Source: Maribacter hydrothermalis
GTDB lineage: Bacteria > Bacteroidota > Bacteroidia > Flavobacteriales > Flavobacteriaceae
DNA: 64,000 bases
Assembly: GCF_001913155.1 (NCBI RefSeq)
Contig: NZ_CP018760.1
Location: forward strand, 3,782,001-3,846,000
Reading direction: 5' to 3'
This document shows positions 1 to 64,000 of the stretch, in pieces. Below the pieces are notes generated by a model, which made no database searches, was not told the DNA's origin, and saw only the letters and a list, made by a program, of their open reading frames with translations. Made by a program: the position numbers and the translations under genes. Position 1 is the first letter of the stretch, and the number at the start of each line of letters is the position of its first letter.

Positions 1-66
1 AAAAACGCATAAAAAGAATGATATGAAAAATGTTGTTTTAAATCTCAATGTTTTCGGTTTGGATAT
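1..66 (-). other. Start of a further cassette, cut by the window edge
   Basis: On the minus strand this is the leader of the next cassette after the crossover GTT of the first attC. A possible ATG lies at 8-10, so the gene is almost wholly outside the window. No product can be named. Confidence 0.3.
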
Positions 67-202
67 TGTTGCCAACGGTTTTGTGTATGATTAGTGGCGT
101 GTTTAAGTAACTAATTTAGCAAATAAAAACCGAATAGAAAATCCGCGAGGATTTTCGTAAGCAAGCTCCAACTAGCCATTAATTATACACGTTGTTGCCA
201 AC
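67..202 (-). repeat. attC-like site L1
   Basis: Palindromic cassette junction. On the cassette strand it begins with box GTTGGC followed by AAC and ends with CCGTT. The outer arms contain complementary TAATTATACAC and GTGTATGATTA. The inner hairpin GAAAATCC/GGATTTTC is at 137-156. The opening box is complementary to the first bases (GCCAAC) of the cassette carrying the gene at 208-786. Confidence 0.8.
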
Positions 203-207
203 TGGCT

Positions 208-786
208 TTATTTCATTATTTCAGTCAGATAAACGATTCCGAAAATCCAACCAACATAGAGTAGAGTGTAAGTCAGCGAGTAAACTGCTGAAATTCCAAT
301 ATCTCCTTTTGTGTCTTTTGATTTATTAAAAACCAATTTTAATGCTCTGAAAAAAATCCAATACAACATTGCTAAAATTATAAAAATCGAAAACCAAAAG
401 ACAGCTTCTAAAACGATTAGTAAAATGATAATCAAAATTGTCATTCCAATCCAGAGTAAAATGGATAAAATCAGTCCTCCAATTCCATCTCCAACTGAAA
501 CACTTGGCGTGTCAAAAGTCGGTGTTGCATTTGCCATTAAATCTCCACTTTTAAAATTCCGAAATTTTGGAAAGTTGTCAATCAGTCCGATTCCTTTATA
601 AAGTCCGTAAGTCATAAACAGAAAAAGTGCTGTTGCAATAATTCCGAGAGACAAATAGAGATTTGAAGTCAGATTTCGGTTGTAATTAATTCCAGTCAGA
701 TAAACAGTCAGAATTGTAATTCCGATTACGAGTAATGAAACTATGAAAACGGATTTTCCTTTTAAATAATTCTGTTTAATTTTCAA
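208..786 (-). CDS. Cassette-borne multi-pass membrane protein, unknown function
   Basis: This 192-aa protein has hydrophobic stretches near residues 11-32, 43-62, 100-130 and 132-150 and another near the C-terminus (about 167-187), so four or five membrane passes in the inner membrane are likely. I recognise no motif or family. It is the only gene of its cassette and lies between attC sites L1 and L2 in the common cassette orientation. The ATG lies 29 bp after the crossover GTT, which is typical for this array, and no longer leader or promoter is visible. Expression probably depends on transcription from the recombinase side. Confidence 0.7.
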   Translation of the reverse strand: MKIKQNYLKGKSVFIVSLLVIGITILTVYLTGINYNRNLTSNLYLSLGIIATALFLFMTYGLYKGIGLIDNFPKFRNFKSGDLMANATPTFDTPSVSVGDGIGGLILSILLWIGMTILIIILLIVLEAVFWFSIFIILAMLYWIFFRALKLVFNKSKDTKGDIGISAVYSLTYTLLYVGWIFGIVYLTEIMK

Positions 787-808
787 TTCAGAGGTTTTTG
801 GTCAGCTT

Positions 809-944
809 GTTGGCAACGTGTTTGTGTATGATTAGTGGCGTGTTTTAAGCACCTAATTTAGCAAATACAAACCGAATAGAAAATCCACAAGGATTTTCGT
901 AAGTAAGCTCGAAATAGCTATTAATTATACACGGTGTTGTGCGC
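809..944 (-). repeat. attC-like site L2
   Basis: Opens on the cassette strand with box GCGCAC-AAC and ends with ACGTT. Its opening box matches the start GTT-GTGCGC of the cassette with the genes at 925-1763. Inner hairpin GAAAATCC/GGATTTTC is at 879-898. The coding sequence of the gene at 925 runs into it and uses a TAA inside the stem arm. Confidence 0.8.
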
Positions 945-1371
945 TGGCTTTTCCTTTGTTTAATTGATTTTCTACTATTTTTTCCAATTCACTTTGCTTA
1001 AATTCAAACCAATTTTTTCTAAATTCTGAATGGTCGATTTTATGCTTAAAATTTTGAAAAGGTTTTTTGTTTGTCAAAATATCCTCTAATTGCTCTTTAA
1101 GTTTTTGGTCAGGTATTTGCTCAACAAATCGTTCTATAATTTTAAACGATTCAAAACTTTCTAAAACCTCAATTGTTATAAATTCCGATTTATGTTTTTC
1201 TATTTTTTCTAAACTTTCTTGAAAAGATTCTTTAAACTCTTCTTCGTCGAATACTTGCGAGAAATTCGGAATTGCTAAAATTTCGTTGGTCTTAAAATTA
1301 TAATAACAATCATTTCCGCAATCCAATTCTTGCGCAATTTCTCTGATTATATTCGATTGAGAGCTGTTCAT
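925..1371 (-). CDS. UPF0158-like protein
   Basis: A 148-aa soluble acidic protein. The central acidic helices and the C-terminal segment FRKNWFEFKQSELEKIVENQ resemble the UPF0158 family, whose role is unknown; I base this on pattern recognition only. Its ATG overlaps the stop codon of the upstream gene by one base (TAATG), so the two are translationally coupled and form one two-gene cassette. The last eight codons and the TAA lie inside attC L2, so the C-terminal tail KASAQHRV is encoded by the recombination site itself. Confidence 0.6.
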   Translation of the reverse strand: MNSSQSNIIREIAQELDCGNDCYYNFKTNEILAIPNFSQVFDEEEFKESFQESLEKIEKHKSEFITIEVLESFESFKIIERFVEQIPDQKLKEQLEDILTNKKPFQNFKHKIDHSEFRKNWFEFKQSELEKIVENQLNKGKASAQHRV

Positions 1372-1763
1372 TATTTAATCAAATCATTATGTAGATAAAC
1401 CACTTCCGATTTTTTCCAAAAAGCCAAGTTAATTAATCCAGTCGTACTTCCGTCAATCCAATTCCCATTTTCATTAGATTGTACAGTCCATTTTATTGGT
1501 CTACCACTTTTTTTGACTGTTTTTAATCGGCAATCTTTGGAAAGTCCGAACGCAAAACAATTCAAAGCATCGATTTCGTTATCAAATTCCTCGTGCCATA
1601 TATCAAATGCAACAGTATAATTTCTGTTTCCATTTGAAGTTAACGATACTGAAAATCCGTTGTCGTTATTTTTCTTTACGATAACTGAATTTTCGTCCAG
1701 TTTATAATCGGCATTCGGATACTTTTTCAGTCTTTCAATTATTTCGCTTATTGCTTTGTCCAT
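1371..1763 (-). CDS. Cassette-borne protein of unknown function
   Basis: A 130-aa soluble protein. I chose the ATG at 1763 because the longer frame starts with a GTG inside the crossover box of the attC. The N-terminus is a helix (MDKAISEIIERLKKYP) followed by beta-rich sequence with SVSLTSNGNRNYTVAFDIW. I recognise no domain. It is the first gene of a two-gene cassette and is coupled to the UPF0158-like gene by a TAATG overlap, so the two products probably act together. Confidence 0.6.
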   Translation of the reverse strand: MDKAISEIIERLKKYPNADYKLDENSVIVKKNNDNGFSVSLTSNGNRNYTVAFDIWHEEFDNEIDALNCFAFGLSKDCRLKTVKKSGRPIKWTVQSNENGNWIDGSTTGLINLAFWKKSEVVYLHNDLIK

Positions 1764-1778
1764 CGGTTTTGTCAGCTT

Positions 1779-1913
1779 GCGCACAACGGTCTCGGCTATG
1801 AGCAGTTGGGGATTTTATGCCCTAACTTTTCGGTTTAGCACTGACCTTTGTTTTATGTTTATACTTTCGTTTTATCACTTTAGTCCCAATTGCTTATAGC
1901 CATTGTTGTGCGT
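1779..1913 (-). repeat. attC-like site L3
   Basis: On the plus strand the outer arms GGCTATGAGCAGTTGGG and CCCAATTGCTTATAGCC pair almost fully, with unpaired bases near the outer boxes as in integron attC sites. The opening box ACGCAC-AAC on the cassette strand matches the GTT-GTGCGT start of the VOC/ClbS cassette. The loop differs from L1, L2 and L4, so it is a second attC subtype. Confidence 0.8.
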
Positions 1914-1921
1914 TCGTATTT

Positions 1922-2314
1922 TTAGTTCTTTATAGGTGTACAAATTTCAATTAAAAATCCATTATTATCTAAAACATACCCCACTTTCTGTCCCCAGGGT
2001 TTTTCTACAAGTGGTTCAAATTCAGTTGCACCTGCATCAATCGCTTTCTTAAAATCCGTTTCGATATTTTCTGTTGTAAATGCCATTTCTACTCCGAACG
2101 GCTTTTTTGACTTATCTATTTTTTCAAATCCTTTCTTGAAATTTGAAATTCCAAGTTCAAAAGAAGCAAAGGCGATTGTTGTTTCTCCTGAAATCAATTC
2201 TCCGTAGTCGTTTTCAGGCGTTACAAATTTCTTTTCAAAGCCAAATGCTCTTTTATAAAATTCAATCGTTTCGACTACGTTTTCAACGTAAATTATCGTG
2301 TAAGCGTATTGCAT
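1922..2314 (-). CDS. VOC (glyoxalase/bleomycin-resistance) superfamily protein
   Basis: A 130-aa protein with the paired beta-alpha-beta-beta-beta pattern of the vicinal oxygen chelate fold. The N-terminal part is YTIIYVENVVETIEFYKRAF. The C-terminal part is GVEMAFTTENIETDFKKA and ends with VLDNNGFLIEICTP, where the final Glu is the usual metal ligand. Family members bind or modify small electrophiles or antibiotics; the substrate cannot be deduced. It is the second gene of a cassette and starts one base after the stop of the ClbS-like gene. Confidence 0.8.
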   Translation of the reverse strand: MQYAYTIIYVENVVETIEFYKRAFGFEKKFVTPENDYGELISGETTIAFASFELGISNFKKGFEKIDKSKKPFGVEMAFTTENIETDFKKAIDAGATEFEPLVEKPWGQKVGYVLDNNGFLIEICTPIKN

Positions 2315-2315
2315 A

Positions 2316-2831
2316 TTAATTTATTGTTTTTAAAGTTTTTTTCCATTTTCGCACTCTACTTCTGGCGTTTTTATACGGTGAAGAAGTGTTGAACTGTATC
2401 ATTTTTCCTTTTGTCCATTTGTCGTACCAAGCATTTTCATAAAGTTCTTTGTTCGTATTACTTTCAATCAACTTGAGGATTTTATCTACGGTTTGGTCTA
2501 ATTTATTCAGCAAATCGGAATAGTCAAGATTTTCATAATCTGAATAGAATTTTTGTGCAAGTTTCCCCAATTCATTCCATTTATACCCTGTTTCGGGAAA
2601 ATCAACTTTTTCTCCGTTTTCTTTTTTGTGATTCCATTTTAATACCAATTCTCCCCAGCCAATGAGATAAGCAACCAAATCGGAAATACTCATTTTCGTT
2701 TCTTTGGCGTGTCCATCGAGTTCTTTTTCTTTGGTTAATTCCGTTGGAATAGTTTCCAAGTCCTTTTTCAGTTTGGAATAGTTGTTTTTGATTTCAAAAA
2801 TCAATTCTTCTTTGTTTTTTGGAATTGCCAT
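2316..2831 (-). CDS. ClbS/DfsB family four-helix bundle protein
   Basis: A 171-aa protein. The start MAIPKNKEELIFEI, the following long helices and LVAYLIGWGELVLKWNHKK fit the ClbS/DfsB (DUF1706, DinB-like) family, which includes the colibactin self-resistance protein ClbS. I start at the ATG at 2831 because a longer frame would begin inside attC L4. The C-terminus (NARSRVRKWKKTLK) is strongly basic. It is the first gene of a two-gene cassette with a VOC protein. Both are small-molecule-resistance folds, so a joint detoxifying role is possible but not shown. Confidence 0.75.
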   Translation of the reverse strand: MAIPKNKEELIFEIKNNYSKLKKDLETIPTELTKEKELDGHAKETKMSISDLVAYLIGWGELVLKWNHKKENGEKVDFPETGYKWNELGKLAQKFYSDYENLDYSDLLNKLDQTVDKILKLIESNTNKELYENAWYDKWTKGKMIQFNTSSPYKNARSRVRKWKKTLKTIN

Positions 2832-2851
2832 TTGTTGGTTTTGGTTATATG

Positions 2852-2990
2852 ACGCACAACGGTCTTGTGTATGGTTAGTTGCGTGTTTCAGCAACTAATT
2901 TAGTAAACAAAAACGAACGCGAGAAAATTCCGAAGGAATTTTCCAAATAAGCAACGACCAAAGCAATTAATTATACACGGTGTTACCTGC
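2852..2990 (-). repeat. attC-like site L4
   Basis: First attC after the attI-like site. Opening box GCAGGT-AAC on the cassette strand matches the HNH cassette start GTT-ACCTGC. Inner hairpin GAAAATTCC/GGAATTTTC at 2923-2943 has one more base pair than in L1 and L2, with both sides changed together. Confidence 0.8.
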
Positions 2991-3756
2991 TGGCTTTATT
3001 ATTTTCATCGTATTTTTTTTCAATTTCCGTTTTAGTTCTATAATCTAATGGAATTGGTAAATATGTTGGGTATTTGTAAAGTCCAATATCAAATGAGTGA
3101 TTTCTTTCATCAGTATAATTTTTCCAACCACTAATTTCTGTCAGATGACTAATTTCAGTACTATTGTTTATGTTTAGAACATATCCAAAAGGTGGAAAAG
3201 TCAATTCACAAACAATTCCGTGTGTATTCGTTGCAGTCCAACTTAAATTTCTAATCTGTCCCTCATTATTCAAATATTGATATACCTTGTATTTGTCTGA
3301 AAGTGTTTTTAATTCAGGGTTTTTAATAAAGTCAAGTAGGTCATTATATTCTTCGGTAAACCAAGGCTCATTCATAGCAATAAACATTGATATTATTTGT
3401 TTTAAAACTCTAAAGGGATTTTGATTCATTGCTGTGAACTGGACATATTTAAAATCAAATTTCGAGTTCAAATCCATTCCAATATTTGCCCATTTTGAAA
3501 ATGAGCGAACATAATGTTTGTTTAAAAATCCGTTACAAGTTTCGCACAAAGTATAATATCCTATTCCACCTTGATGAATAATTCCTTTTGGTTTGTGTTC
3601 AATAAAATTCGGACTTTTCGCAAACTCGTCAAAAGGAATAGAGTAGTAGCGAGTATTTTTATTGAAGGCAACTCTTGGTGGAATATGTTCAAAAGTCAGT
3701 TTTTTTTCTTTTTTACAAATTCGGCAAATACCAATTTCTGTTTTCTTTCGACTCAT
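2983..3756 (-). CDS. HNH endonuclease-like protein in first cassette
   Basis: A 257-aa protein. The N-terminal CRICKKEKKLTFEHIPPRVAF supplies two Cys ligands and an EH pair, and LCETCNGFLNKHYV near residue 70 gives the second Cys pair and the final His, as in HNH zinc nucleases. The rest has no motif I know. It is the only gene of the cassette nearest the attI-like site and so the last one inserted in the integron model. Its terminal codons Ala-Ser-Arg and TAA lie in attC L4. A defence role is possible but only inferred. Confidence 0.7.
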   Translation of the reverse strand: MSRKKTEIGICRICKKEKKLTFEHIPPRVAFNKNTRYYSIPFDEFAKSPNFIEHKPKGIIHQGGIGYYTLCETCNGFLNKHYVRSFSKWANIGMDLNSKFDFKYVQFTAMNQNPFRVLKQIISMFIAMNEPWFTEEYNDLLDFIKNPELKTLSDKYKVYQYLNNEGQIRNLSWTATNTHGIVCELTFPPFGYVLNINNSTEISHLTEISGWKNYTDERNHSFDIGLYKYPTYLPIPLDYRTKTEIEKKYDENNKASR

Positions 3757-3767
3757 TTTTTCAGCTT

Positions 3768-3804
3768 GCAGGTAACAATTGTATATAGTAACAAGTTACT
3801 ATAT
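3768..3804 (-). promoter_or_regulatory. attI-like site of the left island
   Basis: Between the recombinase stop codon and the first cassette lies a palindrome (3783-3804, two 10-nt arms ATATAGTAAC/GTTACTATAT around AA). It is followed on the minus strand by two bases, AATT and the crossover GTT (3776-3774). The right island has exactly the same spacing (17 bp from the stop to the palindrome, then NN-AATT-GTT) with a different palindrome sequence. Confidence 0.7.
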
Positions 3805-3820
3805 TTCTATTTTAGAAAAA

Positions 3821-4948
3821 CTAATCTAATGGATTTTTAATAACCTTAAAAGTATTAGTCGCTACGTGGGTGTAAATTTCGGTCGTTTTGCTAGAGCCAT
3901 GACCTAAAAGGACCTGAATCTGTCTTAGATCCACACCTGATTCCAGCAAATGGGTGGCAAAGCTATGCCTTAAAACATGTGGCGTGACCGTTTGGGCTAT
4001 CCTTGCCTTTTTTGCTGCATTCTTCACAATGCTTAATACGCTCTCCGCACTATATTTAGAAGCTTTTCTACCTTCGAAGAGTAACTTCTGCGGTTTCCAC
4101 TCTTTATAATATACTCGGAGGTCTTCTAGTGCGGTTTTGGATAGAAGGGTATACCTGTCTTTGTTTCCCTTTCCACCTTCAACTTTTATTAACATACGCT
4201 TACTGTCAATATCCTGTATCTTTAGATTCAAGAGCTCGCTACGGCGCAACCCTGAACTATATAGCAGTTTTACTATACATCTATGCTTTAGGTTATTGGT
4301 ATGCTCGATGATGGCAAGTACTTCTTCCTTTGAGATAACTGTTGGCAGTTTGGATTCTTTTCTAGGTCTTTCTATTTCATAGAATCGATTGGGCATTCCC
4401 AGCACGACTTCATAATAGAATTTAATGGCGTTGATGGCCTGGTTCAGGTAGGAGTTCGATACATTTTTGTGGATCAAATGTTGAAGGAATGCCCTGATAT
4501 CCCTTTCATCAATGGTACGTAGGTCCTTTTCTTTGTAAAAATTAATGAACATCTCAAAAAATGAGACATAGGTCCGGACCGTACTATTGGCATATTTCTT
4601 CAGCTCGAGTTTTAACAGATACTCCTCAGGGCAGAGCCTATATTCCGGAACGGTAACCCTATTTCTGAACCATTGTACATCGACGGTCTCATTATTCGTG
4701 TTAATAGGTTTGTTGGTAAAAAATCTATTGTAGTTGATCCAGACTACCCCCTTAAAAGTATGGAACACGATTGCCAGATTCGTTTTTGTATTGGGTATAT
4801 AGGCCATGTTGTATCGCTTGCTCCATTTTGGGTCGGGAAGTCCCTTTATCAAGTTCTGGACCAGCTTATCGGGAGAAAATTTTATACCTATCATCTTTCG
4901 GTCAGCGATCATCAGATGATAAAGTGTAATGGATCTTATGGGGCTCAT
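3821..4948 (-). CDS. XerC/D-type tyrosine recombinase, putative cassette integrase (left island)
   Basis: A 375-aa site-specific recombinase. Residues about 85-180 form the SAM-like DNA-binding domain (EEYLLKLELKKYANSTVRTY). The catalytic domain has Arg in SSGLRRSELL, Lys in GGKGNKDR, H324-R327 in PHVLRHSFATHLLESG, H350 in LLGHGSSKTT and nucleophile Y359 in EIYTHV. The end IKNPLD resembles the SPLD end of integron integrases. However, the roughly 35-residue insertion that marks IntI between the Lys region and HxxR is absent. The N-terminal 80 residues are an additional domain of unknown type. It sits at the head of the cassette array on the same strand, with the attI-like site directly behind its stop codon. 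Confidence 0.85.
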   Translation of the reverse strand: MSPIRSITLYHLMIADRKMIGIKFSPDKLVQNLIKGLPDPKWSKRYNMAYIPNTKTNLAIVFHTFKGVVWINYNRFFTNKPINTNNETVDVQWFRNRVTVPEYRLCPEEYLLKLELKKYANSTVRTYVSFFEMFINFYKEKDLRTIDERDIRAFLQHLIHKNVSNSYLNQAINAIKFYYEVVLGMPNRFYEIERPRKESKLPTVISKEEVLAIIEHTNNLKHRCIVKLLYSSGLRRSELLNLKIQDIDSKRMLIKVEGGKGNKDRYTLLSKTALEDLRVYYKEWKPQKLLFEGRKASKYSAESVLSIVKNAAKKARIAQTVTPHVLRHSFATHLLESGVDLRQIQVLLGHGSSKTTEIYTHVATNTFKVIKNPLD

Positions 4949-5012
4949 CTCACAAGTTTAATGAAGTTCCCGATTTTAAACAGTATATTATGTGTATAAA
5001 TTCCGTTTACAA

Positions 5013-5393
5013 ATGACTAATGTAAAAATTTGCCCAGTCTGTTCAACAGCTATAACAGGGCGGTCCGATAAGCTGTTTTGTTCATTAAAATGCAAATCGA
5101 TACATCAATATGAAAGCCGTCAAAAAAACGAGCGGTTCTTTTTAAAGGTGGATAGGCAATTGAAAATAAATAGAAAGCTTTTAAAACGTTATAACAAATC
5201 CGGGTTGAGTACCATACGTCGGGCCGAGCTCATAGGTCAAGGGTTCGACCCAAAATTCTTCACGCACTATTGGAAAAATCAAAAGGGAGAAGTTTATTTA
5301 TTTGTCTACGAGTATGGTTTTTTACGTATCAATACCAATGGGAAGGATAAATATGTTTTGATCAAGTGGCAAAGCTACATGGATCGCTCTTAA
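5013..5393 (+). CDS. Small zinc-finger protein, divergent from the cassette recombinase
   Basis: A 126-aa protein, taken from the ATG at 5013. The N-terminal CPVCSTAITGRSDKLFCSLK with the next Cys gives a CxxC...CSxxC zinc site. The rest is basic and ends with WKNQKGEVYLFVYEYGFL and a short C-terminal tail. I know no named family. A close homologue lies at the same place in the right island (61940-62329). It is transcribed away from the recombinase, with a shared 64-bp control region, so a role as regulator or directionality factor of the cassette or island recombinase is a reasonable guess. Confidence 0.7.
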   Translation: MTNVKICPVCSTAITGRSDKLFCSLKCKSIHQYESRQKNERFFLKVDRQLKINRKLLKRYNKSGLSTIRRAELIGQGFDPKFFTHYWKNQKGEVYLFVYEYGFLRINTNGKDKYVLIKWQSYMDRS

Positions 5394-5406
5394 TTTCATC
5401 GAGTGT

Positions 5407-5847
5407 TTACCTAGTCAATGATTTATTTGGTCTTAGATAAACGACCATCTTGGTCTCCATGTCAAAATAGGGTAGGGTACCATCAGGTCTTCCGGGCAGA
5501 TTAAGAATACTTTGATAGCGTTGATTACTCCTTCTCAAGGCGAGAATATCCCCTTTGGTAGCGGGCCTGTCCTTGGGGTCCGTAAAAACATTTTTCAGTA
5601 CGCCGGCCGCCAAGGCACCGGCAGTGGCATTTCCAATACCCGGAAGGCTCATGCCCTCAACTTTGTTCTTGATGTTCGGACCGTTGTCGATCGGCTTTAT
5701 TTCGGACGTAGGCAGTAGGGTTTCTTTCTTTTTTCTTTGGTGGTGTGCCTTCGACCTGCAATTGTCACTACAGAACTTTTGGACATACCTCCTTTTTGGA
5801 TCAAATTCCTTGTGGCAAAAATGGCAGGTGTAGTATTTCGTATCCAT
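5407..5847 (-). CDS. Zinc-finger protein of the island core, unknown function
   Basis: A 146-aa protein. The N-terminal zinc finger is CHFCHKEFDPKRRYVQKFCS followed by DNC and a HH pair. Then come a basic linker, a Gly/Ala-rich segment (GIGNATAGALAAGVL) and a C-terminal part LPYFDMETKMVVYLRP. It has a clear homologue in the right island (62348-62758), where the Gly/Ala segment and C-terminus are also conserved. The two genes share a conserved upstream element. The finger resembles that of the divergent neighbour, so both may bind nucleic acid. Function unknown. Confidence 0.7.
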   Translation of the reverse strand: MDTKYYTCHFCHKEFDPKRRYVQKFCSDNCRSKAHHQRKKKETLLPTSEIKPIDNGPNIKNKVEGMSLPGIGNATAGALAAGVLKNVFTDPKDRPATKGDILALRRSNQRYQSILNLPGRPDGTLPYFDMETKMVVYLRPNKSLTR

Positions 5848-5850
5848 TGT

Positions 5851-5881
5851 GCGTTAAATATACGTTTGTTTGACGTATAAT
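5851..5881 (-). promoter_or_regulatory. Conserved control element upstream of zinc-finger gene
   Basis: This 31-bp stretch is kept almost unchanged in the right island (62762-62792), although the genes around it have drifted a lot. It contains the inverted half-sites TACGTTTG and ACGTATAA and the common TTTGACGTATAAT. The same half-sites occur in the divergent recombinase promoter of the right island (61910-61937). An operator is the simplest reading. Confidence 0.5.
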
Positions 5882-5920
5882 CCGTAAAATTTGGGCCAAA
5901 AATTACTTTTCAATGGTCAT

Positions 5921-6631
5921 TTATGTGCCCTTTCCGACCGACGATGTTGAATCCACATCATTAAAAACGGTCCTCAAAAGGAAGCTTCTGGCTTCAAAGT
6001 CGGTAATCAACGGCCGTTTTTCTAAAGGGGCTTCCTTCGGAATTTCGGTGTTCAAAAATGCATTTTCGTATTGGTTTTCTTTGACGTTATCAACTAATAT
6101 GGATAAGGTCGTTGAAGGGTCATTCTTAAGGTGGTCCAAAATCTGACGGGAGGTCAGATCGGTATTCACACGAACATGGAATTTGGATTCCAATTCCTCC
6201 CTATGGTTTTGGTACGCCGTTTTTTGCAACTTGAAATAGCCCTTTACATTATTTTCGACGGTACAGTGTTCGTCGACATGTTCGTACATCCATTGGGAGG
6301 TAAAAACAAAGAAGCGCAACTGTAGTACATATTTTTCCAAGAGCGCATTGAACCGGGAGGTGTTCAGGACCGCTTTTTCGTCCAGCAACCTCAGTATGTT
6401 ATGACCGAGCAGGGTAGGCTTTTCCAAAAGTTGCACATACCTTGATCCAGCACTTATTTCCTTGATCTCGCCATTCTTATCGTACAGAACGACGGTATCG
6501 AAAAAGGTTTCAATGTCGATGGAAGCGAAGGCTTCCATTTCGGACTTAGGGACAAGGCTCATTGGCAGAAAGAACAAGAAGGGCCTATTCAGTTTTTGTA
6601 TCAGATCGGTCAGTGTTTCTTCCATTCCCAT
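5921..6631 (-). CDS. Island accessory protein coupled to the integrase
   Basis: A 236-aa soluble protein of unknown function. It begins 6 bp after the stop of the island integrase gene and has counterparts directly behind the integrase in all three islands (62865-63545 and, more distantly, 42748-43542). All end with a similar motif, here ITDFEARSFLLRTVF. The middle contains HCTVENNVKGYFKLQKTAYQ, and a related HCDANKKIKGYFQLQADCFQ in the right island. The fixed, coupled position suggests a partner of the integrase, such as an excision or directionality factor, but no known Xis motif is seen. Confidence 0.65.
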   Translation of the reverse strand: MGMEETLTDLIQKLNRPFLFFLPMSLVPKSEMEAFASIDIETFFDTVVLYDKNGEIKEISAGSRYVQLLEKPTLLGHNILRLLDEKAVLNTSRFNALLEKYVLQLRFFVFTSQWMYEHVDEHCTVENNVKGYFKLQKTAYQNHREELESKFHVRVNTDLTSRQILDHLKNDPSTTLSILVDNVKENQYENAFLNTEIPKEAPLEKRPLITDFEARSFLLRTVFNDVDSTSSVGKGT

Positions 6632-6637
6632 ATATCA

Positions 6638-7954
6638 TTATTTTAGAAGGTCCGAATAGTCCTTGGCCAGTTCCGCATCGATGTCCCTTAGATATTTTTC
6701 CAGCGCCGACATCGATTTATGGCCCGTTATGAGCATCAGCCTGCTTTTGGCCTCGAAAGGAGAGGAGCCGTTGAGCAGTTTTCGGTAAAGTTTGGTGATA
6801 TAGGTATGGCGAAAACTGTACAATCCATAATCCTCGTTAAGATTGAAATGTTCCTTTACTTTCTCTTTAAACCTTTTTGAGAAATAATTGCGACGATTGG
6901 TCTCCGTCGCGTTCCAGGTACCACCGATCCTGTCGGGCGTGAACAATAGATCGTCCGGATCCATTTTGGACAGGTCGGGAAGCACGTCCAACAATATTTG
7001 GGGGATGGTCTTCTTTTTCAGGATGCTGTTCTTGGCCTGAAAGGAAATGGTCTTGCTCTTTAAGTTCAGATCACGGACCCGTAGCCTTGAGACCTCAATA
7101 GGCCGTAAATAATTGTAGGCCACGAATTTTATGTAGAGTAGGAGTATGGGGTCCTCTTTTTTTAGATAGGAGAATATAGCGTTCTCCATCTCGAGGGTCA
7201 GCGTCCTGTTCCTTTTCGGCACCGAAGCAAGCGGTTTTATGTTCTTTATGAAATTGAAGCCGATCAGTTCGTTTTCCTCCAGGGTCTGTAACATCGTACC
7301 GAGGGCCAACCGGAAGTTGTTCCTGTTCCTTGCACTCGATTTCATCAGGATGTAGTTCAAAAAGTCCATCAGTATTTTTTTGGTCAGCTTGTCCATCGTC
7401 CGTATCTCCGGATGGTTCTCGGAGAGCCATAGCAAGAATGCCTTGGATTTATGTCCGTAGTCCTGTAGGGTCCGATGCTTGACCTGGTTCTTCTTGAGCT
7501 TAAGGACATAATCGAAGGCATCCGATAGGGGCATTCCCCAGCTCTCTACGGGTTCGCCTTCCGTTGGGGCCACAGGTGCTACCGGATCGACCTTTTTAAC
7601 CGTCTCTGTTCGGGTAGGGGGAGTTTCTTTTTCAAGCCCTATATCCTTCTTTTTCTCAAAAGGGCTATAGCCTTCCCTTAATAGTTTTAGAAGGTTCTTT
7701 CGGTACGATGTCAATACGGTCAGCCTGTCTGCCTTCGTCTTGTAATTGTTCGCCTTGCCATAGATGTTCTTCATACGTACCAATTTCTTGGTAACGGGGT
7801 CCCTGAACGAAAAATAGACGTACCATCTTTTGGAAAGATCGCCCTTTGCGGTGTAGATCTTTGGGGCCGAGAAATTACTTTTTGTTGACAAATCGTGTTC
7901 TAAAACGTGTTCACTTTCGTGTTCAAATGTAATCGTTTCTAAAAATATAGACAT
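6638..7954 (-). CDS. Island tyrosine integrase (left island)
   Basis: A 438-aa integrase that should insert the island into the tRNA gene. An N-terminal arm-binding region (SKRWYVYFSFRDPVTKKLVR, residues about 42-62) is followed by a SAM-like core-binding domain near 145-245. The catalytic domain has Arg in YNYLRPIEVSRL, R382 in YSFRHTYI (the usual His three residues before it is Tyr), H412 in ITGHKSMS and Y421 in LEKYLRD. The ATG follows a run of seven T directly behind a hairpin, with no leader. The 5' end of the gene overlaps the CGTGTTC arm repeats. The tRNA-half repeat starts 52 bp upstream. Confidence 0.85.
   Translation of the reverse strand: MSIFLETITFEHESEHVLEHDLSTKSNFSAPKIYTAKGDLSKRWYVYFSFRDPVTKKLVRMKNIYGKANNYKTKADRLTVLTSYRKNLLKLLREGYSPFEKKKDIGLEKETPPTRTETVKKVDPVAPVAPTEGEPVESWGMPLSDAFDYVLKLKKNQVKHRTLQDYGHKSKAFLLWLSENHPEIRTMDKLTKKILMDFLNYILMKSSARNRNNFRLALGTMLQTLEENELIGFNFIKNIKPLASVPKRNRTLTLEMENAIFSYLKKEDPILLLYIKFVAYNYLRPIEVSRLRVRDLNLKSKTISFQAKNSILKKKTIPQILLDVLPDLSKMDPDDLLFTPDRIGGTWNATETNRRNYFSKRFKEKVKEHFNLNEDYGLYSFRHTYITKLYRKLLNGSSPFEAKSRLMLITGHKSMSALEKYLRDIDAELAKDYSDLLK
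7891..7927. repeat. CGTGTTC arm-type repeats, right end of left island
   Basis: Three direct copies of CGTGTTC spaced by 8-9 bp inside the first codons of the integrase. A similar triplet lies at the left end of the right island (45094-45130) in the same orientation. Placement just inside an island end fits arm sites for the integrase N-terminal domain. Confidence 0.5.
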
Positions 7955-7983
7955 AAAAAAACGGTTTAGTGTGAACTAAACCG
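7955..7983 (-). terminator. Hairpin plus T7 between tRNA repeat and integrase ATG
   Basis: On the minus strand the stem CGGTTTAG/CTAAACCG (7962-7983) is followed by seven T, and the next three bases are the integrase ATG. It looks like the rho-independent terminator of the tRNA. Any tRNA read-through would enter the integrase with no leader. Confidence 0.7.
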
Positions 7984-8005
7984 CTTGTTTCGGTTGATTT
8001 TACTA

Positions 8006-8052
8006 ATGTAGCGAGAGGGGGGCACGATCCCCCGACCTCCGGGTTATGAATT
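8006..8052 (-). repeat. Attachment repeat: 3' half of a CAT-anticodon tRNA, left/middle island junction
   Basis: A 47-bp sequence identical to 44990-45036. On the minus strand it reads from the anticodon loop (TTCATAACCCGG) through the T arm to the acceptor end CTCGCTACA without encoded CCA. The three C after the loop resemble initiator tRNA-fMet. The sequence before the loop cannot form the 5' strand of the anticodon stem, so this is a displaced tRNA end and not a functional gene. Confidence 0.85.
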
Positions 8053-8496
8053 GTCCAAAACCCCTTATTTTACTACTATTTCAAGACCTTTTATATAAAA
8101 TCGTATTCGGTAGCGTATACGCTGATTAATCAAATTAGTTACTCAAATATAGTAAAATATTTAGCGGTGAAAATGTGATGATTGATTATTTTAAAATTAA
8201 TTGCTGATTAATATTACAATGTTTATGAAAAAATTGAATATCCCTCATAGAATGAACAATTAAATTAATGATATTTTTTTTTATAGATTTTATATTGGTT
8301 TATAATGAACAATTTTGGCTATTTCTCTTCTTGTATTTTATTAATTTTTAAAATAAATTATCACGATAAAATTAGGTGTGATATTGACTTGAAGTGTTAT
8401 TTTTTTTCTTACTACGATTCAATAATAGTATATTAATGTTAACTTTTAATAAATAATTTAATCATCCCTAGAATATTATATAAATTTATACTATTA
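8053..8496. other. Gene-free, AT-rich left end of the middle island
   Basis: About 440 bp with no credible reading frame. It contains the arm-type repeat at 8102-8121 and then very AT-rich sequence leading to the kinase promoter region. I see no other structured element. Confidence 0.6.
8102..8121. repeat. Arm-type repeat, left end of middle island
   Basis: This 20-mer and the one at 44890-44909 share the pattern CGTATWCGKTAKCGTATAYG (16 of 20 positions identical) in the same orientation. They lie 50 and 80 bp inside the two ends of the island. The pattern is absent from the ends of the other islands. A binding site for this island's integrase or excision factor is likely. Confidence 0.5.
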
Positions 8497-8516
8497 TTGC
8501 TTAAACGATAAAGCAA
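8497..8516 (+). promoter_or_regulatory. LacI-family operator O1
   Basis: Imperfect palindrome TTGCTTAAACGATAAAGCAA with the central CG typical of LacI/GalR operators. Together with O2 (54 bp downstream) it precedes the kinase gene. Near-copies precede susC. The LacI-type regulator of this locus (12145-13161) is the likely binder. Confidence 0.7.
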
Positions 8517-8550
8517 TTTGAAATTTCTAAATCGTGTTTTTTTTAACAAT

Positions 8551-8570
8551 TAGCTTAAACGTTTAAACTT
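8551..8570 (+). promoter_or_regulatory. LacI-family operator O2
   Basis: Palindrome TAGCTTAAACGTTTAAACTT ending 6 bp before the GTG start of the kinase gene. It shares GCTTAAACG with O1 and O4. Its position over the start region should block transcription or initiation when bound. Confidence 0.7.
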
Positions 8571-8576
8571 TAAAAT

Positions 8577-10250
8577 GTGAATTCAAATTATACAATAGGT
8601 GTTGATTTTGGTACTGATTCTGTCAGAACTATCTTAGTTGATACATTAACCGGAGATGTTTTATCAGAAGGATGTAGTTATTATAAATTATGGAAAGAAG
8701 GTAAGTACTGTAATCCTAAAGCAAACCAATTCAGACAACATCCTAGTGACCATATAGAAGCTTTAAAAACTTCTTTTAAAGCCTTATTTTCTACAATACC
8801 TAATTCGATTAAATCTAATATCGGGGCATTATCAGTTGCATCAACTGGTTCTACACCAGTTCCTATAAACGAATTTGGGGTTCCACTTGCGTTAACAGAA
8901 CGTTTTAAAGAAAACCCTAATGCAATGTTCATTCTATGGAAAGACCATACAGCTATTAACGAAGCTAATGAAATTAACGAATTGGCACACTCAAAGAAAT
9001 ACTTGGATTATACAACTTATGTGGGTGGTGAGTATTCTTCAGAATGGTTTTGGGCAAAAATACTCCATATATTTCGTAATGACCAGAATGTAAAAAATGC
9101 AACTTTCTCATGGGTAGAACACTGTGATTGGATACCTGCGTTATTAACAGGGAATACTAATCCTTTAAAATTCAAGAGAAGTCGCTGTGCAGCTGGCCAT
9201 AAGGCTATGTGGCATCCAAAATGGAATGGATTGCCGTCAGAAGAATTCTTATCCGAACTTGACCCTTTATTGTCAGGCATTCGAGATAGAATGTATACTG
9301 ACACCTATACTTCTGATAAAAGTGCTGGTATTATTTCGAAAGAGTGGGCTATTACCTTAGGCTTAAGGGAAGGTGTTTTAGTTGGTGTTGGAACTTTAGA
9401 TGCTCATATGGGCGCAATTGGAGGAGAAATTAAACCTAACTATTTAGTTAAAGTAATAGGTACATCTACCTGTGACATGCTCGTCATTCCAAAGGAAGAA
9501 ATAAAAGATAACGTAATAAGTGGCATTTGTGGTCAAGTAGATGGCTCTATAATACCCAATATGATTGGTCTTGAAGCGGGTCAATCGGCATTTGGAGATA
9601 TATACGCTTGGTTCAATAGGTTCTTAATGTGGCCACTTGATAATTTTATTAAAAATATTGATGCTTCTGAAAATAAATCAAAAGAATTAATTTCAAAGGA
9701 GATTAAAGAACATATGTTGTTTGAACTTAGTGTAGCAGCAAAAGAATTACCTATTATAGAGGCAGATATTGTAGCTATAGATTGGTTAAATGGAAGAAGA
9801 ACACCAAATTCTAATCAAGGTTTAAAAGGGGGGGTTATTGGTTTAACATTGAGTACTGACGCTCCAAAATTATATAAAGCGTTGGTTGAAGCTACCTGTT
9901 TTGGTTCTAAAAAAATTATAGATCGGTTTTTAGAAGAAGGTGTTACAATATCCGGAATTATTGCTGTTGGTGGGGTTGCTCAAAAATCAGATTTTGTAAT
10001 GCAAACACTGGCAGATATATTAGATTATCCTATAAGTGTAGTTAAGTCTGAACAAACTTGTGCGCTTGGAGCCGCTATGTCTGCTGCGGTTGTCGCAGGA
10101 ATTTATGGGACCATTCTAGAAGCACAAAAAGCCATGGGCGCTGGATTTGAAAAGGTTTATAAACCTATTCCTCAAAACTCAGAAGTATATAAAAAACTCT
10201 ACGTTAAATATTCGCAGTTTGGTGAATTTATGGATAATAAAATGAATTAA
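8577..10250 (+). CDS. FGGY-family sugar kinase, ribulokinase type
   Basis: A 557-aa cytoplasmic carbohydrate kinase. The N-terminal GVDFGTDSVRTILVDTLTG is the first phosphate-binding loop. GVGTLDAHMGAIGGEI and VIGTSTCDML are the ATPase-domain motifs, and GIIAVGGVAQKSDFVMQ is the C-terminal FGGY signature. The overall pattern (HPKWNGLPSEEFL) matches AraB-type ribulokinases, so ribulose is the expected substrate and ribulose 5-phosphate the product. L-fuculose is a second possibility because an isomerase of the FucI family follows 17 bp downstream. The start is GTG; the ATG two bases earlier is out of frame. Controlled by operators O1 and O2. Confidence 0.8.
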   Translation: MNSNYTIGVDFGTDSVRTILVDTLTGDVLSEGCSYYKLWKEGKYCNPKANQFRQHPSDHIEALKTSFKALFSTIPNSIKSNIGALSVASTGSTPVPINEFGVPLALTERFKENPNAMFILWKDHTAINEANEINELAHSKKYLDYTTYVGGEYSSEWFWAKILHIFRNDQNVKNATFSWVEHCDWIPALLTGNTNPLKFKRSRCAAGHKAMWHPKWNGLPSEEFLSELDPLLSGIRDRMYTDTYTSDKSAGIISKEWAITLGLREGVLVGVGTLDAHMGAIGGEIKPNYLVKVIGTSTCDMLVIPKEEIKDNVISGICGQVDGSIIPNMIGLEAGQSAFGDIYAWFNRFLMWPLDNFIKNIDASENKSKELISKEIKEHMLFELSVAAKELPIIEADIVAIDWLNGRRTPNSNQGLKGGVIGLTLSTDAPKLYKALVEATCFGSKKIIDRFLEEGVTISGIIAVGGVAQKSDFVMQTLADILDYPISVVKSEQTCALGAAMSAAVVAGIYGTILEAQKAMGAGFEKVYKPIPQNSEVYKKLYVKYSQFGEFMDNKMN

Positions 10251-10267
10251 AATATAAGATTTAAATT

Positions 10268-12049
10268 ATGGAAATTAAAAATAAATCATTGAGTGAGATG
10301 CCTAAAATTGGAATTAGGCCGGTTATTGATGCTCGTTTAGGTGGAGTGCGTGAGTCTCTCGAGAAAGTCACCATGGATATGGCAAAGAATGTGGCAAAGT
10401 TATTGACTAATACCTTAAAATATTATAATGGAGAATCGGTTGAATGTGTAATTTCAGATACAACTATAGGTAGAGTACCAGAAGCACAGAGTTGCGAAGA
10501 GAAATTTCTAAGAGAAGGTGTAGGTTTATCTATTACAGTAACACCTTGTTGGTGTTATGGTACTGAAACGATAGATATGAACCCAACAAGACCAAAAGCA
10601 ATTTGGGGTTTTAATGGCACTGAAAGACCTGGAGCAGTTTATTTAGCAGCAGCTTTGGCTGGTCATGCCCAAAAAGGTATTCCAGCATTCAGCATTTATG
10701 GTAGAGAGGTTCAAGAAAGCGATGATGAACAAATTCCATCCGATGTAAAAGAAAAATTAATACAATTTGCTAAATCCGGACTCGCCGTTGCAATTTTAAA
10801 TGGAAAATCATATTTGTCGATAGGTGGCGTTTCTATGGGCATTGCAGGGTCAATTGTTGATGAGAGTTTCTTTCAAGAATATCTTGGAATGAGAAACGAA
10901 TATGTTGACATGAGTGAAGTTAATAGAAGATTGGAAAAGGGAATATATGACCATAATGAATTTGAAGAAGCATTAATCTGGACAGAGAAAAATTGTAAGG
11001 AAGGAAAAAATTATAACCCTGAAAATTTAGTCAAATCTCGTGAGCAAATGAATGATGAATGGGAAACTGTAATAAAAATGACTTTGATTTCTAGAGATTT
11101 GATGATAGGTAATCCCAAATTAGTAGCGTTAGGATTTGCAGAGGAAGCTCTAGGGCATAATGCTATTGCAGCTGGATTTCAAGGCCAACGTCAATGGAAT
11201 GATTATATGCCAAATGGTGATTTTTTAGAAGCAATTTTAAACTCATCTTTTGATTGGAACGGAATTAGAAGCCCATATATAATGGCTACAGAAAACGATA
11301 GTTTAAATGGTATCTCTATGTTGATAGGTTATTTATTGACGAATCAGGCACAAATGTTTTCTGATGTAAGAACATTTTGGAGTCCTTCATCTGTAGAACG
11401 AGTTACGGGTCACAAATTAAAAGGTAAAGCTGCCAATGGCATTATTCATTTAATTAATTCAGGCTCTTCAACATTAGATGGTACAGGAGAGCAAACTGAA
11501 AATGGTAAACCAGTTATGAAACCATTTTGGGAGATTAGTGAAAACGAAGCTATTAAATGTTTAAAGGCTACCGATTGGCCACCTGCTATGTATGAATATT
11601 TTGGTGGAGGCGGCTATTCATCTCATTTTGTAACTAAAGGAGAAATGCCAGTTACCATGTGCAGAATTAATTTGGTTAAAGGCTTGGGGCCAGTTATGCA
11701 AATAGCGGAGGGATGGACTGTTGAGATTCCTAAAAAAGCACATGACATTTTGGATCAACGAACTAATCCTACATGGCCAACAACTTGGTTTGTGCCAAAA
11801 CTGAATAATAAAGAAGCATTCAAAGATGTATATAGCGTAATGTCTAATTGGGGTGCCAATCATGGCGCATTTAGTTATGGACATTATGGACATGAGATTA
11901 TTACGCTATGTTCTATGTTAAGAATACCGGTTAACATGCATAACGTAGAAGATGATAGAATATTTAGGCCTAAAGACTGGGCATCTTTCGGTACTGATTT
12001 AGAGGCAGCAGATTATAGAGCGTGTAAAAATTACGGACCGCTTTATTAA
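10268..12049 (+). CDS. fucI: L-fucose isomerase family (L-fucose / D-arabinose isomerase)
   Basis: A 593-aa protein, the length of E. coli FucI (591 aa) and matching it closely throughout, for example [55 protein letters not shown] and the end [12 protein letters not shown]. The metal site residues expected in NSSFDWNG and TENDSLNG are present. The family interconverts L-fucose/L-fuculose and also D-arabinose/D-ribulose. There is no fuculose-phosphate aldolase in the locus and the neighbouring kinase is ribulokinase-like, so D-arabinose is the more economical substrate here. Same operon as the kinase. Confidence 0.9.
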
Positions 12050-12086
12050 TTTACTCTATACTAATTATTGATGTCATTGAAATTTT

Positions 12087-12116
12087 AATAAAAAATAAAG
12101 TCATTTATTTTTTATT
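12087..12116 (+). terminator. AT-only hairpin after fucI
   Basis: A perfect 13-bp stem AATAAAAAATAAA/TTTATTTTTTATT around a GTCA loop. It lies between fucI and the regulator gene and ends in a T-rich strand. It could act as a weak or bidirectional terminator; it has no G:C pair, so this is uncertain. Confidence 0.45.
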
Positions 12117-12144
12117 ACTTTCATCACTTAATGAGAACATTAAA

Positions 12145-13161
12145 ATGAGTACAAAAGTATCTTTAAAAGACATTGCCAAAATAGTTGGAGTTTCTATTTC
12201 TTTAGTTTCGTATGTTTTAAATGGAAAAGGAAAGGAAAACCGGGTGTCAGAGGAAACCGAGAAAAGAATAAAAGAAGTTGCAAAGAGTTTAAATTATAGG
12301 CCAAATTTAAATGCTAGAAGTTTAAAGACGAATAAGACAAGAACGATAGGAGTTATTTTGGCTGATATTTCAAATCCATTCTTTTCTAATTTGGCACGGG
12401 TAATAGAAGATGAGGCTTTTAATCAAGATTATACTGTCATTTTTGGTTCTTCCGATGAAAAAATGGAAAAGTTTGATAAAGTTCTAGAATTGCTTTTGGA
12501 TCGTCAAGTTGATGGATTGATTATAGCACCTCCGCAGGGTTCAAAGCAAAGTATTTTAAAATTAAAAGAGCAGAAAATTCCATTTGTTTTAATTGATAGA
12601 TATTTTGAAGGATTTGCATATAATTATGTAGTTGCTGATAATTTCAATGCGTCTTCTCTTGCAACAAATTATTTAATTGATAAGGGGCATAAAAAAATTG
12701 CAACAATAGGGTATCAATCAGAATTAGCGCATTATACTGACAGATATGAAGGCTATATTGATGCTTTAAATCGTGCAAATCTCATTCCTTCTGAAGATAT
12801 AATGAAAAGAGTTAATCATTTATATTTAAAACGAGACATGAAAAAATCGATTGATGAATTAGTCAATAGGAGTGAGGTAGATGCCATTTATTTTCAAACG
12901 AATACATTAGCGGAAGAAGGTCTACGACAATTAATTAGCTTAGGTAGAGATATTTTACATAGAATTGATGTTGTTGTTTTTGACCAGAACTCTACCTACC
13001 ATTTCTTAGAAAATTTTGTTCCATATATAAGTCAGCCAATTAAGAAAATGGGCAAAAAAGCTTTAAGAATCCTTATTGAAAATATTAAATACCCAGATTC
13101 TAAATCTGTTCAAATAAAATTAAACACGTATTTAGAATTAGAAAGTGAAAACCAAAATTAA
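12145..13161 (+). CDS. LacI/GalR-family transcriptional regulator
   Basis: A 338-aa regulator. The helix-turn-helix is SLKDIAKIVGVSISLVSYVL, followed by the hinge helix YRPNLNARSLKTNKT, which inserts at a central CpG. The periplasmic-binding-like effector domain (TIGVILADISNPFF, DGLIIAPPQGS, KGHKKIATIGY) fills the rest. Four palindromes with core GCTTAAACG-type sequence lie before the kinase gene and before susC, so it most likely represses both units until a pathway sugar binds. It lies between the two units it would control. Confidence 0.9.
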   Translation: MSTKVSLKDIAKIVGVSISLVSYVLNGKGKENRVSEETEKRIKEVAKSLNYRPNLNARSLKTNKTRTIGVILADISNPFFSNLARVIEDEAFNQDYTVIFGSSDEKMEKFDKVLELLLDRQVDGLIIAPPQGSKQSILKLKEQKIPFVLIDRYFEGFAYNYVVADNFNASSLATNYLIDKGHKKIATIGYQSELAHYTDRYEGYIDALNRANLIPSEDIMKRVNHLYLKRDMKKSIDELVNRSEVDAIYFQTNTLAEEGLRQLISLGRDILHRIDVVVFDQNSTYHFLENFVPYISQPIKKMGKKALRILIENIKYPDSKSVQIKLNTYLELESENQN

Positions 13162-13270
13162 GATATATAACGGCTTAACTAATGTATTAAGTAAAATACT
13201 GTTATAAATATTGTTAATTACTCAAAAAAAGGCATAATTATTTTTGTATATAGTATTATTTTATTATTAT

Positions 13271-13288
13271 TGCTTAATCGTTAAAGCA
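13271..13288 (+). promoter_or_regulatory. LacI-family operator O3
   Basis: Palindrome TGCTTAATCGTTAAAGCA, preceded by the same TTATTAT context as O1. It lies 143 bp before the susC frame and about 100 bp before O4, a spacing that would permit looping between the two. Confidence 0.65.
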
Positions 13289-13370
13289 TTTTTTAATTTA
13301 TATGAAAAGTAAAATTTATCTTGATAAAATTAATAGGTAGAAACTTTTTCTGTTTTTTTATTTTTTTAAT

Positions 13371-13388
13371 AGCTTAAACGATTAAGCT
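13371..13388 (+). promoter_or_regulatory. LacI-family operator O4
   Basis: Near-perfect palindrome AGCTTAAACGATTAAGCT in the susC promoter region, 42 bp before the susC start. It is the best match to the consensus of the four sites. Confidence 0.7.
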
Positions 13389-13430
13389 TTATATTTTAAC
13401 CTATAGTATTAATCAACTAAATTAATCGAC

Positions 13431-16400
13431 ATGTATGAAAATTATCAAAAATCTCGATCTGAAAAAAAACTGTTCAGTATGAGGCATTGTCTAATAATGT
13501 TTTGTTTTATGACTAGCATTTGTGTTTCCGCACAAGTTACAATCTCAGGAAAGGTAGACAGTAGTGATAGCCCGGTAGGTTTACCAGGTGTAAATGTAAC
13601 TGTTAAGAATGAAAATATTGGAGCTATGACAGATTTCGATGGCAACTATTCTATAGAGGCTTCTTCAAATAATGTTACTCTAGTATTTAGTTACATCGGT
13701 TTTAAAACACAAGAAGTTATTGTTGGCGAGGACCTAACTGTCAACGTTACATTAGTTGAAGATGTTAGTAAATTAGATGAAGTTGTTGTTGTTGGCTATG
13801 GTACACAAAGTAAAAGAAATATTACAGGTGCAATTGCCTCTGTAGATTTGGATAAAGCCAATAAAAATCTACCTAATACCAATGTTTCTCAATCATTAAG
13901 TACAGTTGCAGGGGTTCAGTTTGTAGGAGATGGTAGACCGGGCCAATCTGGTAATATTTTAATAAGGGGTCAAAATTCTTTAAGCGGTGACAATAATCCA
14001 TTAGTGGTTTTAGACGGAATAATTTTTAATGGAAGTTTAAATGATATCAATCCTCAAGATATAGCAACTATAGATATTCTTAAAGATGCGAGCTCTGCTG
14101 CAATTTATGGTTCTCGTGCTGCAAATGGAGTCATATTGGTTACTTCTAAAAAAGGAACTACTTCAAAACCTAAAGTAAGTGTAAATTTATTTAGTGGACT
14201 TTCAGAATCTGGGAATGAAATTAAGCTTCTGAGTCCTGAGCGGTATGTTGAAAGAAGGTTAGATTATAGAAGGGCCACAGGTCAAGAAGCTAATCCAAAT
14301 AATATAGCAGACTATTTAACAACTACAGAAGCTGAAAATTACTTAAATGGCAGAACTACTGATTTATGGGACTTAATAGGTCAACAAGGTTCAATTAATT
14401 CTGTCGATTTAAATATCTCAGGTAGATCTGATAATGTAAACTATTACCTCTCTTCTTCGTTTAGCGATAATAAAGGCTTAGTTTTTAATGATCGTGAAAA
14501 ACGTTCAACATTCAGGGCCAATGTTGATGTTAGATTAGCTGATTGGATTAAGGCAGGAGTTAATACATTGTTTACAAGAAGAGATCTTTCTGGCGAAGAA
14601 GCTTCTATTAGAAACGCATATAGAAGTAGTCCTCTGGGTACATTTTTTAACGAAGATGGTTCTCCAACTCAATTTCCAGTTCCATCAGAACAAGCAGCTA
14701 CAAACCCTCTATGGGAGCCTAGTTTAACTGATAATGAAGATATTTCCAATAATTTATTTAGTAATTTCTACACTGAATTGAATACAAATTTCTTGGGTGG
14801 AGATATTACTTATAGACTTAATTTTTCTCCGAATATTCGATGGAACCACGAATATAATTATATCAAAAAAGATCCTAATGTTGATTTTAATAATACAAGT
14901 GCCGTAAAATTTAATAGAAACGATTACGATTGGTTATTTGAAAATTTTGTCACGTACAAAAAAGATATCGGTGAAGATCACTCTTTTGATGTTACATTAC
15001 TTTACAGTAGAAATCACACCGAGTATGAATCAACCACAGCAGGAGCCGACCAACTTAGTATTGACGGGTTAGGTGTTAATAATTTAGGATTGGGAACGAT
15101 AATCACGAATTCTTCATTTGCTCAAAACACAGAAGGTGTATCATATATGGGGCGTTTAAATTATCAATTCAAGAATAGATATTTATTTACTTTAACAGCT
15201 AGAAGAGATGGTAGTTCAGTTTTCTCATCAAATAATAAATATGCCACTTTCCCTTCTGGAGCATTTGCATGGATTATTTCAGATGAGCCTTTCTTTCAAG
15301 ACAACTCTACTATAAATTTATTAAAACTTAGATTGTCTTATGGGGCAGTTGGTAACCAAGCTATTTTACCATATCAATCATTAAGTCTTTCTGATACTGA
15401 AAGATATGTATTCGGTAATGGAGGTAGTAGTAGCCAAGGTGTTGTAACGTCTTCATTAGGTAATAATAATTTAAAATGGGAAACTACATATACAGCAAAT
15501 GCAGCATTAGATTTTAATATGCTGAATGGGCGTATAGGTGGTACTGTTGAATATTATAATAGTAAAACTGAAGATTTACTAGTTAGAAGAAGTATTCCTG
15601 TTACTGGAGGGTATTCAAGTATTTTAACGAATATTGGAGAAACTAATAATAGGGGAATCGAGATTTTACTGAATACAGTAAATGTAAAAACAGATAAATT
15701 TGAATGGACCAGTAATTTGAACTTTTCATACAATAAAAACAAAATTGTAAGCTTGTTCGATACAGATTTGGATAATGATGGAAGGGAAGACGATAGTATT
15801 GCTAATAGCTGGTTTATTGATAAACCTATAAATTCCTTCTATGATTATGCTTTTGATGGTATATATCAGGTTGGAGATACCGATATTCCAGAAGGTTCTG
15901 AGGCTGGTTTTGTAAGAGTAAAAGATTTAAATGGAGATGGGCAAATAACTCCAGCAGATAGAACCGTAGTGGGTTCTGGAAACAATCCTGAATACAATAT
16001 AGGCCTTCGTAATACTTTTAATTACGGCAATCTATCACTTTCAATTTTTGTGAATTCTTTATTAGGTTGGGAAGCACCTTTTAATTTAATCAACCCATTA
16101 GTACCAGATCGAAGTTTAAGCCAACTTGATGCAGGATGGTGGACTCCTGAAAATCAGTCGAACACTAGAGCTGGTCTAACATATAGCAACCCTTTAAATA
16201 CAAACTGGTATTTAAGTCGTGATTTTTTCAGAATCAGGGATGTAGCTTTAGGTTATGAATTTAATCAGGAAATGATTGATAAGCTAAATATGTCAAGTTT
16301 AAGATTTTCTATTAGCGTTAAAAATTTATATACAATTACTGATTGGTTAGGTTCCGACCCTGAAAATGCTGTTAATTCATACAGTAATCAAGGGGACAGT

Positions 16401-16454
16401 AATATTTTCCCAATGCCAAGAACAGTTTCCCTTGGAATTAATATGGGATTTTAA
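13431..16454 (+). CDS. susC: SusC/RagA-type TonB-dependent outer-membrane transporter
   Basis: A 1007-aa outer-membrane porin for glycan uptake. A signal peptide ends near SICVSAQ; the ATG at 13479 is an alternative start that gives a more usual signal peptide. A CarboxypepD_reg-like domain follows (about residues 35-110, ISGKVDSSDSPVGLPGVNVT), then the SusC signature VVVVGYGTQSKRNITGAIAS, the plug domain (SGNILIRGQNSLSGDNNPL) and a long beta-barrel ending MPRTVSLGINMGF. It precedes susD by 27 bp. The pair forms the outer-membrane import complex of the locus. Operators O3 and O4 lie upstream. Confidence 0.95.
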   Translation: MYENYQKSRSEKKLFSMRHCLIMFCFMTSICVSAQVTISGKVDSSDSPVGLPGVNVTVKNENIGAMTDFDGNYSIEASSNNVTLVFSYIGFKTQEVIVGEDLTVNVTLVEDVSKLDEVVVVGYGTQSKRNITGAIASVDLDKANKNLPNTNVSQSLSTVAGVQFVGDGRPGQSGNILIRGQNSLSGDNNPLVVLDGIIFNGSLNDINPQDIATIDILKDASSAAIYGSRAANGVILVTSKKGTTSKPKVSVNLFSGLSESGNEIKLLSPERYVERRLDYRRATGQEANPNNIADYLTTTEAENYLNGRTTDLWDLIGQQGSINSVDLNISGRSDNVNYYLSSSFSDNKGLVFNDREKRSTFRANVDVRLADWIKAGVNTLFTRRDLSGEEASIRNAYRSSPLGTFFNEDGSPTQFPVPSEQAATNPLWEPSLTDNEDISNNLFSNFYTELNTNFLGGDITYRLNFSPNIRWNHEYNYIKKDPNVDFNNTSAVKFNRNDYDWLFENFVTYKKDIGEDHSFDVTLLYSRNHTEYESTTAGADQLSIDGLGVNNLGLGTIITNSSFAQNTEGVSYMGRLNYQFKNRYLFTLTARRDGSSVFSSNNKYATFPSGAFAWIISDEPFFQDNSTINLLKLRLSYGAVGNQAILPYQSLSLSDTERYVFGNGGSSSQGVVTSSLGNNNLKWETTYTANAALDFNMLNGRIGGTVEYYNSKTEDLLVRRSIPVTGGYSSILTNIGETNNRGIEILLNTVNVKTDKFEWTSNLNFSYNKNKIVSLFDTDLDNDGREDDSIANSWFIDKPINSFYDYAFDGIYQVGDTDIPEGSEAGFVRVKDLNGDGQITPADRTVVGSGNNPEYNIGLRNTFNYGNLSLSIFVNSLLGWEAPFNLINPLVPDRSLSQLDAGWWTPENQSNTRAGLTYSNPLNTNWYLSRDFFRIRDVALGYEFNQEMIDKLNMSSLRFSISVKNLYTITDWLGSDPENAVNSYSNQGDSNIFPMPRTVSLGINMGF

Positions 16455-16481
16455 ATAGTATAGACTTAAAAAAAAGAAATT

Positions 16482-18116
16482 ATGACAACTTATATAAAAA
16501 CTTCAAATTTAAGAATCATATTGGTTCTTGCACTAACAATGTTCATTTCCTGTGATGAGGAAGATCTTTTAAATGAAAAACCACTTTCATCATTAAATGA
16601 TGTTGCCGTGTTAAGCTCTAAAGATGGTTTTGATGCTTACTTAATTGGCTTGGCTTATAATGCCAGAGAAGAGCAATCTCAGGGAGATAATCTTTATTTC
16701 ATTACAAATTTTCCAGGTACTGATGTAGGGGAAGATGCAGGTGCGGAATATTTTACGTATCGTAATTGGGTTTCATACCTTACCCCAGTAACTCCAGAGG
16801 TTGCGGATAATTGGAATTGGGCTTACACTAAAATGATAGCACAGGCTAATACCATAATTACCTATGCCAGCAAACCAGAGCTAGATGACATTTGGCAAAA
16901 TGAAGCAGAAAAGAATGCAGTAATTGCAGAAGCTAAATTTTATAGAGCTTATACTTATAATTTTCTTGCTAATCTTTATGGAGGTGTGCCAATCGTTGAG
17001 AGTATAGAAAGTTCACCAAAATTCGATTATTTTAGGTCTAGTCGAGAAGATGTATATGAATTTGCGAAAAATGATTTGATATTCGCTTCTCAATGGCTTC
17101 CAGAAACAGTAGGGTCCGATAACGAGGGTCGAATTGTAAAAGCTGCTGCAGATCATCTATTGACAGAAGTTTACTTGGGTCTTAATCAATATCAGAATGC
17201 AATTGATAGCGCAACCGATGTTATAGATTCTAGTCTTTATGAATTAATGACTGAACGTTTTGGAGTAAGTGCAGGTGAACCCGGTGATGTATATTCCGAT
17301 CTGTTTGCTACGGGTAACTTTAATAGAAGTTCGGGCAATAGAGAGTCAATTTATGTTTGGCAATTTGAATCCTTCATTGAAGGGGGGGGAGGTTCTTCTG
17401 GAGGCAATGCAACAGTCAGGAATATGGGACCATTTTTAAATAAATTTAAAGATCCAGATGGGGTTACTAACATACCGACCGACGAGACTAATAGAGGAGT
17501 AGGTCGTGTAAGAGGTACCAATTATGCTTTATATGATATTTGGAAAGGAGAACCGAACGATATTAGAAATTCTGAATATAATTTTAGACGTGAATTTTTT
17601 TATAATAATCCTGAATCAGCTTACTTCGGCGAACCGGTATTACCAATAACTGTAGCGGAAGATTCTCTTAGAATTCTATATCCTTACCCTAGAAAAATCG
17701 AAGGAACACCATGGGAAGGAAGAAATAATAATGGACGAACAGAAGAAGATGTCTATGTATATCGACTAGCAGAAACATATTTGTTAAGATCCGAAGCATA
17801 TTTTTTAAATAGTGAAAATCAAAAAGCAGCAGATGATTTAAATGCGATTAGACAAAGAGCCGGAGCAACATTAATTAGTGCAAGTGATGTATCGTTAGAT
17901 TATATCTTAGATGAAAGAGCTCGAGAATTAATGTATGAAGAAAGAAGAAGAAAAACACTGATAAGAATGGGTGTTTTAGTTGAACGAGTAAGAGAGTATG
18001 GCCTTGTAGAAGAATGGAGAAGTACAGTTCAAGATTATCACGGTTTATGGCCTATACCACAAACTGCTATTGACGCAAATTTTGGAGCTGAACTAGCACA
18101 AAATCCTGGTTACTAA
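16482..18116 (+). CDS. susD: SusD/RagB-type glycan-binding lipoprotein
   Basis: A 544-aa surface lipoprotein. The lipobox is FISC near residue 24, then acidic DEEDLLNEKPLSS. The TPR-like SusD fold has AKFYRAYTYNFLANLYGGVPIV, the family hallmark, and the C-terminal VYRLAETYLLRSEAYFLNSE and LDERARELMYEERRR. It forms the lid over SusC and selects the oligosaccharide. No specificity can be read from the sequence. The 125 bp behind it hold no gene. Confidence 0.93.
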   Translation: MTTYIKTSNLRIILVLALTMFISCDEEDLLNEKPLSSLNDVAVLSSKDGFDAYLIGLAYNAREEQSQGDNLYFITNFPGTDVGEDAGAEYFTYRNWVSYLTPVTPEVADNWNWAYTKMIAQANTIITYASKPELDDIWQNEAEKNAVIAEAKFYRAYTYNFLANLYGGVPIVESIESSPKFDYFRSSREDVYEFAKNDLIFASQWLPETVGSDNEGRIVKAAADHLLTEVYLGLNQYQNAIDSATDVIDSSLYELMTERFGVSAGEPGDVYSDLFATGNFNRSSGNRESIYVWQFESFIEGGGGSSGGNATVRNMGPFLNKFKDPDGVTNIPTDETNRGVGRVRGTNYALYDIWKGEPNDIRNSEYNFRREFFYNNPESAYFGEPVLPITVAEDSLRILYPYPRKIEGTPWEGRNNNGRTEEDVYVYRLAETYLLRSEAYFLNSENQKAADDLNAIRQRAGATLISASDVSLDYILDERARELMYEERRRKTLIRMGVLVERVREYGLVEEWRSTVQDYHGLWPIPQTAIDANFGAELAQNPGY

Positions 18117-18241
18117 TTTTTTTAAAGATAAATAACTTAGTTAAATTAAAAATGACAGATGAATACACAGTAGGGAATTATTATTAAGCGTAGAATTATG
18201 TTTATTTGAATAACTAGAGGATTATTATTAAAAATTTAAAT

Positions 18242-19423
18242 ATGAATAAGATGAAGAACAATTATCTAAATAGGGTCATCTATTGTTTGATTGGTATTAT
18301 GATGTTTCAATCCAAATACTCTAATGCACAAACAGATGGTATGAATGTAGAACATAACATTGTTTACGGTGAAGATGGGAAGTATGCAGGTTGGCCTGCA
18401 AATCATGGAATTTGGACTTGGGGAGATGAAATTTTAATTGGTTTTGTTCAAGCGGAATACAAAGCAGAGGGTCGAGGACTTCATACCTACGATATCTCTA
18501 CTTCAAGAAATAAATACGCTAGAAGTAAAGATGGTGGAATTACATGGAAAATTACCGATGCTTTTGAAAAAGGTCAAAAAGGATTAGGTTATGACAATTT
18601 TGGAATTGCAGATGACGCAATTGAACCGGTAGCGTTGAACAAGCCAATGCCAGATTTTACTGATGAAAACTTCTTACTAACTTTTTTAAGACATAATAAT
18701 GATGATGGACCTACTCATTTTTACTACTCTACCGATAAAGGGGCATCTTGGGAAGGGGTGTATAAATTTCCTAATATGGAGACGTCAGGTATTGCAAATA
18801 GAACAGATTATATAGTTGATGGTAAGCAATCTTTAAGTGTTTTTGTAACTACGGCAAAATCAAATAAGAAAGAGGGTAGAGTTGCATTGGCAAGAACTGT
18901 AGATGGTGGTGTTTCTTGGAATTTTCAATCATGGATTACGCCAGAACATGGTGGCTTTGATATAATGCCTTCTTCAATTCGACTGTCAGATTCAAAATTA
19001 TTATCTACCATTAGAACAAGAACTAAAGAGGGTGCTGATTATATTTCAAGTTATAAATCTACCGATAATGGTAAAACGTGGAAAAGACTTAAAAACCCAG
19101 CGTCAGATACAGGTAGAGGGGGGTCACCACCAGCCTTGGTAAAATTAAATGATGGGCGATTAGCTTTGGGTTATATTCATCGTAGCGAGTATGGTTCAAG
19201 AGTTCATGTTAGATTTAGTAAAGATGAAGGCGAGAATTGGAGTGATGAAATCACTTTGCGCAGTGGTGATGGCGCAAGTAGAGATGTAGGTTATCCAAAA
19301 ATTACGCAAAGGACCGATGGAAAATTAGTGATGATTTATTATTGGAATAACGCATTACTAAAAAACTCAAAACCTTATAGATATATTGCTGCAACTATTT
19401 TTGATGCGCCAGCAGCTAACTAA
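18242..19423 (+). CDS. Secreted Asp-box beta-propeller enzyme, sialidase-like (first)
   Basis: A 393-aa protein with an N-terminal signal sequence ending near YSNAQ. Five Asp boxes (S/T-x-D-x-G-x-x-W) are visible: SKDGGITW, STDKGASW, TVDGGVSW, STDNGKTW and SKDEGENW. These mark a six-bladed propeller of the sialidase type. Family members hydrolyse terminal ulosonic acids, but related folds also act as rhamnosidases or lyases. The locus lacks genes for N-acetylmannosamine use, so classic sialic acid is unlikely; a terminal 3-deoxy-ulosonic acid such as Kdo is the better guess. Probably periplasmic or surface-bound. Confidence 0.75.
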   Translation: MNKMKNNYLNRVIYCLIGIMMFQSKYSNAQTDGMNVEHNIVYGEDGKYAGWPANHGIWTWGDEILIGFVQAEYKAEGRGLHTYDISTSRNKYARSKDGGITWKITDAFEKGQKGLGYDNFGIADDAIEPVALNKPMPDFTDENFLLTFLRHNNDDGPTHFYYSTDKGASWEGVYKFPNMETSGIANRTDYIVDGKQSLSVFVTTAKSNKKEGRVALARTVDGGVSWNFQSWITPEHGGFDIMPSSIRLSDSKLLSTIRTRTKEGADYISSYKSTDNGKTWKRLKNPASDTGRGGSPPALVKLNDGRLALGYIHRSEYGSRVHVRFSKDEGENWSDEITLRSGDGASRDVGYPKITQRTDGKLVMIYYWNNALLKNSKPYRYIAATIFDAPAAN

Positions 19424-19459
19424 CCAGATTAAATAACAAACAAAACTTAAAAAAGATTT

Positions 19460-20617
19460 ATGAGAAGTTCAATTTACTGTTTAGGAATTTTTTTATTTGT
19501 TCTTACTTCATGTAAGGATAAAGCAGCAACTAATAAATTAGAAAGTGTTAACGAAAACAAAGACCTTTCAGCTAATTTTAATATACCTGCGCTTTCACAG
19601 CCAGGAGAGGGCGCATATATTTCTGGTGAGCTTATATACCCACTAGATGATAAGCCAACCCCTGAATGTCATGCGTCTACTATTGCCGAAACAAAATATG
19701 GTCTTGTCACTGCATTTTTTGCAGGAACGCATGAAAAAAACCCAGATGTGGGTATAAGGGTGTCAAGAATGGTCGATGGCAAATGGACCAGACCGAAAGA
19801 AGTTGTAAATGGTGTTCAAAATGATACACTTCGCTACCCAACTTGGAATCCTGTCCTCTTTCAACCCAAAGAAGGTCCTCTTCTATTATTTTACAAAGTT
19901 GGTCCAGACCCCAGAACGTGGTGGGGAATGTTAATGACATCGAATGACGGAGGAGAAACTTGGTCCAAACCATATAAAATGGGAACAGACAAAAAAATAG
20001 GGCATCTATTGGGGCCAATTAAAAATAAACCGGTGCAGTTAGAAGATGGTACTATAATTAGCCCTACAAGTTTAGAATACGAAATTGAAAACGATGACGT
20101 GGATTGGATGGTATATTTTGAAATGTCGAAGGATAATGGTAAAACTTGGGAAGTTGTTGGACCTATAAACGATGGTAAAGAATTTGATGCAATTCAACCT
20201 AGTGTACTGACTTACCCAGATGGTAGATTACAAGTTTTATGCAGAACGCGCCAAGATGTGATTTCTCAAAGTTGGTCAGAAGATAATGGTAAAACATGGA
20301 GTGAAATGACTGCGACTAATCTTCCAAATCCAAATTCTGGTACAGATGCCGTTACCTTAGAAGATGGTAGACAGTTATTGATATATAATCATACTACTAA
20401 AAAAGGTAAAGAGCCTAACAACAGAAATATGTTGAATCTTGCTATTTCCGAAAATGGCAAAGATTGGACACCTATAATGACATTTGAGACAAAAACAGCA
20501 AAATCTGGCTATTCTTACCCCGCAATTATTCAATCGTCAGATGGTTTAGTTCATATAACTTACACTTACTTAAGGCAATCCGTAAAACATATTGTAGTAG
20601 ACCCTACAAAAATTTAA
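19460..20617 (+). CDS. Asp-box beta-propeller lipoprotein, BNR_2-type glycosidase-like
   Basis: A 385-aa lipoprotein with the lipobox VLTSC. Asp boxes are SNDGGETW, SKDNGKTW and SEDNGKTW. The N-terminal part ECHASTIAETKYGLVTAFFAG and the central WNPVLFQPKEGPLLLFYKVG are typical of the BNR_2 sialidase-like group. It shares the fold but little sequence with the preceding enzyme, so the two probably remove different linkages of the same glycan. The stop is 15 bp before the aldolase gene, in one operon. Confidence 0.75.
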   Translation: MRSSIYCLGIFLFVLTSCKDKAATNKLESVNENKDLSANFNIPALSQPGEGAYISGELIYPLDDKPTPECHASTIAETKYGLVTAFFAGTHEKNPDVGIRVSRMVDGKWTRPKEVVNGVQNDTLRYPTWNPVLFQPKEGPLLLFYKVGPDPRTWWGMLMTSNDGGETWSKPYKMGTDKKIGHLLGPIKNKPVQLEDGTIISPTSLEYEIENDDVDWMVYFEMSKDNGKTWEVVGPINDGKEFDAIQPSVLTYPDGRLQVLCRTRQDVISQSWSEDNGKTWSEMTATNLPNPNSGTDAVTLEDGRQLLIYNHTTKKGKEPNNRNMLNLAISENGKDWTPIMTFETKTAKSGYSYPAIIQSSDGLVHITYTYLRQSVKHIVVDPTKI

Positions 20618-20632
20618 AAGAAATCATATCCA

Positions 20633-21556
20633 ATGTCGCAACAATTTAAAGGTATTATTCCACCAATGATAACGCCCTTACTATCTAATTCTGAATTAGA
20701 TTTTAAAGGAGTAGAAAAAATAGTAAATCATCTAATTGATGGTGGTGTTCATGGCATCTTCGTTCTTGGTACTACGGGAGAATCTGTTAGTTTAAGTTAT
20801 CAAGCTAGACGAGACTTAATAGAACAGACCGCTCTAAATATTAAAAAACGTGTTCCGTTGTTGGTTGGAATTACAGATACCTCAATTGAAGAGAGTCTTA
20901 ATTTGGCAACTTTAGCTCACGAATCCGGTGCTGATGCTGTTGTAGCAACACCTCCATATTATTTTAGCTTAGGTCAAGAAGAACTTTTTGAATACTACTG
21001 GGATTTGGCAGACCGTTTAACACTTCCTTTATTTTTATATAATATGCCATCTATGACAAAAATTTCTATGTCAGTAGAAACGGCCGTTAGATTATCTAAA
21101 CATCCAAATATTATTGGTTTAAAAGATAGTTCTGCAAATACAGTTTACTTTCAAGCTTTGAAATATTCAATAGATAGAGTTGATTTTGCACTTTTCGTGG
21201 GTCCGGAAGAAATTATGGCAGAAACAGTTTTGATGGGTGGCAATGGTGGAGTAACTGGTGGGGCTAATTTATTTCCTAAGCTTTACGTCAAAATGTATGA
21301 AGCGGCAGTTGCACATGATTTTGAAACTATCAAAGTATTGCAAAAACAAATACTCGAAATAGCTACTTTGTTATATACTATTGGAAAATATAACTCAAGT
21401 TATTTAAAAGGGGTAAAGGGAGCGGCCTCATTATTAGGTATCTGTAATAATTATTTGGCATCACCGTTGAAACCATTTTTAGATAAGGAGATGACTCAAA
21501 TTTCAAATAATCTAGAAAAAATTAAAGTTCATTTAAAAGAGTCATCTCTTATTTAA
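20633..21556 (+). CDS. DapA/NanA-family class I aldolase
   Basis: A 307-aa cytoplasmic TIM-barrel aldolase or lyase acting on pyruvate. It has the carboxylate-binding GTTGES, the Tyr of YNMPSMT and the Schiff-base Lys in IIGLKDSS. YNMPSMT differs from the DHDPS and NanA consensus motifs, and a biosynthetic DapA would not sit in a sugar locus. The family includes N-acetylneuraminate lyase and other 2-keto-3-deoxy acid aldolases. With an isomerase and kinase for D-arabinose beside it, cleavage of Kdo to pyruvate and D-arabinose would complete a pathway. This is an inference. Confidence 0.8.
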   Translation: MSQQFKGIIPPMITPLLSNSELDFKGVEKIVNHLIDGGVHGIFVLGTTGESVSLSYQARRDLIEQTALNIKKRVPLLVGITDTSIEESLNLATLAHESGADAVVATPPYYFSLGQEELFEYYWDLADRLTLPLFLYNMPSMTKISMSVETAVRLSKHPNIIGLKDSSANTVYFQALKYSIDRVDFALFVGPEEIMAETVLMGGNGGVTGGANLFPKLYVKMYEAAVAHDFETIKVLQKQILEIATLLYTIGKYNSSYLKGVKGAASLLGICNNYLASPLKPFLDKEMTQISNNLEKIKVHLKESSLI

Positions 21557-21600
21557 AATAACCAATATTACTTTGAGATTTTATTGTTAAATCAACTATC

Positions 21601-23073
21601 ATGAATACCATAGATATTATTGTTTTTTTGGCATATATTATTGGCATAGCTGCGTTTGGGGGTTCTTTCTTTAAAAAGAATAGAACATCGACCTCCTATA
21701 CCGTTGGTAACAAAGATATTCCAGGGTGGGTCGTTACTATGTCAATTTTCGCAACTTTTGTTAGTAGTATCAGTTATTTGGCTTTACCAGGCAGTGCATT
21801 TCTTACTAATTGGAATGCATTTGCTTTTAGCCTTTCTTTACCTATCGCCTCTTTTATTGCAGTTAAATTTTTTGTACCACTATACCGTAAAATAAATAGC
21901 CCGTCTGCATACACTTATATGGAGCAACGTTTTGGTCCATGGGCACGTATTTATGTATCTATGTGTTATTTATTGACACAATTAATGAGAATTGGTACTA
22001 TTCTATATTTATTAGCGCTAACTTTAAATGCAATCGTTGGATGGGATATAACTACCATAATTATTATAACCGGTGTTGTTGTTGCGATATATTCTATGCT
22101 AGGAGGAATTACAGCCGTATTATGGACTGATGCAATTCAAGGTATTATTTTAATTGTAGGCGCAATTGCCTGTGTAGGTTATATTTTGATTAATATGCCG
22201 GATGGTCCGGGGCAGGTTATGGATATTGCATTTTCTAATGATAAGTTCGGTTTAGGAAGTTTTGACTTAGAATTATCTGATTCCACTTTTTGGGTGGTAC
22301 TAATTTATGGAATATTTATTAACCTTCAGAATTATGGTGTAGATCAGAATTATGTACAACGTTATATGGCTTCCAAATCTGAAAAGGCAGCACAACGTTC
22401 AGCATTGATTGGTGGACTTATTTATGTTCCTGTTTCTGCTCTATTTCTTTTCATAGGAACAGCACTATTCGCTTATTATAATGCTGCAGATTCTTTGCCA
22501 TTAGAATTGCAAGATGCAACAAAAAGTGATAGAGTTTTTCCCTATTTTATTGTTAATGCTCTACCGGCAGGGTTGAGCGGTTTATTGGTAGCTTCTATTT
22601 TTGCAGCAGGTATGAGTACTATATCAACAAGTTTTAATAGTTCGGCAACCGTATTTTTGACAGATTATTACAATAAGTATTTCAAGAAAAATGCAACGGA
22701 TAAAGAGGGAATGAAAGTACTTTATATATCCTCTGCGGTAATAAGTATTATTGGAATAACAATAGCAATCGCAATGATCAATGTTAAAAGTGCTTTAGAT
22801 GCTTGGTGGAAATTGGCCTCTATTTTTAGCGGAGGTATGTTGGGCTTATTTCTTTTAGGTATAATGTCTAAAACTAAAAATATTATAGGAGCAATCATAG
22901 GAACGATAGCTGGTATTTTAGTTATTCTATGGTTGAGTCTATCGGACATGTTGTTTGGTGAAGACTCGATAGGAAATTATTTTCATACGTATTTGACTAT
23001 TGTTCTAGGAACCGTTGTAATATTTCTTACGGGCTTTATCATCTCGCTTTTATCAAAGAATAAAACAGATTAG
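21601..23073 (+). CDS. Sodium:solute symporter (SSS family)
   Basis: A 490-aa inner-membrane protein with about 13 transmembrane helices, for example IIVFLAYIIGIAAFGGSFF, MSIFATFVSSISYLALPGSA and IYSMLGGITAVLWTDAIQGI, the last being an SSS signature. GLLVASIFAAGMSTISTSFNS is the conserved helix 8-9 region with Ser residues of the second sodium site. It should import the monosaccharide or ulosonic acid released in the periplasm. Close relatives occur in flavobacterial sialic- and uronic-acid loci. Same operon as the aldolase. Confidence 0.9.
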   Translation: MNTIDIIVFLAYIIGIAAFGGSFFKKNRTSTSYTVGNKDIPGWVVTMSIFATFVSSISYLALPGSAFLTNWNAFAFSLSLPIASFIAVKFFVPLYRKINSPSAYTYMEQRFGPWARIYVSMCYLLTQLMRIGTILYLLALTLNAIVGWDITTIIIITGVVVAIYSMLGGITAVLWTDAIQGIILIVGAIACVGYILINMPDGPGQVMDIAFSNDKFGLGSFDLELSDSTFWVVLIYGIFINLQNYGVDQNYVQRYMASKSEKAAQRSALIGGLIYVPVSALFLFIGTALFAYYNAADSLPLELQDATKSDRVFPYFIVNALPAGLSGLLVASIFAAGMSTISTSFNSSATVFLTDYYNKYFKKNATDKEGMKVLYISSAVISIIGITIAIAMINVKSALDAWWKLASIFSGGMLGLFLLGIMSKTKNIIGAIIGTIAGILVILWLSLSDMLFGEDSIGNYFHTYLTIVLGTVVIFLTGFIISLLSKNKTD

Positions 23074-23084
23074 TCTAACAACAT

Positions 23085-24506
23085 TTGAATTTGAGTTATA
23101 AGCAACCCATACAGCTATTAATTTTGTGCTTCTTATTAGGTAGCTGTCATTCTAATAAAATCTATCAAAAGATGAGTGGGAATAATTTATTTACAAATTT
23201 AAAAGAGATACAACTTACCAATGATTTGAAAGGTCACTTTATACATACCAATGGTTCCTTTTCACCAGATAATAATTGGCTCGTGTATGATACAAGAAAT
23301 GATGATACACATATAGCAAGAACAGGAAGTATAGAAATGATAAATGTCAATACATTAGAAGTTAGACGGTTATATAATACTAAAAATCAAACTAAAAATG
23401 GACCTGGGGTTGGTGCAGTTTCATTTAACCCCAAGAGAAATCAGGTTTTGTTCATTCACGGCCTTCAAGAATGTAATAAAATATCACCTTATTCATTTTC
23501 TAGGAGAACAGGTGTTAGTATTAAAACACATTCACCCCAAGAGCCCATATTTTTGGATGCGAGAGATGTAATGCCACCTTTTACTCAAGGCGCTCTTCGG
23601 GGTGGAACACATGCCCATTCTTGGAGTTCTGACGGAAAATGGGTGTCGTTTACCTATAACGATGATATAATGATGAAGCTATCGTTACAAACCGGTAGTA
23701 AAATAAAGGATTTAAGAATGGTTGGTATAATGGCTCCATTAGGACCGGTTAATGTTGACAATAATTCTTCCAGTGAAAACCTAAATGGTAAAATGTTTAG
23801 TGTTGTAATATCTGAAATATTGGAAAATCCTGAACCCGGCAGTAATCAAATTGACCGAGCCTACGGTGATGGATGGGTCGGTAACAAAGGGTATAGGAAA
23901 TCAAACGGCCAGAAACAAAATAGGGCAGTTGCTTTTTTGGGAGACACAATTGACGAAAAAGGAAATAAATTAACCGAACTCTTTATTGTAGATATTCCTA
24001 ATGACATTTCTAAATCAAATTTAAAAAAACCTCTAGAGGGTACAGAAAAAACTAGACCTAATCCTCCTTTGCATACGGTGCAACGAAGAGTAACATATAC
24101 TAATGAAAGAAAGTATCCTGGGATAATCTCTTTCGGAAACCCTGTTCGTAGTAATCGTGATGGTACTTTGCTTTTTATAATTATGAAAGATGAGAAAGGT
24201 ATTAGTCAAATATATAGTGTTTCTTCTAATGATGGATTAATAGAAAAATTGACAGATAATAATCTATCTATCGATACCTCTTTTGATATTAGTCCTGATG
24301 GAAGATATTTGGTTTATGGAATTAATGAAAATGTTTATATAACTGACATTCTATTAGCAAATACTTTTATTAAATTTTCAAATAATGAACAGGAAAATAA
24401 AAGCCTAAGAGGATTACAATGGTCTAAAGATGGAAAATCAATCGCATATAATCGAAAAGTTTTTCAAAATGGTTTTGACTATTTTCAATTATTCGTTCTA
24501 AAATAA
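23085..24506 (+). CDS. DUF3748/YidR-like beta-propeller lipoprotein
   Basis: A 473-aa lipoprotein read from a TTG start at 23085; the next ATG (23172) would remove the signal peptide and lipobox FLLGSC. The repeated propeller motifs NGSFSPDNNWLVYDTRNDDT, HAHSWSSDGKWVSFTYNDD and DTSFDISPDGRYLVYG are PD40/TolB-like. The overall pattern matches the DUF3748 family typified by E. coli YidR, which is related to oligogalacturonate lyases. Its activity is unknown; a lyase or binding role on the glycan of this locus is plausible. Last gene of the operon. Confidence 0.7.
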   Translation: MNLSYKQPIQLLILCFLLGSCHSNKIYQKMSGNNLFTNLKEIQLTNDLKGHFIHTNGSFSPDNNWLVYDTRNDDTHIARTGSIEMINVNTLEVRRLYNTKNQTKNGPGVGAVSFNPKRNQVLFIHGLQECNKISPYSFSRRTGVSIKTHSPQEPIFLDARDVMPPFTQGALRGGTHAHSWSSDGKWVSFTYNDDIMMKLSLQTGSKIKDLRMVGIMAPLGPVNVDNNSSSENLNGKMFSVVISEILENPEPGSNQIDRAYGDGWVGNKGYRKSNGQKQNRAVAFLGDTIDEKGNKLTELFIVDIPNDISKSNLKKPLEGTEKTRPNPPLHTVQRRVTYTNERKYPGIISFGNPVRSNRDGTLLFIIMKDEKGISQIYSVSSNDGLIEKLTDNNLSIDTSFDISPDGRYLVYGINENVYITDILLANTFIKFSNNEQENKSLRGLQWSKDGKSIAYNRKVFQNGFDYFQLFVLK

Positions 24507-24572
24507 ATTGAATTTTATTAGTGGGTAATTATATGATATTTAAAAATCTTGTTTTAATGCAGTTTGTTAGTT

Positions 24573-24612
24573 AAGAAGGCGCAGATTTACTGCGTCTTCT
24601 TTTTTTTTTTTA
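24573..24612 (+). terminator. Rho-independent terminator of the sugar locus
   Basis: The stem AGAAGGCGCAG/CTGCGTCTTCT with loop ATTTA is followed by a long T run. It lies 67 bp behind the last gene and closes the plus-strand operon. Confidence 0.9.
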
Positions 24613-25149
24613 AATATTGCAATCATTAAATATTTTTTATATTACTAAAAGTATTTTAAAGAAAGTGTTCTAAAAAGTAATTATTTTTTTTCGAATTAGG
24701 GATTATAAACGAGGGCGAAAACAGAGGTTTTTTAAGTTTGGTAGAGGTTGGTACAGGTTAACAAGGGTAGGTAATGGTTAGTAATGGTTTGCAATGTGGT
24801 TCGCTAGGGTAGTAGGTAAGGTAGAATTAGGTTTTCTGGCATGGTTGCCAAAGGTAGGCTAATGAGTTGCTAAACAATTCTAAACTTAAAAATAGTATAA
24901 CCATTTGTTTGTCAGTACTTTATAATCATCTTCTGACAGGTTGCCTATGGTTTGCAGTGCCTACCCTAATTTCTATAAATATGAGCCCTATAAAAATTAT
25001 AGTATAAATATTAAAATTTTGTGTGCCATAAGAATTATTATTCCAATACGGAAATCCGTAATAGATTTCACCATGTTATTCCTATTATTGTTTTGTAATT
25101 AATCCACCTCATTAAAATACAACAAGTGTTATCTAATTGTGTCCTAAGG
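24613..25149. other. Gene-free stretch with G/T-rich short repeats
   Basis: About 540 bp between the sugar locus and the defence block without a credible reading frame. From 24720 to 24860 the plus strand is rich in short units such as GGTTAGTAATGG, GGTAGGTAATGG, GGTTTGCAATG and GGTAGTAGGTAAGG, while A+T-rich sequence lies on both sides. A weaker echo (GGTTGCCTATGGTTTGCAG) appears near 24940. Units are irregular, so it is not a CRISPR or a clean tandem repeat. Meaning unknown. Confidence 0.5.
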
Positions 25150-26727
25150 TTATTTGTTTAACCGAGTAATTGTTTGTTCTGGAATTCTTTCAGTTAATAA
25201 ATAGTAAGGGTTTGAGCAAAAGCTTCGCCATAATTCCAAGGTGTTAATGTATATAGAGTTTAAAACACCTCCAGGTTTTATATCCTCATCATGAAACCTT
25301 ATTAAATGAGCAATTAAACTAAAACAGGCAGTAAATTCCCCGCAAGCTATTAGCGCATCTAGCATACCTTTGGTTTTATCTTCATTACTAAACCAAAGTG
25401 TAGTATCAAACGATGCAGCGTATTTAGAGATTTGCTTAATATATTCAGGAATGTCTTTAGTGATTTTTTGGATTTCATCCCATTCATTTTGATTTTCTGG
25501 TTTTCCCTCTTTATTATCACATCTAAGTAAATAAATCGTTGCCGTTGAAATCTGAGTAGAATATTTACTATATATACTACTATAATTGGACCTTCTGGTA
25601 TTTTTTAAAAAGACTTCACTGGTCATTTTTAAGATTGAATTAATTCTATTGAAAATATAAAACCCAAACTTAAGAGGCAATAATCTAAAATTTTCTTGTA
25701 TACCAGTTTTCTTTTTTATTAGAGAGTTAACATAGAGAAAACTTACCTGAAGGGAAAATGTTAAGGTGGTAAGGATAATAAGAATAGAATAAGCCCAACG
25801 TGACCAATTAAAGAAAATGGAAAGACTAATTAATATTAAACTAACTATAAAAACTATAGGATTAGCTAGAACATTCAAAGACCTAATGATTAGCTTTTTC
25901 TCTGAAAATTTGAATGGTTTTTTATCTTAAGGAGAAGCCACATCTGCAATGAAATATAAGTCATATGTTTTTTTGCCAGAAAGAATACTTGAGATTCCTT
26001 GATTATCGGTTATACCTCCGTCCATTAAACCTATTTCATTCATTTTATCAATACCTATTAATTCTCGCTTGTTTTTTGGGACGAAATCAGATGGAAAACT
26101 AATAGGTTCAAAACCACCAGGGAAAGCTGAAGAAGCTGCTAAAATATCTCCGAGCTTAAATTCTGAAATATGATTATTTAATGAATGCCCAAGCTTTTGG
26201 ACTTTTTTGTTTCCTAATGTGCTGCCACTAGTAATATTTTGAAACTTAAAACCCATTGAGTGCGAAAAGTCAGTAGTATTAAATAAAACTTTATTAAAGC
26301 TAGTTTTACCATTTTTTATAGCTTGGTGTACATCACCTAAAGTCCTATGATAGAATAGCTTATTGTATTCTATGGCAAAAGCATTAATTGGATTTCTCTT
26401 TTTGTGTTCGTTACCTTGTTTTTTCCACTCTCTGGTACTTTTTAGGTGGCTTATTGCATTTTTAGTTAAATCATCTTTCTTAAGCCAATTATAATAGCTT
26501 TTAAAGAATGTTTGAAAGGATTCACCATCGGTTTGCGATTGAGCCCACTTTGCGCCTGTAATAGTTCCTCCAGAGGCTGTGGAAAGAGTTTTTACATTTT
26601 CTAACAGTGAAATTTTCTCTAAAAATGAAAGTATGCCAAGAGAAAAACATGCAGCTCTGTATCCACCACCAGAAAAACAAAGGGCGATTTCTTCAAATCC
26701 TTTAAAATCTTTTATTTCTTCTATCAT
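25150..26727 (-). pseudogene. Patatin-like phospholipase gene interrupted by one in-frame stop
   Basis: Residues 1-266 are a patatin-like lipase domain: oxyanion loop GGGYRAA, nucleophile Ser in TASGGT and catalytic Asp in LMDGGITDNQG. A TAA at 25927-25929 ends this part after ADVASP. The same frame then continues for 258 codons without another stop, with DKKPFKFSEKKL, two membrane helices (FIVSLILISLSIFF, AYSILIILTTLTFSLQV) and a helical C-terminal domain. The second part has only a TTG as possible start. So this was one membrane-anchored lipase of about 525 aa, now split by a nonsense change, or decoded by read-through. It starts 19 bp behind the DUF2779 gene. Confidence 0.75.
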
Positions 26728-26746
26728 TTTAACTTGTATATCTGTG

Positions 26747-28216
26747 TTAGAGAATAGATTTTATATACTTAAATATTTCCACCATTGCTAAAGAATCCAA
26801 TTTGCAGTATTCTAATAAATCCTGGCGTATTAATGATTTTTCTTCTTTAGGAATGTTATTAAAAGCAATTTTGTCCCAAGTATCCATCGCCGTCGTGCCG
26901 TCTTGAACATTTAGCTGGTGATAATTTAATGAGGGGACCAGAACGGGTAATACTTTTTTAATAGATGATGACCCTTTAAATCGATAATCAATATAATCCG
27001 AGATAAATACCTTTTCCAAATCAAACATATGGGTATTAATGTAATCCAAATATTGTTTATGTTCTGGCATCCATGAAATCATTCTGCTGTTGGCACTCAT
27101 TTCATATGATGCATACCAAGAGACAAATGTTCCCTTAAGTTCTGTAAATTCTTGCATCTGCTTTAACATTTTTTGAGGATATTCCAAGGTATCCGCTAAG
27201 TACTCAGAATGCGTCAAACTACCATCATATTGCATGCTATGAATACACACTTGAAAAGGAACTTGTTCAAAAGGTCTTAACCCGTCCAATTTTGGGACAG
27301 CACTCCCATAGGCTTCGTAGTCAAAAAAGTGGAGAGGATAAGCTAAATCCTCTAAAGTCTTTTTAATAGCTGTTTTATTAACTATAGGGGTGCCTTGGAT
27401 ATAAGAATCATATTGTAATTGTTGTCCGGCGGAAAGTTCAAAGCTCGTTGGTATATCGATAAAGCCAAAATTTCCTTCATCTACGAGTTCATTTATTTTC
27501 TTTTCGGAAAGACGTTTTAACTCATAAATTGTGGGTTGGGGTAAAGCATTATTGAAGTAAGTAAAGGTTTCACAATGATTCGCCCTTGTTTTTCGTAAAC
27601 AAGAGCATTGTGTTAAGTCTGGTTTTTCATCAAGTAGTTTTAATGCGCTAAGTATTTCATTTACGATACTTAAATAAGATTTTTCTACTTTATCAGTAAT
27701 TTCGGTAATGTTCAATAAATCTTCCGAGCTAATTTCTCCATTTTTAATAAATTCTCCATTAAGATGTATCACACTACATTTAGAAATAACGAAACCATTT
27801 TCTTCAAGAACATACTTTTGAAAACAGGTATCATAAATATGGTTGTGAGAAGGTTTTTCACTAACTCTAATTGAAGATTTTACCTCATATAAATGCCAGT
27901 TGCCATCTTCTAGTTTCTGTAATACATCAATTCGTGCAAATACTCCTTTTTCCGTAACAAAAGAAGGCTGTAAAAATATCTCTCCTCCCTGTTTTATAAC
28001 ATTTTTAGTTTCTGATGGGCTTGCAAAATTATGGAGTAATATGGGGTCTTTAAAAAGTTCGTCTACATAACTTTCTACCTCATAGCCTTCGCTAATTAAT
28101 TTTTGTAAAAAAAGTGAAAACTCCGCTTCTGGATAAACTTCAGGTTTTTTCTTTTTTAACCAAAAACTTTCTGGACATTGCAAATATTGAATGAAGTCGG
28201 TTTTAGTTATTTTCAT
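26747..28216 (-). CDS. DUF2779 protein (nuclease-like)
   Basis: A 489-aa protein. The N-terminal TKTDFIQYLQCPESFWLKKK, the ARIDVLQKLEDGNWHLYEVK segment and a Cys cluster (CSCLRKTRANHC) resemble Cas4/PD-(D/E)XK-type domains. The central HFFDYEAYGSAVPKLDG and the C-terminal LLEYCKLDSLAMVEI are the DUF2779 signatures and look like the DEDD sites of RNase H-fold exonucleases. Function is not established; such genes are common in mobile and defence DNA. Same strand and close spacing as the restriction operon upstream. Confidence 0.75.
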   Translation of the reverse strand: MKITKTDFIQYLQCPESFWLKKKKPEVYPEAEFSLFLQKLISEGYEVESYVDELFKDPILLHNFASPSETKNVIKQGGEIFLQPSFVTEKGVFARIDVLQKLEDGNWHLYEVKSSIRVSEKPSHNHIYDTCFQKYVLEENGFVISKCSVIHLNGEFIKNGEISSEDLLNITEITDKVEKSYLSIVNEILSALKLLDEKPDLTQCSCLRKTRANHCETFTYFNNALPQPTIYELKRLSEKKINELVDEGNFGFIDIPTSFELSAGQQLQYDSYIQGTPIVNKTAIKKTLEDLAYPLHFFDYEAYGSAVPKLDGLRPFEQVPFQVCIHSMQYDGSLTHSEYLADTLEYPQKMLKQMQEFTELKGTFVSWYASYEMSANSRMISWMPEHKQYLDYINTHMFDLEKVFISDYIDYRFKGSSSIKKVLPVLVPSLNYHQLNVQDGTTAMDTWDKIAFNNIPKEEKSLIRQDLLEYCKLDSLAMVEIFKYIKSIL

Positions 28217-28229
28217 TTTAAATTAGGTC

Positions 28230-30371
28230 TTATTTTGATTGTACCCTATTTACAAATGATGTCAAATTAGTCGCATAACCAACCATAATTTGAGGGTATA
28301 AATCATAATTTCCCAAATCATAATGACCTCCTAGTCTAAAGAACAAACCTGACTTTCGGTTATTGGGATTGGTTAGCGCATAAAGATTTGCCATCACCTT
28401 TATATTTGGAGAATTGTTAGTGGTATTGAATTTTATGTCATTTTTATTGGTGCCTGTTGCCCCAAACCAATTTAAACCAATGGTTAAGTCTGCGCCAATA
28501 TTAGATTGGGGTCGTATTTCAAAATTAGTTTCAAGTTCTTGACCTACCGAAAAAATTTGGAAATCTCTTTTTTCAAAAAGCGTGTTAATTGTGCTGCCAT
28601 CTTCCGTTGTTAAACTTTCATTCAAGTTATATTCAACACCGGTTCGTAAAAATCGAAGCCCATATCTCAAGTGTACGAAAGTAGATGCTCCTTTCCACTC
28701 AAGGGTTGCAATTGAAGCCCTAATGCCGGCATCTATATTGTTGTTTAATAAAAGATTGAAGTTGTCCGTTTTAAATCTAAAGGGGTCATTTTCTACAAAA
28801 GATTCCGGACTGGTAGAATTAATATCAGCTAATTCTATTTTTCTATTACTGTTTGCAAAACCACTAAATAAATTTGCGGAGGCATGTATAGTTATATTAT
28901 CTAATAGAGTAAAAAATTTGTAATTCCTTAAATGTAAAGGGAAACGCATTTGAGCTTCAGCAACTATTAAACCGTTTGTATTGTTGTTATTAAGACCCAA
29001 AAAATCTGAAAAGAAAATCCCCGTGAAGTAATCCATTAGCTTCCTTTCCCTAATTTTTACTGGTTTTTCTGGAAGTAATTGTATTTCCTCACTTTTAACT
29101 GCATAATTATACTTTAAATCTGGCACATAATCGAAAACATCATTGTAGTGGTACTTGTATTTATTAGGAAAACCATTTGTTTGTGATGGGTTATTAAATT
29201 CACGAAGAGGAAGAGAGTAAAGGTTGTTTAACAGAACGTAACTTTTCCCGTCTAACCTGCCTACTATGGCTATGTTATCTGCTCTGTTATTAAAAAAGGA
29301 AATAGTTGCAGAATCAACTTTAAAGGTTTTTTCTATTTTGTTTTCATTCCCAGTTGGGTAAAGTTTAAACTCCTTTTTTAGAATTATTCTACCGCTATAG
29401 GTAGTTTCTATATTTTCAATACTATCAGCTACTGCTGCAACCATTTCCTTTTGAAATTTTTTACTTTCTTTTTTACTATTATTTTCTAAGGGCGATTTAA
29501 TAAGCGCAAAAATCTTTTCTAATGTAAGGTCATTACTATTTACCTTCGCAAATTGATTGTACTGTTCAAAAATTCTCTGGACAAATTCTGATTCACCAAT
29601 GTCTGTTTTAAGCGGACCATAAATCTTAAATGATTTTTCATCTTTTTCTGAAATGGCTTTCAAATAGAAAATGTTTTTCTTAATTAAATGGAGCCATATG
29701 ATTTTTTCTGTAGAATCATTTGAGAGTGTAAATTCTTCAGTGGCTAAATAAGTATAATCTTCTGACTTTGCTATTTTACGTTTATAAAAACTGTTGAACT
29801 CATCAGTGTATGTTTGCGTTACGATTTTTAGAATATCATCCTTTTTATTATTTAAAGAATCAATTAAGGTTTGTTTAAGTTTCAACTTAAATTCGGCATC
29901 CTTTGATACAATTTCACTGTATTTAATTTTGATACTGTCCAAAGGTTTAAATATGGAGTTCAAAGGTTTTAATGAGTATATAGTGTCGTTGTTTGCTTTG
30001 GTCAACTCAATTAAGAAGGCTTTAACTTTTATAGGTTGTTTAATATAAACAGTGTCCTTTTTTTTATTGAGTAGGGTAGTAGTACTAAACTCTATCTCAA
30101 GCGAATCATATGATCTAAGGGTTTCCTTTAAATCTTTATAATAGGCTGTAATATGCGATTGCATTTCTGGCAACGCAAATGCATCTTCATTTTTTAAATG
30201 ATAAATAGTACAGTTCCTTTCTGTTTTAGAAATCTGACATATTGTAAATTCATTTGTAGCTTTATTAAACTGATATTGAAAAGTTTTATCAATTAATTCG
30301 AAATCAGAAGTTTCTTGGCAGTATACTATTGTAGTTGTTAAAACGAAAAAAAGCAGGTAAATTTTCCTCAT
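28230..30371 (-). CDS. Exported protein with probable outer-membrane beta-barrel
   Basis: A 713-aa protein with a signal peptide (MRKIYLLFFVLTTTIVYCQ). Residues 20-420 are helical and Lys/Asn-rich with no motif I know. From about residue 430 the sequence alternates as in beta-barrel strands (MRFPLHLRNYKFFTLLDNIT, ASTFVHLRYGLRFLRTGVEY) and ends near FRLGGHYDLGNYDLYPQIMV. I recognise no family. It sits between the restriction-linked genes and the DUF2779 and patatin genes, on the same strand. Confidence 0.6.
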   Translation of the reverse strand: MRKIYLLFFVLTTTIVYCQETSDFELIDKTFQYQFNKATNEFTICQISKTERNCTIYHLKNEDAFALPEMQSHITAYYKDLKETLRSYDSLEIEFSTTTLLNKKKDTVYIKQPIKVKAFLIELTKANNDTIYSLKPLNSIFKPLDSIKIKYSEIVSKDAEFKLKLKQTLIDSLNNKKDDILKIVTQTYTDEFNSFYKRKIAKSEDYTYLATEEFTLSNDSTEKIIWLHLIKKNIFYLKAISEKDEKSFKIYGPLKTDIGESEFVQRIFEQYNQFAKVNSNDLTLEKIFALIKSPLENNSKKESKKFQKEMVAAVADSIENIETTYSGRIILKKEFKLYPTGNENKIEKTFKVDSATISFFNNRADNIAIVGRLDGKSYVLLNNLYSLPLREFNNPSQTNGFPNKYKYHYNDVFDYVPDLKYNYAVKSEEIQLLPEKPVKIRERKLMDYFTGIFFSDFLGLNNNNTNGLIVAEAQMRFPLHLRNYKFFTLLDNITIHASANLFSGFANSNRKIELADINSTSPESFVENDPFRFKTDNFNLLLNNNIDAGIRASIATLEWKGASTFVHLRYGLRFLRTGVEYNLNESLTTEDGSTINTLFEKRDFQIFSVGQELETNFEIRPQSNIGADLTIGLNWFGATGTNKNDIKFNTTNNSPNIKVMANLYALTNPNNRKSGLFFRLGGHYDLGNYDLYPQIMVGYATNLTSFVNRVQSK

Positions 30372-30459
30372 GACTTTGACGGTTTTTGGTTGATGAAAAA
30401 ACGTGAGGGGAGTACTGTTAAATTACAAAAAATAAAACATCAATAAATATTAATTTATT

Positions 30460-31722
30460 TTAGTTGTTGTTTTTCAAGAAATTACAAGATTCGTTAATGT
30501 TTTCTTTGATGCAATATTTAATTTTAGAAATTAAATCTTCTTGCAAGTTAGTGTCTATGTCTAGAGCCTCTATTTTATCAAGTGGGTATTGATATATAAA
30601 ACCAATCCCCGGACAAATATTCACGTTCACAATATTAGTCTTTAATATTTTATCTTCTAATTGGTTATCATTTCGAGGTATAATTCCATCTTGAAAAAGA
30701 GTGTCCAGATAACTGGTTAAATTTTCATGTCCTCGAACCTGTCTTAAGTGCATACCATGATTATTCCAATAAGTTAGGTATTTTTCTAAATCTACTCCCT
30801 TAGGATAAAAATAGACCAAATTAGAGGCTACAGTAGCTAAATGAAAGTTTCCATAAACAATCCATTTTTTCTCTTTGAAATCCTTAATATTTACATTTGT
30901 GGGATAATATGCTTTAGCTTGGCCTTGGGTATCTCCAAAAAGCAAACTAAGTTCTAATACTTTATTTTCAGGTTTATAAATCAACCCTATTTTTCTAATG
31001 CTCCCAAAAGACAACGTTTCAATAAAATAGCCCCAGCCCAAATGATGTCTAACTAAGGATTCATCATTAACTATTGACTTCAATAAATTTTCAGTACGTT
31101 TTAAAATCAAAGATGTATTGCCTTTGCAATGTGCGTATCTGTCAAAAGGGTTTAAATAGGAAAAATTACTCTGAATTAAGCTCAAAAAGTCATTTGCTAC
31201 TTGTCTTTCAGTATAATTAAACATGTTAGAATTGACAAACTCATTTAGCCACTTTATAATAGATGACCAAGTAATAACAACAGCTGTTTCTATTATTTTA
31301 ATATCTTCAGAAAGGTGTTTTTCTGATGGACATAATTGATCCTCCCAAACATTATTCTTTTCAGGTTTGTTTTCGATTATCATTGAGACTTTATTCCCAA
31401 CGGTAATAACACCATCATAAACAGCATTTCTTTCTACAGCTTCTATTTTTCTAGTAGGTAAAAGTGTGTCATTGGTAATTAGAATTGATAGTAGTAATTC
31501 TGTTTCAAATAGAATACTACCCACTTGCGTTTTAAATTGAATGTCCTCATTAATTTGACTGCTTAATAGGGGTAAAGTTTTATTCTCGAGTAATATACTT
31601 TCGTAAAAAAACGAAAAACATGCTGGGGAATATTTTAAAAGAACTAAAAATGATCTAGTAAGCCTATCTTCATGATGGTCTTGTTTTGAAGAATAAGGGT
31701 TAAAATAATTTAATCTTTCCAT
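30460..31722 (-). CDS. PD-(D/E)XK nuclease-like protein of the restriction operon
   Basis: A 420-aa protein. The segment RNAVYDGVITVGNKVSMIIENKPE (residues about 93-116) has the D...ENK pattern of a PD-(D/E)XK nuclease core, preceded by a conserved-looking DHHEDRLTRSFLVLL at the N-terminus, as in other DUF4420/PDDEXK_4-type proteins. I cannot name the family with certainty. It starts 2 bp after the stop of the 201-aa gene, so it belongs to the same operon. It may be an additional nuclease of the type I system. Confidence 0.55.
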   Translation of the reverse strand: MERLNYFNPYSSKQDHHEDRLTRSFLVLLKYSPACFSFFYESILLENKTLPLLSSQINEDIQFKTQVGSILFETELLLSILITNDTLLPTRKIEAVERNAVYDGVITVGNKVSMIIENKPEKNNVWEDQLCPSEKHLSEDIKIIETAVVITWSSIIKWLNEFVNSNMFNYTERQVANDFLSLIQSNFSYLNPFDRYAHCKGNTSLILKRTENLLKSIVNDESLVRHHLGWGYFIETLSFGSIRKIGLIYKPENKVLELSLLFGDTQGQAKAYYPTNVNIKDFKEKKWIVYGNFHLATVASNLVYFYPKGVDLEKYLTYWNNHGMHLRQVRGHENLTSYLDTLFQDGIIPRNDNQLEDKILKTNIVNVNICPGIGFIYQYPLDKIEALDIDTNLQEDLISKIKYCIKENINESCNFLKNNN

Positions 31723-31724
31723 TT

Positions 31725-32330
31725 TTATTTTTTGTTTGATTGTTCATACCCAATCTGCCAGAAATACATATCAACTATTTTCATGATTGGGTACTGTGGA
31801 TGCGCTGTTCGGATAAGTTTTAATTCTTGATTGTTCTCGTCTACAAACTCGAATAACTGCGTAAGACTCTTTGGTTTTAGTGTTTTGAACCCAAATTGTT
31901 CTTGTTTTACACCATCAATGAAAAAACGGTCAAAAGCAGGTAAACAACCTAATGTCCCTAAAATAATTTTACTAATAAGGGTATCTGTAGGTGTTACATT
32001 ATGAGTTTTCTGATAATAGAAAGAAAGTTCTTCAATTAAATTGGTAATATCTTCAACCTTTTTAATCGCCACTTCATTTTCAGGGTAGCAACGTAAATAA
32101 AAATAATTTTTAATGATTTTAACGGCATCTACATGCACCAAATAATCTCGTTCTAAAAGTTTACTTGAACCTCTGTACATGCCCCAACTGGCCAAATAGA
32201 AACCAAGATGAAGACTTAAAAGTTTTTCATCCTCGATTTCAGAAAAGGCTTGGAAACAATGATTCCAAGAATTGTAGCGTTGAAATTTTTGGTTGTTATT
32301 GAAGATATATTTTCTAATTGTTTCTTCCAT
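31725..32330 (-). CDS. Unknown protein of the restriction operon
   Basis: A 201-aa soluble protein, mostly helical. Visible features are LSLHLGFYLASWGMYRGSS and GCLPAFDRFFIDGVKQ. I recognise no catalytic motif. It lies 9 bp behind the HNH gene and 2 bp before the PD-(D/E)XK-like gene, so it is most likely a structural or regulatory partner in the same defence module. Confidence 0.6.
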   Translation of the reverse strand: MEETIRKYIFNNNQKFQRYNSWNHCFQAFSEIEDEKLLSLHLGFYLASWGMYRGSSKLLERDYLVHVDAVKIIKNYFYLRCYPENEVAIKKVEDITNLIEELSFYYQKTHNVTPTDTLISKIILGTLGCLPAFDRFFIDGVKQEQFGFKTLKPKSLTQLFEFVDENNQELKLIRTAHPQYPIMKIVDMYFWQIGYEQSNKK

Positions 32331-32339
32331 ATAGAAATT

Positions 32340-33440
32340 TTAAATGGTATCAAACAATCCTTTTTCTTTACATGCTTCTAGAAATTTGGATTTCAAAAAC
32401 CCTTTATTGGATAAAGGATACTTTCCCGCCTCATTTAAAATAGCCTTATAGTATATTTCTGGATTAATTGAGTCAGTTTGTTCTTTTGCATTTTCAAACT
32501 CCTCTAATACACTATTGAACCAAACTTTACCATCATTAGGGCTACATAGAGTTGCTTTATAACGTTCTTTAATTCCAAATACTCGTAACCAAGTATAAAT
32601 TTCTTCTTCAAATCCTTCATCGGCCGAAATACGTACCTCAATATCATTAGGTGTAAGTGAATTTATTCTAGATGATTTCAATTCTATTTCAAATTTTAAA
32701 TCAGGATGAATATCAGCATAGGGATAGAAAGCCAGTGATCTTGCAGCTCCTAATTTCAAAGGGTCAATATCACTTATTGGGTCAACCGATAGTTTATAGG
32801 TGCTATTACACTCATTACACATTGGTGCAAGATTCTTGAAATTTAAAACATTAAATGGATAACTGCCTTTGGGTATATAATGGTCATATGCTTCTCTATA
32901 ACTATGGTTATTTCCTTTTAAATGAACCAAAGCACAAAACGGGCATACTTGTTTTTTATTGGCATCGTTGAATTTACTATCGAAATCTGCAATCAACTCT
33001 TTATTTAAAAATCCGAATATTTCTAAATTAAAAGGAGATTTCGCTCCGTAAAGTTTTGAATAAAAGGATTTTAATTCCTTAGATAAACTTTCGTGTTCAA
33101 AAGTAATCTGATTATAGGTAATAGGTTGAAGGTCTTTATTGGTGCAAAGGCCTTCGATGTTGTTGTTATTGATATAATGATCCGATAAGTACTTTTTATA
33201 CTCTTTATCCAAATCAAGAAATTCTCTATAAATATTCTCTATTGAAGAATTAAAAAAGTGAGCCCACTTACCTTCTGTATTTCCTAGGTCTAAATATATT
33301 TGTTGCAATTGTTTATGACCTTTAAGTTTGTCAGCATCAAATTCGCCATCCGCTTTTAACCATACTTCAAAAAATAAGAAATCTAAGTACTCCTGTAGTT
33401 TTTCAATATGATGCGGTATGTAAGTGAAAGTAAAATGCAT
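32340..33440 (-). CDS. HNH nuclease-like protein linked to AAA ATPase
   Basis: A 366-aa protein. The central CPFCALVHLKG (residues about 169-179), DHYIPKGSYPFN and NLAPMCNECNSTYK supply the two CxxC pairs, the catalytic DH and the final Asn of an HNH zinc nuclease. It starts 2 bp behind an SMC-like ATPase gene. ATPase plus HNH nuclease is the layout of Septu (PtuAB)-like systems, here placed inside a type I restriction operon. DNA cleavage controlled by the ATPase is a fair inference. Confidence 0.7.
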   Translation of the reverse strand: MHFTFTYIPHHIEKLQEYLDFLFFEVWLKADGEFDADKLKGHKQLQQIYLDLGNTEGKWAHFFNSSIENIYREFLDLDKEYKKYLSDHYINNNNIEGLCTNKDLQPITYNQITFEHESLSKELKSFYSKLYGAKSPFNLEIFGFLNKELIADFDSKFNDANKKQVCPFCALVHLKGNNHSYREAYDHYIPKGSYPFNVLNFKNLAPMCNECNSTYKLSVDPISDIDPLKLGAARSLAFYPYADIHPDLKFEIELKSSRINSLTPNDIEVRISADEGFEEEIYTWLRVFGIKERYKATLCSPNDGKVWFNSVLEEFENAKEQTDSINPEIYYKAILNEAGKYPLSNKGFLKSKFLEACKEKGLFDTI

Positions 33441-33442
33441 AA

Positions 33443-35269
33443 TTAGGCAAGAATTGGTCTGGTGTCATCCATAGATTCAGTTATTTCATGAATTAATAGA
33501 GTGCGCTCTACAGATTCACCCAATTCTTCCTTTATTCTTTTAATAAGTTCTTCTCTTTCCTCATCATTTCTCATATTAGAACTTTTTTCTCTAAATTCAG
33601 TAACTTTCTTTTGAGCAAATTCTCCAATAGTATTTGCCATTTTGAATAGCCTGATTCCTATTTTATTTACGGATGTGCCAAAAGTTTGAAATTCTGGTCT
33701 TAGTACTTCTTTTACTTTACGAGTTTGTACATCTTTGTCAAAAAGCAGAACATATTGCATCTCACTATCTGAAATTAAAAATGGAGAATGTGTAGTAATC
33801 AACATTTCTCTCATTGTTTTTGAGCTTTCTTGTTCTTCTTTATTAAAGCTACTTCTTATACTTGATATATATTTTGCCTTCCAGTCAGGATTAAAATGGG
33901 TTTCTGGTTCATCTAATAGAAACAAACTTCTTGTGTCTTTAAAAAGTAAACAGAGTCCTAGTGTGTGTAAAAATTGGTGTTCACCATCGGAAAGATTTTT
34001 TGTGTAGATGGGTTTTTCCACCCCCTCTTTTTTTATGTAAAAATCTTTAAACCGTAACACCCTATCATTTTCTTTCGGTAAGCGTTGCATGGCATTTTCC
34101 AAAAAGATGTTTTGTGATCCTAAAATAGAATGTTTCTCTTGAATGCTAAACTCATAATTATTAAATATTAGCAATAGTTGAAATAGTTCAAACAGTGCTA
34201 ACGGGTCATCATCAAAATGAAGTTGAAAAGCTTCTTTTGTAGCATCATTTACTAAATAGTCGAGATACAGGTATTTTGTTTCCTTTGCTTCAAACGTTAT
34301 ATCGCTATCGTAGATTTCCTCTTCTAAAATAATTTTTTCACTATAAGAAGTTGCGCAACGTTTTAATTTTTCTAAGTACGATTGGGTATAGCTATCCCTT
34401 AGGCTACTTATACCTTTTAGACTATTAAAAATATTGGTTTTTATAGTGTGATTTCCATTGTTGGGAATACCATTTTCATATTCAATTCCGCTATGTATTT
34501 CAGCTTCTGTGCTAGTTTTTATGACTATTCTAAAAGATTCTATATCTAGAAGTCTTACATATGTTTTAAATGGTCCCAGCACTCCATTTTCATCATTAAG
34601 GTTATTCATTAATAAATTTGACAATAGTATAGCTTGACTAAAAGAATTATCTAGAAATACTAAAGATGATTCTGGCTTTGGTACTATGTACTCCCCCGTT
34701 TTTAAATTCTCTAAATATGCGTCGTACTGCAAAAAACGGCTTTTGAAAAATGGCAAACTTAATGTTTGGTTAAGACCAGATGCGTAGCCTACAACAAATT
34801 CAGGAAGAAGTGCTTTAGATTCAAATCTGGAGAGTTCTTTGGTTTTTCGAAACTCTTCTTCGTTGACCCAATTGATTTTCGGGCGATCGTTCGCCTTCTT
34901 AACAATATGAATTTCTGCTTTTTGCAGTTGATTCAACCCTGGGAAAATGTCTGATTCTAAAAAAGTGAAATATTCTAGTTCGTATGCTTCAATTAAACTT
35001 GTTTCTGGATTGAAACCTTTTGGATTTTCTTCTGAAACATCAAAGTAATCAGGTCTCCTATCAAGGAACATACAATTTAAGTGATAGAAGGTTTCCGCTA
35101 GCACCTCTAAAATATTCGATTTTCCACTGCCATTTAGACCTGCCAAAATATAAGGATTAAAGTCAGTTGCATCCTCAAAATGGAAATCTCTTAGAAAATG
35201 AATTTCAAATCCTTCAGGAAGAGAACGAAAACCATCTGAGCTATTTAATTTAAACCTAATTAATTTCAT
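33443..35269 (-). CDS. Restriction-associated AAA ATPase (SMC/RecF-like)
   Basis: A 608-aa ATPase. Walker A is GLNGSGKSN (about residue 44). The ABC signature is NLSDGEHQFLHTLG, Walker B is SLFLLDEPETHFNP and the switch His is in LITTHSPFLIS. A long helical insertion separates the two halves. It overlaps the end of hsdS by 14 bp and is followed by an HNH gene, so it is translated with the restriction genes. It probably senses DNA or phage structures and drives the nuclease partner. Confidence 0.8.
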   Translation of the reverse strand: MKLIRFKLNSSDGFRSLPEGFEIHFLRDFHFEDATDFNPYILAGLNGSGKSNILEVLAETFYHLNCMFLDRRPDYFDVSEENPKGFNPETSLIEAYELEYFTFLESDIFPGLNQLQKAEIHIVKKANDRPKINWVNEEEFRKTKELSRFESKALLPEFVVGYASGLNQTLSLPFFKSRFLQYDAYLENLKTGEYIVPKPESSLVFLDNSFSQAILLSNLLMNNLNDENGVLGPFKTYVRLLDIESFRIVIKTSTEAEIHSGIEYENGIPNNGNHTIKTNIFNSLKGISSLRDSYTQSYLEKLKRCATSYSEKIILEEEIYDSDITFEAKETKYLYLDYLVNDATKEAFQLHFDDDPLALFELFQLLLIFNNYEFSIQEKHSILGSQNIFLENAMQRLPKENDRVLRFKDFYIKKEGVEKPIYTKNLSDGEHQFLHTLGLCLLFKDTRSLFLLDEPETHFNPDWKAKYISSIRSSFNKEEQESSKTMREMLITTHSPFLISDSEMQYVLLFDKDVQTRKVKEVLRPEFQTFGTSVNKIGIRLFKMANTIGEFAQKKVTEFREKSSNMRNDEEREELIKRIKEELGESVERTLLIHEITESMDDTRPILA

Positions 35270-36773
35270 CTTTCAGTTTAAATTTTATACGTCCTTCATC
35301 AATATCAAAATACTGTTCAATTTGACTATTTTCTTTTTTTAGAATATTAAAGAAGTTTGCTTTCCAAGTATCATATTCATCCTGATAATCTTGAATCTTA
35401 AAATCTTGAAATAGCAAATCTTTAATATCATCAAAAACAAAGTTTTCCTCACCAAAGTTGCTTTTTATAAGATTTTCAAGGTAAGTGTCTATTTTATCTA
35501 AGTCAAAAAGAGTCTTGGAAAATGTCTTTGAATTCTTAGATTCTTTTTCAACATCCAAATTTTCTTTTATTGCAGGTTTTGCAACATCCCTCAAAAACTC
35601 CTCCCTCAAAACCACTTTACTTAAGTCTAATTGTCCTTTAAAAGCATCTTGGCTTAATCGACCATAAAGGTTTTCTAATTCTGTAAGATGTCTTTGATAG
35701 AGTTTCTTGGTTTCTTCTACATTTTCAGAAATTTTGGCAAATATTGTTTGTTTTTCAAAATCAGGTTTAAAGAGTTTGATCTTTTCAAATTCTCCTTTAG
35801 TAATTATTTTCTTCATCCCCTTTGTTGCATGACTTTTAATGTAATCTTCAAAAATCACAAACATCCAATATAAAAATTCTGGATGGACATCATCAAATGG
35901 AATAATGGCATTGATTTGTTGATTAAAGGAAACTTTTCGGTCTGTTAATGCGCAATTTCCAATTGATTTTTCACTACCGGCTATGCATGCAACCAATAGG
36001 GTGTTGGAGCTAACAATCCTTCCAAGTTTTGAACCAGTCTCAGATAGGAATTCTTTGGCTTTAGTTAAGTTCTTTTCACCTCTTACGATATTGTCGGTTT
36101 TAATCCATTCAATGAATTCTAGGGAATAATTATTGAGATTCTTTCTGGGAGGGGTGTTTCCTGTAACAACTGAACCAATAGTTTTTTTTATAGAATCTTT
36201 TTTCCATCCTTTTGTATTCTTCATTGGATTCCCAAACATCTCCAAAAAAGTACTTCTCAATAACTCATCTAAAAGCGCAATACTTTTTTTACGATTGGTA
36301 ATAAGATTTTCACAATCGGTAAGGACTTGGGCAATGCGTTTTTGGTCTATTGAATCTTTGGGAACATTAATTCTTATTTTCTCAATGTCTCCTTTTGATA
36401 TTGATTTGAAGGTGGAGCCAGTAGCGTATCTAGAAACTAACTCTTGGTTGTTTTTTAAAAAGTAATAGATGTATCTGAAATCATTTAGACCTTTTGCTCG
36501 TATTGCCCCTAGGCCTCTTCCAATGCATGCTTTTTCATTGGCTAAATTAACAGGACCTACAGGTGCCCTAACAGACATTAATATATCATTGACTTCAGCA
36601 GTTTTTGTTGGATTAGTACACCACTTTCTAGGAATTGGATTTAAATCACCAAAATCCGTTTTTCCTTGATAAAATGGTAACCCTTCTTCTATTTCGTTAT
36701 AGCTATCGGAAGGAGGAGATTGACCAGCAATTACTTCTGCTATTTGCCCTATATTTTTTGATTGCATTTTCAT
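35256..36773 (-). CDS. hsdS: Type I restriction-modification specificity subunit
   Basis: A 505-aa HsdS. Two target-recognition halves are visible: residues 1-180 (IAEVIAGQSPPSDSYN, GRGLGAIRAKG) and about 190-375 (IGSVVTGNTPPRKN, LLVACIAGSEKSIGN). They are separated by the spacer helix LLDELLRSTFLEMFGNPMKN. The two halves differ, so the recognised DNA site should be bipartite. A C-terminal extension of about 110 residues (KTFSKTLFDLDKIDTYLENL) is longer than usual. The start overlaps the hsdM stop by one base. Confidence 0.9.
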   Translation of the reverse strand: MKMQSKNIGQIAEVIAGQSPPSDSYNEIEEGLPFYQGKTDFGDLNPIPRKWCTNPTKTAEVNDILMSVRAPVGPVNLANEKACIGRGLGAIRAKGLNDFRYIYYFLKNNQELVSRYATGSTFKSISKGDIEKIRINVPKDSIDQKRIAQVLTDCENLITNRKKSIALLDELLRSTFLEMFGNPMKNTKGWKKDSIKKTIGSVVTGNTPPRKNLNNYSLEFIEWIKTDNIVRGEKNLTKAKEFLSETGSKLGRIVSSNTLLVACIAGSEKSIGNCALTDRKVSFNQQINAIIPFDDVHPEFLYWMFVIFEDYIKSHATKGMKKIITKGEFEKIKLFKPDFEKQTIFAKISENVEETKKLYQRHLTELENLYGRLSQDAFKGQLDLSKVVLREEFLRDVAKPAIKENLDVEKESKNSKTFSKTLFDLDKIDTYLENLIKSNFGEENFVFDDIKDLLFQDFKIQDYQDEYDTWKANFFNILKKENSQIEQYFDIDEGRIKFKLKDEIN

Positions 36774-38392
36774 TAAAATAACTCCTTCAGTTCGTTTAAC
36801 TTTTCAGAAATTTCTTTTTCCAAACCTTCTATAACGTTACCGTTTTCATCTTCTCCACCAAGTAATTTTAAAAGAATCTTATTGGGCTTGTCATATATAA
36901 TTTCATCATACACTTCTTCTTTGTAGCGAGAAAAACTCAAATCGTAGCCTTCCGCTACAATTTCCTTTTTAGGTACGGTAAAGTGGGTTCGTTTTCTATC
37001 GTTTTCAGAGGCAGGCTTTTTACTATTATACTTAATGACAATATCTTGCAAATCACCATAATCATCCGAGCCATCTTTTAACTTGAGTTTAGCTCTTTTG
37101 TCATCTAAAGTATAGCCATCGCTTTGCATATCGTAAAACCAAACATTTTCAGTTTCGCCACCTTTGGTAAAAATGAGTAATGCCGTACTAACACCTGCAT
37201 AAGGTTTAAAAACGCCACTTGGGGCTGTGATGACCGCTTTTAGTTCACTTTTTTCTATCATTAATTTTCGAGCTTCCACAAAAGCTCTGCCGCTCCCAAA
37301 TAACACACCTTGTGGTACGACAATACCTGCTGTACCACCCATTCGTAACATTTGGTAAATACGTTCTATAAAAAGAAGTTCTGTCTTGGTAGTTCCTAAT
37401 TGCAGACTTTCGTTTATATCTCCCTTATCTATGTTGCCTGTAAAAGGAGGATTAGCAAGTACAACATCATACTGGCTGCTTTCATTGTAACTTTTACTTA
37501 GCGTATCGGTATAATCTATTTGTGGGCTTTCAATACCGTGCATCATTAAGTTCATTAACCCCAATCTTACCATAGTCTGGTCTATATCATACCCTTGTAG
37601 ACTTTGGTTTAAAATTGTTTTGGTCTTTTCATCAAACCGTGAAGCCTTACTGGAGCGAATAAAGCCGTCTTCATCTTTTTCTCGGTTTTTATTGTCCTTA
37701 TCTAATTGAGTCACTAAATATTGATAAGCATCCAACAAAAAACCACCTGTACCACAAGCAGGGTCTACAATACGATTGCCCAATTGTGGAGAAACCAATT
37801 CTACCAACAACTTTATTATATGACGTGGTGTTCTAAACTGTCCGTTTTTGCCTGCACTTGCAATTTCGCTCAGTAAATATTCGTAAACATCTCCTTGAAT
37901 ATCTTGAAAATCTTGCCCTTTTTCAGAGGCATCTCTTTCCATTTCTTCATAAATTTCATCGATTATCTTTACAGCCTCTACCAATAATGATGGTTTTGGT
38001 ATTATAAAGACCGCATTACGCATATGTTTTACAAAAGGAGAATCATCTGTATCTAAAGTCTTTATAAACGGAAAAACATATTGTTGTACCCTTTGCAACA
38101 TTTCTTCGGCAGGTAATCTCTTAAACTCGCTCCAACGTAATTGCTGCTTTTCAATTTTTAAGTCACTGTTGGGTAATTGAAACTCTCCTTCAAAACGAGA
38201 AGTAAATGGGTCATCGTTAAATTCAGCCCTAGATTGGGCATCGGTATCATTTTCATCCAATTTCTTCATAAAAAGCAAATAGGTAATCTGCTCAATAGCT
38301 GTTAAAGGGTTGGAGATACCGCCACTCCAGAACTTGTTCCAGAGTTCTTGAATCTTAGATTTTATTTCAGGGTTACTTTGTAATAAGCTCAT
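36773..38392 (-). CDS. hsdM: Type I restriction-modification DNA methyltransferase subunit
   Basis: A 539-aa N6-adenine methyltransferase. The N-terminal HsdM_N domain (LWNKFWSGGISNPLTAIEQI) is followed by motif I DPACGTGGFLLDAYQYL and motif IV VVLANPPFTGN. It methylates adenine within the HsdS site and protects the host. Its ATG directly follows the hsdR stop codon (TAAATG), so the order hsdR-hsdM-hsdS is one tightly coupled operon. Confidence 0.95.
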   Translation of the reverse strand: MSLLQSNPEIKSKIQELWNKFWSGGISNPLTAIEQITYLLFMKKLDENDTDAQSRAEFNDDPFTSRFEGEFQLPNSDLKIEKQQLRWSEFKRLPAEEMLQRVQQYVFPFIKTLDTDDSPFVKHMRNAVFIIPKPSLLVEAVKIIDEIYEEMERDASEKGQDFQDIQGDVYEYLLSEIASAGKNGQFRTPRHIIKLLVELVSPQLGNRIVDPACGTGGFLLDAYQYLVTQLDKDNKNREKDEDGFIRSSKASRFDEKTKTILNQSLQGYDIDQTMVRLGLMNLMMHGIESPQIDYTDTLSKSYNESSQYDVVLANPPFTGNIDKGDINESLQLGTTKTELLFIERIYQMLRMGGTAGIVVPQGVLFGSGRAFVEARKLMIEKSELKAVITAPSGVFKPYAGVSTALLIFTKGGETENVWFYDMQSDGYTLDDKRAKLKLKDGSDDYGDLQDIVIKYNSKKPASENDRKRTHFTVPKKEIVAEGYDLSFSRYKEEVYDEIIYDKPNKILLKLLGGEDENGNVIEGLEKEISEKLNELKELF

Positions 38393-41170
38393 TTATGCTA
38401 CTAGTTGTTCTGTTAATGTTACTATCTCTTTAATTTCATTCGGGTTAAATACCCCTTGTATTCCTTTTGGGTGAATTACCGTAAAAGGAGCTTCCAATAA
38501 ATTTCGTTTATGTATTTGACCGCGCTCAATAATATAGTCTCTCAAGAGATTTAAAAATTCAATTTGCCGAGTGCTCAAGGTAGTGTGTGTTTGTATAAAT
38601 TCAGCAACTTTTTTGCTGACAGTTTCGTCAAAACTTTCTAATATCTCAATACCCAAAATATGTTTTATGAACTGCAAGAAATTAGCACGTTGGTTTTTGT
38701 ACACTTTTTGTAATAGCGCTTCGGTAATATGTGGGTCTTCAGAATGTAATTCTTCTGCTAATTGAGCAGCTTGTTCAACAGTAATTTGTTTGCCTTCTTT
38801 TATCCATTGAAGGATAGGGTTGCGCTTTAAAAGCTCATTGACTTTTTGCTCTACCATTTCTCGATACCTAGAAATACTAACAGATTCATGCTGAGGACCA
38901 AATTCGACAAACTCCTTTGTGGTGACAACGTCCTTTAAATTTAATTGGTCCATACCACTGCCCGTAACAGGTTTGTCAATATAGCGCATTAAGGGTGCGA
39001 GCTTTTGAGCAAGCACATCAAACTCAGTATCTGTAATAGTTGCCCAATAATTATTGGAAAGCACTTTCTTAATATAGCCAATCTGCTTTTCTACAACATT
39101 TACCGATAATGGCAAAAGCGATACCTTTTCTTGAATGTTTTCTTTAAGAATGTCTAACTGATCAGTATTATCCTCTAAAAGTGCCAATGAGGTCTCCAAT
39201 ACATCTTTTTTAAAACGCATCGCTTTAAAGTCAACTTGTGAAACCGTTCTATACAGCGGAATAATTATTTCTCGTAAAAAATCGAAACTCTTAGCATCTA
39301 AATTTTCCCAAAAATTAGCTTTTAAAGCTTTCAATAAAGGTGTCTGTGCATCTTGTATAACAACAGAATCTTTGGGTAAATTTTTAAGCTGTGTTCTGAA
39401 TAGTTCAATTTCCTTTAATGCGATATCTAGTTCATCTAATTCTAAGGCTAATTCAATTTTATCAATCCGGAGTCCTGCAAAACGAACTGGTAAAGGAACC
39501 TGTGTCTTATTTTCAACTCCTTTAGGGTTCAGTTTAAAATATTCAAAATTATCCCAGCAATCTATAATTCTAAACACATCTTTTTCAACGCACCAGGGTT
39601 TCATTGCCGTGGGCTCTAATAGTCGCGTACCACGCCCAATCATCTGCCAAAATTTAGTGTATGAGTAGACAGGCTTTGCAAAAACTAAATTCACCAATTC
39701 GCGTACATCGATGCCTGTATCTAACATATCAACACTAATAGCCACTCTTGGCATATTGTTTAATTTGAATTGGTCTAATAATCCGCCTTTTCCATAAACT
39801 CTTGAATCATCTGAAACCAATACTTTGGCTAGCTCTCCATTGTATTCAGGATATAGGGTGTCGAAAATTTGTTCTACTTGTCTAGCTTGTTGTATGGATT
39901 GACAGAAAAATATACTCTTACCCGGTAGAACCCCGTAAGAATCTTTGATAGATTCCTCCATGAATTCTCGCACAATTAGAGCATTCGTACCTCTATTTCG
40001 AACCGATTTCTCAAGCTGGGTGCCTTCGTAATTGATTTCTTCAATATCCCGTCCTTCGTGTAATAATTTCTTTTGGTCCTCTAAAGAAACGGTGCGTTTA
40101 CTAATACCTTCATCTTGAAATTTGGTATGAATTTTCATCACCTCAAAATTGCATAGATAGGGCGGGATATTATTTACTGCTTCTTCGTAGGAATATGCAA
40201 ATGTAGGTAAGCCATCTTCGCATTCGAACAGGTTAAACGTATTATGATCTATTACATCGGTAGGGGTAGCGGTTAAGCCTAGAGTTATAGTATTAAAATA
40301 ACTTAAAACCTCTTGGTACGTATTGTATATGGAACGGTGACTTTCGTCTATAACAATCAAATCAAAGAAATGAGGAGAAAGAGAGTTCTCTTCATCTTTG
40401 ACAATATTAAGCATTGTAGGGTAGGTAGATACGTAAATACGCCTATCCGTTGCAATTGACTTTTCGCCTCGTTTGGGCCAGGTAGGTTCGTTTGGCAAGT
40501 GTTCTTTAAAAGCATCTAAAGCTTGATCACGTAATGCAATTCTATCTACCAAAAACAAAACCCGTTCAGCCCAACTAGCACGCATTAAAGCATCTGTTAG
40601 TGCAATACAGGTTCGGGTTTTGCCTGTTCCTGTTGCCATTACCAAAAGAAACTTTGTGCGTTTCCTTTCAATGGACTCCATAACCGCACGAATAGCTTGT
40701 ATTTGATAATCTCTTCCAGCTATTGAAGTATTGATTAGTTCTGTAACTAGAGGTTTTTTTCGTTTCCTGATGAAGTCATACCGTTCTAAATCATCTCGAG
40801 TGGGAAACCCAATAATTTTTTTTGGAGGGTAATTATTAAGGTCCCAGAAATAAATATCTAAGCCGTTGGTATAAAAACAAAATGGTAAAAATCCAGTTTC
40901 TTCTTTAATCCCTTCGCAATACTGCTTTGCTTGTTCCCTGCCTATTTCTGAATCTTTAGAAGTTCTTTTAGCTTCAACCACTGCTAAAGCTTTCCCGTCT
41001 TTACCTAAAAGAACATAATCACTAAAGGTTGTGCCATAATCCGGAGAAGGCTCATACACACTTGAAATAACCGAATACTCCTGAACCACTTGAGTAAAAT
41101 CATTGACATTCCACCCTGCAGTTTTCAGGTGGTGGTCAATTAACTCTTTTCTGGTTTCGGCCTCTTTCAA
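38393..41170 (-). CDS. hsdR: Type I restriction endonuclease/translocase subunit
   Basis: A 925-aa HsdR. The N-terminal nuclease site is FSDYVLLGKDGKALAVVEAK. The SF2 motor has Walker A in LLVMATGTGKTRTCIAL, motif II LIVIDESHRS, motif III GLTATP and motif VI MIGRGTRL. The C-terminal region binds the MTase complex. The size is like that of EcoAI-type enzymes, somewhat shorter than EcoKI. No frameshift is seen, so the system looks intact. It is the first gene of the minus-strand restriction operon; the promoter should lie in 41171-41293. Confidence 0.93.
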   Translation of the reverse strand: MKEAETRKELIDHHLKTAGWNVNDFTQVVQEYSVISSVYEPSPDYGTTFSDYVLLGKDGKALAVVEAKRTSKDSEIGREQAKQYCEGIKEETGFLPFCFYTNGLDIYFWDLNNYPPKKIIGFPTRDDLERYDFIRKRKKPLVTELINTSIAGRDYQIQAIRAVMESIERKRTKFLLVMATGTGKTRTCIALTDALMRASWAERVLFLVDRIALRDQALDAFKEHLPNEPTWPKRGEKSIATDRRIYVSTYPTMLNIVKDEENSLSPHFFDLIVIDESHRSIYNTYQEVLSYFNTITLGLTATPTDVIDHNTFNLFECEDGLPTFAYSYEEAVNNIPPYLCNFEVMKIHTKFQDEGISKRTVSLEDQKKLLHEGRDIEEINYEGTQLEKSVRNRGTNALIVREFMEESIKDSYGVLPGKSIFFCQSIQQARQVEQIFDTLYPEYNGELAKVLVSDDSRVYGKGGLLDQFKLNNMPRVAISVDMLDTGIDVRELVNLVFAKPVYSYTKFWQMIGRGTRLLEPTAMKPWCVEKDVFRIIDCWDNFEYFKLNPKGVENKTQVPLPVRFAGLRIDKIELALELDELDIALKEIELFRTQLKNLPKDSVVIQDAQTPLLKALKANFWENLDAKSFDFLREIIIPLYRTVSQVDFKAMRFKKDVLETSLALLEDNTDQLDILKENIQEKVSLLPLSVNVVEKQIGYIKKVLSNNYWATITDTEFDVLAQKLAPLMRYIDKPVTGSGMDQLNLKDVVTTKEFVEFGPQHESVSISRYREMVEQKVNELLKRNPILQWIKEGKQITVEQAAQLAEELHSEDPHITEALLQKVYKNQRANFLQFIKHILGIEILESFDETVSKKVAEFIQTHTTLSTRQIEFLNLLRDYIIERGQIHKRNLLEAPFTVIHPKGIQGVFNPNEIKEIVTLTEQLVA

Positions 41171-41293
41171 ATGATTATAAAGTTAGTTTACTTGTAAAAA
41201 TAGGTGTACTTTTTAGATAAACAAAGTGTTGAAAAGTTAAGTTTTATAACGGGATATTTACTAGTTATAATTTAGATTTAAAATTTATAAATA

Positions 41294-41608
41294 TCATCTG
41301 TTTACTTTTTTAATAAACAATGATGTTATCAATCCAACACCAACCACCACATCAACTATATTCCATAATTCTCTACCCAAAGCAATTTTGAAAAAAGGTT
41401 GAAAGAGAAGGGCAAGCGCTATATAAATAAATACCTGTTCACTCTTCTCTACTTGGTTCGCCTTAAAGGCAAAATAACCAAAACTCGCGAAGGCGATTAC
41501 GCGCACTAATTCATAGTAACCGTAGGGCATGTTTAGTAGGCATAGAAAGAATAGGAGGGCTAGTATTGATTTGATTAAGATTATCATCTTTCTATTTAGA
41601 AAAGACAT
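41294..41608 (-). CDS. Small membrane protein, DUF6804-like
   Basis: A 104-aa protein with three or four membrane helices, including LIKSILALLFFLCLLNMPYG and IYIALALLFQPFFK. The pattern NMPYGYYELVRV...ALLFQPFFKIALGRELWNIVD fits the DUF6804 family of unknown function. Its start overlaps the end of the TerB-like gene; the ATG at 41587 is an alternative. Confidence 0.6.
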   Translation of the reverse strand: MSFLNRKMIILIKSILALLFFLCLLNMPYGYYELVRVIAFASFGYFAFKANQVEKSEQVFIYIALALLFQPFFKIALGRELWNIVDVVVGVGLITSLFIKKVNR

Positions 41609-42017
41609 GAGCCAAAGCTACATCTTTTGCAACACCTTTTAGGGCATTGTCAATTAAATCCAAAACTAGCTTATCCACAATAGCTGGCTTAAATCCCAAT
41701 TTCATTGCGAAAACTTTACATAACTGCATTTCTCTATCGTCAATACGGCCATCTACTAGCATTACCGTTACTAGGTCATACATTTGGTCAAATCTTTCTC
41801 TTTCTGTCTTTGGCGGATGAAAGCTGATAGCTTCTGGAAAATCTATGACTCGTTTTACTTCATCTCCTGTCATATAACACTTATCTGCTAATTGCATTAT
41901 ATAATCAAATTCTATATTGTCCAATTTACCATCGGCCATAGCCACTGCAAGTAAATTTTTAAAATGACTCTTCCTTTTCTTTTTATCAAAACTTTCAAAT
42001 AACTCTTGAAATCCCAT
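41592..42017 (-). CDS. TerB-like protein
   Basis: A 141-aa helical protein. It has two acidic repeats, AVAMADGKLDNIEFDYIMQL and TVMLVDGRIDDREMQLCKVF, typical of the TerB (tellurite-resistance) fold, whose acidic residues can bind metal. TerB-like domains often accompany phage-defence or stress genes. It forms a small minus-strand group with the two neighbouring membrane-protein genes. Confidence 0.75.
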   Translation of the reverse strand: MGFQELFESFDKKKRKSHFKNLLAVAMADGKLDNIEFDYIMQLADKCYMTGDEVKRVIDFPEAISFHPPKTERERFDQMYDLVTVMLVDGRIDDREMQLCKVFAMKLGFKPAIVDKLVLDLIDNALKGVAKDVALAHVFSK

Positions 42018-42034
42018 CTTTTATCTATTTTAAT

Positions 42035-42220
42035 TTATGTACATGATTTTACTATTAATACTATTACAAGAACAGTTGGCGCAATACCTGATATAAAACT
42101 ACACCCAGCAGCGGCACCCACTTTAGCGCCATCTTCCTTTTCTCCTGAAGGACTAAATAAAAAGCCTAAAATTGCAAAACCAATTACAACTCCAATTATT
42201 ATAAGTATTACCGTTCCCAT
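42035..42220 (-). CDS. Small two-helix membrane protein
   Basis: A 61-aa protein. One hydrophobic helix is MGTVILIIIGVVIGFAILGF and the second is GIAPTVLVIVLIVKSC, joined by a short Gly-rich acidic loop (SPSGEKEDGAKVG). No family recognised. It is the first gene of a group with the TerB-like and DUF6804-like genes, 17 bp apart. Confidence 0.55.
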   Translation of the reverse strand: MGTVILIIIGVVIGFAILGFLFSPSGEKEDGAKVGAAAGCSFISGIAPTVLVIVLIVKSCT

Positions 42221-42312
42221 TGTTAATTTTTAATTTTACCTCTAAATTATTAAGTATAATTCGTAGTCTTTTACGGGTTTCCGTAACAGCATGATTTTAA
42301 TTAAAAATAAAA

Positions 42313-42730
42313 TTGAATAGAGAAGGAGTTTTGTATAAATATTGGAAACTTGTTGCAGTTATAAATTTAATTTTAGTAGTCCGATTAATTCTTGGGTTAA
42401 GTAAGAAGAATGAAAAAAGGTTATTCATGGTATGGAAAGTAGACCATTATGAAAAAACAGATTGTGCAGTAAGTTATAAGGTAAACATACTTCCTTTGTA
42501 TGAAGTTAGATTGGAGAATTTTAAAAAAATTGACGTTGATTTAACTACTGATTTTTTTGAATAAAATACTCAGAAACCACTAATATGGTATTAAGTCTGG
42601 AAAGCAGATTGAGTATTTTACTGCTCCAGGGTCGCATCCAGTCAATAATAAAACCTTGAAGGCAATAACGGAATATATGGCGAATAAGATTATAACTGTA
42701 GATACCTATGAGGAAAGTTCTTTTGCTTAA
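42313..42730 (+). pseudogene. Remnants of plus-strand genes near the right end of the middle island
   Basis: Two reading frames look like coding leftovers. One (42313-42564, TTG start, 83 aa) has a membrane helix KLVAVINLILVVRLILGL. A second (42584-42730) has no start codon but encodes a protein-like C-terminus with QIEYFTAPGSHPVNNKTL and ends TYEESSFA. They may come from one or two decayed genes. I cannot name either. Confidence 0.35.
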
Positions 42731-42747
42731 TGAATAGTATAGCTACT

Positions 42748-43542
42748 TTACTTTTTTTTACTGAAAACATGCTCCATTAGGTATGCTTCCATTTCTTCAT
42801 CGGTTGGCATAGTGGCTGTTATCCCCATTTTATTTGAAGTAGTTTGTTGGCTTTTAGCACGAACATTATTTTGAGGTATTGATGGAATAGTTTTGTTTTC
42901 TTCAAACTTATATTCATCATTCAATGCTAATATTATTTTAAGCTCACCTTCAAACTGAATGATTTCTTTTATAATGGACAAATTTTCTTTCAGGCTTTCC
43001 TCGAAATGACTGGAATTACCCATTAAAAATTCATTTAACCCTTTTGGATATTTTTGAATAGTTCTTAGTTTCATTGTATCACGCTTTATAGTGTACAATT
43101 CTATTTTCGGAGTATTCTCAAGTTTCGGAATACCATGAGTATTTTCTAATAAATGCACAATATCAAAACTAGGAGAGTGCTTATTATTTATAATATTTAT
43201 GTAAAGTAATCTACCAACCGTTTTAGCTTCTTTTTTCTTTAAACCAATAATATGGTTATTGAATTGATGAAAAAAGTTAATAAATACATTATTTATATAT
43301 TCTTGATAAGTATGTAATACAAACGTATAATACGCATCTACAAGTTCGCTTTTAGGTTCTATTCTAGATTTAAAGTTAGTAGTGTCTAGTAAATTTATTG
43401 GAGCGTTTGATGGTAGTTTTAAAACCTTCGTAGTAACGAACAGCTTTTTAGTTTTAAAAAGCTTTAATCTCTGCTCGTTACTTAACTCATTGAGCTTTTC
43501 ACTCTTCAACATCCCAAAATAGTTTTTGTTCTTCTTAGTCAT
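42748..43542 (-). CDS. Island accessory protein coupled to the integrase (middle island)
   Basis: A 264-aa protein from the ATG at 43542, which overlaps the end of the integrase gene by 8 bp. It occupies the same place as the 226-236-aa accessory proteins of the other islands and ends with a related motif (MPTDEEMEAYLMEHVF against ITDDEARSFLLATVF). Otherwise similarity is weak. It is very basic in its N-terminal 40 residues (NEQRLKLFKTKKLF). A role with the integrase is inferred from the constant coupling in all three islands. Confidence 0.6.
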   Translation of the reverse strand: MTKKNKNYFGMLKSEKLNELSNEQRLKLFKTKKLFVTTKVLKLPSNAPINLLDTTNFKSRIEPKSELVDAYYTFVLHTYQEYINNVFINFFHQFNNHIIGLKKKEAKTVGRLLYINIINNKHSPSFDIVHLLENTHGIPKLENTPKIELYTIKRDTMKLRTIQKYPKGLNEFLMGNSSHFEESLKENLSIIKEIIQFEGELKIILALNDEYKFEENKTIPSIPQNNVRAKSQQTTSNKMGITATMPTDEEMEAYLMEHVFSKKK

Positions 43543-44938
43543 TTTGAGTTCTTTTTGTGGATGATGGCTGTAGAAATTCAGAGTAATCTTCTGGTAGTTC
43601 TGCATCTATATCACGTAGATACTTTTCAAGTGAGGTTAATGTAGAATGTCCGGTAATCCCTAATAAGGTACTTCTGGTTTCGCTGGGATTTAACTCTTTT
43701 CGTATTTCTCTATACAACTTTGTTATATAGGTATGTCTATAGCTATAAAGTCCATATTCTATACCCAATTTGAAGTGATCTTTAACCTTTTTAAACCTTT
43801 TGGAGTAATAGTTTCTTTTATCTCGTTCAGGAACGTCCCATTCGCCACCAATTTCATATGGCGTAAATACAAAATGTTCAGGATCAGCGTTGGAGAGGTC
43901 TGGTAATAAATTCAATAAAATCTCTGGAATGATTTTAATTTTTACTTTTTTATTTTTCGCCTTTACATAGATTTTTTTGTCAGCTATGTCAATATCCTTA
44001 ACTTTTAATCTACATACTTCAATTGGTCTCAAAAAACAAAGAGAGATAAAATGTACAAAGGATAATAACAGTTGGTCATTCTTCTCCATATAAGTCTGTA
44101 AATTAGACTCTTGTTTTGGAGTGAAAGTTTTATTTCTTGTAGGCTTAGTTGATAGCGGTTTTATTTTAGGGATAAAATTGTCTTCAATAATTTCATTATC
44201 CTCTAATGTTGTGAAAATAGCACTTAAACTTGTTCTTGCATTATTACGGGTTCTTGGCGATGTTCGTGCTAAAACTGAATTTAAGTATTGAACGACAGTT
44301 TTCTTTGTAATTGCTTTTATATCGCTGATTTCATTTTCTTCCAACCATTTTTCAAATTGTTTAAGTGGACCATGGTACCCAGAATATGAATTTGGACTTA
44401 AGGATCGCTTTTTAATTTTTAGAGCAAAATCGAATGCTTCTTGAATTGATATGGATGGTTCTTCTATTAAAGGAGAACCAAGTGGGGCAGGAGTAACCTT
44501 TTTTAAGACCTTAGTGGGTTGTTCAACTTTTTTAGGAATAGTTTCAGTTTCCTTTTCATCTACAACGTTAGACGTGCTTAATTTAGATATTAGGGTAGAA
44601 TTATCAGCATTAGGGGTATAACCAGCTTCTAAAATTTTAATTAAAGCTCTTTTTATAATATACATAAAAAGAATTCGCTCGCGTTTTGTTTTAAAACGAT
44701 TTACACCCGCTTTGATAGGAGTTTGCCTAACAAGTTTTTTGGTTTCAGGATTTCGATAGGAGAAATATACATACCAATCTTTGGCAAGAGCATCTTTCTT
44801 TTGCTTGTAAGTTAGCTTAGACCAACCTTTTATTGGGACACCACCAGTATAGAATTTAGGATCGGAATAGTTTAGTTTCATTTTCAAACCGTATACGTTA
44901 TCGTATATGGTAGATAAAAGTATGAAATTTAAAGACAT
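43535..44938 (-). CDS. Island tyrosine integrase (middle island)
   Basis: A 467-aa integrase homologous to the left- and right-island integrases. I start at the ATG at 44938, placed directly behind a terminator-like hairpin and T7 exactly as in the left island; a longer frame would read through the tRNA repeat. Catalytic residues are Arg in CFLRPIEVCRL, Arg in YSYRHTYI, His in ITGHSTLT and Tyr in LEKYLRD. The N-terminus has the same DWYVYFSYRNPETKKLVR region as the left integrase. It should act on the tRNA target now represented by 44990-45036. Confidence 0.85.
   Translation of the reverse strand: MSLNFILLSTIYDNVYGLKMKLNYSDPKFYTGGVPIKGWSKLTYKQKKDALAKDWYVYFSYRNPETKKLVRQTPIKAGVNRFKTKRERILFMYIIKRALIKILEAGYTPNADNSTLISKLSTSNVVDEKETETIPKKVEQPTKVLKKVTPAPLGSPLIEEPSISIQEAFDFALKIKKRSLSPNSYSGYHGPLKQFEKWLEENEISDIKAITKKTVVQYLNSVLARTSPRTRNNARTSLSAIFTTLEDNEIIEDNFIPKIKPLSTKPTRNKTFTPKQESNLQTYMEKNDQLLLSFVHFISLCFLRPIEVCRLKVKDIDIADKKIYVKAKNKKVKIKIIPEILLNLLPDLSNADPEHFVFTPYEIGGEWDVPERDKRNYYSKRFKKVKDHFKLGIEYGLYSYRHTYITKLYREIRKELNPSETRSTLLGITGHSTLTSLEKYLRDIDAELPEDYSEFLQPSSTKRTQND
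44890..44909. repeat. Arm-type repeat, right end of middle island
   Basis: Partner of the 20-mer at 8102-8121 (pattern CGTATWCGKTAKCGTATAYG, same orientation). It lies inside the first codons of the integrase, 80 bp from the attachment repeat, at the position where the left island has its own CGTGTTC repeats. Confidence 0.5.
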
Positions 44939-44967
44939 AAAAAAACGGCTTGTGCGCACGCAAACCG
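44939..44967 (-). terminator. Hairpin plus T7 abutting the integrase ATG (middle island)
   Basis: On the minus strand the stem CGGTTTG/CAAGCCG is followed by seven T and immediately by ATG. Geometry equals that at 7955-7983, though most loop and some stem bases differ. Probably the tRNA terminator supplied by the island. Confidence 0.7.
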
Positions 44968-44989
44968 TTGATTTTATTGGTCTTAAACT

Positions 44990-45036
44990 ATGTAGCGAGA
45001 GGGGGGCACGATCCCCCGACCTCCGGGTTATGAATT
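44990..45036 (-). repeat. Attachment repeat: 3' half of a CAT-anticodon tRNA, middle/right island junction
   Basis: Identical over 47 bp to 8006-8052. It again lacks a complementary 5' anticodon stem on its upstream side, so it is a displaced tRNA end. It is the right end of the middle island and the left end of the right island. Confidence 0.85.
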
Positions 45037-45093
45037 TTCCTCTCAAATTTCAAAGTCCCTATATTCAGGTACTTTAGAGATGCTTTATTAATA

Positions 45094-45130
45094 AATCGTG
45101 TGCAAAAACGTGTTCAGTTTTATGTTCACT
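45094..45130. repeat. CGTGTTC-type arm repeats, left end of right island
   Basis: AATCGTGTGC, ACGTGTTCA and TATGTTCA repeat the arrangement seen at 7891-7927 of the left island, in the same orientation, with the same 5' flank AAATCGTGT. It lies 58 bp inside the island end. Shared by the two cassette-bearing islands and absent from the middle island. Confidence 0.5.
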
Positions 45131-45372
45131 TAAATTTAAATTATTTTAATTACAATTTACTTAATTTTTATTTATAATCGGGCATAGTGTGTATTGTTTA
45201 GAATAATATATTTAGTTAATAGCTCGTTCTTTTATGATTTATAATCATTCTGACACCAATGATATTTCTAGGCTAAAAACAGACAATATTAGGAGTACAA
45301 AGAAATAATATTAAAACAAAAAAGGAGGTTTAAGGCAAAAAAGAAAATATTAATTAACTTTAAAGAACTGGA
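45131..45372. other. Gene-free left end of the right island
   Basis: AT-rich sequence with no credible gene. A purine-rich tract with AAAAAAGGAGG lies near 45319-45329. Nothing else structured is seen up to the truncated terminal attC. Confidence 0.5.
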
Positions 45373-45871
45373 CTAAGGCTTTTCATAGGAGGCTTTGTTA
45401 GGCAACGTTTTTTCCACGTTCGGCTCAAAGAACTGATTTATTACATTTAGTAATTCCGTTTGCGATTTGTTCATATTTAAAACTCCATAAAACGGATTAT
45501 TTACTGATTTGTCAATTACTTGTCCATTCCTAATTTTCATTAAATGAGGAAACTTATTGTAGTGCTTAAGTCCATATAACGCAGCGGAGATAAATTCAGC
45601 ATTATATTCCGATTCAATTTTTCGTCCATTCAGATATACGATTTCTATTCCTTTGTCCAGATTTGGCACAATATTTTCCTCAATATAATTTTTTGAGTTC
45701 TTTCTGTTATTATAGCAAAAGAAGTTTTTTCCATCATTTTCCGTTAAAAACCCAGTATATTTTTTTTCAAATTTTTTGCGTTGAAAATAAGTAAAGGGTA
45801 AAGAAATTATAATAACGGGTATTGTTAGAATGAATAACGGAATTCCAACAAATAATACTAGGAGTAAGTCT
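45373..45871 (-). CDS. Last cassette gene, membrane-anchored protein with uncertain start
   Basis: The frame is open from 45871 to the TAA at 45373, about 165 codons. It opens with a hydrophobic helix (LLLVLFVGIPLFILTIPVII), then a basic stretch (YFQRKKFEKKYTGF) and a soluble part with IEIVYLNGRKIESEYNAEF. No ATG is present in the N-terminal half; the first usual start is GTG at 45669, which would remove the helix. A TTG-started frame just upstream (MRKFKT) would need a frameshift to join. Either a rare start or a frameshift is present. The last codons lie in the truncated attC. No family recognised. Confidence 0.5.
45375..45406 (-). repeat. Truncated terminal attC-like site R8
   Basis: Only the opening arm remains: box GTTGCCT-AAC-AAAGCC on the cassette strand, matching the cassette start GTT-AGGCAAC at 45905-45897. 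The other arm is missing, so the last cassette should no longer be excisable by itself. Confidence 0.6.
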
Positions 45872-45898
45872 TAAATTTTCTCAAGTTTCTACAAAATG

Positions 45899-46102
45899 TT
45901 GCCTAACGTCTGAGCTATGAACAGTACGGGAGCAAACTAGCGTTTGCTTTCCGCCACGCACATAGCGAAATCTTTTGGTTTTGTTTTTTTCTTTGTCCCG
46001 CTTAAAAGCAAAATCCCAAAGATTTTGCGCCATTATTAATATAGGCAGACCTTAGCGTTTAAAGCCCGAAACCCGCATTGTTTATAGGCTTTGTTATGTG
46101 CT
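45899..46102 (-). repeat. attC-like site R7
   Basis: Long subtype of about 204 bp. Opening box GCACAT-AAC matches the CocE cassette start GTT-ATGTGC. Arms contain GAGCTATGAACAGTACGGG and its partner CCCGCATTGTTTATAGGC. It carries an uninterrupted GGCTTTGTT, the site type into which IS110 has jumped in other attC copies. Confidence 0.8.
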
Positions 46103-46116
46103 GGCTTTTCCCACGT

Positions 46117-47850
46117 TCAATCTTTCCAAATCGGAATTTCCACAAAGCTATCATTATACCATTTTATTTTCAATGGTTCTTTCGCATCTTTTATATTTTC
46201 TTCCGCTACTTTTTTCCCCGTACCATAATTCAATTCCGAAAATGGGTTTTTATTCACATTTATGTATACAAGTAGGCGACTACCTTTACTTAATTTTTTA
46301 CTTACTAAATGTGTGTTTGAAAATCTAATTGTCTCTATTTTGTTTGGTTCTAATAATTTTCTTTTGGTTATATCATCTGCATAACTTGCTCTGCCAATAA
46401 TGTAAGACAAGCTGAAATATTCTCCATTTGGCATTACTTCATAAAGTGTAACACCAAAATCAAAATCTTTTTTATTGATGCTTACCTTTAGTTGGCCAAT
46501 AAATGAACCGTTTACAATTATTGATTCCTCCAACGGTTTACTAATAAAATTAAAACCATTGCCCATATCCCTGTAATCTCGAATGATTGGGTCTGGGTAA
46601 TAGTCATTATTCCAGATTTCTCTATTAGAAAAATCAACTTCTTGAAAATGAAAGTTCTTTTCGACGGGTTTCTCAGGACTTAACAAATTTATATCTTCTA
46701 CTTTTTCCTTTGTTAGATATAACTTTAAAGATTTGTTACTCATCTCAGTAATACTTGAAGCACTTCTCCATTCATTTGCTCCCATTACTTGATAGTTAAT
46801 TTTATCTTTTAATTTTTCAGGTTTTTTGCCATTCTTAAAAATGTAGTCAAACCATTGGTAAGTTATTTCGTTAGTGTTTATCAAAGCATCAGCGTCTACT
46901 TTATAACCGTTTACTTCGGGAAAGCCTCCTTTTTGAGCACCAAAATGACCATAAGGTCCAATAATCAAGTAGTGCTCGGCTTGAGGATTATACTTGTAGT
47001 GTTCTCTTAAGTAGTATAATCCAGAATTTTGTGAATCATTGTAGTATCCGTCGATTGAAAGAACAGGAATATCGATTTGGGAAAAATCCTCTTTATAAGG
47101 TGCCATACTTTGCCAATAATCATCAAATGATGGATGGCTTATCCATCGTTGAAACCATTTATTAGGTCTTTCGTCAATACTATCAAGTTTTTTATAAGCT
47201 ATTCCGTTTTCCCACCATTTGTTTTGCATATCTCTAGAACGTTGCCGGTCATTTCCAGCAATCGTATCTAAAGTTTTGTTGTTTCCCACATAAAAAGCCC
47301 ATTCGTAATTCGGGTTAATGAAAACATTATTTTCCATTGGCAAACCCATTCCTGGTCTATTAGCAACGTAAGGAACAATTGTTTTAAGTGCTGGGTGTAA
47401 TTTTTTAGTAGAAGCCCATTGCGTAAATCCATTATAGCTACCTCCAAACATTCCAATCCGTCCGTCACACCATTTTTGTTTGCTAATCCAATCGATTACA
47501 TCGTAAGTATCATTGCCGTCATTTTCGTATGGCCATATTTCGTTAGGACTAAGACGTTTTCCTCTTGTATATGCAATTACTCCAATATAGCCTTTGTTAG
47601 CGGATTCCTTTAAGGTGTTTAAGTCTCCTCCTTTATCTCTTACATAAATTGTACTTTGAAGAATTACTGGTTTTGGTTCGGTTATTTCATTTTTCCTAAC
47701 GATGATTACTGAAACTTTTGCTCCGTCTCTTGTCTCAATTAAAACATCTTGAATATTGTACTCTCCGTCTAATTCTGATGTTTCTTTTTTTTGGCTTGAA
47801 GCGTTACAGCCTATTAAAAGAAAAATGAATAAATGCAGTATTATTTTCAT
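46117..47850 (-). CDS. CocE/NonD-family hydrolase lipoprotein
   Basis: A 577-aa secreted lipoprotein (lipobox FLLIGC). The alpha/beta-hydrolase core has nucleophile Ser in FGGSYNGFTQWA, Asp in LSIDGYYNDSQ and His in IGPYGHFGAQ. RDGAKVSVIIVRK at the N-terminus and the C-terminal jelly-roll domain (from about residue 400) are typical of CocE/NonD and X-Pro dipeptidyl-peptidase-like acyl hydrolases. Likely an esterase, amidase or beta-lactam ester hydrolase outside the cytoplasm. It is the only gene of cassette 7 and is large for a cassette. Confidence 0.85.
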   Translation of the reverse strand: MKIILHLFIFLLIGCNASSQKKETSELDGEYNIQDVLIETRDGAKVSVIIVRKNEITEPKPVILQSTIYVRDKGGDLNTLKESANKGYIGVIAYTRGKRLSPNEIWPYENDGNDTYDVIDWISKQKWCDGRIGMFGGSYNGFTQWASTKKLHPALKTIVPYVANRPGMGLPMENNVFINPNYEWAFYVGNNKTLDTIAGNDRQRSRDMQNKWWENGIAYKKLDSIDERPNKWFQRWISHPSFDDYWQSMAPYKEDFSQIDIPVLSIDGYYNDSQNSGLYYLREHYKYNPQAEHYLIIGPYGHFGAQKGGFPEVNGYKVDADALINTNEITYQWFDYIFKNGKKPEKLKDKINYQVMGANEWRSASSITEMSNKSLKLYLTKEKVEDINLLSPEKPVEKNFHFQEVDFSNREIWNNDYYPDPIIRDYRDMGNGFNFISKPLEESIIVNGSFIGQLKVSINKKDFDFGVTLYEVMPNGEYFSLSYIIGRASYADDITKRKLLEPNKIETIRFSNTHLVSKKLSKGSRLLVYINVNKNPFSELNYGTGKKVAEENIKDAKEPLKIKWYNDSFVEIPIWKD

Positions 47851-47908
47851 TTGGTTGTTTTTATCTAAAGACGACCTTTTTATCAGAATGTTGCATTTTT
47901 TTCAGCTT

Positions 47909-48033
47909 GCACATAACGGTTAGTATATGAAAAGTAGGCGATTTCGAAGCACCAAACTTTCGGTTAAGCACAAAGTTTGATACGGACCACAAGCCTTGGA
48001 TTTAGTACTATTCCGCCTATTTTTTATATACAT
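47909..48033 (-). repeat. attC-like site R6, split by IS110 (continues at 49328-49339)
   Basis: The left arm (AACGGTTAGTATATGAAAAGTAGGCG) and its pairing strand CGCCTATTTTTTATATAC are present. IS110 follows at 48034, and the closing TTGTTGTGGTGC resumes at 49328. The opening box GCACCAC-AAC of the toxin-antitoxin cassette matches its start GTT-GTGGTGC. Confidence 0.75.
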
Positions 48034-48078
48034 CTTAAGTTTGATTCTCAGTAAATTGTTGATATAACTAGAAAGAAC

Positions 48079-48210
48079 AAAAGAGAGAATTAAGGTTACT
48101 ATATACGGTGAAGCTTCAGACTTCGACAACATTGATAATCCTCTCTCTTTTACTACTTAGATCACGTTCAGTTCTGTGAGACTTTAGATCTCGTTTTTAA
48201 GTTGTTGTGA
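48079..48210 (+). ncRNA. Predicted IS110 bridge RNA, copy 1
   Basis: Two stem-loops precede the transposase gene. Loop 1 (48079-48151): outer stem AAAAGAGAG/CTCTCTTTT, inner hairpin GAAG/CTTC; its left side carries TATATACGGTG, identical to attC ends, and its right side CAACA, complementary to TGTTG of the same target. Loop 2 (48162-48210): outer stem TCAC/GTGA, inner GAGA/TCTC; its left side carries CAGTTCT, equal to the IS right end, and its right side TTAAG, complementary to the IS left end CTTAA. This is the layout of target- and donor-binding loops of IS110 bridge RNAs. Confidence 0.7.
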
Positions 48211-48245
48211 GCAGAAGTAGCTGGTTCTTTCATAAAACATTTCTT

Positions 48246-49214
48246 ATGATTAAATATAAAGAAACTTTTGGAGTTGACATCAGTAAAGATGTCTTTGATG
48301 TACATGGTAGTAGCAAAGGTCACGACCAGTATAAGAACAATGAAACGGGGTTCAAGAAATACCTTAAGGAATTACCCAAAGGTTCATTGGTCGTTATGGA
48401 AGCTACCGGTTACTATCATTATAGGCTTGCACAGTTTCTTTACAAAAATAGTGTACTGGTATCCGTTGTAAATCCTTTATCGATAAAGCGATTTATACAA
48501 ATGAAACTTGCCAAGGTAAAAACGGACAAGAGCGATGCCAAGGCTATATGTGAATATGCCCTAATCAACGAGGTTCCTATTTACAATGCCTTGACGGATA
48601 CCCAGAGCGAATGTTTACAGTTGTTCCGCTTATTGGATACTTATTTAAAACAACGTACCGCGACCAAGAACAAGATACATGGGGAAGCTGTTTTGGGGAT
48701 ACCCTCAAAGTTTGTCTATCGTTCCTTGATACGTAACAAGAAGCAGCTGAACAAAGAGGTAGCAGCTATCGAGTCAAAGATACTATCATTGGTAAAGGAG
48801 GACCAACAGGAGCAATTAACATTGTTAACGTCAATACCAGGAATAGGACAAAAGACTGCATTGTTCTTAATTGTTGTCACTGACGGTTTCAACAAGTTCG
48901 AAACAGCAGCACAGCTTTGTAGTTATGTAGGTATAACCCCCACGATACGAGAGTCGGGGAGCAGTGTAAGAGGTCGGGCGCGAATAAGTAAGGTCGGCAA
49001 TAGAAAGCTTCGTAATCTATTGTTTCTATGTTCTTTCAATGCCTGTAAACACAACAAGGCATGCAGAGAAGTATATGAGCGAATCGTGAACAAGGGTAAG
49101 AGCAAGAAACTGGCACTGATAGCCGTTGCCAACAAACTATTAAAACAGTCTTTTGCTATCGCAAAATCTGGCAGACCATATGATGAAACTTACGTTTCTA
49201 TATTGCCTAGATAA
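48246..49214 (+). CDS. IS110-family transposase, copy 1
   Basis: A 322-aa recombinase from the ATG at 48246; an upstream in-frame GTG at 48207 lies in the predicted bridge RNA. The N-terminal DEDD RuvC-like domain starts GVDISKDVFDVHG and has VVMEATGYYHYRLA and KTDKSDAKAICEYA. The C-terminal Transposase_20 domain has LLTSIPGIGQKTALFLIV and the catalytic Ser region ESGSSVRGRARISKVGN. Identical to copy 2. Confidence 0.95.
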   Translation: MIKYKETFGVDISKDVFDVHGSSKGHDQYKNNETGFKKYLKELPKGSLVVMEATGYYHYRLAQFLYKNSVLVSVVNPLSIKRFIQMKLAKVKTDKSDAKAICEYALINEVPIYNALTDTQSECLQLFRLLDTYLKQRTATKNKIHGEAVLGIPSKFVYRSLIRNKKQLNKEVAAIESKILSLVKEDQQEQLTLLTSIPGIGQKTALFLIVVTDGFNKFETAAQLCSYVGITPTIRESGSSVRGRARISKVGNRKLRNLLFLCSFNACKHNKACREVYERIVNKGKSKKLALIAVANKLLKQSFAIAKSGRPYDETYVSILPR

Positions 49215-49345
49215 ATAGCATATAAATTGAATAAAAAAAGCTCAAGAATCTGTTTTTTGAATCTATGAGCCTAGATTAATATTGTCTCAGATTAAAGAAG
49301 AATTTGTTTGTTTTTTACCTCAGTTCTTTGTTGTGGTGCGTTTTT

Positions 49346-49639
49346 CTACGCTGACATTGGTTTCACATTAATTTGTCCGCCAATTGCTTTCAATACTTTC
49401 ATTATCGTTCCGAATTGCGGTTTTGCTCCATCAGATAAAGCTTTGTAAAGACTTGGTCGGCTCATTCCAGATTTCTCCGCAATTTTAGTCATTCCGATTG
49501 CCTTTGCAATATTTCCGATTGCCACAATTAAATCAGAACTATCTCCATCTTCAAGAACTGTATTAAGATATTCAGCAATCATTTCTTCGCTGTCCAAATA
49601 GTCCGCAATATCAAATTTTGTTGTTGCCATATCAATCAT
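49346..49639 (-). CDS. HigA-like antitoxin, cassette-borne
   Basis: A 97-aa protein (alternative ATG at 49630). MATTKFDIADYLDSEEMIAEYL at the N-terminus and the helix-turn-helix GMTKIAEKSGMSRPSLYKAL fit the addiction-module antidote group of HigA-like regulators. It should neutralise the toxin encoded just upstream (8-bp overlap) and repress the pair. Toxin first, antitoxin second is the higBA order. Such pairs are common in integron arrays, where they stabilise cassettes. Confidence 0.85.
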   Translation of the reverse strand: MIDMATTKFDIADYLDSEEMIAEYLNTVLEDGDSSDLIVAIGNIAKAIGMTKIAEKSGMSRPSLYKALSDGAKPQFGTIMKVLKAIGGQINVKPMSA

Positions 49640-49934
49640 TTTTTATTCTGTTCCAAATTTTCTTCGCTTTGTCAATATCCTTTTGTTGGCTTGATTTATC
49701 TCCACCGATTAAAAGGATGACAATCTTGTTATCTTTTTCCTTAAAATACACTCGATAACCTTTGGCATAATTAATCCGCATTTCGCTAATTCCATCTCCA
49801 ACAGGCTTACAATCTCCAAAATGCTCATCGGTTTCGAGTTTCTGAATTCGGAAGAGTATTTTAGATTTCGCTCGAATATCTTTGAGCTTTCTAATCCACT
49901 TATCAAATTCAGTTGTTTTTTCGGTGATAATCAT
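49632..49934 (-). CDS. RelE/HigB-type toxin, cassette-borne
   Basis: A 100-aa protein of the RelE/ParE superfamily, phage Gp49-like/HigB branch. EFDKWIRKLKDIRAKSKILF at the N-terminus, EMRINYAKGYRVYFKEKDN in the core beta-sheet and VILLIGGDKSSQQKDIDKAK are typical. Expected activity is ribosome-dependent mRNA cleavage. It has a leader of about 95 bp behind the attC, longer than most cassettes here, so it may have its own promoter. Confidence 0.85.
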   Translation of the reverse strand: MIITEKTTEFDKWIRKLKDIRAKSKILFRIQKLETDEHFGDCKPVGDGISEMRINYAKGYRVYFKEKDNKIVILLIGGDKSSQQKDIDKAKKIWNRIKND

Positions 49935-50022
49935 TTAAAGTGTATCCATTTAGATACAAATATAATCTAAAATTTGAATTTAAAACAGAAATTTTCGGTT
50001 TTCCAGAAAGTTGCTCTTAAAT

Positions 50023-50161
50023 GCACCACAACGTGTTTGTATATGGTTTGTTGCGTGTTTTAAGCAACTAATTTAGTAAATAATTACCGACCAAGAAAGT
50101 CCGCAAGGACTTTCGTAAGTAGGCAAGAACTAGCAATAAATTATATACGGTGTTGCCCACA
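50023..50161 (-). repeat. attC-like site R5
   Basis: Short subtype. Opening box TGTGGGC-AAC matches the start GTT-GCCCACA of the GIY-YIG-like cassette. Inner hairpin GAAAGTCC/GGACTTTC (50095-50114) differs from L1 by a compensated A:T to G:C change. Confidence 0.8.
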
Positions 50162-50166
50162 GTATT

Positions 50167-51153
50167 TTATCCGAATACATTCATTAAGCTTATTCTATCT
50201 TTGTCAGAATTGAACTCAAACATTTTCATATGATGATGTGTTCGTTCAGTTTTTTCGGTGTAAATTTTACGTGTGTTTTCTGATGTATCCAATTCGATTG
50301 TCAAAGCCTTAATGTCTAAATTGTAGCATTCAGAATAGGATTTGTGCTTTGTTGAAGGAAAACTATCTTTAAACTCAATATTATATTTCGGTTGAAAATA
50401 TTTAATAAGTGCAGCTTCAGTAAAATTTATTTTCTGCTTTTCTGTTATTGAAATTCCATTATTTTCAAAAAAATGTTCTCCTTTTTTACGTTCAATTTTT
50501 GAGTCTTTTTTACTTACTTTTATTAAATCTGCTCCAGCTGCGAATAGCATACTTTGTTGTGAAAAATTAGTTAGAAGAATCCAAATATCAGAATCAGGAT
50601 TTTGAGTTAAAGAATGCGTGTAAATTTTTTGAACTGTTTCGTGAGATGAAAGTCTATCTAAAGCAGTTCTTTTTCCGTTTTTACCATAAGCTTGACCAAT
50701 ATATAATACTTCGTAATCAAGAGTGGTTAAATTCAGATTATTTTCAACGTGTGAGCTGTCAATTAAAGTACTTGGTCTTGCTCCAAACAAGACACCTTTA
50801 TTATCTGAAAAACTAAAGAGATTATAAGGATATTCTGTGTGAAATTCCAATTCCGATTTTGCTTTGTTTAATTCAGTTCCCATTTTAATAACTCCGCCTT
50901 CTGTTGGGTGATGAATAATTAATTCAAAGTCCGCTTTTTTGCCTTTTATCTTAACTGAATTTGGGTCAATTGTAACTTTTGGTCTTCTTAAAACAAAATA
51001 AATATTGCAAGGATTATCTTTATTAAAAGTCTGGTTATTTTTCCCATAATGTTCCAAATCAGAGCCTAAAACAAATTGATATTGATTCAAATACATTAGT
51101 AAAAATGATTCAACTCCAAATCGATAATTGTTCTTTCCAAAGATGTTTTTCAT
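50167..51153 (-). CDS. GIY-YIG-like protein, cassette-borne
   Basis: A 328-aa protein. The central YEVLYIGQAYGKNGKRTALDRLSSH... (residues about 148-172) resembles the GIY-YIG nuclease core with Tyr-Ile-Gly, a later Arg and His. The context HPTEGGVIKMGTELNKAKSE and a basic C-terminus are unfamiliar. A DNA-cleaving role is possible but not certain. The ATG is only 12 bp from the crossover GTT, so there is no room for its own ribosome-binding site; translation signals must come from the neighbouring attC or an internal start is used. Confidence 0.55.
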   Translation of the reverse strand: MKNIFGKNNYRFGVESFLLMYLNQYQFVLGSDLEHYGKNNQTFNKDNPCNIYFVLRRPKVTIDPNSVKIKGKKADFELIIHHPTEGGVIKMGTELNKAKSELEFHTEYPYNLFSFSDNKGVLFGARPSTLIDSSHVENNLNLTTLDYEVLYIGQAYGKNGKRTALDRLSSHETVQKIYTHSLTQNPDSDIWILLTNFSQQSMLFAAGADLIKVSKKDSKIERKKGEHFFENNGISITEKQKINFTEAALIKYFQPKYNIEFKDSFPSTKHKSYSECYNLDIKALTIELDTSENTRKIYTEKTERTHHHMKMFEFNSDKDRISLMNVFG

Positions 51154-51155
51154 AT

Positions 51156-51283
51156 TGTGGGCAACGTGATTGTATATGGAAAGTTGCGTGTTTGCGTGCG
51201 AGGATTTTCCGAAGGAAAATCAGACGTAGCAAACGTGCAACGACCTTTGATTTAGCACAACACCAGCAATTTTTTATATACGG
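51156..51283 (-). repeat. attC-like site R4, split by IS110 (continues at 52653-52664)
   Basis: Contains the inner hairpin GATTTTCC/GGAAAATC at 51203-51221, again a compensated variant, and ends TTTTTTATATACGG before the IS. The closing TTGTTGGCAACA resumes after the IS. Opening box TGTTGCC-AAC matches the next cassette start GTT-GGCAACA. Confidence 0.75.
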
Positions 51284-51358
51284 CTTAAGTTTGATTCTCA
51301 GTAAATTGTTGATATAACTAGAAAGAACAAAAGAGAGAATTAAGGTTACTATATACGG
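51284..51358 (+). repeat. Extra 75-bp copy of the IS110 left end
   Basis: The first 75 bp of the IS, from CTTAAGTTTG to TATATACGG, are present once more directly before copy 2. The unit ends exactly at the TATATACGG that lies in the bridge-RNA target guide and equals the attC target. It looks like a scar of an insertion of one copy into the left end of another. Confidence 0.8.
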
Positions 51359-51403
51359 CTTAAGTTTGATTCTCAGTAAATTGTTGATATAACTAGAAAG
51401 AAC

Positions 51404-51535
51404 AAAAGAGAGAATTAAGGTTACTATATACGGTGAAGCTTCAGACTTCGACAACATTGATAATCCTTTCTCTTTTACTACTTAGATCACGTTCAGTTCT
51501 GTGAGACTTTAGATCTCGTTTTTAAGTTGTTGTGA
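51404..51535 (+). ncRNA. Predicted IS110 bridge RNA, copy 2
   Basis: Same fold and guides as in copy 1, with target guides TATATACGG and CAACA. The single change in the outer stem converts a G:C to a G:U pair and leaves the fold intact. Confidence 0.65.
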
Positions 51536-51570
51536 GCAGAAGTAGCTGGTTCTTTCATAAAACATTTCTT

Positions 51571-52539
51571 ATGATTAAATATAAAGAAACTTTTGGAGTT
51601 GACATCAGTAAAGATGTCTTTGATGTACATGGTAGTAGCAAAGGTCACGACCAGTATAAGAACAATGAAACGGGGTTCAAGAAATACCTTAAGGAATTAC
51701 CCAAAGGTTCATTGGTCGTTATGGAAGCTACCGGTTACTATCATTATAGGCTTGCACAGTTTCTTTACAAAAATAGTGTACTGGTATCCGTTGTAAATCC
51801 TTTATCGATAAAGCGATTTATACAAATGAAACTTGCCAAGGTAAAAACGGACAAGAGCGATGCCAAGGCTATATGTGAATATGCCCTAATCAACGAGGTT
51901 CCTATTTACAATGCCTTGACGGATACCCAGAGCGAATGTTTACAGTTGTTCCGCTTATTGGATACTTATTTAAAACAACGTACCGCGACCAAGAACAAGA
52001 TACATGGGGAAGCTGTTTTGGGGATACCCTCAAAGTTTGTCTATCGTTCCTTGATACGTAACAAGAAGCAGCTGAACAAAGAGGTAGCAGCTATCGAGTC
52101 AAAGATACTATCATTGGTAAAGGAGGACCAACAGGAGCAATTAACATTGTTAACGTCAATACCAGGAATAGGACAAAAGACTGCATTGTTCTTAATTGTT
52201 GTCACTGACGGTTTCAACAAGTTCGAAACAGCAGCACAGCTTTGTAGTTATGTAGGTATAACCCCCACGATACGAGAGTCGGGGAGCAGTGTAAGAGGTC
52301 GGGCGCGAATAAGTAAGGTCGGCAATAGAAAGCTTCGTAATCTATTGTTTCTATGTTCTTTCAATGCCTGTAAACACAACAAGGCATGCAGAGAAGTATA
52401 TGAGCGAATCGTGAACAAGGGTAAGAGCAAGAAACTGGCACTGATAGCCGTTGCCAACAAACTATTAAAACAGTCTTTTGCTATCGCAAAATCTGGCAGA
52501 CCATATGATGAAACTTACGTTTCTATATTGCCTAGATAA
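51571..52539 (+). CDS. IS110-family transposase, copy 2
   Basis: A 322-aa protein identical to copy 1, with the DEDD domain (GVDISKDVF) and the Transposase_20 domain (IPGIGQKTAL). Both copies look functional, which together with their identity points to recent movement. Confidence 0.95.
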   Translation: MIKYKETFGVDISKDVFDVHGSSKGHDQYKNNETGFKKYLKELPKGSLVVMEATGYYHYRLAQFLYKNSVLVSVVNPLSIKRFIQMKLAKVKTDKSDAKAICEYALINEVPIYNALTDTQSECLQLFRLLDTYLKQRTATKNKIHGEAVLGIPSKFVYRSLIRNKKQLNKEVAAIESKILSLVKEDQQEQLTLLTSIPGIGQKTALFLIVVTDGFNKFETAAQLCSYVGITPTIRESGSSVRGRARISKVGNRKLRNLLFLCSFNACKHNKACREVYERIVNKGKSKKLALIAVANKLLKQSFAIAKSGRPYDETYVSILPR

Positions 52540-52668
52540 ATAGCATATAAATTGAATAAAAAAAGCTCAAGAATCTGTTTTTTGAATCTATGAGCCTAGA
52601 TTAATATTGTCTCAGATTAAAGAAGAATTTGTTTGTTTTTTACCTCAGTTCTTTGTTGGCAACAGTAT

Positions 52669-53199
52669 TTATTTTTTCAGTTCGTTCTTTAAATAATTCA
52701 ACTCTTTTTTAATTATAGAAACTAAATCATTGATTGACTTAATTAATTCGGGATATATTTCGTCTGCTTTTTCTCGATGTTCATTATCCAAATTCGTTAC
52801 TATTCCATAATCCGTTCCTCCAACTTTTTTTGGAAGACTTTGTCTGTATCTTGAAGACCAAACATATAAAATATCACTTATTTCACTAAATTTTATATTT
52901 ATACTTTCCGTTGCAAGTAGTTTTGATTTAGCCGAAATAAATGTCAAGTCATTAAATAATTCCGAGTAATCTTTTCCAGTTTTTGTGAATTTCACGGTTT
53001 TGTCAAGTGAAGAAAGAATAGAAATATATAATTCCTCTTTTTCTTTAAATTCCCGAAATGCTAATTCTTGTTTGAATTTTTCTTTTTCACGTTTGCTTGC
53101 TAAATTCCAAGTTATATATGCAACTAAAAGACCAAATAAGCCTGATAAAAATACAGTCAAAATCGGGATAAAATTTATGTTATCTTGAGTATTTTCCAT
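52669..53199 (-). CDS. Membrane-anchored coiled-coil protein, cassette-borne
   Basis: A 176-aa protein. One N-terminal helix (FIPILTVFLSGLFGLLVAYI) is followed by a highly charged helix WNLASKREKEKFKQELAFRE and further helices, so it is a single-pass membrane protein with a long cytoplasmic coiled coil. No family recognised. It is the second gene of cassette 4, 12 bp behind the 128-aa gene. Confidence 0.6.
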   Translation of the reverse strand: MENTQDNINFIPILTVFLSGLFGLLVAYITWNLASKREKEKFKQELAFREFKEKEELYISILSSLDKTVKFTKTGKDYSELFNDLTFISAKSKLLATESINIKFSEISDILYVWSSRYRQSLPKKVGGTDYGIVTNLDNEHREKADEIYPELIKSINDLVSIIKKELNYLKNELKK

Positions 53200-53211
53200 T
53201 TTTAATTTGAA

Positions 53212-53598
53212 TTACATTTTATTGTTAAATTCAATCATTTTTTTTAGTAATTCAGTTTGTTTCATTGAATAGTAATCTGCTTGCTTATATTCCATTTCAA
53301 TTCCGATGTCGTCACTAAACTCGTCTGTCGTTCTATTTAGGAGATAATTATATCTGTTTTTTAATTCTTTAATATTACTTTTTAAAAAATCTGAAAATAA
53401 GACTACAAAGCTTTTTTGATTCGCAAATCTTATTTGTTTTCCATTAACTTCAAGAAGGTAAAACTCTTTTTCTGTTACCAAATTTTTCATTGAGTAAATT
53501 CCTTGAAGTTCAATTCCACTATCTTTTAATTCTGAATTGAATTTTAACTTAACAACTTTAGTCAGCGACTTATATGTGTCAATTCCATAATCAAACAT
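53212..53598 (-). CDS. Cassette-borne protein of unknown function
   Basis: A 128-aa soluble protein with a beta-rich N-terminal half (TKVVKLKFNSELKDSGIELQ, YLLEVNGKQIRFANQKSF) and a helical C-terminal half. I recognise no family. First gene of a two-gene cassette with the membrane-anchored coiled-coil protein; a joint role is likely from the coupling only. Confidence 0.55.
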   Translation of the reverse strand: MFDYGIDTYKSLTKVVKLKFNSELKDSGIELQGIYSMKNLVTEKEFYLLEVNGKQIRFANQKSFVVLFSDFLKSNIKELKNRYNYLLNRTTDEFSDDIGIEMEYKQADYYSMKQTELLKKMIEFNNKM

Positions 53599-53640
53599 AA
53601 TATTCTAAATTATTGTCTTTAGTTTCGGTTTTGGTCATAT

Positions 53641-53834
53641 TGTTGCCAACGGTCTCGGCTATGAGCAGTACGGGGGATTTTAAGCACAGGCCTTTCCGTC
53701 TAGCACATAGCAAAGCCTTATTTTTGTTTTTAAATTTAACGATAAAAACTCAAAATAAGGCTTTGCGGAGTTCGATTTAAGCGATAACTTTCGGCAAACA
53801 CAAAAGCCCCGTATTGCTTATAGCCATTGTGCCT
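53641..53834 (-). repeat. attC-like site R3, split by IS1182 (continues at 55544-55563)
   Basis: Long subtype. Arms GGCTATGAGCAGTACGGGGG and its partner CCCCGTATTGCTTATAGCC, plus an inner stem CAAAGCCTTATTTT/AAAATAAGGCTTTG. The part behind the IS (CGGTGTTGTAAAAC) belongs to the other attC end type, so the two halves may come from different sites. Box GTTTTAC-AAC matches the next cassette start. Confidence 0.7.
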
Positions 53835-53903
53835 GTTGCACAAGATATAAAAAATATCGAGCTCTGATCCTTGCCGATCGGACATTTGATCGTAACTTGT
53901 TGT

Positions 53904-55466
53904 ATGCAGGGAAAAAAGGAGTACCAGGAGAAGCTTTTCGCTAGTTTCCAACTTAGTGAACGTATACCGAAGAACAATTTTTACAGGCGTTTGGGATCCG
54001 CCCTTGATCTTGGTTTCCTCTATAAGTTGACTCGGCCCTATTATGGGGAGAGCGGTCAAAAGAGCATAGACCCCGTGGTGTTCTTCAAGCTTTGTCTGGT
54101 GGGTTATCTGGAGAACCTTATCAGCGACCGTAAACTGATTGCGCATTGTTCGATGCGCTTGGACATTCTTTATTTCATAGGCTATGACATTGATGAGGAA
54201 CTTCCATGGCACAGTACCATAAGCCGTACACGCCAACTGTTTCCAGAGTCCGTTTTCGAGGAAGTGTTCACGAATATTTTACAGTTGTGTATAGAAAAGG
54301 GAATGGTAAGTGGTCATACCCAAGCGATAGATTCGGCACCGGTAAAGGCGAACGCGAGTATGGATACCTTGGAACTGAAAGTGCCCGAGGAAGAACTAAA
54401 GGAGCACTTGGTGCGGATACGGGCGATCAGCGCCATGGACAGGGAAGTGCCACACCGTAAGTCCAAGGATAATAAAGCGGATAAGGGCGATCGTAGTATT
54501 ACCGCAAGTGGAAAGGAGCTGAATGCGATAAAGAGCCGTAACAAGAAGTGGGCGAAGGATCAGGATCAAAGACCCGGTGCAGGTAATAAAGGTGCGAAGT
54601 ACACCAGTAACAAAACACATTATAGCCCAACGGACCCCGATGCCAGGATAAGTGTGAAACCCGGCAAGGCCAGAAAGCTGAACTATCTTTCTCAACTTAG
54701 TGTTGACACGGCGCATCATGTTATAACCGACATCAGGGCGTACCATGCAGATGGAAAGGATAACCAGCAATTACAGGATATCGTACAACGCTTGCAAAGA
54801 AGATTATGGCAACAAGGTCTGGTATTTGAAAACTGCGTGGCCGATACGGGGTATAGTAGCGGGGAGAACTATGCATTTCTGGAAAACCAAGGGCTAAAAA
54901 GTTTCATTCCACCGCATGGCACCTATAAAGGTGGTCCCGATGGGTTTACGTACATCAGGGAACACGACAATTATCTATGCCCACAGGGCAAGGTGATCCC
55001 TTTCAAAAAAGTGTTCCTTGACAGCCGGACCAAGACCAAAAAGAAGGCGTACCGCGCGTCGAGCAAGATCTGCAAGGGCTGCTCGATCATGGAAAGCTGC
55101 CTTGGAAAGGTCAACGAGAAACAGTTCTCGGTCACGTATTATCGGGCGGAATACGAACGGAACATCGCAAGGGTCGAGAGCCCACAGGGCAGGTATATGA
55201 AGGGTAAACGACAAAGCACCGTAGAACCCGTTTTCGGTACCCTCACCCAGTTCATGGGCATGCGCAAGATAAATACGATAGGTCTGGAACAGGCCAACAA
55301 GGTGATGCACCTCTCCGCAATCGCCTATAACCTTAAGAAGTACCTGAAATTTGAACTGAAACGTTCAAATAGTGGGCTAGCAAAGCTTGCTTTTAAGGTC
55401 TTTATAAAAAGTACTGTCCAAGATATGTTTTCAGTATTCCTAAGGCATCAAAAAGTGACATTCTAA
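53904..55466 (+). CDS. IS1182-family transposase
   Basis: A 520-aa DDE transposase from the ATG at 53904 (a TTG 33 bp upstream is the alternative). FASFQLSERIPKNNFYRRLG and DPVVFFKLCLVGYLENLISD form the N-terminal domain. Catalytic residues are expected in HTQAIDSAPVKANAS, VADTGYSSGENY and VEPVFGTLTQFMGM. A Cys-rich zinc segment ICKGCSIMESCLG lies before the last motif. Appears intact. Confidence 0.92.
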   Translation: MQGKKEYQEKLFASFQLSERIPKNNFYRRLGSALDLGFLYKLTRPYYGESGQKSIDPVVFFKLCLVGYLENLISDRKLIAHCSMRLDILYFIGYDIDEELPWHSTISRTRQLFPESVFEEVFTNILQLCIEKGMVSGHTQAIDSAPVKANASMDTLELKVPEEELKEHLVRIRAISAMDREVPHRKSKDNKADKGDRSITASGKELNAIKSRNKKWAKDQDQRPGAGNKGAKYTSNKTHYSPTDPDARISVKPGKARKLNYLSQLSVDTAHHVITDIRAYHADGKDNQQLQDIVQRLQRRLWQQGLVFENCVADTGYSSGENYAFLENQGLKSFIPPHGTYKGGPDGFTYIREHDNYLCPQGKVIPFKKVFLDSRTKTKKKAYRASSKICKGCSIMESCLGKVNEKQFSVTYYRAEYERNIARVESPQGRYMKGKRQSTVEPVFGTLTQFMGMRKINTIGLEQANKVMHLSAIAYNLKKYLKFELKRSNSGLAKLAFKVFIKSTVQDMFSVFLRHQKVTF

Positions 55467-55481
55467 TACTGAACCGGTAAT

Positions 55482-55508
55482 AATAAAACCTCTTAAAGAG
55501 GCTTTATT
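55482..55508 (+). terminator. Terminator behind the IS1182 transposase
   Basis: Stem AATAAAACCTCTT/AAGAGGCTTTATT with a one-base loop and one mismatch. The flanking A and T runs allow it to work in both directions, so it may also cut cassette transcription coming from the right. Confidence 0.75.
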
Positions 55509-55545
55509 ATGTTGATTTTATTCAGAATTTAAGCTTGTGCAACGG

Positions 55546-56067
55546 TTACCGGTGTTGTAAAACGTTTTTATTCAGTAACTCTTTTTCAATACTTGTCCGA
55601 AATCCAATATAAGTTATTTCGGCAATTTTTATTTTTTCATTTCCAGTCCATTCCGCATCTTCATTCATTAATTTTAATTCCGCTTCGTTTTCCGTAAGAT
55701 TTTTAATTTGTCCGACAAAATATGAATCATCGTCAGTTTCTGTAAATATTGCAATCAACTCTTCGTTTTCTAATTCCGATAAACATTCGGACATATTATT
55801 CATTCTTTCAAGTGGCAGTTTTCCGATAAATTCCGCGTAATTATTATTCTTTATTTCACTTAATTCTTCTTCGTCCCATTCTCGATATTTGTCAATTTCA
55901 AAATTCCTAATAATTGCAAAACCGTCAAATTCTTTTGTTTCGTCATTAAAGCAAATAAACACAAAGATATTCTCATTTGATTTTAAACAAATTCCAGAAT
56001 AAACTTCGTCTCGATTTGGTGCTAAATCAACGTGAATTGGAATTCTATTTTTGATGGTTTCCTGCAT
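55546..56067 (-). CDS. Cassette-borne protein of unknown function
   Basis: A 173-aa acidic soluble protein from the ATG at 56067; the longer frame would start inside attC R2. Segments such as SGICLKSNENIFVFICFNDE and ELIAIFTETDDDSYFVGQIK suggest two beta-barrel-like halves. No family recognised. Its terminal codons (NVLQHR) run into the attC and its TAA lies at the junction with IS1182, so the original C-terminus may have been altered by the insertion. Confidence 0.6.
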   Translation of the reverse strand: MQETIKNRIPIHVDLAPNRDEVYSGICLKSNENIFVFICFNDETKEFDGFAIIRNFEIDKYREWDEEELSEIKNNNYAEFIGKLPLERMNNMSECLSELENEELIAIFTETDDDSYFVGQIKNLTENEAELKLMNEDAEWTGNEKIKIAEITYIGFRTSIEKELLNKNVLQHR

Positions 56068-56086
56068 TTTCTTGGTTTGGTCAAAT

Positions 56087-56288
56087 GTTTTACAACGTCT
56101 CGTATATGAAAAGTAGGGCAGGTGGTAAGCGATGACTTTTCGGTTTAGCCACAAGCCAAAACTTTTGCATTTTGTTTTTATCTTATTTTTCTAAAAGCCA
56201 AATCAAAAGATTTGGCGACTTCGCAAATACGCCCAAGCCTTTGTTTAAGCACCATTCCGCCCTATTTTTTATATACATTGTTGTGCTT
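56087..56288 (-). repeat. attC-like site R2
   Basis: Long subtype of about 202 bp. Arms TATATGAAAAGTAGGGC and GCCCTATTTTTTATATA pair. The loop shares TTTGGCGACTT and CAAATA with R1. Opening box AAGCAC-AAC matches the Gabija-like cassette start GTT-GTGCTT. Confidence 0.8.
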
Positions 56289-56295
56289 TCGTGCT

Positions 56296-57426
56296 TTATT
56301 CGTATTCAATTGTTCCATTTTTTACAAAGCCATCTGTTTTATCACAGACTATTCCAACACTATATTTCGCTCTTGTTATTCCTACATAAAATTTCGCTCT
56401 GGCTTCATTGCTAAACTTACCGACTGAAATAGTATTGTCCTTTATCCAACCAAGCATTCCTTTCGTTGGATAGATTAAAACCCTTTCAAAAGTTAAACCT
56501 TTAGATTGCCCAAAATTAGTAATACTAAATTCGGAATTTGTGTTCTTTGTTAAAGAGTTCCACCTTAATTGGACGGGATTATATTTTGCTAAATAATCAT
56601 CAACTTTGTCTTTTTCAATTATATATATGCCATCATGTTCTGTTGTTTCATTTTGTTTTGAACCACATTGACTATGTTCAGGATAAAGTCTATTTGCAAA
56701 GTCGCATATAGGCTGATTGCATCTGTAAGATTCAGAAAGTGATGTTTCATCAATTTTGAAACCTAATTTACTGCATTCTGTAGTAATGAACTCTTTTAAT
56801 AATCCATTTCTATATTTTTTATATTTCGTAGAATTATGAGTTAAATAGGTAACTTGTCTTGGGTCACAAACCAATGATAGATTTGAACTGCATTGCCCAA
56901 AAGTCCTTAGTAATTCCAAATCGTATCCTGCCAAATCTTGACATTCATCAATTAGTATGTAGTCGTAAATTTCTGTAATACGGTTTATTATTTTTCCTTT
57001 TGTTTCTTTGTTAACTCTAATAGCAAGTTTTGCAACTTTATCAGAATAAATTCTTTTGTTTTTGGTAAAGTAGAATTTATCAAAATTATCCGCTTCTGCA
57101 TATGGAATTTTCCTTCCAGTTCTTTGGTCTGTGTATCTAATTCCCGATTTCTCGTTTACAAGCAGAAGTCCCTTTATTTTGTGGTCAAATAGAATAGTTT
57201 GATAAGGTTTTATGCATTGTTTAATTAAAAATGAAAACCAAGTAGAAATATGAATATTTGAAGGAATACAGCCTATTAATTCAAAAAATTTATTCTTGAT
57301 TTCTTGAGCGTTTGATTCTGTGTAGGTAGTAATTAAAATAGAGTTTTCAGGAAATGACAATGCTTTTTTAATTAAAGCTGTGGTTTTTCCTGAACCTGCC
57401 GATGCTATGATTAATTCGTTAGTCAT
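56296..57426 (-). CDS. UvrD-like helicase, GajB-like partner
   Basis: A 376-aa SF1 helicase. Walker A is ASAGSGKTTALI (residues 8-19), motif Ia LITTYTESNAQEI, motif II YILIDECQDLAGYD and the C-terminal motif VI YVGITRAKYSVGIV. It is shorter than GajB of the founding Gabija system (494 aa) but has the full set of main motifs. It follows the ATPase/TOPRIM gene by 2 bp in the same cassette. Together they resemble Gabija, an anti-phage nuclease complex. Confidence 0.7.
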   Translation of the reverse strand: MTNELIIASAGSGKTTALIKKALSFPENSILITTYTESNAQEIKNKFFELIGCIPSNIHISTWFSFLIKQCIKPYQTILFDHKIKGLLLVNEKSGIRYTDQRTGRKIPYAEADNFDKFYFTKNKRIYSDKVAKLAIRVNKETKGKIINRITEIYDYILIDECQDLAGYDLELLRTFGQCSSNLSLVCDPRQVTYLTHNSTKYKKYRNGLLKEFITTECSKLGFKIDETSLSESYRCNQPICDFANRLYPEHSQCGSKQNETTEHDGIYIIEKDKVDDYLAKYNPVQLRWNSLTKNTNSEFSITNFGQSKGLTFERVLIYPTKGMLGWIKDNTISVGKFSNEARAKFYVGITRAKYSVGIVCDKTDGFVKNGTIEYE

Positions 57427-57428
57427 TA

Positions 57429-59063
57429 TTAAATAACGTCTGAAATAAAATTAGGGAATACAATTGTTTCTTTTGAATCAAACAACTTTAATGCACATTC
57501 TGTTTTATTGAGCTTCATGTATTTATGAAATTCGTCTGCCGTTTTATAATCTTTTTCGAAAACTAGATTGAACAACTCAATAGAATTTGATTTAAGTAAT
57601 TTAGGTTCTAACGTGTTGTAATTAAATGGTTTGCCGTATATTTCAAAATCTCCTTCATCTATTTCGCTATCATAGGAAATTGTAATGTTTGGTTTTGCGT
57701 TTTCTCCTATGTAATCTTCGTATTTGTTTTCAAGTTGTTCAAGACTCCAATCTGTATCTGTAATTACGATTACTGGCTTATTTATTTTCTCTGCTATTTG
57801 TAAAAATCTTAAAAAAGAAGTGCCCACAGAAATTACATCTATTCCGTCTTCTATTGGTAGTTTACCATGTTTTTGTGAATATGCCTTTTGAATAATTAAT
57901 TCGTCTGAATCGCCTTCCACAAGTATTGACTTATTGCTAAGAATTAATCTAAGAGTATCGTAACCAGCTAATCTTTTGAAGTAAGTAAAAGTTTCATCTT
58001 CTAAGTCTTTAAAGGTTATGGTTTTTTGCTCGTTTAATAAGATTAGGCTTTCTAAGCCTAATTTGTTTGCAATAAAACTACTATGAGTAGTTACAATAAT
58101 TTGTTTGTTTTCTGCTCCTTTTTTGAGGTCATGAATTAGCTCATTTAATTTTGTGTGCGATAGGTGATTTTCTGGTTCCTCAATTAAAAGCACATTGGAT
58201 TCTAATGTTTTTTTATGCGATAGAGCCAATTTGGTTTTTATCACACATTGTTCTCCTTTTCCGATATGATGAAATGGAATATCATCAAGATATGTTACTA
58301 AAGAGTTTTCCCAAGAATTTTTTGAAGAAAGTTCAACTGAGAGTTCAACTTTCTTATTGGAAATATTTGAATCAGTTTGAATTTTTTTATTTATGCTAAT
58401 TATAGATTCCTCTTGCATGAAAACATCTTTCATTTTCCTGTGTGCTTGGGAAACATCTACAATTTCTTTCTGGTCTAAAAAGTCTTTAATTATTCTGCTA
58501 ATATAAATATCAGAACCATTCTGCAATCTACCATTTGATGAGTCTATTAATGCAGGTTTAATCGGTATGAGCCTTGGTGTGACTCTCTCGTCTCTAGCGA
58601 AGGATTCCCAATAAAAATTATAATATTCAATGGGTAAACTTTTTATGCTTTCGGTTTGAACTAAAATCTGATATTCAGGTAAATATTTGTTATCAAATTC
58701 AATGTTGAAAGATAATCCAATTGAATCTGATTTTTCAGAGTTTTTATCTCCTTTGAAAATCGAAGGTGCATCAGGCGATAAAAAAACTTCAATTTTAATT
58801 GAAGGTGGTGCTAATGGTGTTTCAGTTTGAAGACTTGAAATATATTCTTTTATAGTTTCTTTGTTGAATATGTATTCATTCAGTTCATTATGAATATATC
58901 GACCTTTAAACCATCCAGAAAGTATAAGGTTTAGAGCTTCAATAATTGTCGATTTTCCTGCTTCATTTTCCCCAACTATGATGTTGACATTTTTATTTAA
59001 TGCTAACTCAAATTCATTTTTGAAACATTTGAAGTTTTTAATTTTTATTTTCTCAATATGCAT
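57429..59063 (-). CDS. OLD-family ATPase with TOPRIM nuclease domain, GajA-like
   Basis: A 544-aa protein. It has an N-terminal ABC-type ATPase with Walker A GENEAGKSTII (about 32-42) and Walker B VLLIEEPENHLSH, and His in IVTTHSSFI. The C-terminal TOPRIM domain has ILVEGDSDELIIQKA and VIVITDTDWSLEQL, giving the Glu and DxD metal ligands. This is the OLD/GajA arrangement of a DNA nicking enzyme controlled by nucleotides. It comes first in a cassette that also carries a UvrD-like helicase, the Gabija order. One of the longest cassettes in the array (about 2.8 kb). Confidence 0.8.
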   Translation of the reverse strand: MHIEKIKIKNFKCFKNEFELALNKNVNIIVGENEAGKSTIIEALNLILSGWFKGRYIHNELNEYIFNKETIKEYISSLQTETPLAPPSIKIEVFLSPDAPSIFKGDKNSEKSDSIGLSFNIEFDNKYLPEYQILVQTESIKSLPIEYYNFYWESFARDERVTPRLIPIKPALIDSSNGRLQNGSDIYISRIIKDFLDQKEIVDVSQAHRKMKDVFMQEESIISINKKIQTDSNISNKKVELSVELSSKNSWENSLVTYLDDIPFHHIGKGEQCVIKTKLALSHKKTLESNVLLIEEPENHLSHTKLNELIHDLKKGAENKQIIVTTHSSFIANKLGLESLILLNEQKTITFKDLEDETFTYFKRLAGYDTLRLILSNKSILVEGDSDELIIQKAYSQKHGKLPIEDGIDVISVGTSFLRFLQIAEKINKPVIVITDTDWSLEQLENKYEDYIGENAKPNITISYDSEIDEGDFEIYGKPFNYNTLEPKLLKSNSIELFNLVFEKDYKTADEFHKYMKLNKTECALKLFDSKETIVFPNFISDVI

Positions 59064-59086
59064 CTAGGTTGGTTTTTTTTTGCATG

Positions 59087-59286
59087 AAGCACAACGGTCT
59101 TGTATATGGCTCGTAGCGTGTAAATTAGCGATTATTTTCGGATTAAGCACAAGCCAGGTTTTTAAATTTTACTATTTATCTTTTTTATTGGAAATCGTCA
59201 ATTTTAAAAATTTGGCGACTTTCCAAATATGCCTTAACTTCGTTTAATCAACTAATTAGCTATGAGCTATATACGTTGTTGTAGGC
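59087..59286 (-). repeat. attC-like site R1
   Basis: Long subtype of 200 bp and the first attC behind the attI-like site. Opening box GCCTAC-AAC matches the first cassette start GTT-GTAGGC. Outer arms TTGTATATGGCTCGTAGC and GCTATGAGCTATATACG pair imperfectly, and an inner AAATTTTA/TAAAATTT-like stem is present. Confidence 0.8.
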
Positions 59287-59292
59287 AGTTTT

Positions 59293-60117
59293 TTATATTG
59301 TTGTAATTGAATTTGCTAATCTCTTTTCGTTTCCAATTGGTGTTGTATAATATCGCTGTTCAATTCCGTACATTAATTGCTTTAAATTTTCCTCCGAACC
59401 AATATTAAAATTTCTGTCTTCGTCTGAAAATTCAAGGTCATTGCAATATTCCTTTATATAGTCATAGATAGAATTTCTTTGTTGAGGATTAAAAGCATTA
59501 AATGTGTCCATAGCCATAGCAATTCTTTTTCTATTCGCCTTTTTTACTTTTGATGCATCATAATCGTCTGTTAAGTTAATGAATTCGTTCTCAAGGAATT
59601 GTTCAGTGTCTTCTTGTGTTGCTTCTCGATATAAAGTTCCGATTCCAGAAAATATTGTTGTGATTGACGTCAGTTTTTTGAAGTAGAGTATATCTTCTTC
59701 GCTGTCATAAATCGCATCTGGTAATTCTTTCAAAATAATTATCGGATTGTCATTTTGAATTTCTGGTTGGTTAGATATTGTAAACCATTTCCGTCTAATA
59801 GTTTGGCTTCTCGATAACTTTTGAAAGTAGTAATATTGGTTATCTTGATAAGAGCATAAATATTTAAGTCTATTATAATCCGCAAGAGCAATTTGATTAT
59901 ATTCCGCTGAATTAAAGTCCGTTGTTAGTATATCGATACAGAAATCAGTTTCGGAAAAATCTTCTATTCCAAACCATTCATCATCTTCAAGCTTATAATC
60001 AGTATCGTATTCGTGTGGATTGTCCAAGTCGTCTGGTAAGTTAAAAATATCCTCATCGGATATCATTTTGACGTATTCTCCATTACGTCCTGTTTTTTTT
60101 GCAAGTAAATGGTTCAT
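59293..60117 (-). CDS. KwaB-like (DUF4868-type) protein, first cassette
   Basis: A 274-aa soluble protein. The order of segments, ADYNRLKYLC, then ELPDAIYDSEEDILYFKKLT, a helical acidic part and KANRKRIAMAMDTFNAF, followed by a C-terminal DYIKEYCNDLEF, looks like DUF4868/KwaB of the Kiwa defence system. I judge this by eye, so it is tentative. The neighbour directly upstream (1 bp gap) is a four-helix membrane protein, as expected for KwaA. KwaB forms a large membrane-associated complex with KwaA and protects against phage. Confidence 0.5.
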   Translation of the reverse strand: MNHLLAKKTGRNGEYVKMISDEDIFNLPDDLDNPHEYDTDYKLEDDEWFGIEDFSETDFCIDILTTDFNSAEYNQIALADYNRLKYLCSYQDNQYYYFQKLSRSQTIRRKWFTISNQPEIQNDNPIIILKELPDAIYDSEEDILYFKKLTSITTIFSGIGTLYREATQEDTEQFLENEFINLTDDYDASKVKKANRKRIAMAMDTFNAFNPQQRNSIYDYIKEYCNDLEFSDEDRNFNIGSEENLKQLMYGIEQRYYTTPIGNEKRLANSITTI

Positions 60118-60118
60118 A

Positions 60119-60658
60119 TTATTTTTTTATGTCGATAAACGTGAAATTATTTATTCTTCTTAATTGTTCTATTTTGATACTTTTTGGGTCTTTTAACTCT
60201 TTTCTTGTTATTACAAAAAGTTGAACATTATTGGTAGTATTCAGGTAGTAGAAGTGATATCTAAACACTAAAAAAAGAGGATTGAAATATAAAGTTTGGG
60301 ATAAAAATGTAAAAATAAATAATATCGCAAACACAAATATTAGTGTTTCAACGTAGGGAACACTTAATGCTACAAAAAAGTATCCTAAATAACTCGGTAA
60401 AAAGGCGTTATTGGCTTGTTCAATACTTATAATTGAAGCTTCTTGAATATTATCTTTACTTAAAAATCTTGCAATCAAAAGGCTGAAATAAGTCAGTCCA
60501 ACAGGAATAAGAAAGTAAATGATGTACGATACGTAATTGGGTAAGTTGATTAATCGGCAGTCTATTTCATTAATCAGAACTTGCTCTTTGACTAAAAAAA
60601 CAACGATTATCAATGATGTTGCATTGAAAGTTAGTAGTAATCTGTATAAAAAGTTCAT
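60119..60658 (-). CDS. KwaA-like four-helix membrane protein, first cassette
   Basis: A 179-aa inner-membrane protein with helices near residues 4-22, 45-65, 88-103 and 104-122 and a basic cytoplasmic tail (ITRKELKDPKSIKIEQLRRI). The segment TLYFNPLFLVFRYHFYYLNT directly behind the last helix resembles KwaA. It is the first gene of the cassette next to attI and is followed by the KwaB-like gene. If Kiwa is confirmed, this would be a complete anti-phage system in the position of the newest cassette. Confidence 0.5.
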   Translation of the reverse strand: MNFLYRLLLTFNATSLIIVVFLVKEQVLINEIDCRLINLPNYVSYIIYFLIPVGLTYFSLLIARFLSKDNIQEASIISIEQANNAFLPSYLGYFFVALSVPYVETLIFVFAILFIFTFLSQTLYFNPLFLVFRYHFYYLNTTNNVQLFVITRKELKDPKSIKIEQLRRINNFTFIDIKK

Positions 60659-60692
60659 TCAGTCATTTGGTTGTTAGTCCGTTTCTTAAATT

Positions 60693-60731
60693 GCCTACAA
60701 CAATTCGATAAACGTACCTAGGTACGTTTAT
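60693..60731 (-). promoter_or_regulatory. attI-like site of the right island
   Basis: A perfect 24-bp palindrome (60708-60731; half-site ATAAACGTACCT) begins 17 bp behind the recombinase stop codon. On the minus strand it is followed by two bases, AATT and the crossover GTT (60701-60699). The spacing equals that of the left island although the palindrome is different, which marks it as the probable primary recombination site. Confidence 0.7.
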
Positions 60732-60747
60732 TTCTTATTTAGGATTA

Positions 60748-61875
60748 CTAATCTAGTGGATTTTTTATACTTTCAAAAGTATTAGTAGCCACATGGGTGT
60801 AAATTTCAGTTGTTTTACTTGAGCTATGTCCTAAGAGTACTTGTATTTGCCTTAAATCTGTCCCAGATTCCAGTAAGTGCGTAGCAAAACTATGTCGCAA
60901 TATATGTGGTGTAACACTTATGCGTATTTTTGCTCTTTCAGCAGCTGACTTTACAATTTTCAATACACTAGCACCGCTATATTTTATTCCAGTTTTACCT
61001 TCAAATAAATAAATTTTAGGTTCATATTTTGTAAAGTATCGCCTTAAGTCTTTTAAGGCATTTCTTGATAACAACGTCTGCCTATCTTTATTTCCCTTTG
61101 AACCTACAACACGAATTAGCATTCGCTTACTATCAATATCTTCTATTTTCAAATTTAAAAGTTCACTACGTCTTAAACCAGAACCATATAATAATTGAAC
61201 AATGCATTTATGCTTTAAATTGTTGGTGTTTTCAATAATTGAAAGTATTTCTTCTTTTGAAATTACTTTAGGTAATTTGGATTCTTTTCTAGGTCGTTCT
61301 ATTTCATAGAAACGGTTTGGCATATCTAAAACTACTTCATAATAAAATTTGATAGCGTTTATGGCTAGGTTAAGGTAAGAGTTCGATACATTTCTCTGAA
61401 CAAGATGTTGTAGAAAGTTCCTAATATCACTTTCATCAATGGTTATTAGTTCCTTTTCTTTATAGTAATTTATAAACATTTCAAAAAAAGAAACGTATGT
61501 GCGTACAGTACTATTGGCGTATCTTTTAAGTTCTAACTTTAATAAGTACTCTTCAGGACAAAGTCTATATTCTGGTACATTAGTCCTATTTCTGAACCAT
61601 TGAACATCTACTGTTTCGTTACTAGTATTTATAGGTTTATTTGTTAAAAATCGATTATAATTTATCCAAACAATACCTTTAAATGTTGTAAAGATTATAC
61701 CCAAGTTTGCCTTAGTATTATGTATATATGCCATGTTATATTGTTTACTCCACTTGGGGTCTGGGAGTCCTTTAATTAAGTTCTGTATCAGTTTATCCGG
61801 GCTAAACTTTATACCAATCATCTTTTGATTATTAATCATTAGATGGTAAAGTGTTATAGATTTTACAGAATTCAT
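60748..61875 (-). CDS. XerC/D-type tyrosine recombinase, putative cassette integrase (right island)
   Basis: A 375-aa orthologue of the left-island recombinase, collinear from end to end. Catalytic residues: Arg in GSGLRRSELL, Lys in VGSKGNKDR, H324 and R327 in PHILRHSFATHLLESG, H350 in LLGHSSSKTT and Y359 in EIYTHV; it ends NPLD. Like its sister it has no IntI-type insertion. The codons are far more AT-rich than those of the left copy. It lies between the divergent zinc-finger gene and the attI-like site, and transcription runs from it into the cassettes. Confidence 0.85.
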   Translation of the reverse strand: MNSVKSITLYHLMINNQKMIGIKFSPDKLIQNLIKGLPDPKWSKQYNMAYIHNTKANLGIIFTTFKGIVWINYNRFLTNKPINTSNETVDVQWFRNRTNVPEYRLCPEEYLLKLELKRYANSTVRTYVSFFEMFINYYKEKELITIDESDIRNFLQHLVQRNVSNSYLNLAINAIKFYYEVVLDMPNRFYEIERPRKESKLPKVISKEEILSIIENTNNLKHKCIVQLLYGSGLRRSELLNLKIEDIDSKRMLIRVVGSKGNKDRQTLLSRNALKDLRRYFTKYEPKIYLFEGKTGIKYSGASVLKIVKSAAERAKIRISVTPHILRHSFATHLLESGTDLRQIQVLLGHSSSKTTEIYTHVATNTFESIKNPLD

Positions 61876-61909
61876 GTTACAAGAATAAACATATATATAA
61901 TTTTTAGCT

Positions 61910-61931
61910 GTATATTATACGTATAATATAC
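61910..61931. promoter_or_regulatory. Palindromic operator in the divergent recombinase/zinc-finger promoter
   Basis: A perfect 22-bp palindrome with half-site GTATATTATAC, directly followed by GTTTGCAA and the zinc-finger ATG. The left island keeps a degenerate version (GTATATTATGTGTATAAA near 4983-5000). Half-sites ACGTATAAT and ATACGTTTG recur upstream of the other zinc-finger gene, suggesting one common regulator. Confidence 0.55.
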
Positions 61932-61939
61932 GTTTGCAA

Positions 61940-62329
61940 ATGGATAATAAAAGAAAATGTATAATTTGTTCAACATCAATTTCAGGAAGAGTAGATAAAT
62001 TATTTTGCTCAGTGAAATGTAAATCTATAAACCAGTATGAAAAACGTCAAGAAAGTGAACAGTTCTTTTTTAAGGTTGATAGTCATTTAAAAGTAAATAG
62101 AAAGATTTTAAAAAGTTATAATAAATCTGGTTTTACCACTGTTCGTAGAAGTGAATTAATTGATAAAGGTTTTAATCCTAAATTTTTTACCCACTTTTGG
62201 AAAAATCAAAAAGGAGACGTTTATTTATTTGTATATGAATATGGTTTTTTAAATATTCAAAATGATGGAATTAAAAAATACACTCTAGTGAAGTGGCAAA
62301 ATTATATGGATAGCACCCAAACTAAATAA
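61940..62329 (+). CDS. Small zinc-finger protein, divergent from the cassette recombinase (right island)
   Basis: A 129-aa homologue of 5013-5393. The finger is CIICSTSISGRVDKLFCSVK plus the next Cys. The basic middle KINQ/KVNRKILKSYNKSG and the end WKNQKGDVYLFVYEYGFL are conserved. ATG at 61940 is used; a TTG two codons upstream is possible. It is maintained in both islands despite large base-composition drift, so it is under selection and probably needed by the element. Confidence 0.7.
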   Translation: MDNKRKCIICSTSISGRVDKLFCSVKCKSINQYEKRQESEQFFFKVDSHLKVNRKILKSYNKSGFTTVRRSELIDKGFNPKFFTHFWKNQKGDVYLFVYEYGFLNIQNDGIKKYTLVKWQNYMDSTQTK

Positions 62330-62347
62330 TGAGTCTGGTAAATAACT

Positions 62348-62758
62348 TTATTTAAGAGGTTTTAAATAAACTAGAAATTTTGTTTCCATATCAAAGTAGG
62401 GTAGCATTCCGTCAGGCTTTACAGGTATATTAAGAATTTTTTGATAACGGTCATAACTTTTTCTTAAGGCCAAAATATCTCCTTTAGTAGCTGGTTTATT
62501 ATTACTATTGGTAAAAGCATTCTTTAAGACATCAGCAGCAAGTGCTCCAGCGGCTGCATTTCCAATTCCTGCAGCACTCATTTTTTCAATTTTAGTGTTA
62601 CTATTTGTAGCTTGTTTCACGGGTAATAAATTCCCTGTTTTTGTTTTTTGGTGGTGAGCTTTAGACCTGCAAGTAGCACTACAGAATTTTTGAACATATC
62701 TTCTTTTAGGTATGAATTCTTCGTGACAATAATTGCAGATGTAGTGTTTTGTATCCAT
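62348..62758 (-). CDS. Zinc-finger protein of the island core (right island)
   Basis: A 136-aa homologue of 5407-5847. N-terminal CNYCHEEFIPKRRYVQKFCS with the next Cys and HH; Gly/Ala segment AAGIGNAAAGALAADVLKNA; C-terminal PDGMLPYFDMETKFLVYLK. The linker between finger and Gly/Ala segment is shorter than in the left copy. Function unknown. Confidence 0.7.
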   Translation of the reverse strand: MDTKHYICNYCHEEFIPKRRYVQKFCSATCRSKAHHQKTKTGNLLPVKQATNSNTKIEKMSAAGIGNAAAGALAADVLKNAFTNSNNKPATKGDILALRKSYDRYQKILNIPVKPDGMLPYFDMETKFLVYLKPLK

Positions 62759-62761
62759 TTA

Positions 62762-62792
62762 GCGTTAAATGTACGTATGTTTGACGTATAAT
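62762..62792 (-). promoter_or_regulatory. Conserved control element upstream of zinc-finger gene (right island)
   Basis: Counterpart of 5851-5881 with only two differences in about 31 bp: GCGTTAAATGTACGTATG followed by TTTGACGTATAAT. Such identity in non-coding DNA between otherwise divergent copies points to a protein-binding site. Confidence 0.5.
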
Positions 62793-62864
62793 TATTCAAT
62801 TTTAAGTAATATTTGGTAGGGGTAGTAAATTAACTAACCATCTGTTAAAATAGGGAAGTTGTTT

Positions 62865-63545
62865 CTAATTTGAATTAAATACCGTTGCTAAAAGAAAACT
62901 TCTTGCTTCATCATCGGTAATTAAAATAGGTTTTTGAAGTTTTACAGTTGCTGATTTTTCAGGAATTGGATTAGTAGCCTTCGCAGCTATACTTTTTTGG
63001 TTTTCGATGACATCTTTTAATGGTACGTAATCGTCATGATTAATATAAGAAAGAATTTCAACTGAGTTAAGATTTGAAATTATTCGAATACTAAATTTGT
63101 TTTCAATTTGTAATTTATGATATTGAAAACAATCTGCCTGAAGTTGAAAGTATCCCTTGATTTTTTTATTGGCATCGCAATGATTTATCACATTTTCATT
63201 CATCCATTTAGAAATAAACGAATAAAACCGCAAATGCATTATGTAACTTTCTAGTAGCGTTGAAAATTGTAATGAACTCGCATTTTCCTTTATGTCCATT
63301 AACGCTATTGTGTTATAATTAAGAATTGATGCCTTTTCTAATAATGGAGTGCAATCTTTTATAGCTAACACTTTCTCTGTTGCATTATTTTCAGAAAGTA
63401 GAACAATGGTGTTAAAAAAATCTTCTGTTTTAATATTTCTAAATTCACTGAGTTCACTTAAAGGAATGATACTTTTGGGAATAAAAAATAGTAGAGGAGT
63501 ATAGAGCTGTTTTATTAAACCTTTTAGTGTTTTGCTTGTATCCAT
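62865..63545 (-). CDS. Island accessory protein coupled to the integrase (right island)
   Basis: A 226-aa homologue of 5921-6631. It starts one base after the integrase stop codon (TAGAATG). LIKQLYTPLLFFIPKSIIPL at the N-terminus and ITDDEARSFLLATVF at the C-terminus match the left copy. The middle is helical. Function unknown; see the left copy for the argument that it works with the integrase. Confidence 0.65.
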   Translation of the reverse strand: MDTSKTLKGLIKQLYTPLLFFIPKSIIPLSELSEFRNIKTEDFFNTIVLLSENNATEKVLAIKDCTPLLEKASILNYNTIALMDIKENASSLQFSTLLESYIMHLRFYSFISKWMNENVINHCDANKKIKGYFQLQADCFQYHKLQIENKFSIRIISNLNSVEILSYINHDDYVPLKDVIENQKSIAAKATNPIPEKSATVKLQKPILITDDEARSFLLATVFNSN

Positions 63546-63546
63546 T

Positions 63547-64000
63547 CTATTCTTTTAAAAGATTGGAGTAATCTTCGGCCAGTTCGGCATCTATATCACG
63601 TAAATATTTTTCTAAGGCGGACATTGAATTATGACCCGTAATCAACATTAATTTACTTTTGGCTTCAAATGGTGTAGCATCTTTTAAAATTACTCGGTAT
63701 AGTTTTGTAATATACGTATGTCTAAAGCTATACAAACCATAATCTTCGTTTAGATTAAAATGTTCTTTCACCTTTTGTTTAAATCGTTTAGAGAAATAAT
63801 TTCTTCTGTTGGTTTCTTTTGTATCCCAAGCTCCGCCAATTTTGGTAGGAGTAAACAGTAAATGCTCTGGGTTCAAATTTGACAAGTCAGGTATTTCATC
63901 CAATAACATTTGAGGGATTATTTTCTTTTTAAGATTACTGTTCTTGGCTTGAAAGGTTAGTATTTTATTATTTAAATCTATGTCTTTGATTTTAAGCCTA
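63547..64000 (-). CDS. Island tyrosine integrase, C-terminal part (right island, cut by window)
   Basis: The frame is open to the window edge and corresponds to the last 150 residues of the left-island integrase. It starts in RLKIKDIDLNNKILTFQAKN and has Arg in YSFRHTYI, His in ITGHNSMS and Tyr in LEKYLRD. The 5' part, the terminator hairpin and the tRNA gene should follow just outside the window. Confidence 0.85.
   Translation of the reverse strand, partial: RLKIKDIDLNNKILTFQAKNSNLKKKIIPQMLLDEIPDLSNLNPEHLLFTPTKIGGAWDTKETNRRNYFSKRFKQKVKEHFNLNEDYGLYSFRHTYITKLYRVILKDATPFEAKSKLMLITGHNSMSALEKYLRDIDAELAEDYSNLLKE

Follow-up and report, generated by a model that had tools for sequence, protein, structure and literature searches.

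Introduction

Canonical integrons have cassettes in one direction, attC sites with AAC...GTT ends and an attI site beside the recombinase; XerA, an archaeal Xer (NF040815; PDB 4a8e, 5hxy), acts at a dif-type site and is not known to have cassettes. According to passages in PMC7790495, the I2 helix of the integron recombinase IntI is necessary for cassette capture and is held to be the innovation enabling integrons, with intermediates said to be lacking. For the Bacteroidetes proper, sections of the IntegronFinder 2.0 report (PMC9024848) give only In0 earlier, followed by one complete integron, in Salinibacter ruber. Members of IS1111 that target attC are known from an account in part of PMC11187229. 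Among open-licence papers we found no published description of arrays of the I2-less type reported here.

We analysed a window of 64,000 nucleotides, the whole stretch of DNA considered, from the Maribacter hydrothermalis genome. The original prediction held that integron logic is run here by a tyrosine recombinase outside IntI, and this core claim is supported by what the sequences suggest: a separate clade, no I2, and arrays beside homologues. We regard it as quite probable that the window carries two integron-type arrays, in each of which we predict that an I2-less recombinase beside an attI-like site inserts cassettes and excises them at G^TT, probably via the folded bottom strand of attC.

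Two integron-type arrays lie in the window

The right array, which the original prediction had described as eight cassettes on one strand behind a 375-aa recombinase (45375..61875), lies wholly on the minus strand; the recombinase at 60748-61875 is followed by eight cassettes, down to a last attC box at 45397-45406. Some of these cassettes comprise two genes, and the largest is ~3 kb. The second example that had been proposed in a left island (67-4948) is likewise present, as a recombinase (3821-4948) and four cassettes whose attC fall inside the window. This left array extends past the window, with attC matches running on for ~34 kb to the left of it, to G000:C1:3747677, apart from one ~12 kb gap. 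Across the M. hydrothermalis genome, 28 of 34 attC matches are clustered beside three full recombinases or a recombinase fragment, and 6 lie elsewhere. The features of the two arrays are as follows.

60748..61875, minus: recombinase of the right array, 375 aa, I2-less (motif interval, profile match, alignment)
60699..60731, minus: attI-like site of the right array (palindrome 60708-60731, spacer, GTT starting 60701; breakpoint in related loci)
59095..60700, minus: cassette 1, Kiwa-like pair (KwaA-like 60119-60658, KwaB-like 59293-60117)
59086..59287, minus: attC1, intact
56096..59094, minus: cassette 2, Gabija pair (GajA 57429-59063, GajB 56296-57426)
56087..56289, minus: attC2, intact
53650..56095, minus: cassette 3 (ORF 55546-56154; IS1182-type element within its attC, transposase 53871-55466, plus)
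53641..55563, minus: attC3, split (R'' box 55554-55563; right half 53641 to ~53834)
51165..53649, minus: cassette 4 (ORFs 53212-53598 and 52669-53199)
51156..52664, minus: attC4, split by IS110-family copy 2 (transposase 51532-52539, plus)
50032..51164, minus: cassette 5 (328-aa ORF 50167-51153)
50023..50161, minus: attC5, intact
47917..50031, minus: cassette 6, type II toxin-antitoxin pair (genes 49632-49934 and 49346-49639)
47908..49339, minus: attC6, split by IS110-family copy 1 (transposase 48207-49214, plus)
45907..47916, minus: cassette 7 (CocE/NonD hydrolase 46117-47850)
45898..46102, minus: attC7, intact (weakest window match to the attC model, 21.9 bits)
45392..45906, minus: cassette 8 (ORF from 45669) with the R'' box of truncated attC8 at 45397-45406
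3821..4948, minus: recombinase of the left array, 375 aa, 81% identical to the right one (profile match)
3774..3803, minus: attI-like site of the left array (palindrome 3784-3803, spacer, GTT starting 3776)
2851..2991, minus: left attC1
1778..1914, minus: left attC2
808..945, minus: left attC3
67..203, minus: left attC4 (array runs on beyond the window)

Repeats had been claimed between all cassettes; these are attC-type arrays with AAC...GTT, but attC3, attC4 and attC6 are split by insertion sequences and attC8 is truncated. The copies in attC4 and attC6 belong to one IS110-family element, and attC3 is interrupted by an IS1182-type element. The IS110-family element occupies an identical attC point twice in the window and also in loci L038 and L089.

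The recombinase lacks I2 and falls outside the IntI clade

The interval from the KGxKxR motif to HxLRH spans 65 residues in the 375-aa recombinase versus 106-107 in the readable IntI rows (read by pattern in 15 of 30 rows, with 14 rows unread and L132 set at 107 by inspection, where the pattern gave 73). This bears out the proposed absence of the IntI insertion between the Lys and HxxR regions. VchIntIA and the recombinase align in two stretches, between which VchIntIA has 43 extra residues, and in a structure model of the recombinase only helices 271-284 and 301-314 lie between strand 265-268 and the HxxR helix. The two window proteins score 213.6 and 218.8 bits against TIGR02249 (IntI), below its curated cut-off of 265 bits, and 230.8 and 238.8 bits against NF040815, a model described as site-specific tyrosine recombinase/integron integrase, above its cut-off of 220 bits. 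Their best sequence match among solved structures is 4a8e (1.5e-43), and an N-terminal extension of ~105 residues lies outside this match. One I2-less relative with an array, L036/L152 (272 aa), is without the extension.

In a tree of the kind that the original prediction had called for, the IntI rows form one clade (support 100/100) that excludes the 375-aa recombinase family. Together with the I2-less rows they form a clade excluding XerA and XerC/D (99/94, in a tree with only two XerA rows), and the narrow I2-less family clade has support of 100/99, falling to 91/83 once XerA is added. Since IntI and the I2-less rows share a clade without XerA or XerC/D, the recombinase seems to be sister to IntI and not to any Xer. 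The idea of another Xer-like family was therefore right in placing the protein outside IntI, but the protein is nearer IntI than any Xer in the tree. An ordinary IntI with a hidden I2 is ruled out by the sub-cut-off TIGR02249 score, the 65-residue interval, the alignment and the tree; there is no I2-sized insertion, and the protein does not fall inside IntI with a detectable I2 patch. Two further M. hydrothermalis genes, at 32-35% identity to the recombinase, are taken for XerC/D.

The shared clade without XerA would also fit a canonical integron in decay, with an inactive IntI that has lost I2. This is extremely improbable, as residues R235, K263, H324, R327, H350 and Y359, which we take to be the catalytic residues, belong to the columns that do not vary across 34 chosen diverse sequences, the IntI clade excludes the I2-less family, and exchange of first cassettes looks recent (see below). 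Same-strand orientation of recombinase and cassettes, which had been offered as a mark of difference, did not survive comparison: it is non-diagnostic because intI of Treponema is likewise transcribed toward its cassettes, as described in part of PMC3607928, and relatives of the recombinase at 43-46% identity (L139, L140, L141, L152) have a divergent layout.

Cassette boundaries point to exchange at G^TT

In both arrays an attI-like site, consisting of a palindrome, a short spacer and GTT, sits between the recombinase stop codon and the first cassette, next to the recombinase gene as in integrons. Of twelve locus pairs chosen for close kinship, a GTT could be called in 11 and 10 offered sequence for comparison. 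Over the 300 nt leading to the attI GTT these 10 pairs share 88-100% identity, and past the GTT their identity is 0.51-0.65 over up to 200 nt, versus 0.56-0.64 for unrelated 200-nt pairs; L078/L102 and L077/L079 are 100% identical up to GTT and then 0.64 and 0.59. In a set that was not hand-picked, although its pairs are not independent of one another, alignment ended 0-4 nt past a GTT in 91 of 171 filter-passing locus pairs, against a background of 9% of positions. As first cassettes differ between near-identical loci, exchange looks recent.

A terminal box complementary to the box at the cassette start is the hallmark of circles that are cut at G^TT. In 12/12 window cassettes the terminal box and the GTT box at the start of the cassette are reverse complements of each other over 9-10 nt, whereas 20,000 permutations gave this circle rule (run of 8 or more) in at most 7/12. 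At 28 other loci the rule holds in 70 of 100 consecutive attC pairs, 65 of them with a run of 9 or more, versus about 6 and 2 for random pairs; in the 30 that fail, a missed attC in between is the likely reason. These counts suggest attC-ended cassettes with a G^TT crossover, as in integrons. The complementary box stops at 10 nt in the I2-less family, compared with up to 12 in five measured IntI loci. Cassettes of one family also occur in different positions and arrays, as integron cassettes do: a cassette of ~520 nt (79-81% identical), the clearest case within a small set, is first in L051 and L087 and deeper in L054, with edges between C and GTT.

The repeats are palindromic and intergenic, as static hairpins between genes such as terminators or REP-like elements would be. 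For the arrays taken as a whole, there is next to no chance that they are just this, given the circle rule, the attI breakpoints and the placement of signature sites in 64 loci, 136 downstream of one recombinase family versus 3 upstream.

attC arrays accompany the recombinase family

A search for homologues beside such arrays, suggested as a check, was positive: recombinase homologues from many species have attC arrays beside them. Of 42 loci in which the sequence runs on for at least 2 kb past the recombinase, 36 have such arrays and the remaining 6 have no signature attC. Three or more attC occur in 30/32 relatives with a close recombinase versus 9/27 without (p 9e-7, uncorrected for kinship), and the latter nine imply that arrays outlive or lack their enzyme. 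The attC model built here found at least one attC in the M. hydrothermalis genome and in 43/59 relatives, including 34/35 of those in the genus. Bacteroidota plasmids also carry recombinase relatives, with downstream attC matches in Chryseobacterium (4) and Persicobacter (1). Of the relatives at greater distance, L145 has 3 attC matches and L146 has 2, and a search at E up to 1 gave none for L142, L149 and L150.

IntI can act in trans, and an ordinary IntI encoded elsewhere might therefore serve these arrays, with the 375-aa enzyme as a bystander. True IntI does occur in the phylum, exceeding the cut-off in 84/296 genomes. However, none of these is among the 29 same-family or 6 same-order genomes, and IntI over the cut-off was found in 0/36 genomes of the genus, in a search at whose strict E-value control genomes gave no match and with the same model that passes its cut-off in the 84/296; yet attC is present in the M. 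hydrothermalis genome itself and in nearly all its genus relatives. The attI-like site also directly follows the stop codon of the 375-aa enzyme, and the family sites are unlike IntI-linked ones, all 49 of which have gaps (below). We thus consider action in trans highly improbable, and a canonical IntI in this role was rejected on the 36 genus genomes.

The attC sites carry a probable strand mark of their own

As in canonical attC, the sites comprise R''/R' boxes with an AAC/GTT core, an unpaired spacer and a stem. Among the intact sites, the four of the right array have an AAC-to-GTT distance of 122-188 nt and the four of the left array one of 120-124 nt. No Rfam family matched the window, and an initial stem scan that left the spacers free was non-specific (23 matches per window strand at a lower threshold, 74 in five shuffles). 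A strict canonical scan (RYYYAAC, GTTRRRY) beside 14 IntI loci found sites at L160 only, 2 per strand, and we therefore used a gap-tolerant stem search and the circle rule for both groups.

The stem of the family attC is 16 bp long and mostly free of the bulged bases seen in canonical attC; 12/16 of its pairs show two-sided compensatory changes. Two fixed A/C positions form T-G pairs solely on the bottom strand, creating a strand asymmetry. In a search that left positions 7 and 12 unscored, A/G was present there in 130 and 135 of 162 sites, and in 3 and 3 of 25 on the other strand; these are the unbiased counts, as A1 was built from sites preselected for both A/G positions and its 51/51 T-G pairs hold by construction. 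In the gap-tolerant comparison, 101/145 linked family sites were gap-free and 44/145 had a gap, with the A/G position in 121/145, versus gaps in 49/49 IntI-linked sites and A/G in 2. Extrahelical bases on the folded bottom strand are thus not the rule in the family, although bulges are not wholly absent. The bottom strand folds more stably in 136/147 sites and the top strand in 9/147, the latter being the more stable in attC7 and left attC1 (2/8 intact window sites); for several sites the predicted minimum-energy fold is without the full stem.

An enzyme without I2, close to XerA in sequence and fold and facing an attI palindrome of the kind expected of a double-strand binding site, could instead act on double-stranded DNA, like Xer enzymes, when it moves cassettes, with the hairpin serving another role or forming a cruciform. 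We judge this unlikely, if less remote than the other alternatives, since compensatory changes preserve the attC stem, the fixed T-G pairs arise on a single strand, and the R'' box stays complementary to its own cassette's start, which would matter only if R'' and R' pair in a folded strand.

Discussion

The reading we favour is that cassettes ending in attC follow the attI-like site and would be inserted and excised at G^TT by the local recombinase. The substrate would be the single-stranded, folded bottom strand of attC, and the two T-G pairs, with unpaired spacers of 3 nt versus 5-6 nt, may replace extrahelical bases as the strand mark. More broadly, we lean slightly towards a second integron class across Bacteroidota, a sister of IntI that captures cassettes without I2 on folded single-stranded attC, its strand told by two fixed T-G pairs rather than extrahelical bases, and that may predate I2. 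If true, this class would show capture without I2 and perhaps supply the missing natural intermediate, and marking the strand by T-G pairs instead of extrahelical bases would amount to a new way of choosing it. As the recombinase beside the arrays, the likely cassette mover, is without the segment thought to be needed for folded single-stranded DNA, this would be a second route, hitherto overlooked, by which bacteria capture genes, anti-phage defences among them. With a large natural family that retains the integron layout but has no I2, the need for I2 becomes directly testable. Because Kiwa-like and Gabija genes occupy the two cassettes nearest attI, such arrays would be a route for spreading defences.

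The attC found here in M. hydrothermalis and its relatives contrasts with the IntegronFinder 2.0 count for this phylum. Judging from portions of PMC9668308, a search needing an IntI-specific domain would presumably at best call I2-less arrays CALIN, or miss them. CALIN are attC clusters without IntI, whereas the window arrays have an adjacent recombinase and an attI-like site. The IS110-family element resembles IS1111-attC insertion sequences in its fixed attC point, but its target in the window is the I2-less type of attC. The atypical Treponema integron shares a recombinase transcribed toward its cassettes, although its enzyme is named intI in the pertinent part of PMC3607928. XerA resembles the window recombinase in being without I2, in supplying its best structural match, 4a8e, and in the NF040815 cut-off that the window proteins pass; it differs in having no cassettes, and the window protein has the N-terminal extension and lies nearer IntI in the tree. 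With the canonical integron the arrays share an attI-like site beside the recombinase, one-direction cassettes, attC with AAC...GTT ends, circle complementarity, a shared cassette with G^TT edges and a bottom strand that is mostly the more stable, while their recombinase, without I2 and outside IntI, and their mostly unbulged attC with two bottom-strand T-G pairs set them apart.

Two arrays follow recombinases that lack the IntI insertion

An array of eight cassettes after a 375-aa tyrosine recombinase had been proposed, with a second example in the left island, and both were borne out:

60748-61875, minus strand: right-array tyrosine recombinase, 375 aa
61875 down to about 45392, minus strand: right array, the recombinase followed by eight cassettes
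3821-4948, minus strand: left-array recombinase, 81% identical to the right one

The left recombinase is followed by four cassettes inside the window, and attC matches run on to G000:C1:3747677 on the same contig, ~34 kb to the left of the window and interrupted once, by a gap of ~12 kb. Insertion sequences split three right-array attC sites, and the last one is truncated. A third full recombinase of the genome (G000:C1:1174822-1175937) has two attC matches nearby; a recombinase fragment was also seen at G000:C1:1416670-1417200, ~8.5 kb from one attC match. When ten cassette proteins were submitted to PADLOC, those of cassette 1 matched KwaB (1e-17) and KwaA (4e-13), those of cassette 2 matched GajA (1e-210) and GajB (7e-132), and in cassette 6, which carries a type II toxin-antitoxin pair, the toxin weakly matched NsnC (2e-5); five of the ten had no PADLOC match. 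Cassette 7 encodes a CocE/NonD hydrolase.

The recombinases had also been said to lack I2, the insertion specific to the integron integrase IntI, and this claim held. They scored 213.6 and 218.8 bits against TIGR02249, below its cut-off of 265, and exceeded that of NF040815, through which NCBI names them site-specific tyrosine recombinase/integron integrase; that name is a label, not a test. The KGxKxR-to-HxLRH interval is 65-66 residues in readable rows of the family (I2-less recombinases close to the window pair), 70 and 73 in a pair of XerC/D-like proteins that the genome also encodes, and 106-107 in 15/30 IntI rows; the motif pattern failed to read 14/30 IntI rows and misread L132 as 73, which is 107 by inspection. 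The alignment of VchIntIA to the window recombinase splits into two stretches, with 43 extra residues in between. The predicted structure (mean pLDDT 82, pTM 0.55), in which domain arrangement is unsure because of the pTM, matches XerA and IntI structures and has no extra helix at the I2 position. Tree placement, as had been suggested, set the recombinase outside IntI: in a first tree of 64 rows IntI formed one clade (100/100) and the family another (100/99). In a second, to which two XerA chains and VchIntIA were added, IntI was again a single clade (100/100) and joined the I2-less rows (99/94), with XerA and XerC/D outside and narrow family support of 91/83. This tree omitted L149, a relative whose genome has eight near-identical copies and for which no attC was found. 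Catalytic columns are invariant across 34 chosen sequences.

Cassette boundaries carry the signature of integron circles

Integron cassettes are circles opened at G^TT, and the R'' box that ends a cassette is therefore expected to pair with the GTT box at the start of that same cassette rather than with the R' box that its attC has in the array. All 12 window cassettes follow this rule, with complementary runs of 9 or 10, while ten R''-R' runs within the same attC were 5, 5, 4, 4, 4, 3, 4, 3, 8 and 4; in 20,000 permutations at most 7/12 reached a run of 8. Across 28 other loci, 70/100 consecutive pairs reached a run of 7 and 65/100 a run of 9, against about 6 and 2 for random pairs and 7 and 0 for the R' box of the same attC. 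In the family, complementarity ends at 10 nt (78 sites at 10, 26 at 9, 2 at 8, 11 at 7, none longer).

The attC stem keeps two strand-specific mismatches

We scanned 71 fetched loci, mostly Flavobacteriaceae, the rest being other Bacteroidota and a small number of low-identity loci from further phyla, for attC stems, leaving stem positions 7 and 12 unscored. The recombinase strand yielded 162 stems and the opposite strand 25, against 3 in 30 shuffled loci; the most frequent spacer combinations were 3 with 6 nt (93) and 3 with 5 nt (38). At positions 7 and 12, L'' has A and the reverse complement of L' has G in 130 and 135 of the 162 stems, and in 3 and 3 of the 25. They are A-C mismatches on the top strand and T-G pairs on the bottom strand. 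The 51 sites chosen for both A/G positions retain a 16-bp stem, 12 of whose pairs show compensatory changes on both sides. The bottom strand was the more stable in 136/147 sites (2 ties) against 86/147 control regions, an excess due in part to the T-G pairs themselves.

One gap-tolerant method was applied to all groups. In 14 IntI loci from the same phylum, where the array strand was assumed divergent (37/49 sites agree), the circle-linked sites had gaps in 49/49 and A/G in 2; 67 family loci had a gap in 44/145 sites and A/G in 121/145, and four divergent-layout relatives 2/13 and 10/13. PMC3053210 and PMC2727003 describe two extrahelical bases in attC, the first essential for strand choice, and PMC2727003 adds that without them an unpaired spacer can still impose strand choice, with which the uneven family spacers agree. 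From their conservation and the strand asymmetry, we infer that the T-G pairs may mark the strand.

Array breakpoints fall at an attI-like site

In most loci the recombinase stop codon is followed 3' by a palindrome, a few nucleotides and then GTT. Palindromes of 10 or more pairs occur in 51/66 attI regions against 12/330 shuffles, their symmetry kept between species while the sequence varies; in some loci a second palindrome, lying 24-27 nt further up, is the best one. Near-identical loci diverge directly past this GTT: L078/L102 and L077/L079 are 100% identical over the preceding 300 nt, but identity over the following 200 nt is 0.64 and 0.59, respectively. For comparison, unrelated array-region pairs of 200 nt score 0.56-0.64, with a mean of 0.60. 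Of 12 locus pairs picked for kinship, ten had identities of 0.88-1.00 before GTT and 0.51-0.65 after, the 0.51 being lowered because L047 has only about 135 nt after GTT; L065/L066 gave no GTT call, and L073/L075 had too little sequence past it for comparison. The GTT called in L038/L039 falls within the palindrome and precedes the true one by 12 nt. Of 171 locus pairs filtered for at least 74% identity, at least 900 nt and an alignment end within 600 nt of the stop codon, 91 had alignments that stopped 0-4 nt beyond a GTT, against a background of 9.2% of positions.

A cassette of ~520 nt with C|GTT edges is first in L051 and L087 (doubled in the latter) and further in in L054; by eye, it opens with a hairpin-like stretch:

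L087:11161-12203, L051:11172-11693, L054:11583-12103: shared ~520-nt cassette

Distribution, neighbours and mobile elements

The expected recurrence of the recombinase beside repeat arrays elsewhere was found: among 64 loci with a readable attI region, signature attC lie downstream in 36/42 having 2 kb or more past the recombinase, and signature sites number 136 downstream and 3 upstream. Three or more attC occurred in 30/32 relatives with a close recombinase and 9/27 without (59 relatives). IntI exceeded its cut-off in 0/36 genomes of the genus; in a phylum survey it did so in 84/296 genomes, none of them among the 29 of the same family or 6 of the same order. CALIN-like clusters of 3-29 attC matches with no close recombinase were seen in relatives' genomes G001, G002, G003, G018, G028, G033, G034, G037 and G048.

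An IS110-family element lies inside attC, where it directly follows the R'' box (AACA) and precedes the L'' box (GTATATA). This was seen at two window sites and in L089, as well as in L038, whose contig includes just the first end of the element. It likely targets family-type attC. Beside copy 2, its end is partly repeated in tandem (window 51319-51433).

Window about 48034-49328 and 51284-52653, L089:16127-17439, L038:13700-14097: IS110-family element in attC

A divergent 131-aa cysteine-containing gene (window 61934-62329, plus strand) flanks the recombinase in 51/67 related loci (anywhere in 58/67) and is a conserved neighbour. Just upstream of the recombinase start, at 61876-61933, we noted by eye a palindrome, ATATTATACGTATAATAT, possibly serving autoregulation. 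The two arrays are bordered by paralogous DNA (window 4992-7954 and 61934-64000, with 43535-45046 in addition) that carries a 131-133-aa gene, a 136-146-aa gene, a 226-236-aa gene and a gene for a 438-aa-type tyrosine integrase. The entire platform therefore seems to have been duplicated as an island. Among 67 other loci, the last three of these genes turned up in just 3, 3 and 4.

Forty-seven Acinetobacter plasmid records match the recombinase. In the one whose layout was read, Acinetobacter indicus plasmid p80-1-2-tetX3 (L179:4043-6064), a shortened relative, matching residues 146-375 at 57%, immediately precedes tet(X3) on its upstream side. An attI-like palindrome plus GTT stands between them, and no partner box was found after tet(X3). 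The arrangement suggests that tet(X3) may have left such an array as a first cassette.

Proposed mechanism and comparison with canonical integrons

In canonical integrons a folded attC recombines with double-stranded attI by one-strand exchange, and replication resolves the product. Our analysis favours a similar folded-bottom-strand route as the most likely: the recombinase would bind the boxes of the folded bottom strand of a cassette attC and double-stranded attI and exchange one strand at G^TT, and replication would resolve the remainder. No description of I2-less integrons with such attC in Flavobacteriia was found in the portion of the open-licence PMC literature covered.

The classical divergent layout is shared by I2-less relatives L139, L140, L141 and L152 (43-46% identity), whose attC arrays lie on the opposite strand, whereas the window recombinase lies on the same strand as its cassettes. 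Complementary boxes extend up to 12 nt in five IntI loci, against a maximum of 10 nt in the family. Canonical attC carry extrahelical bases, according to PMC3053210 and PMC2727003, whereas family attC have a gap in 44/145 sites and mostly the A/G positions.
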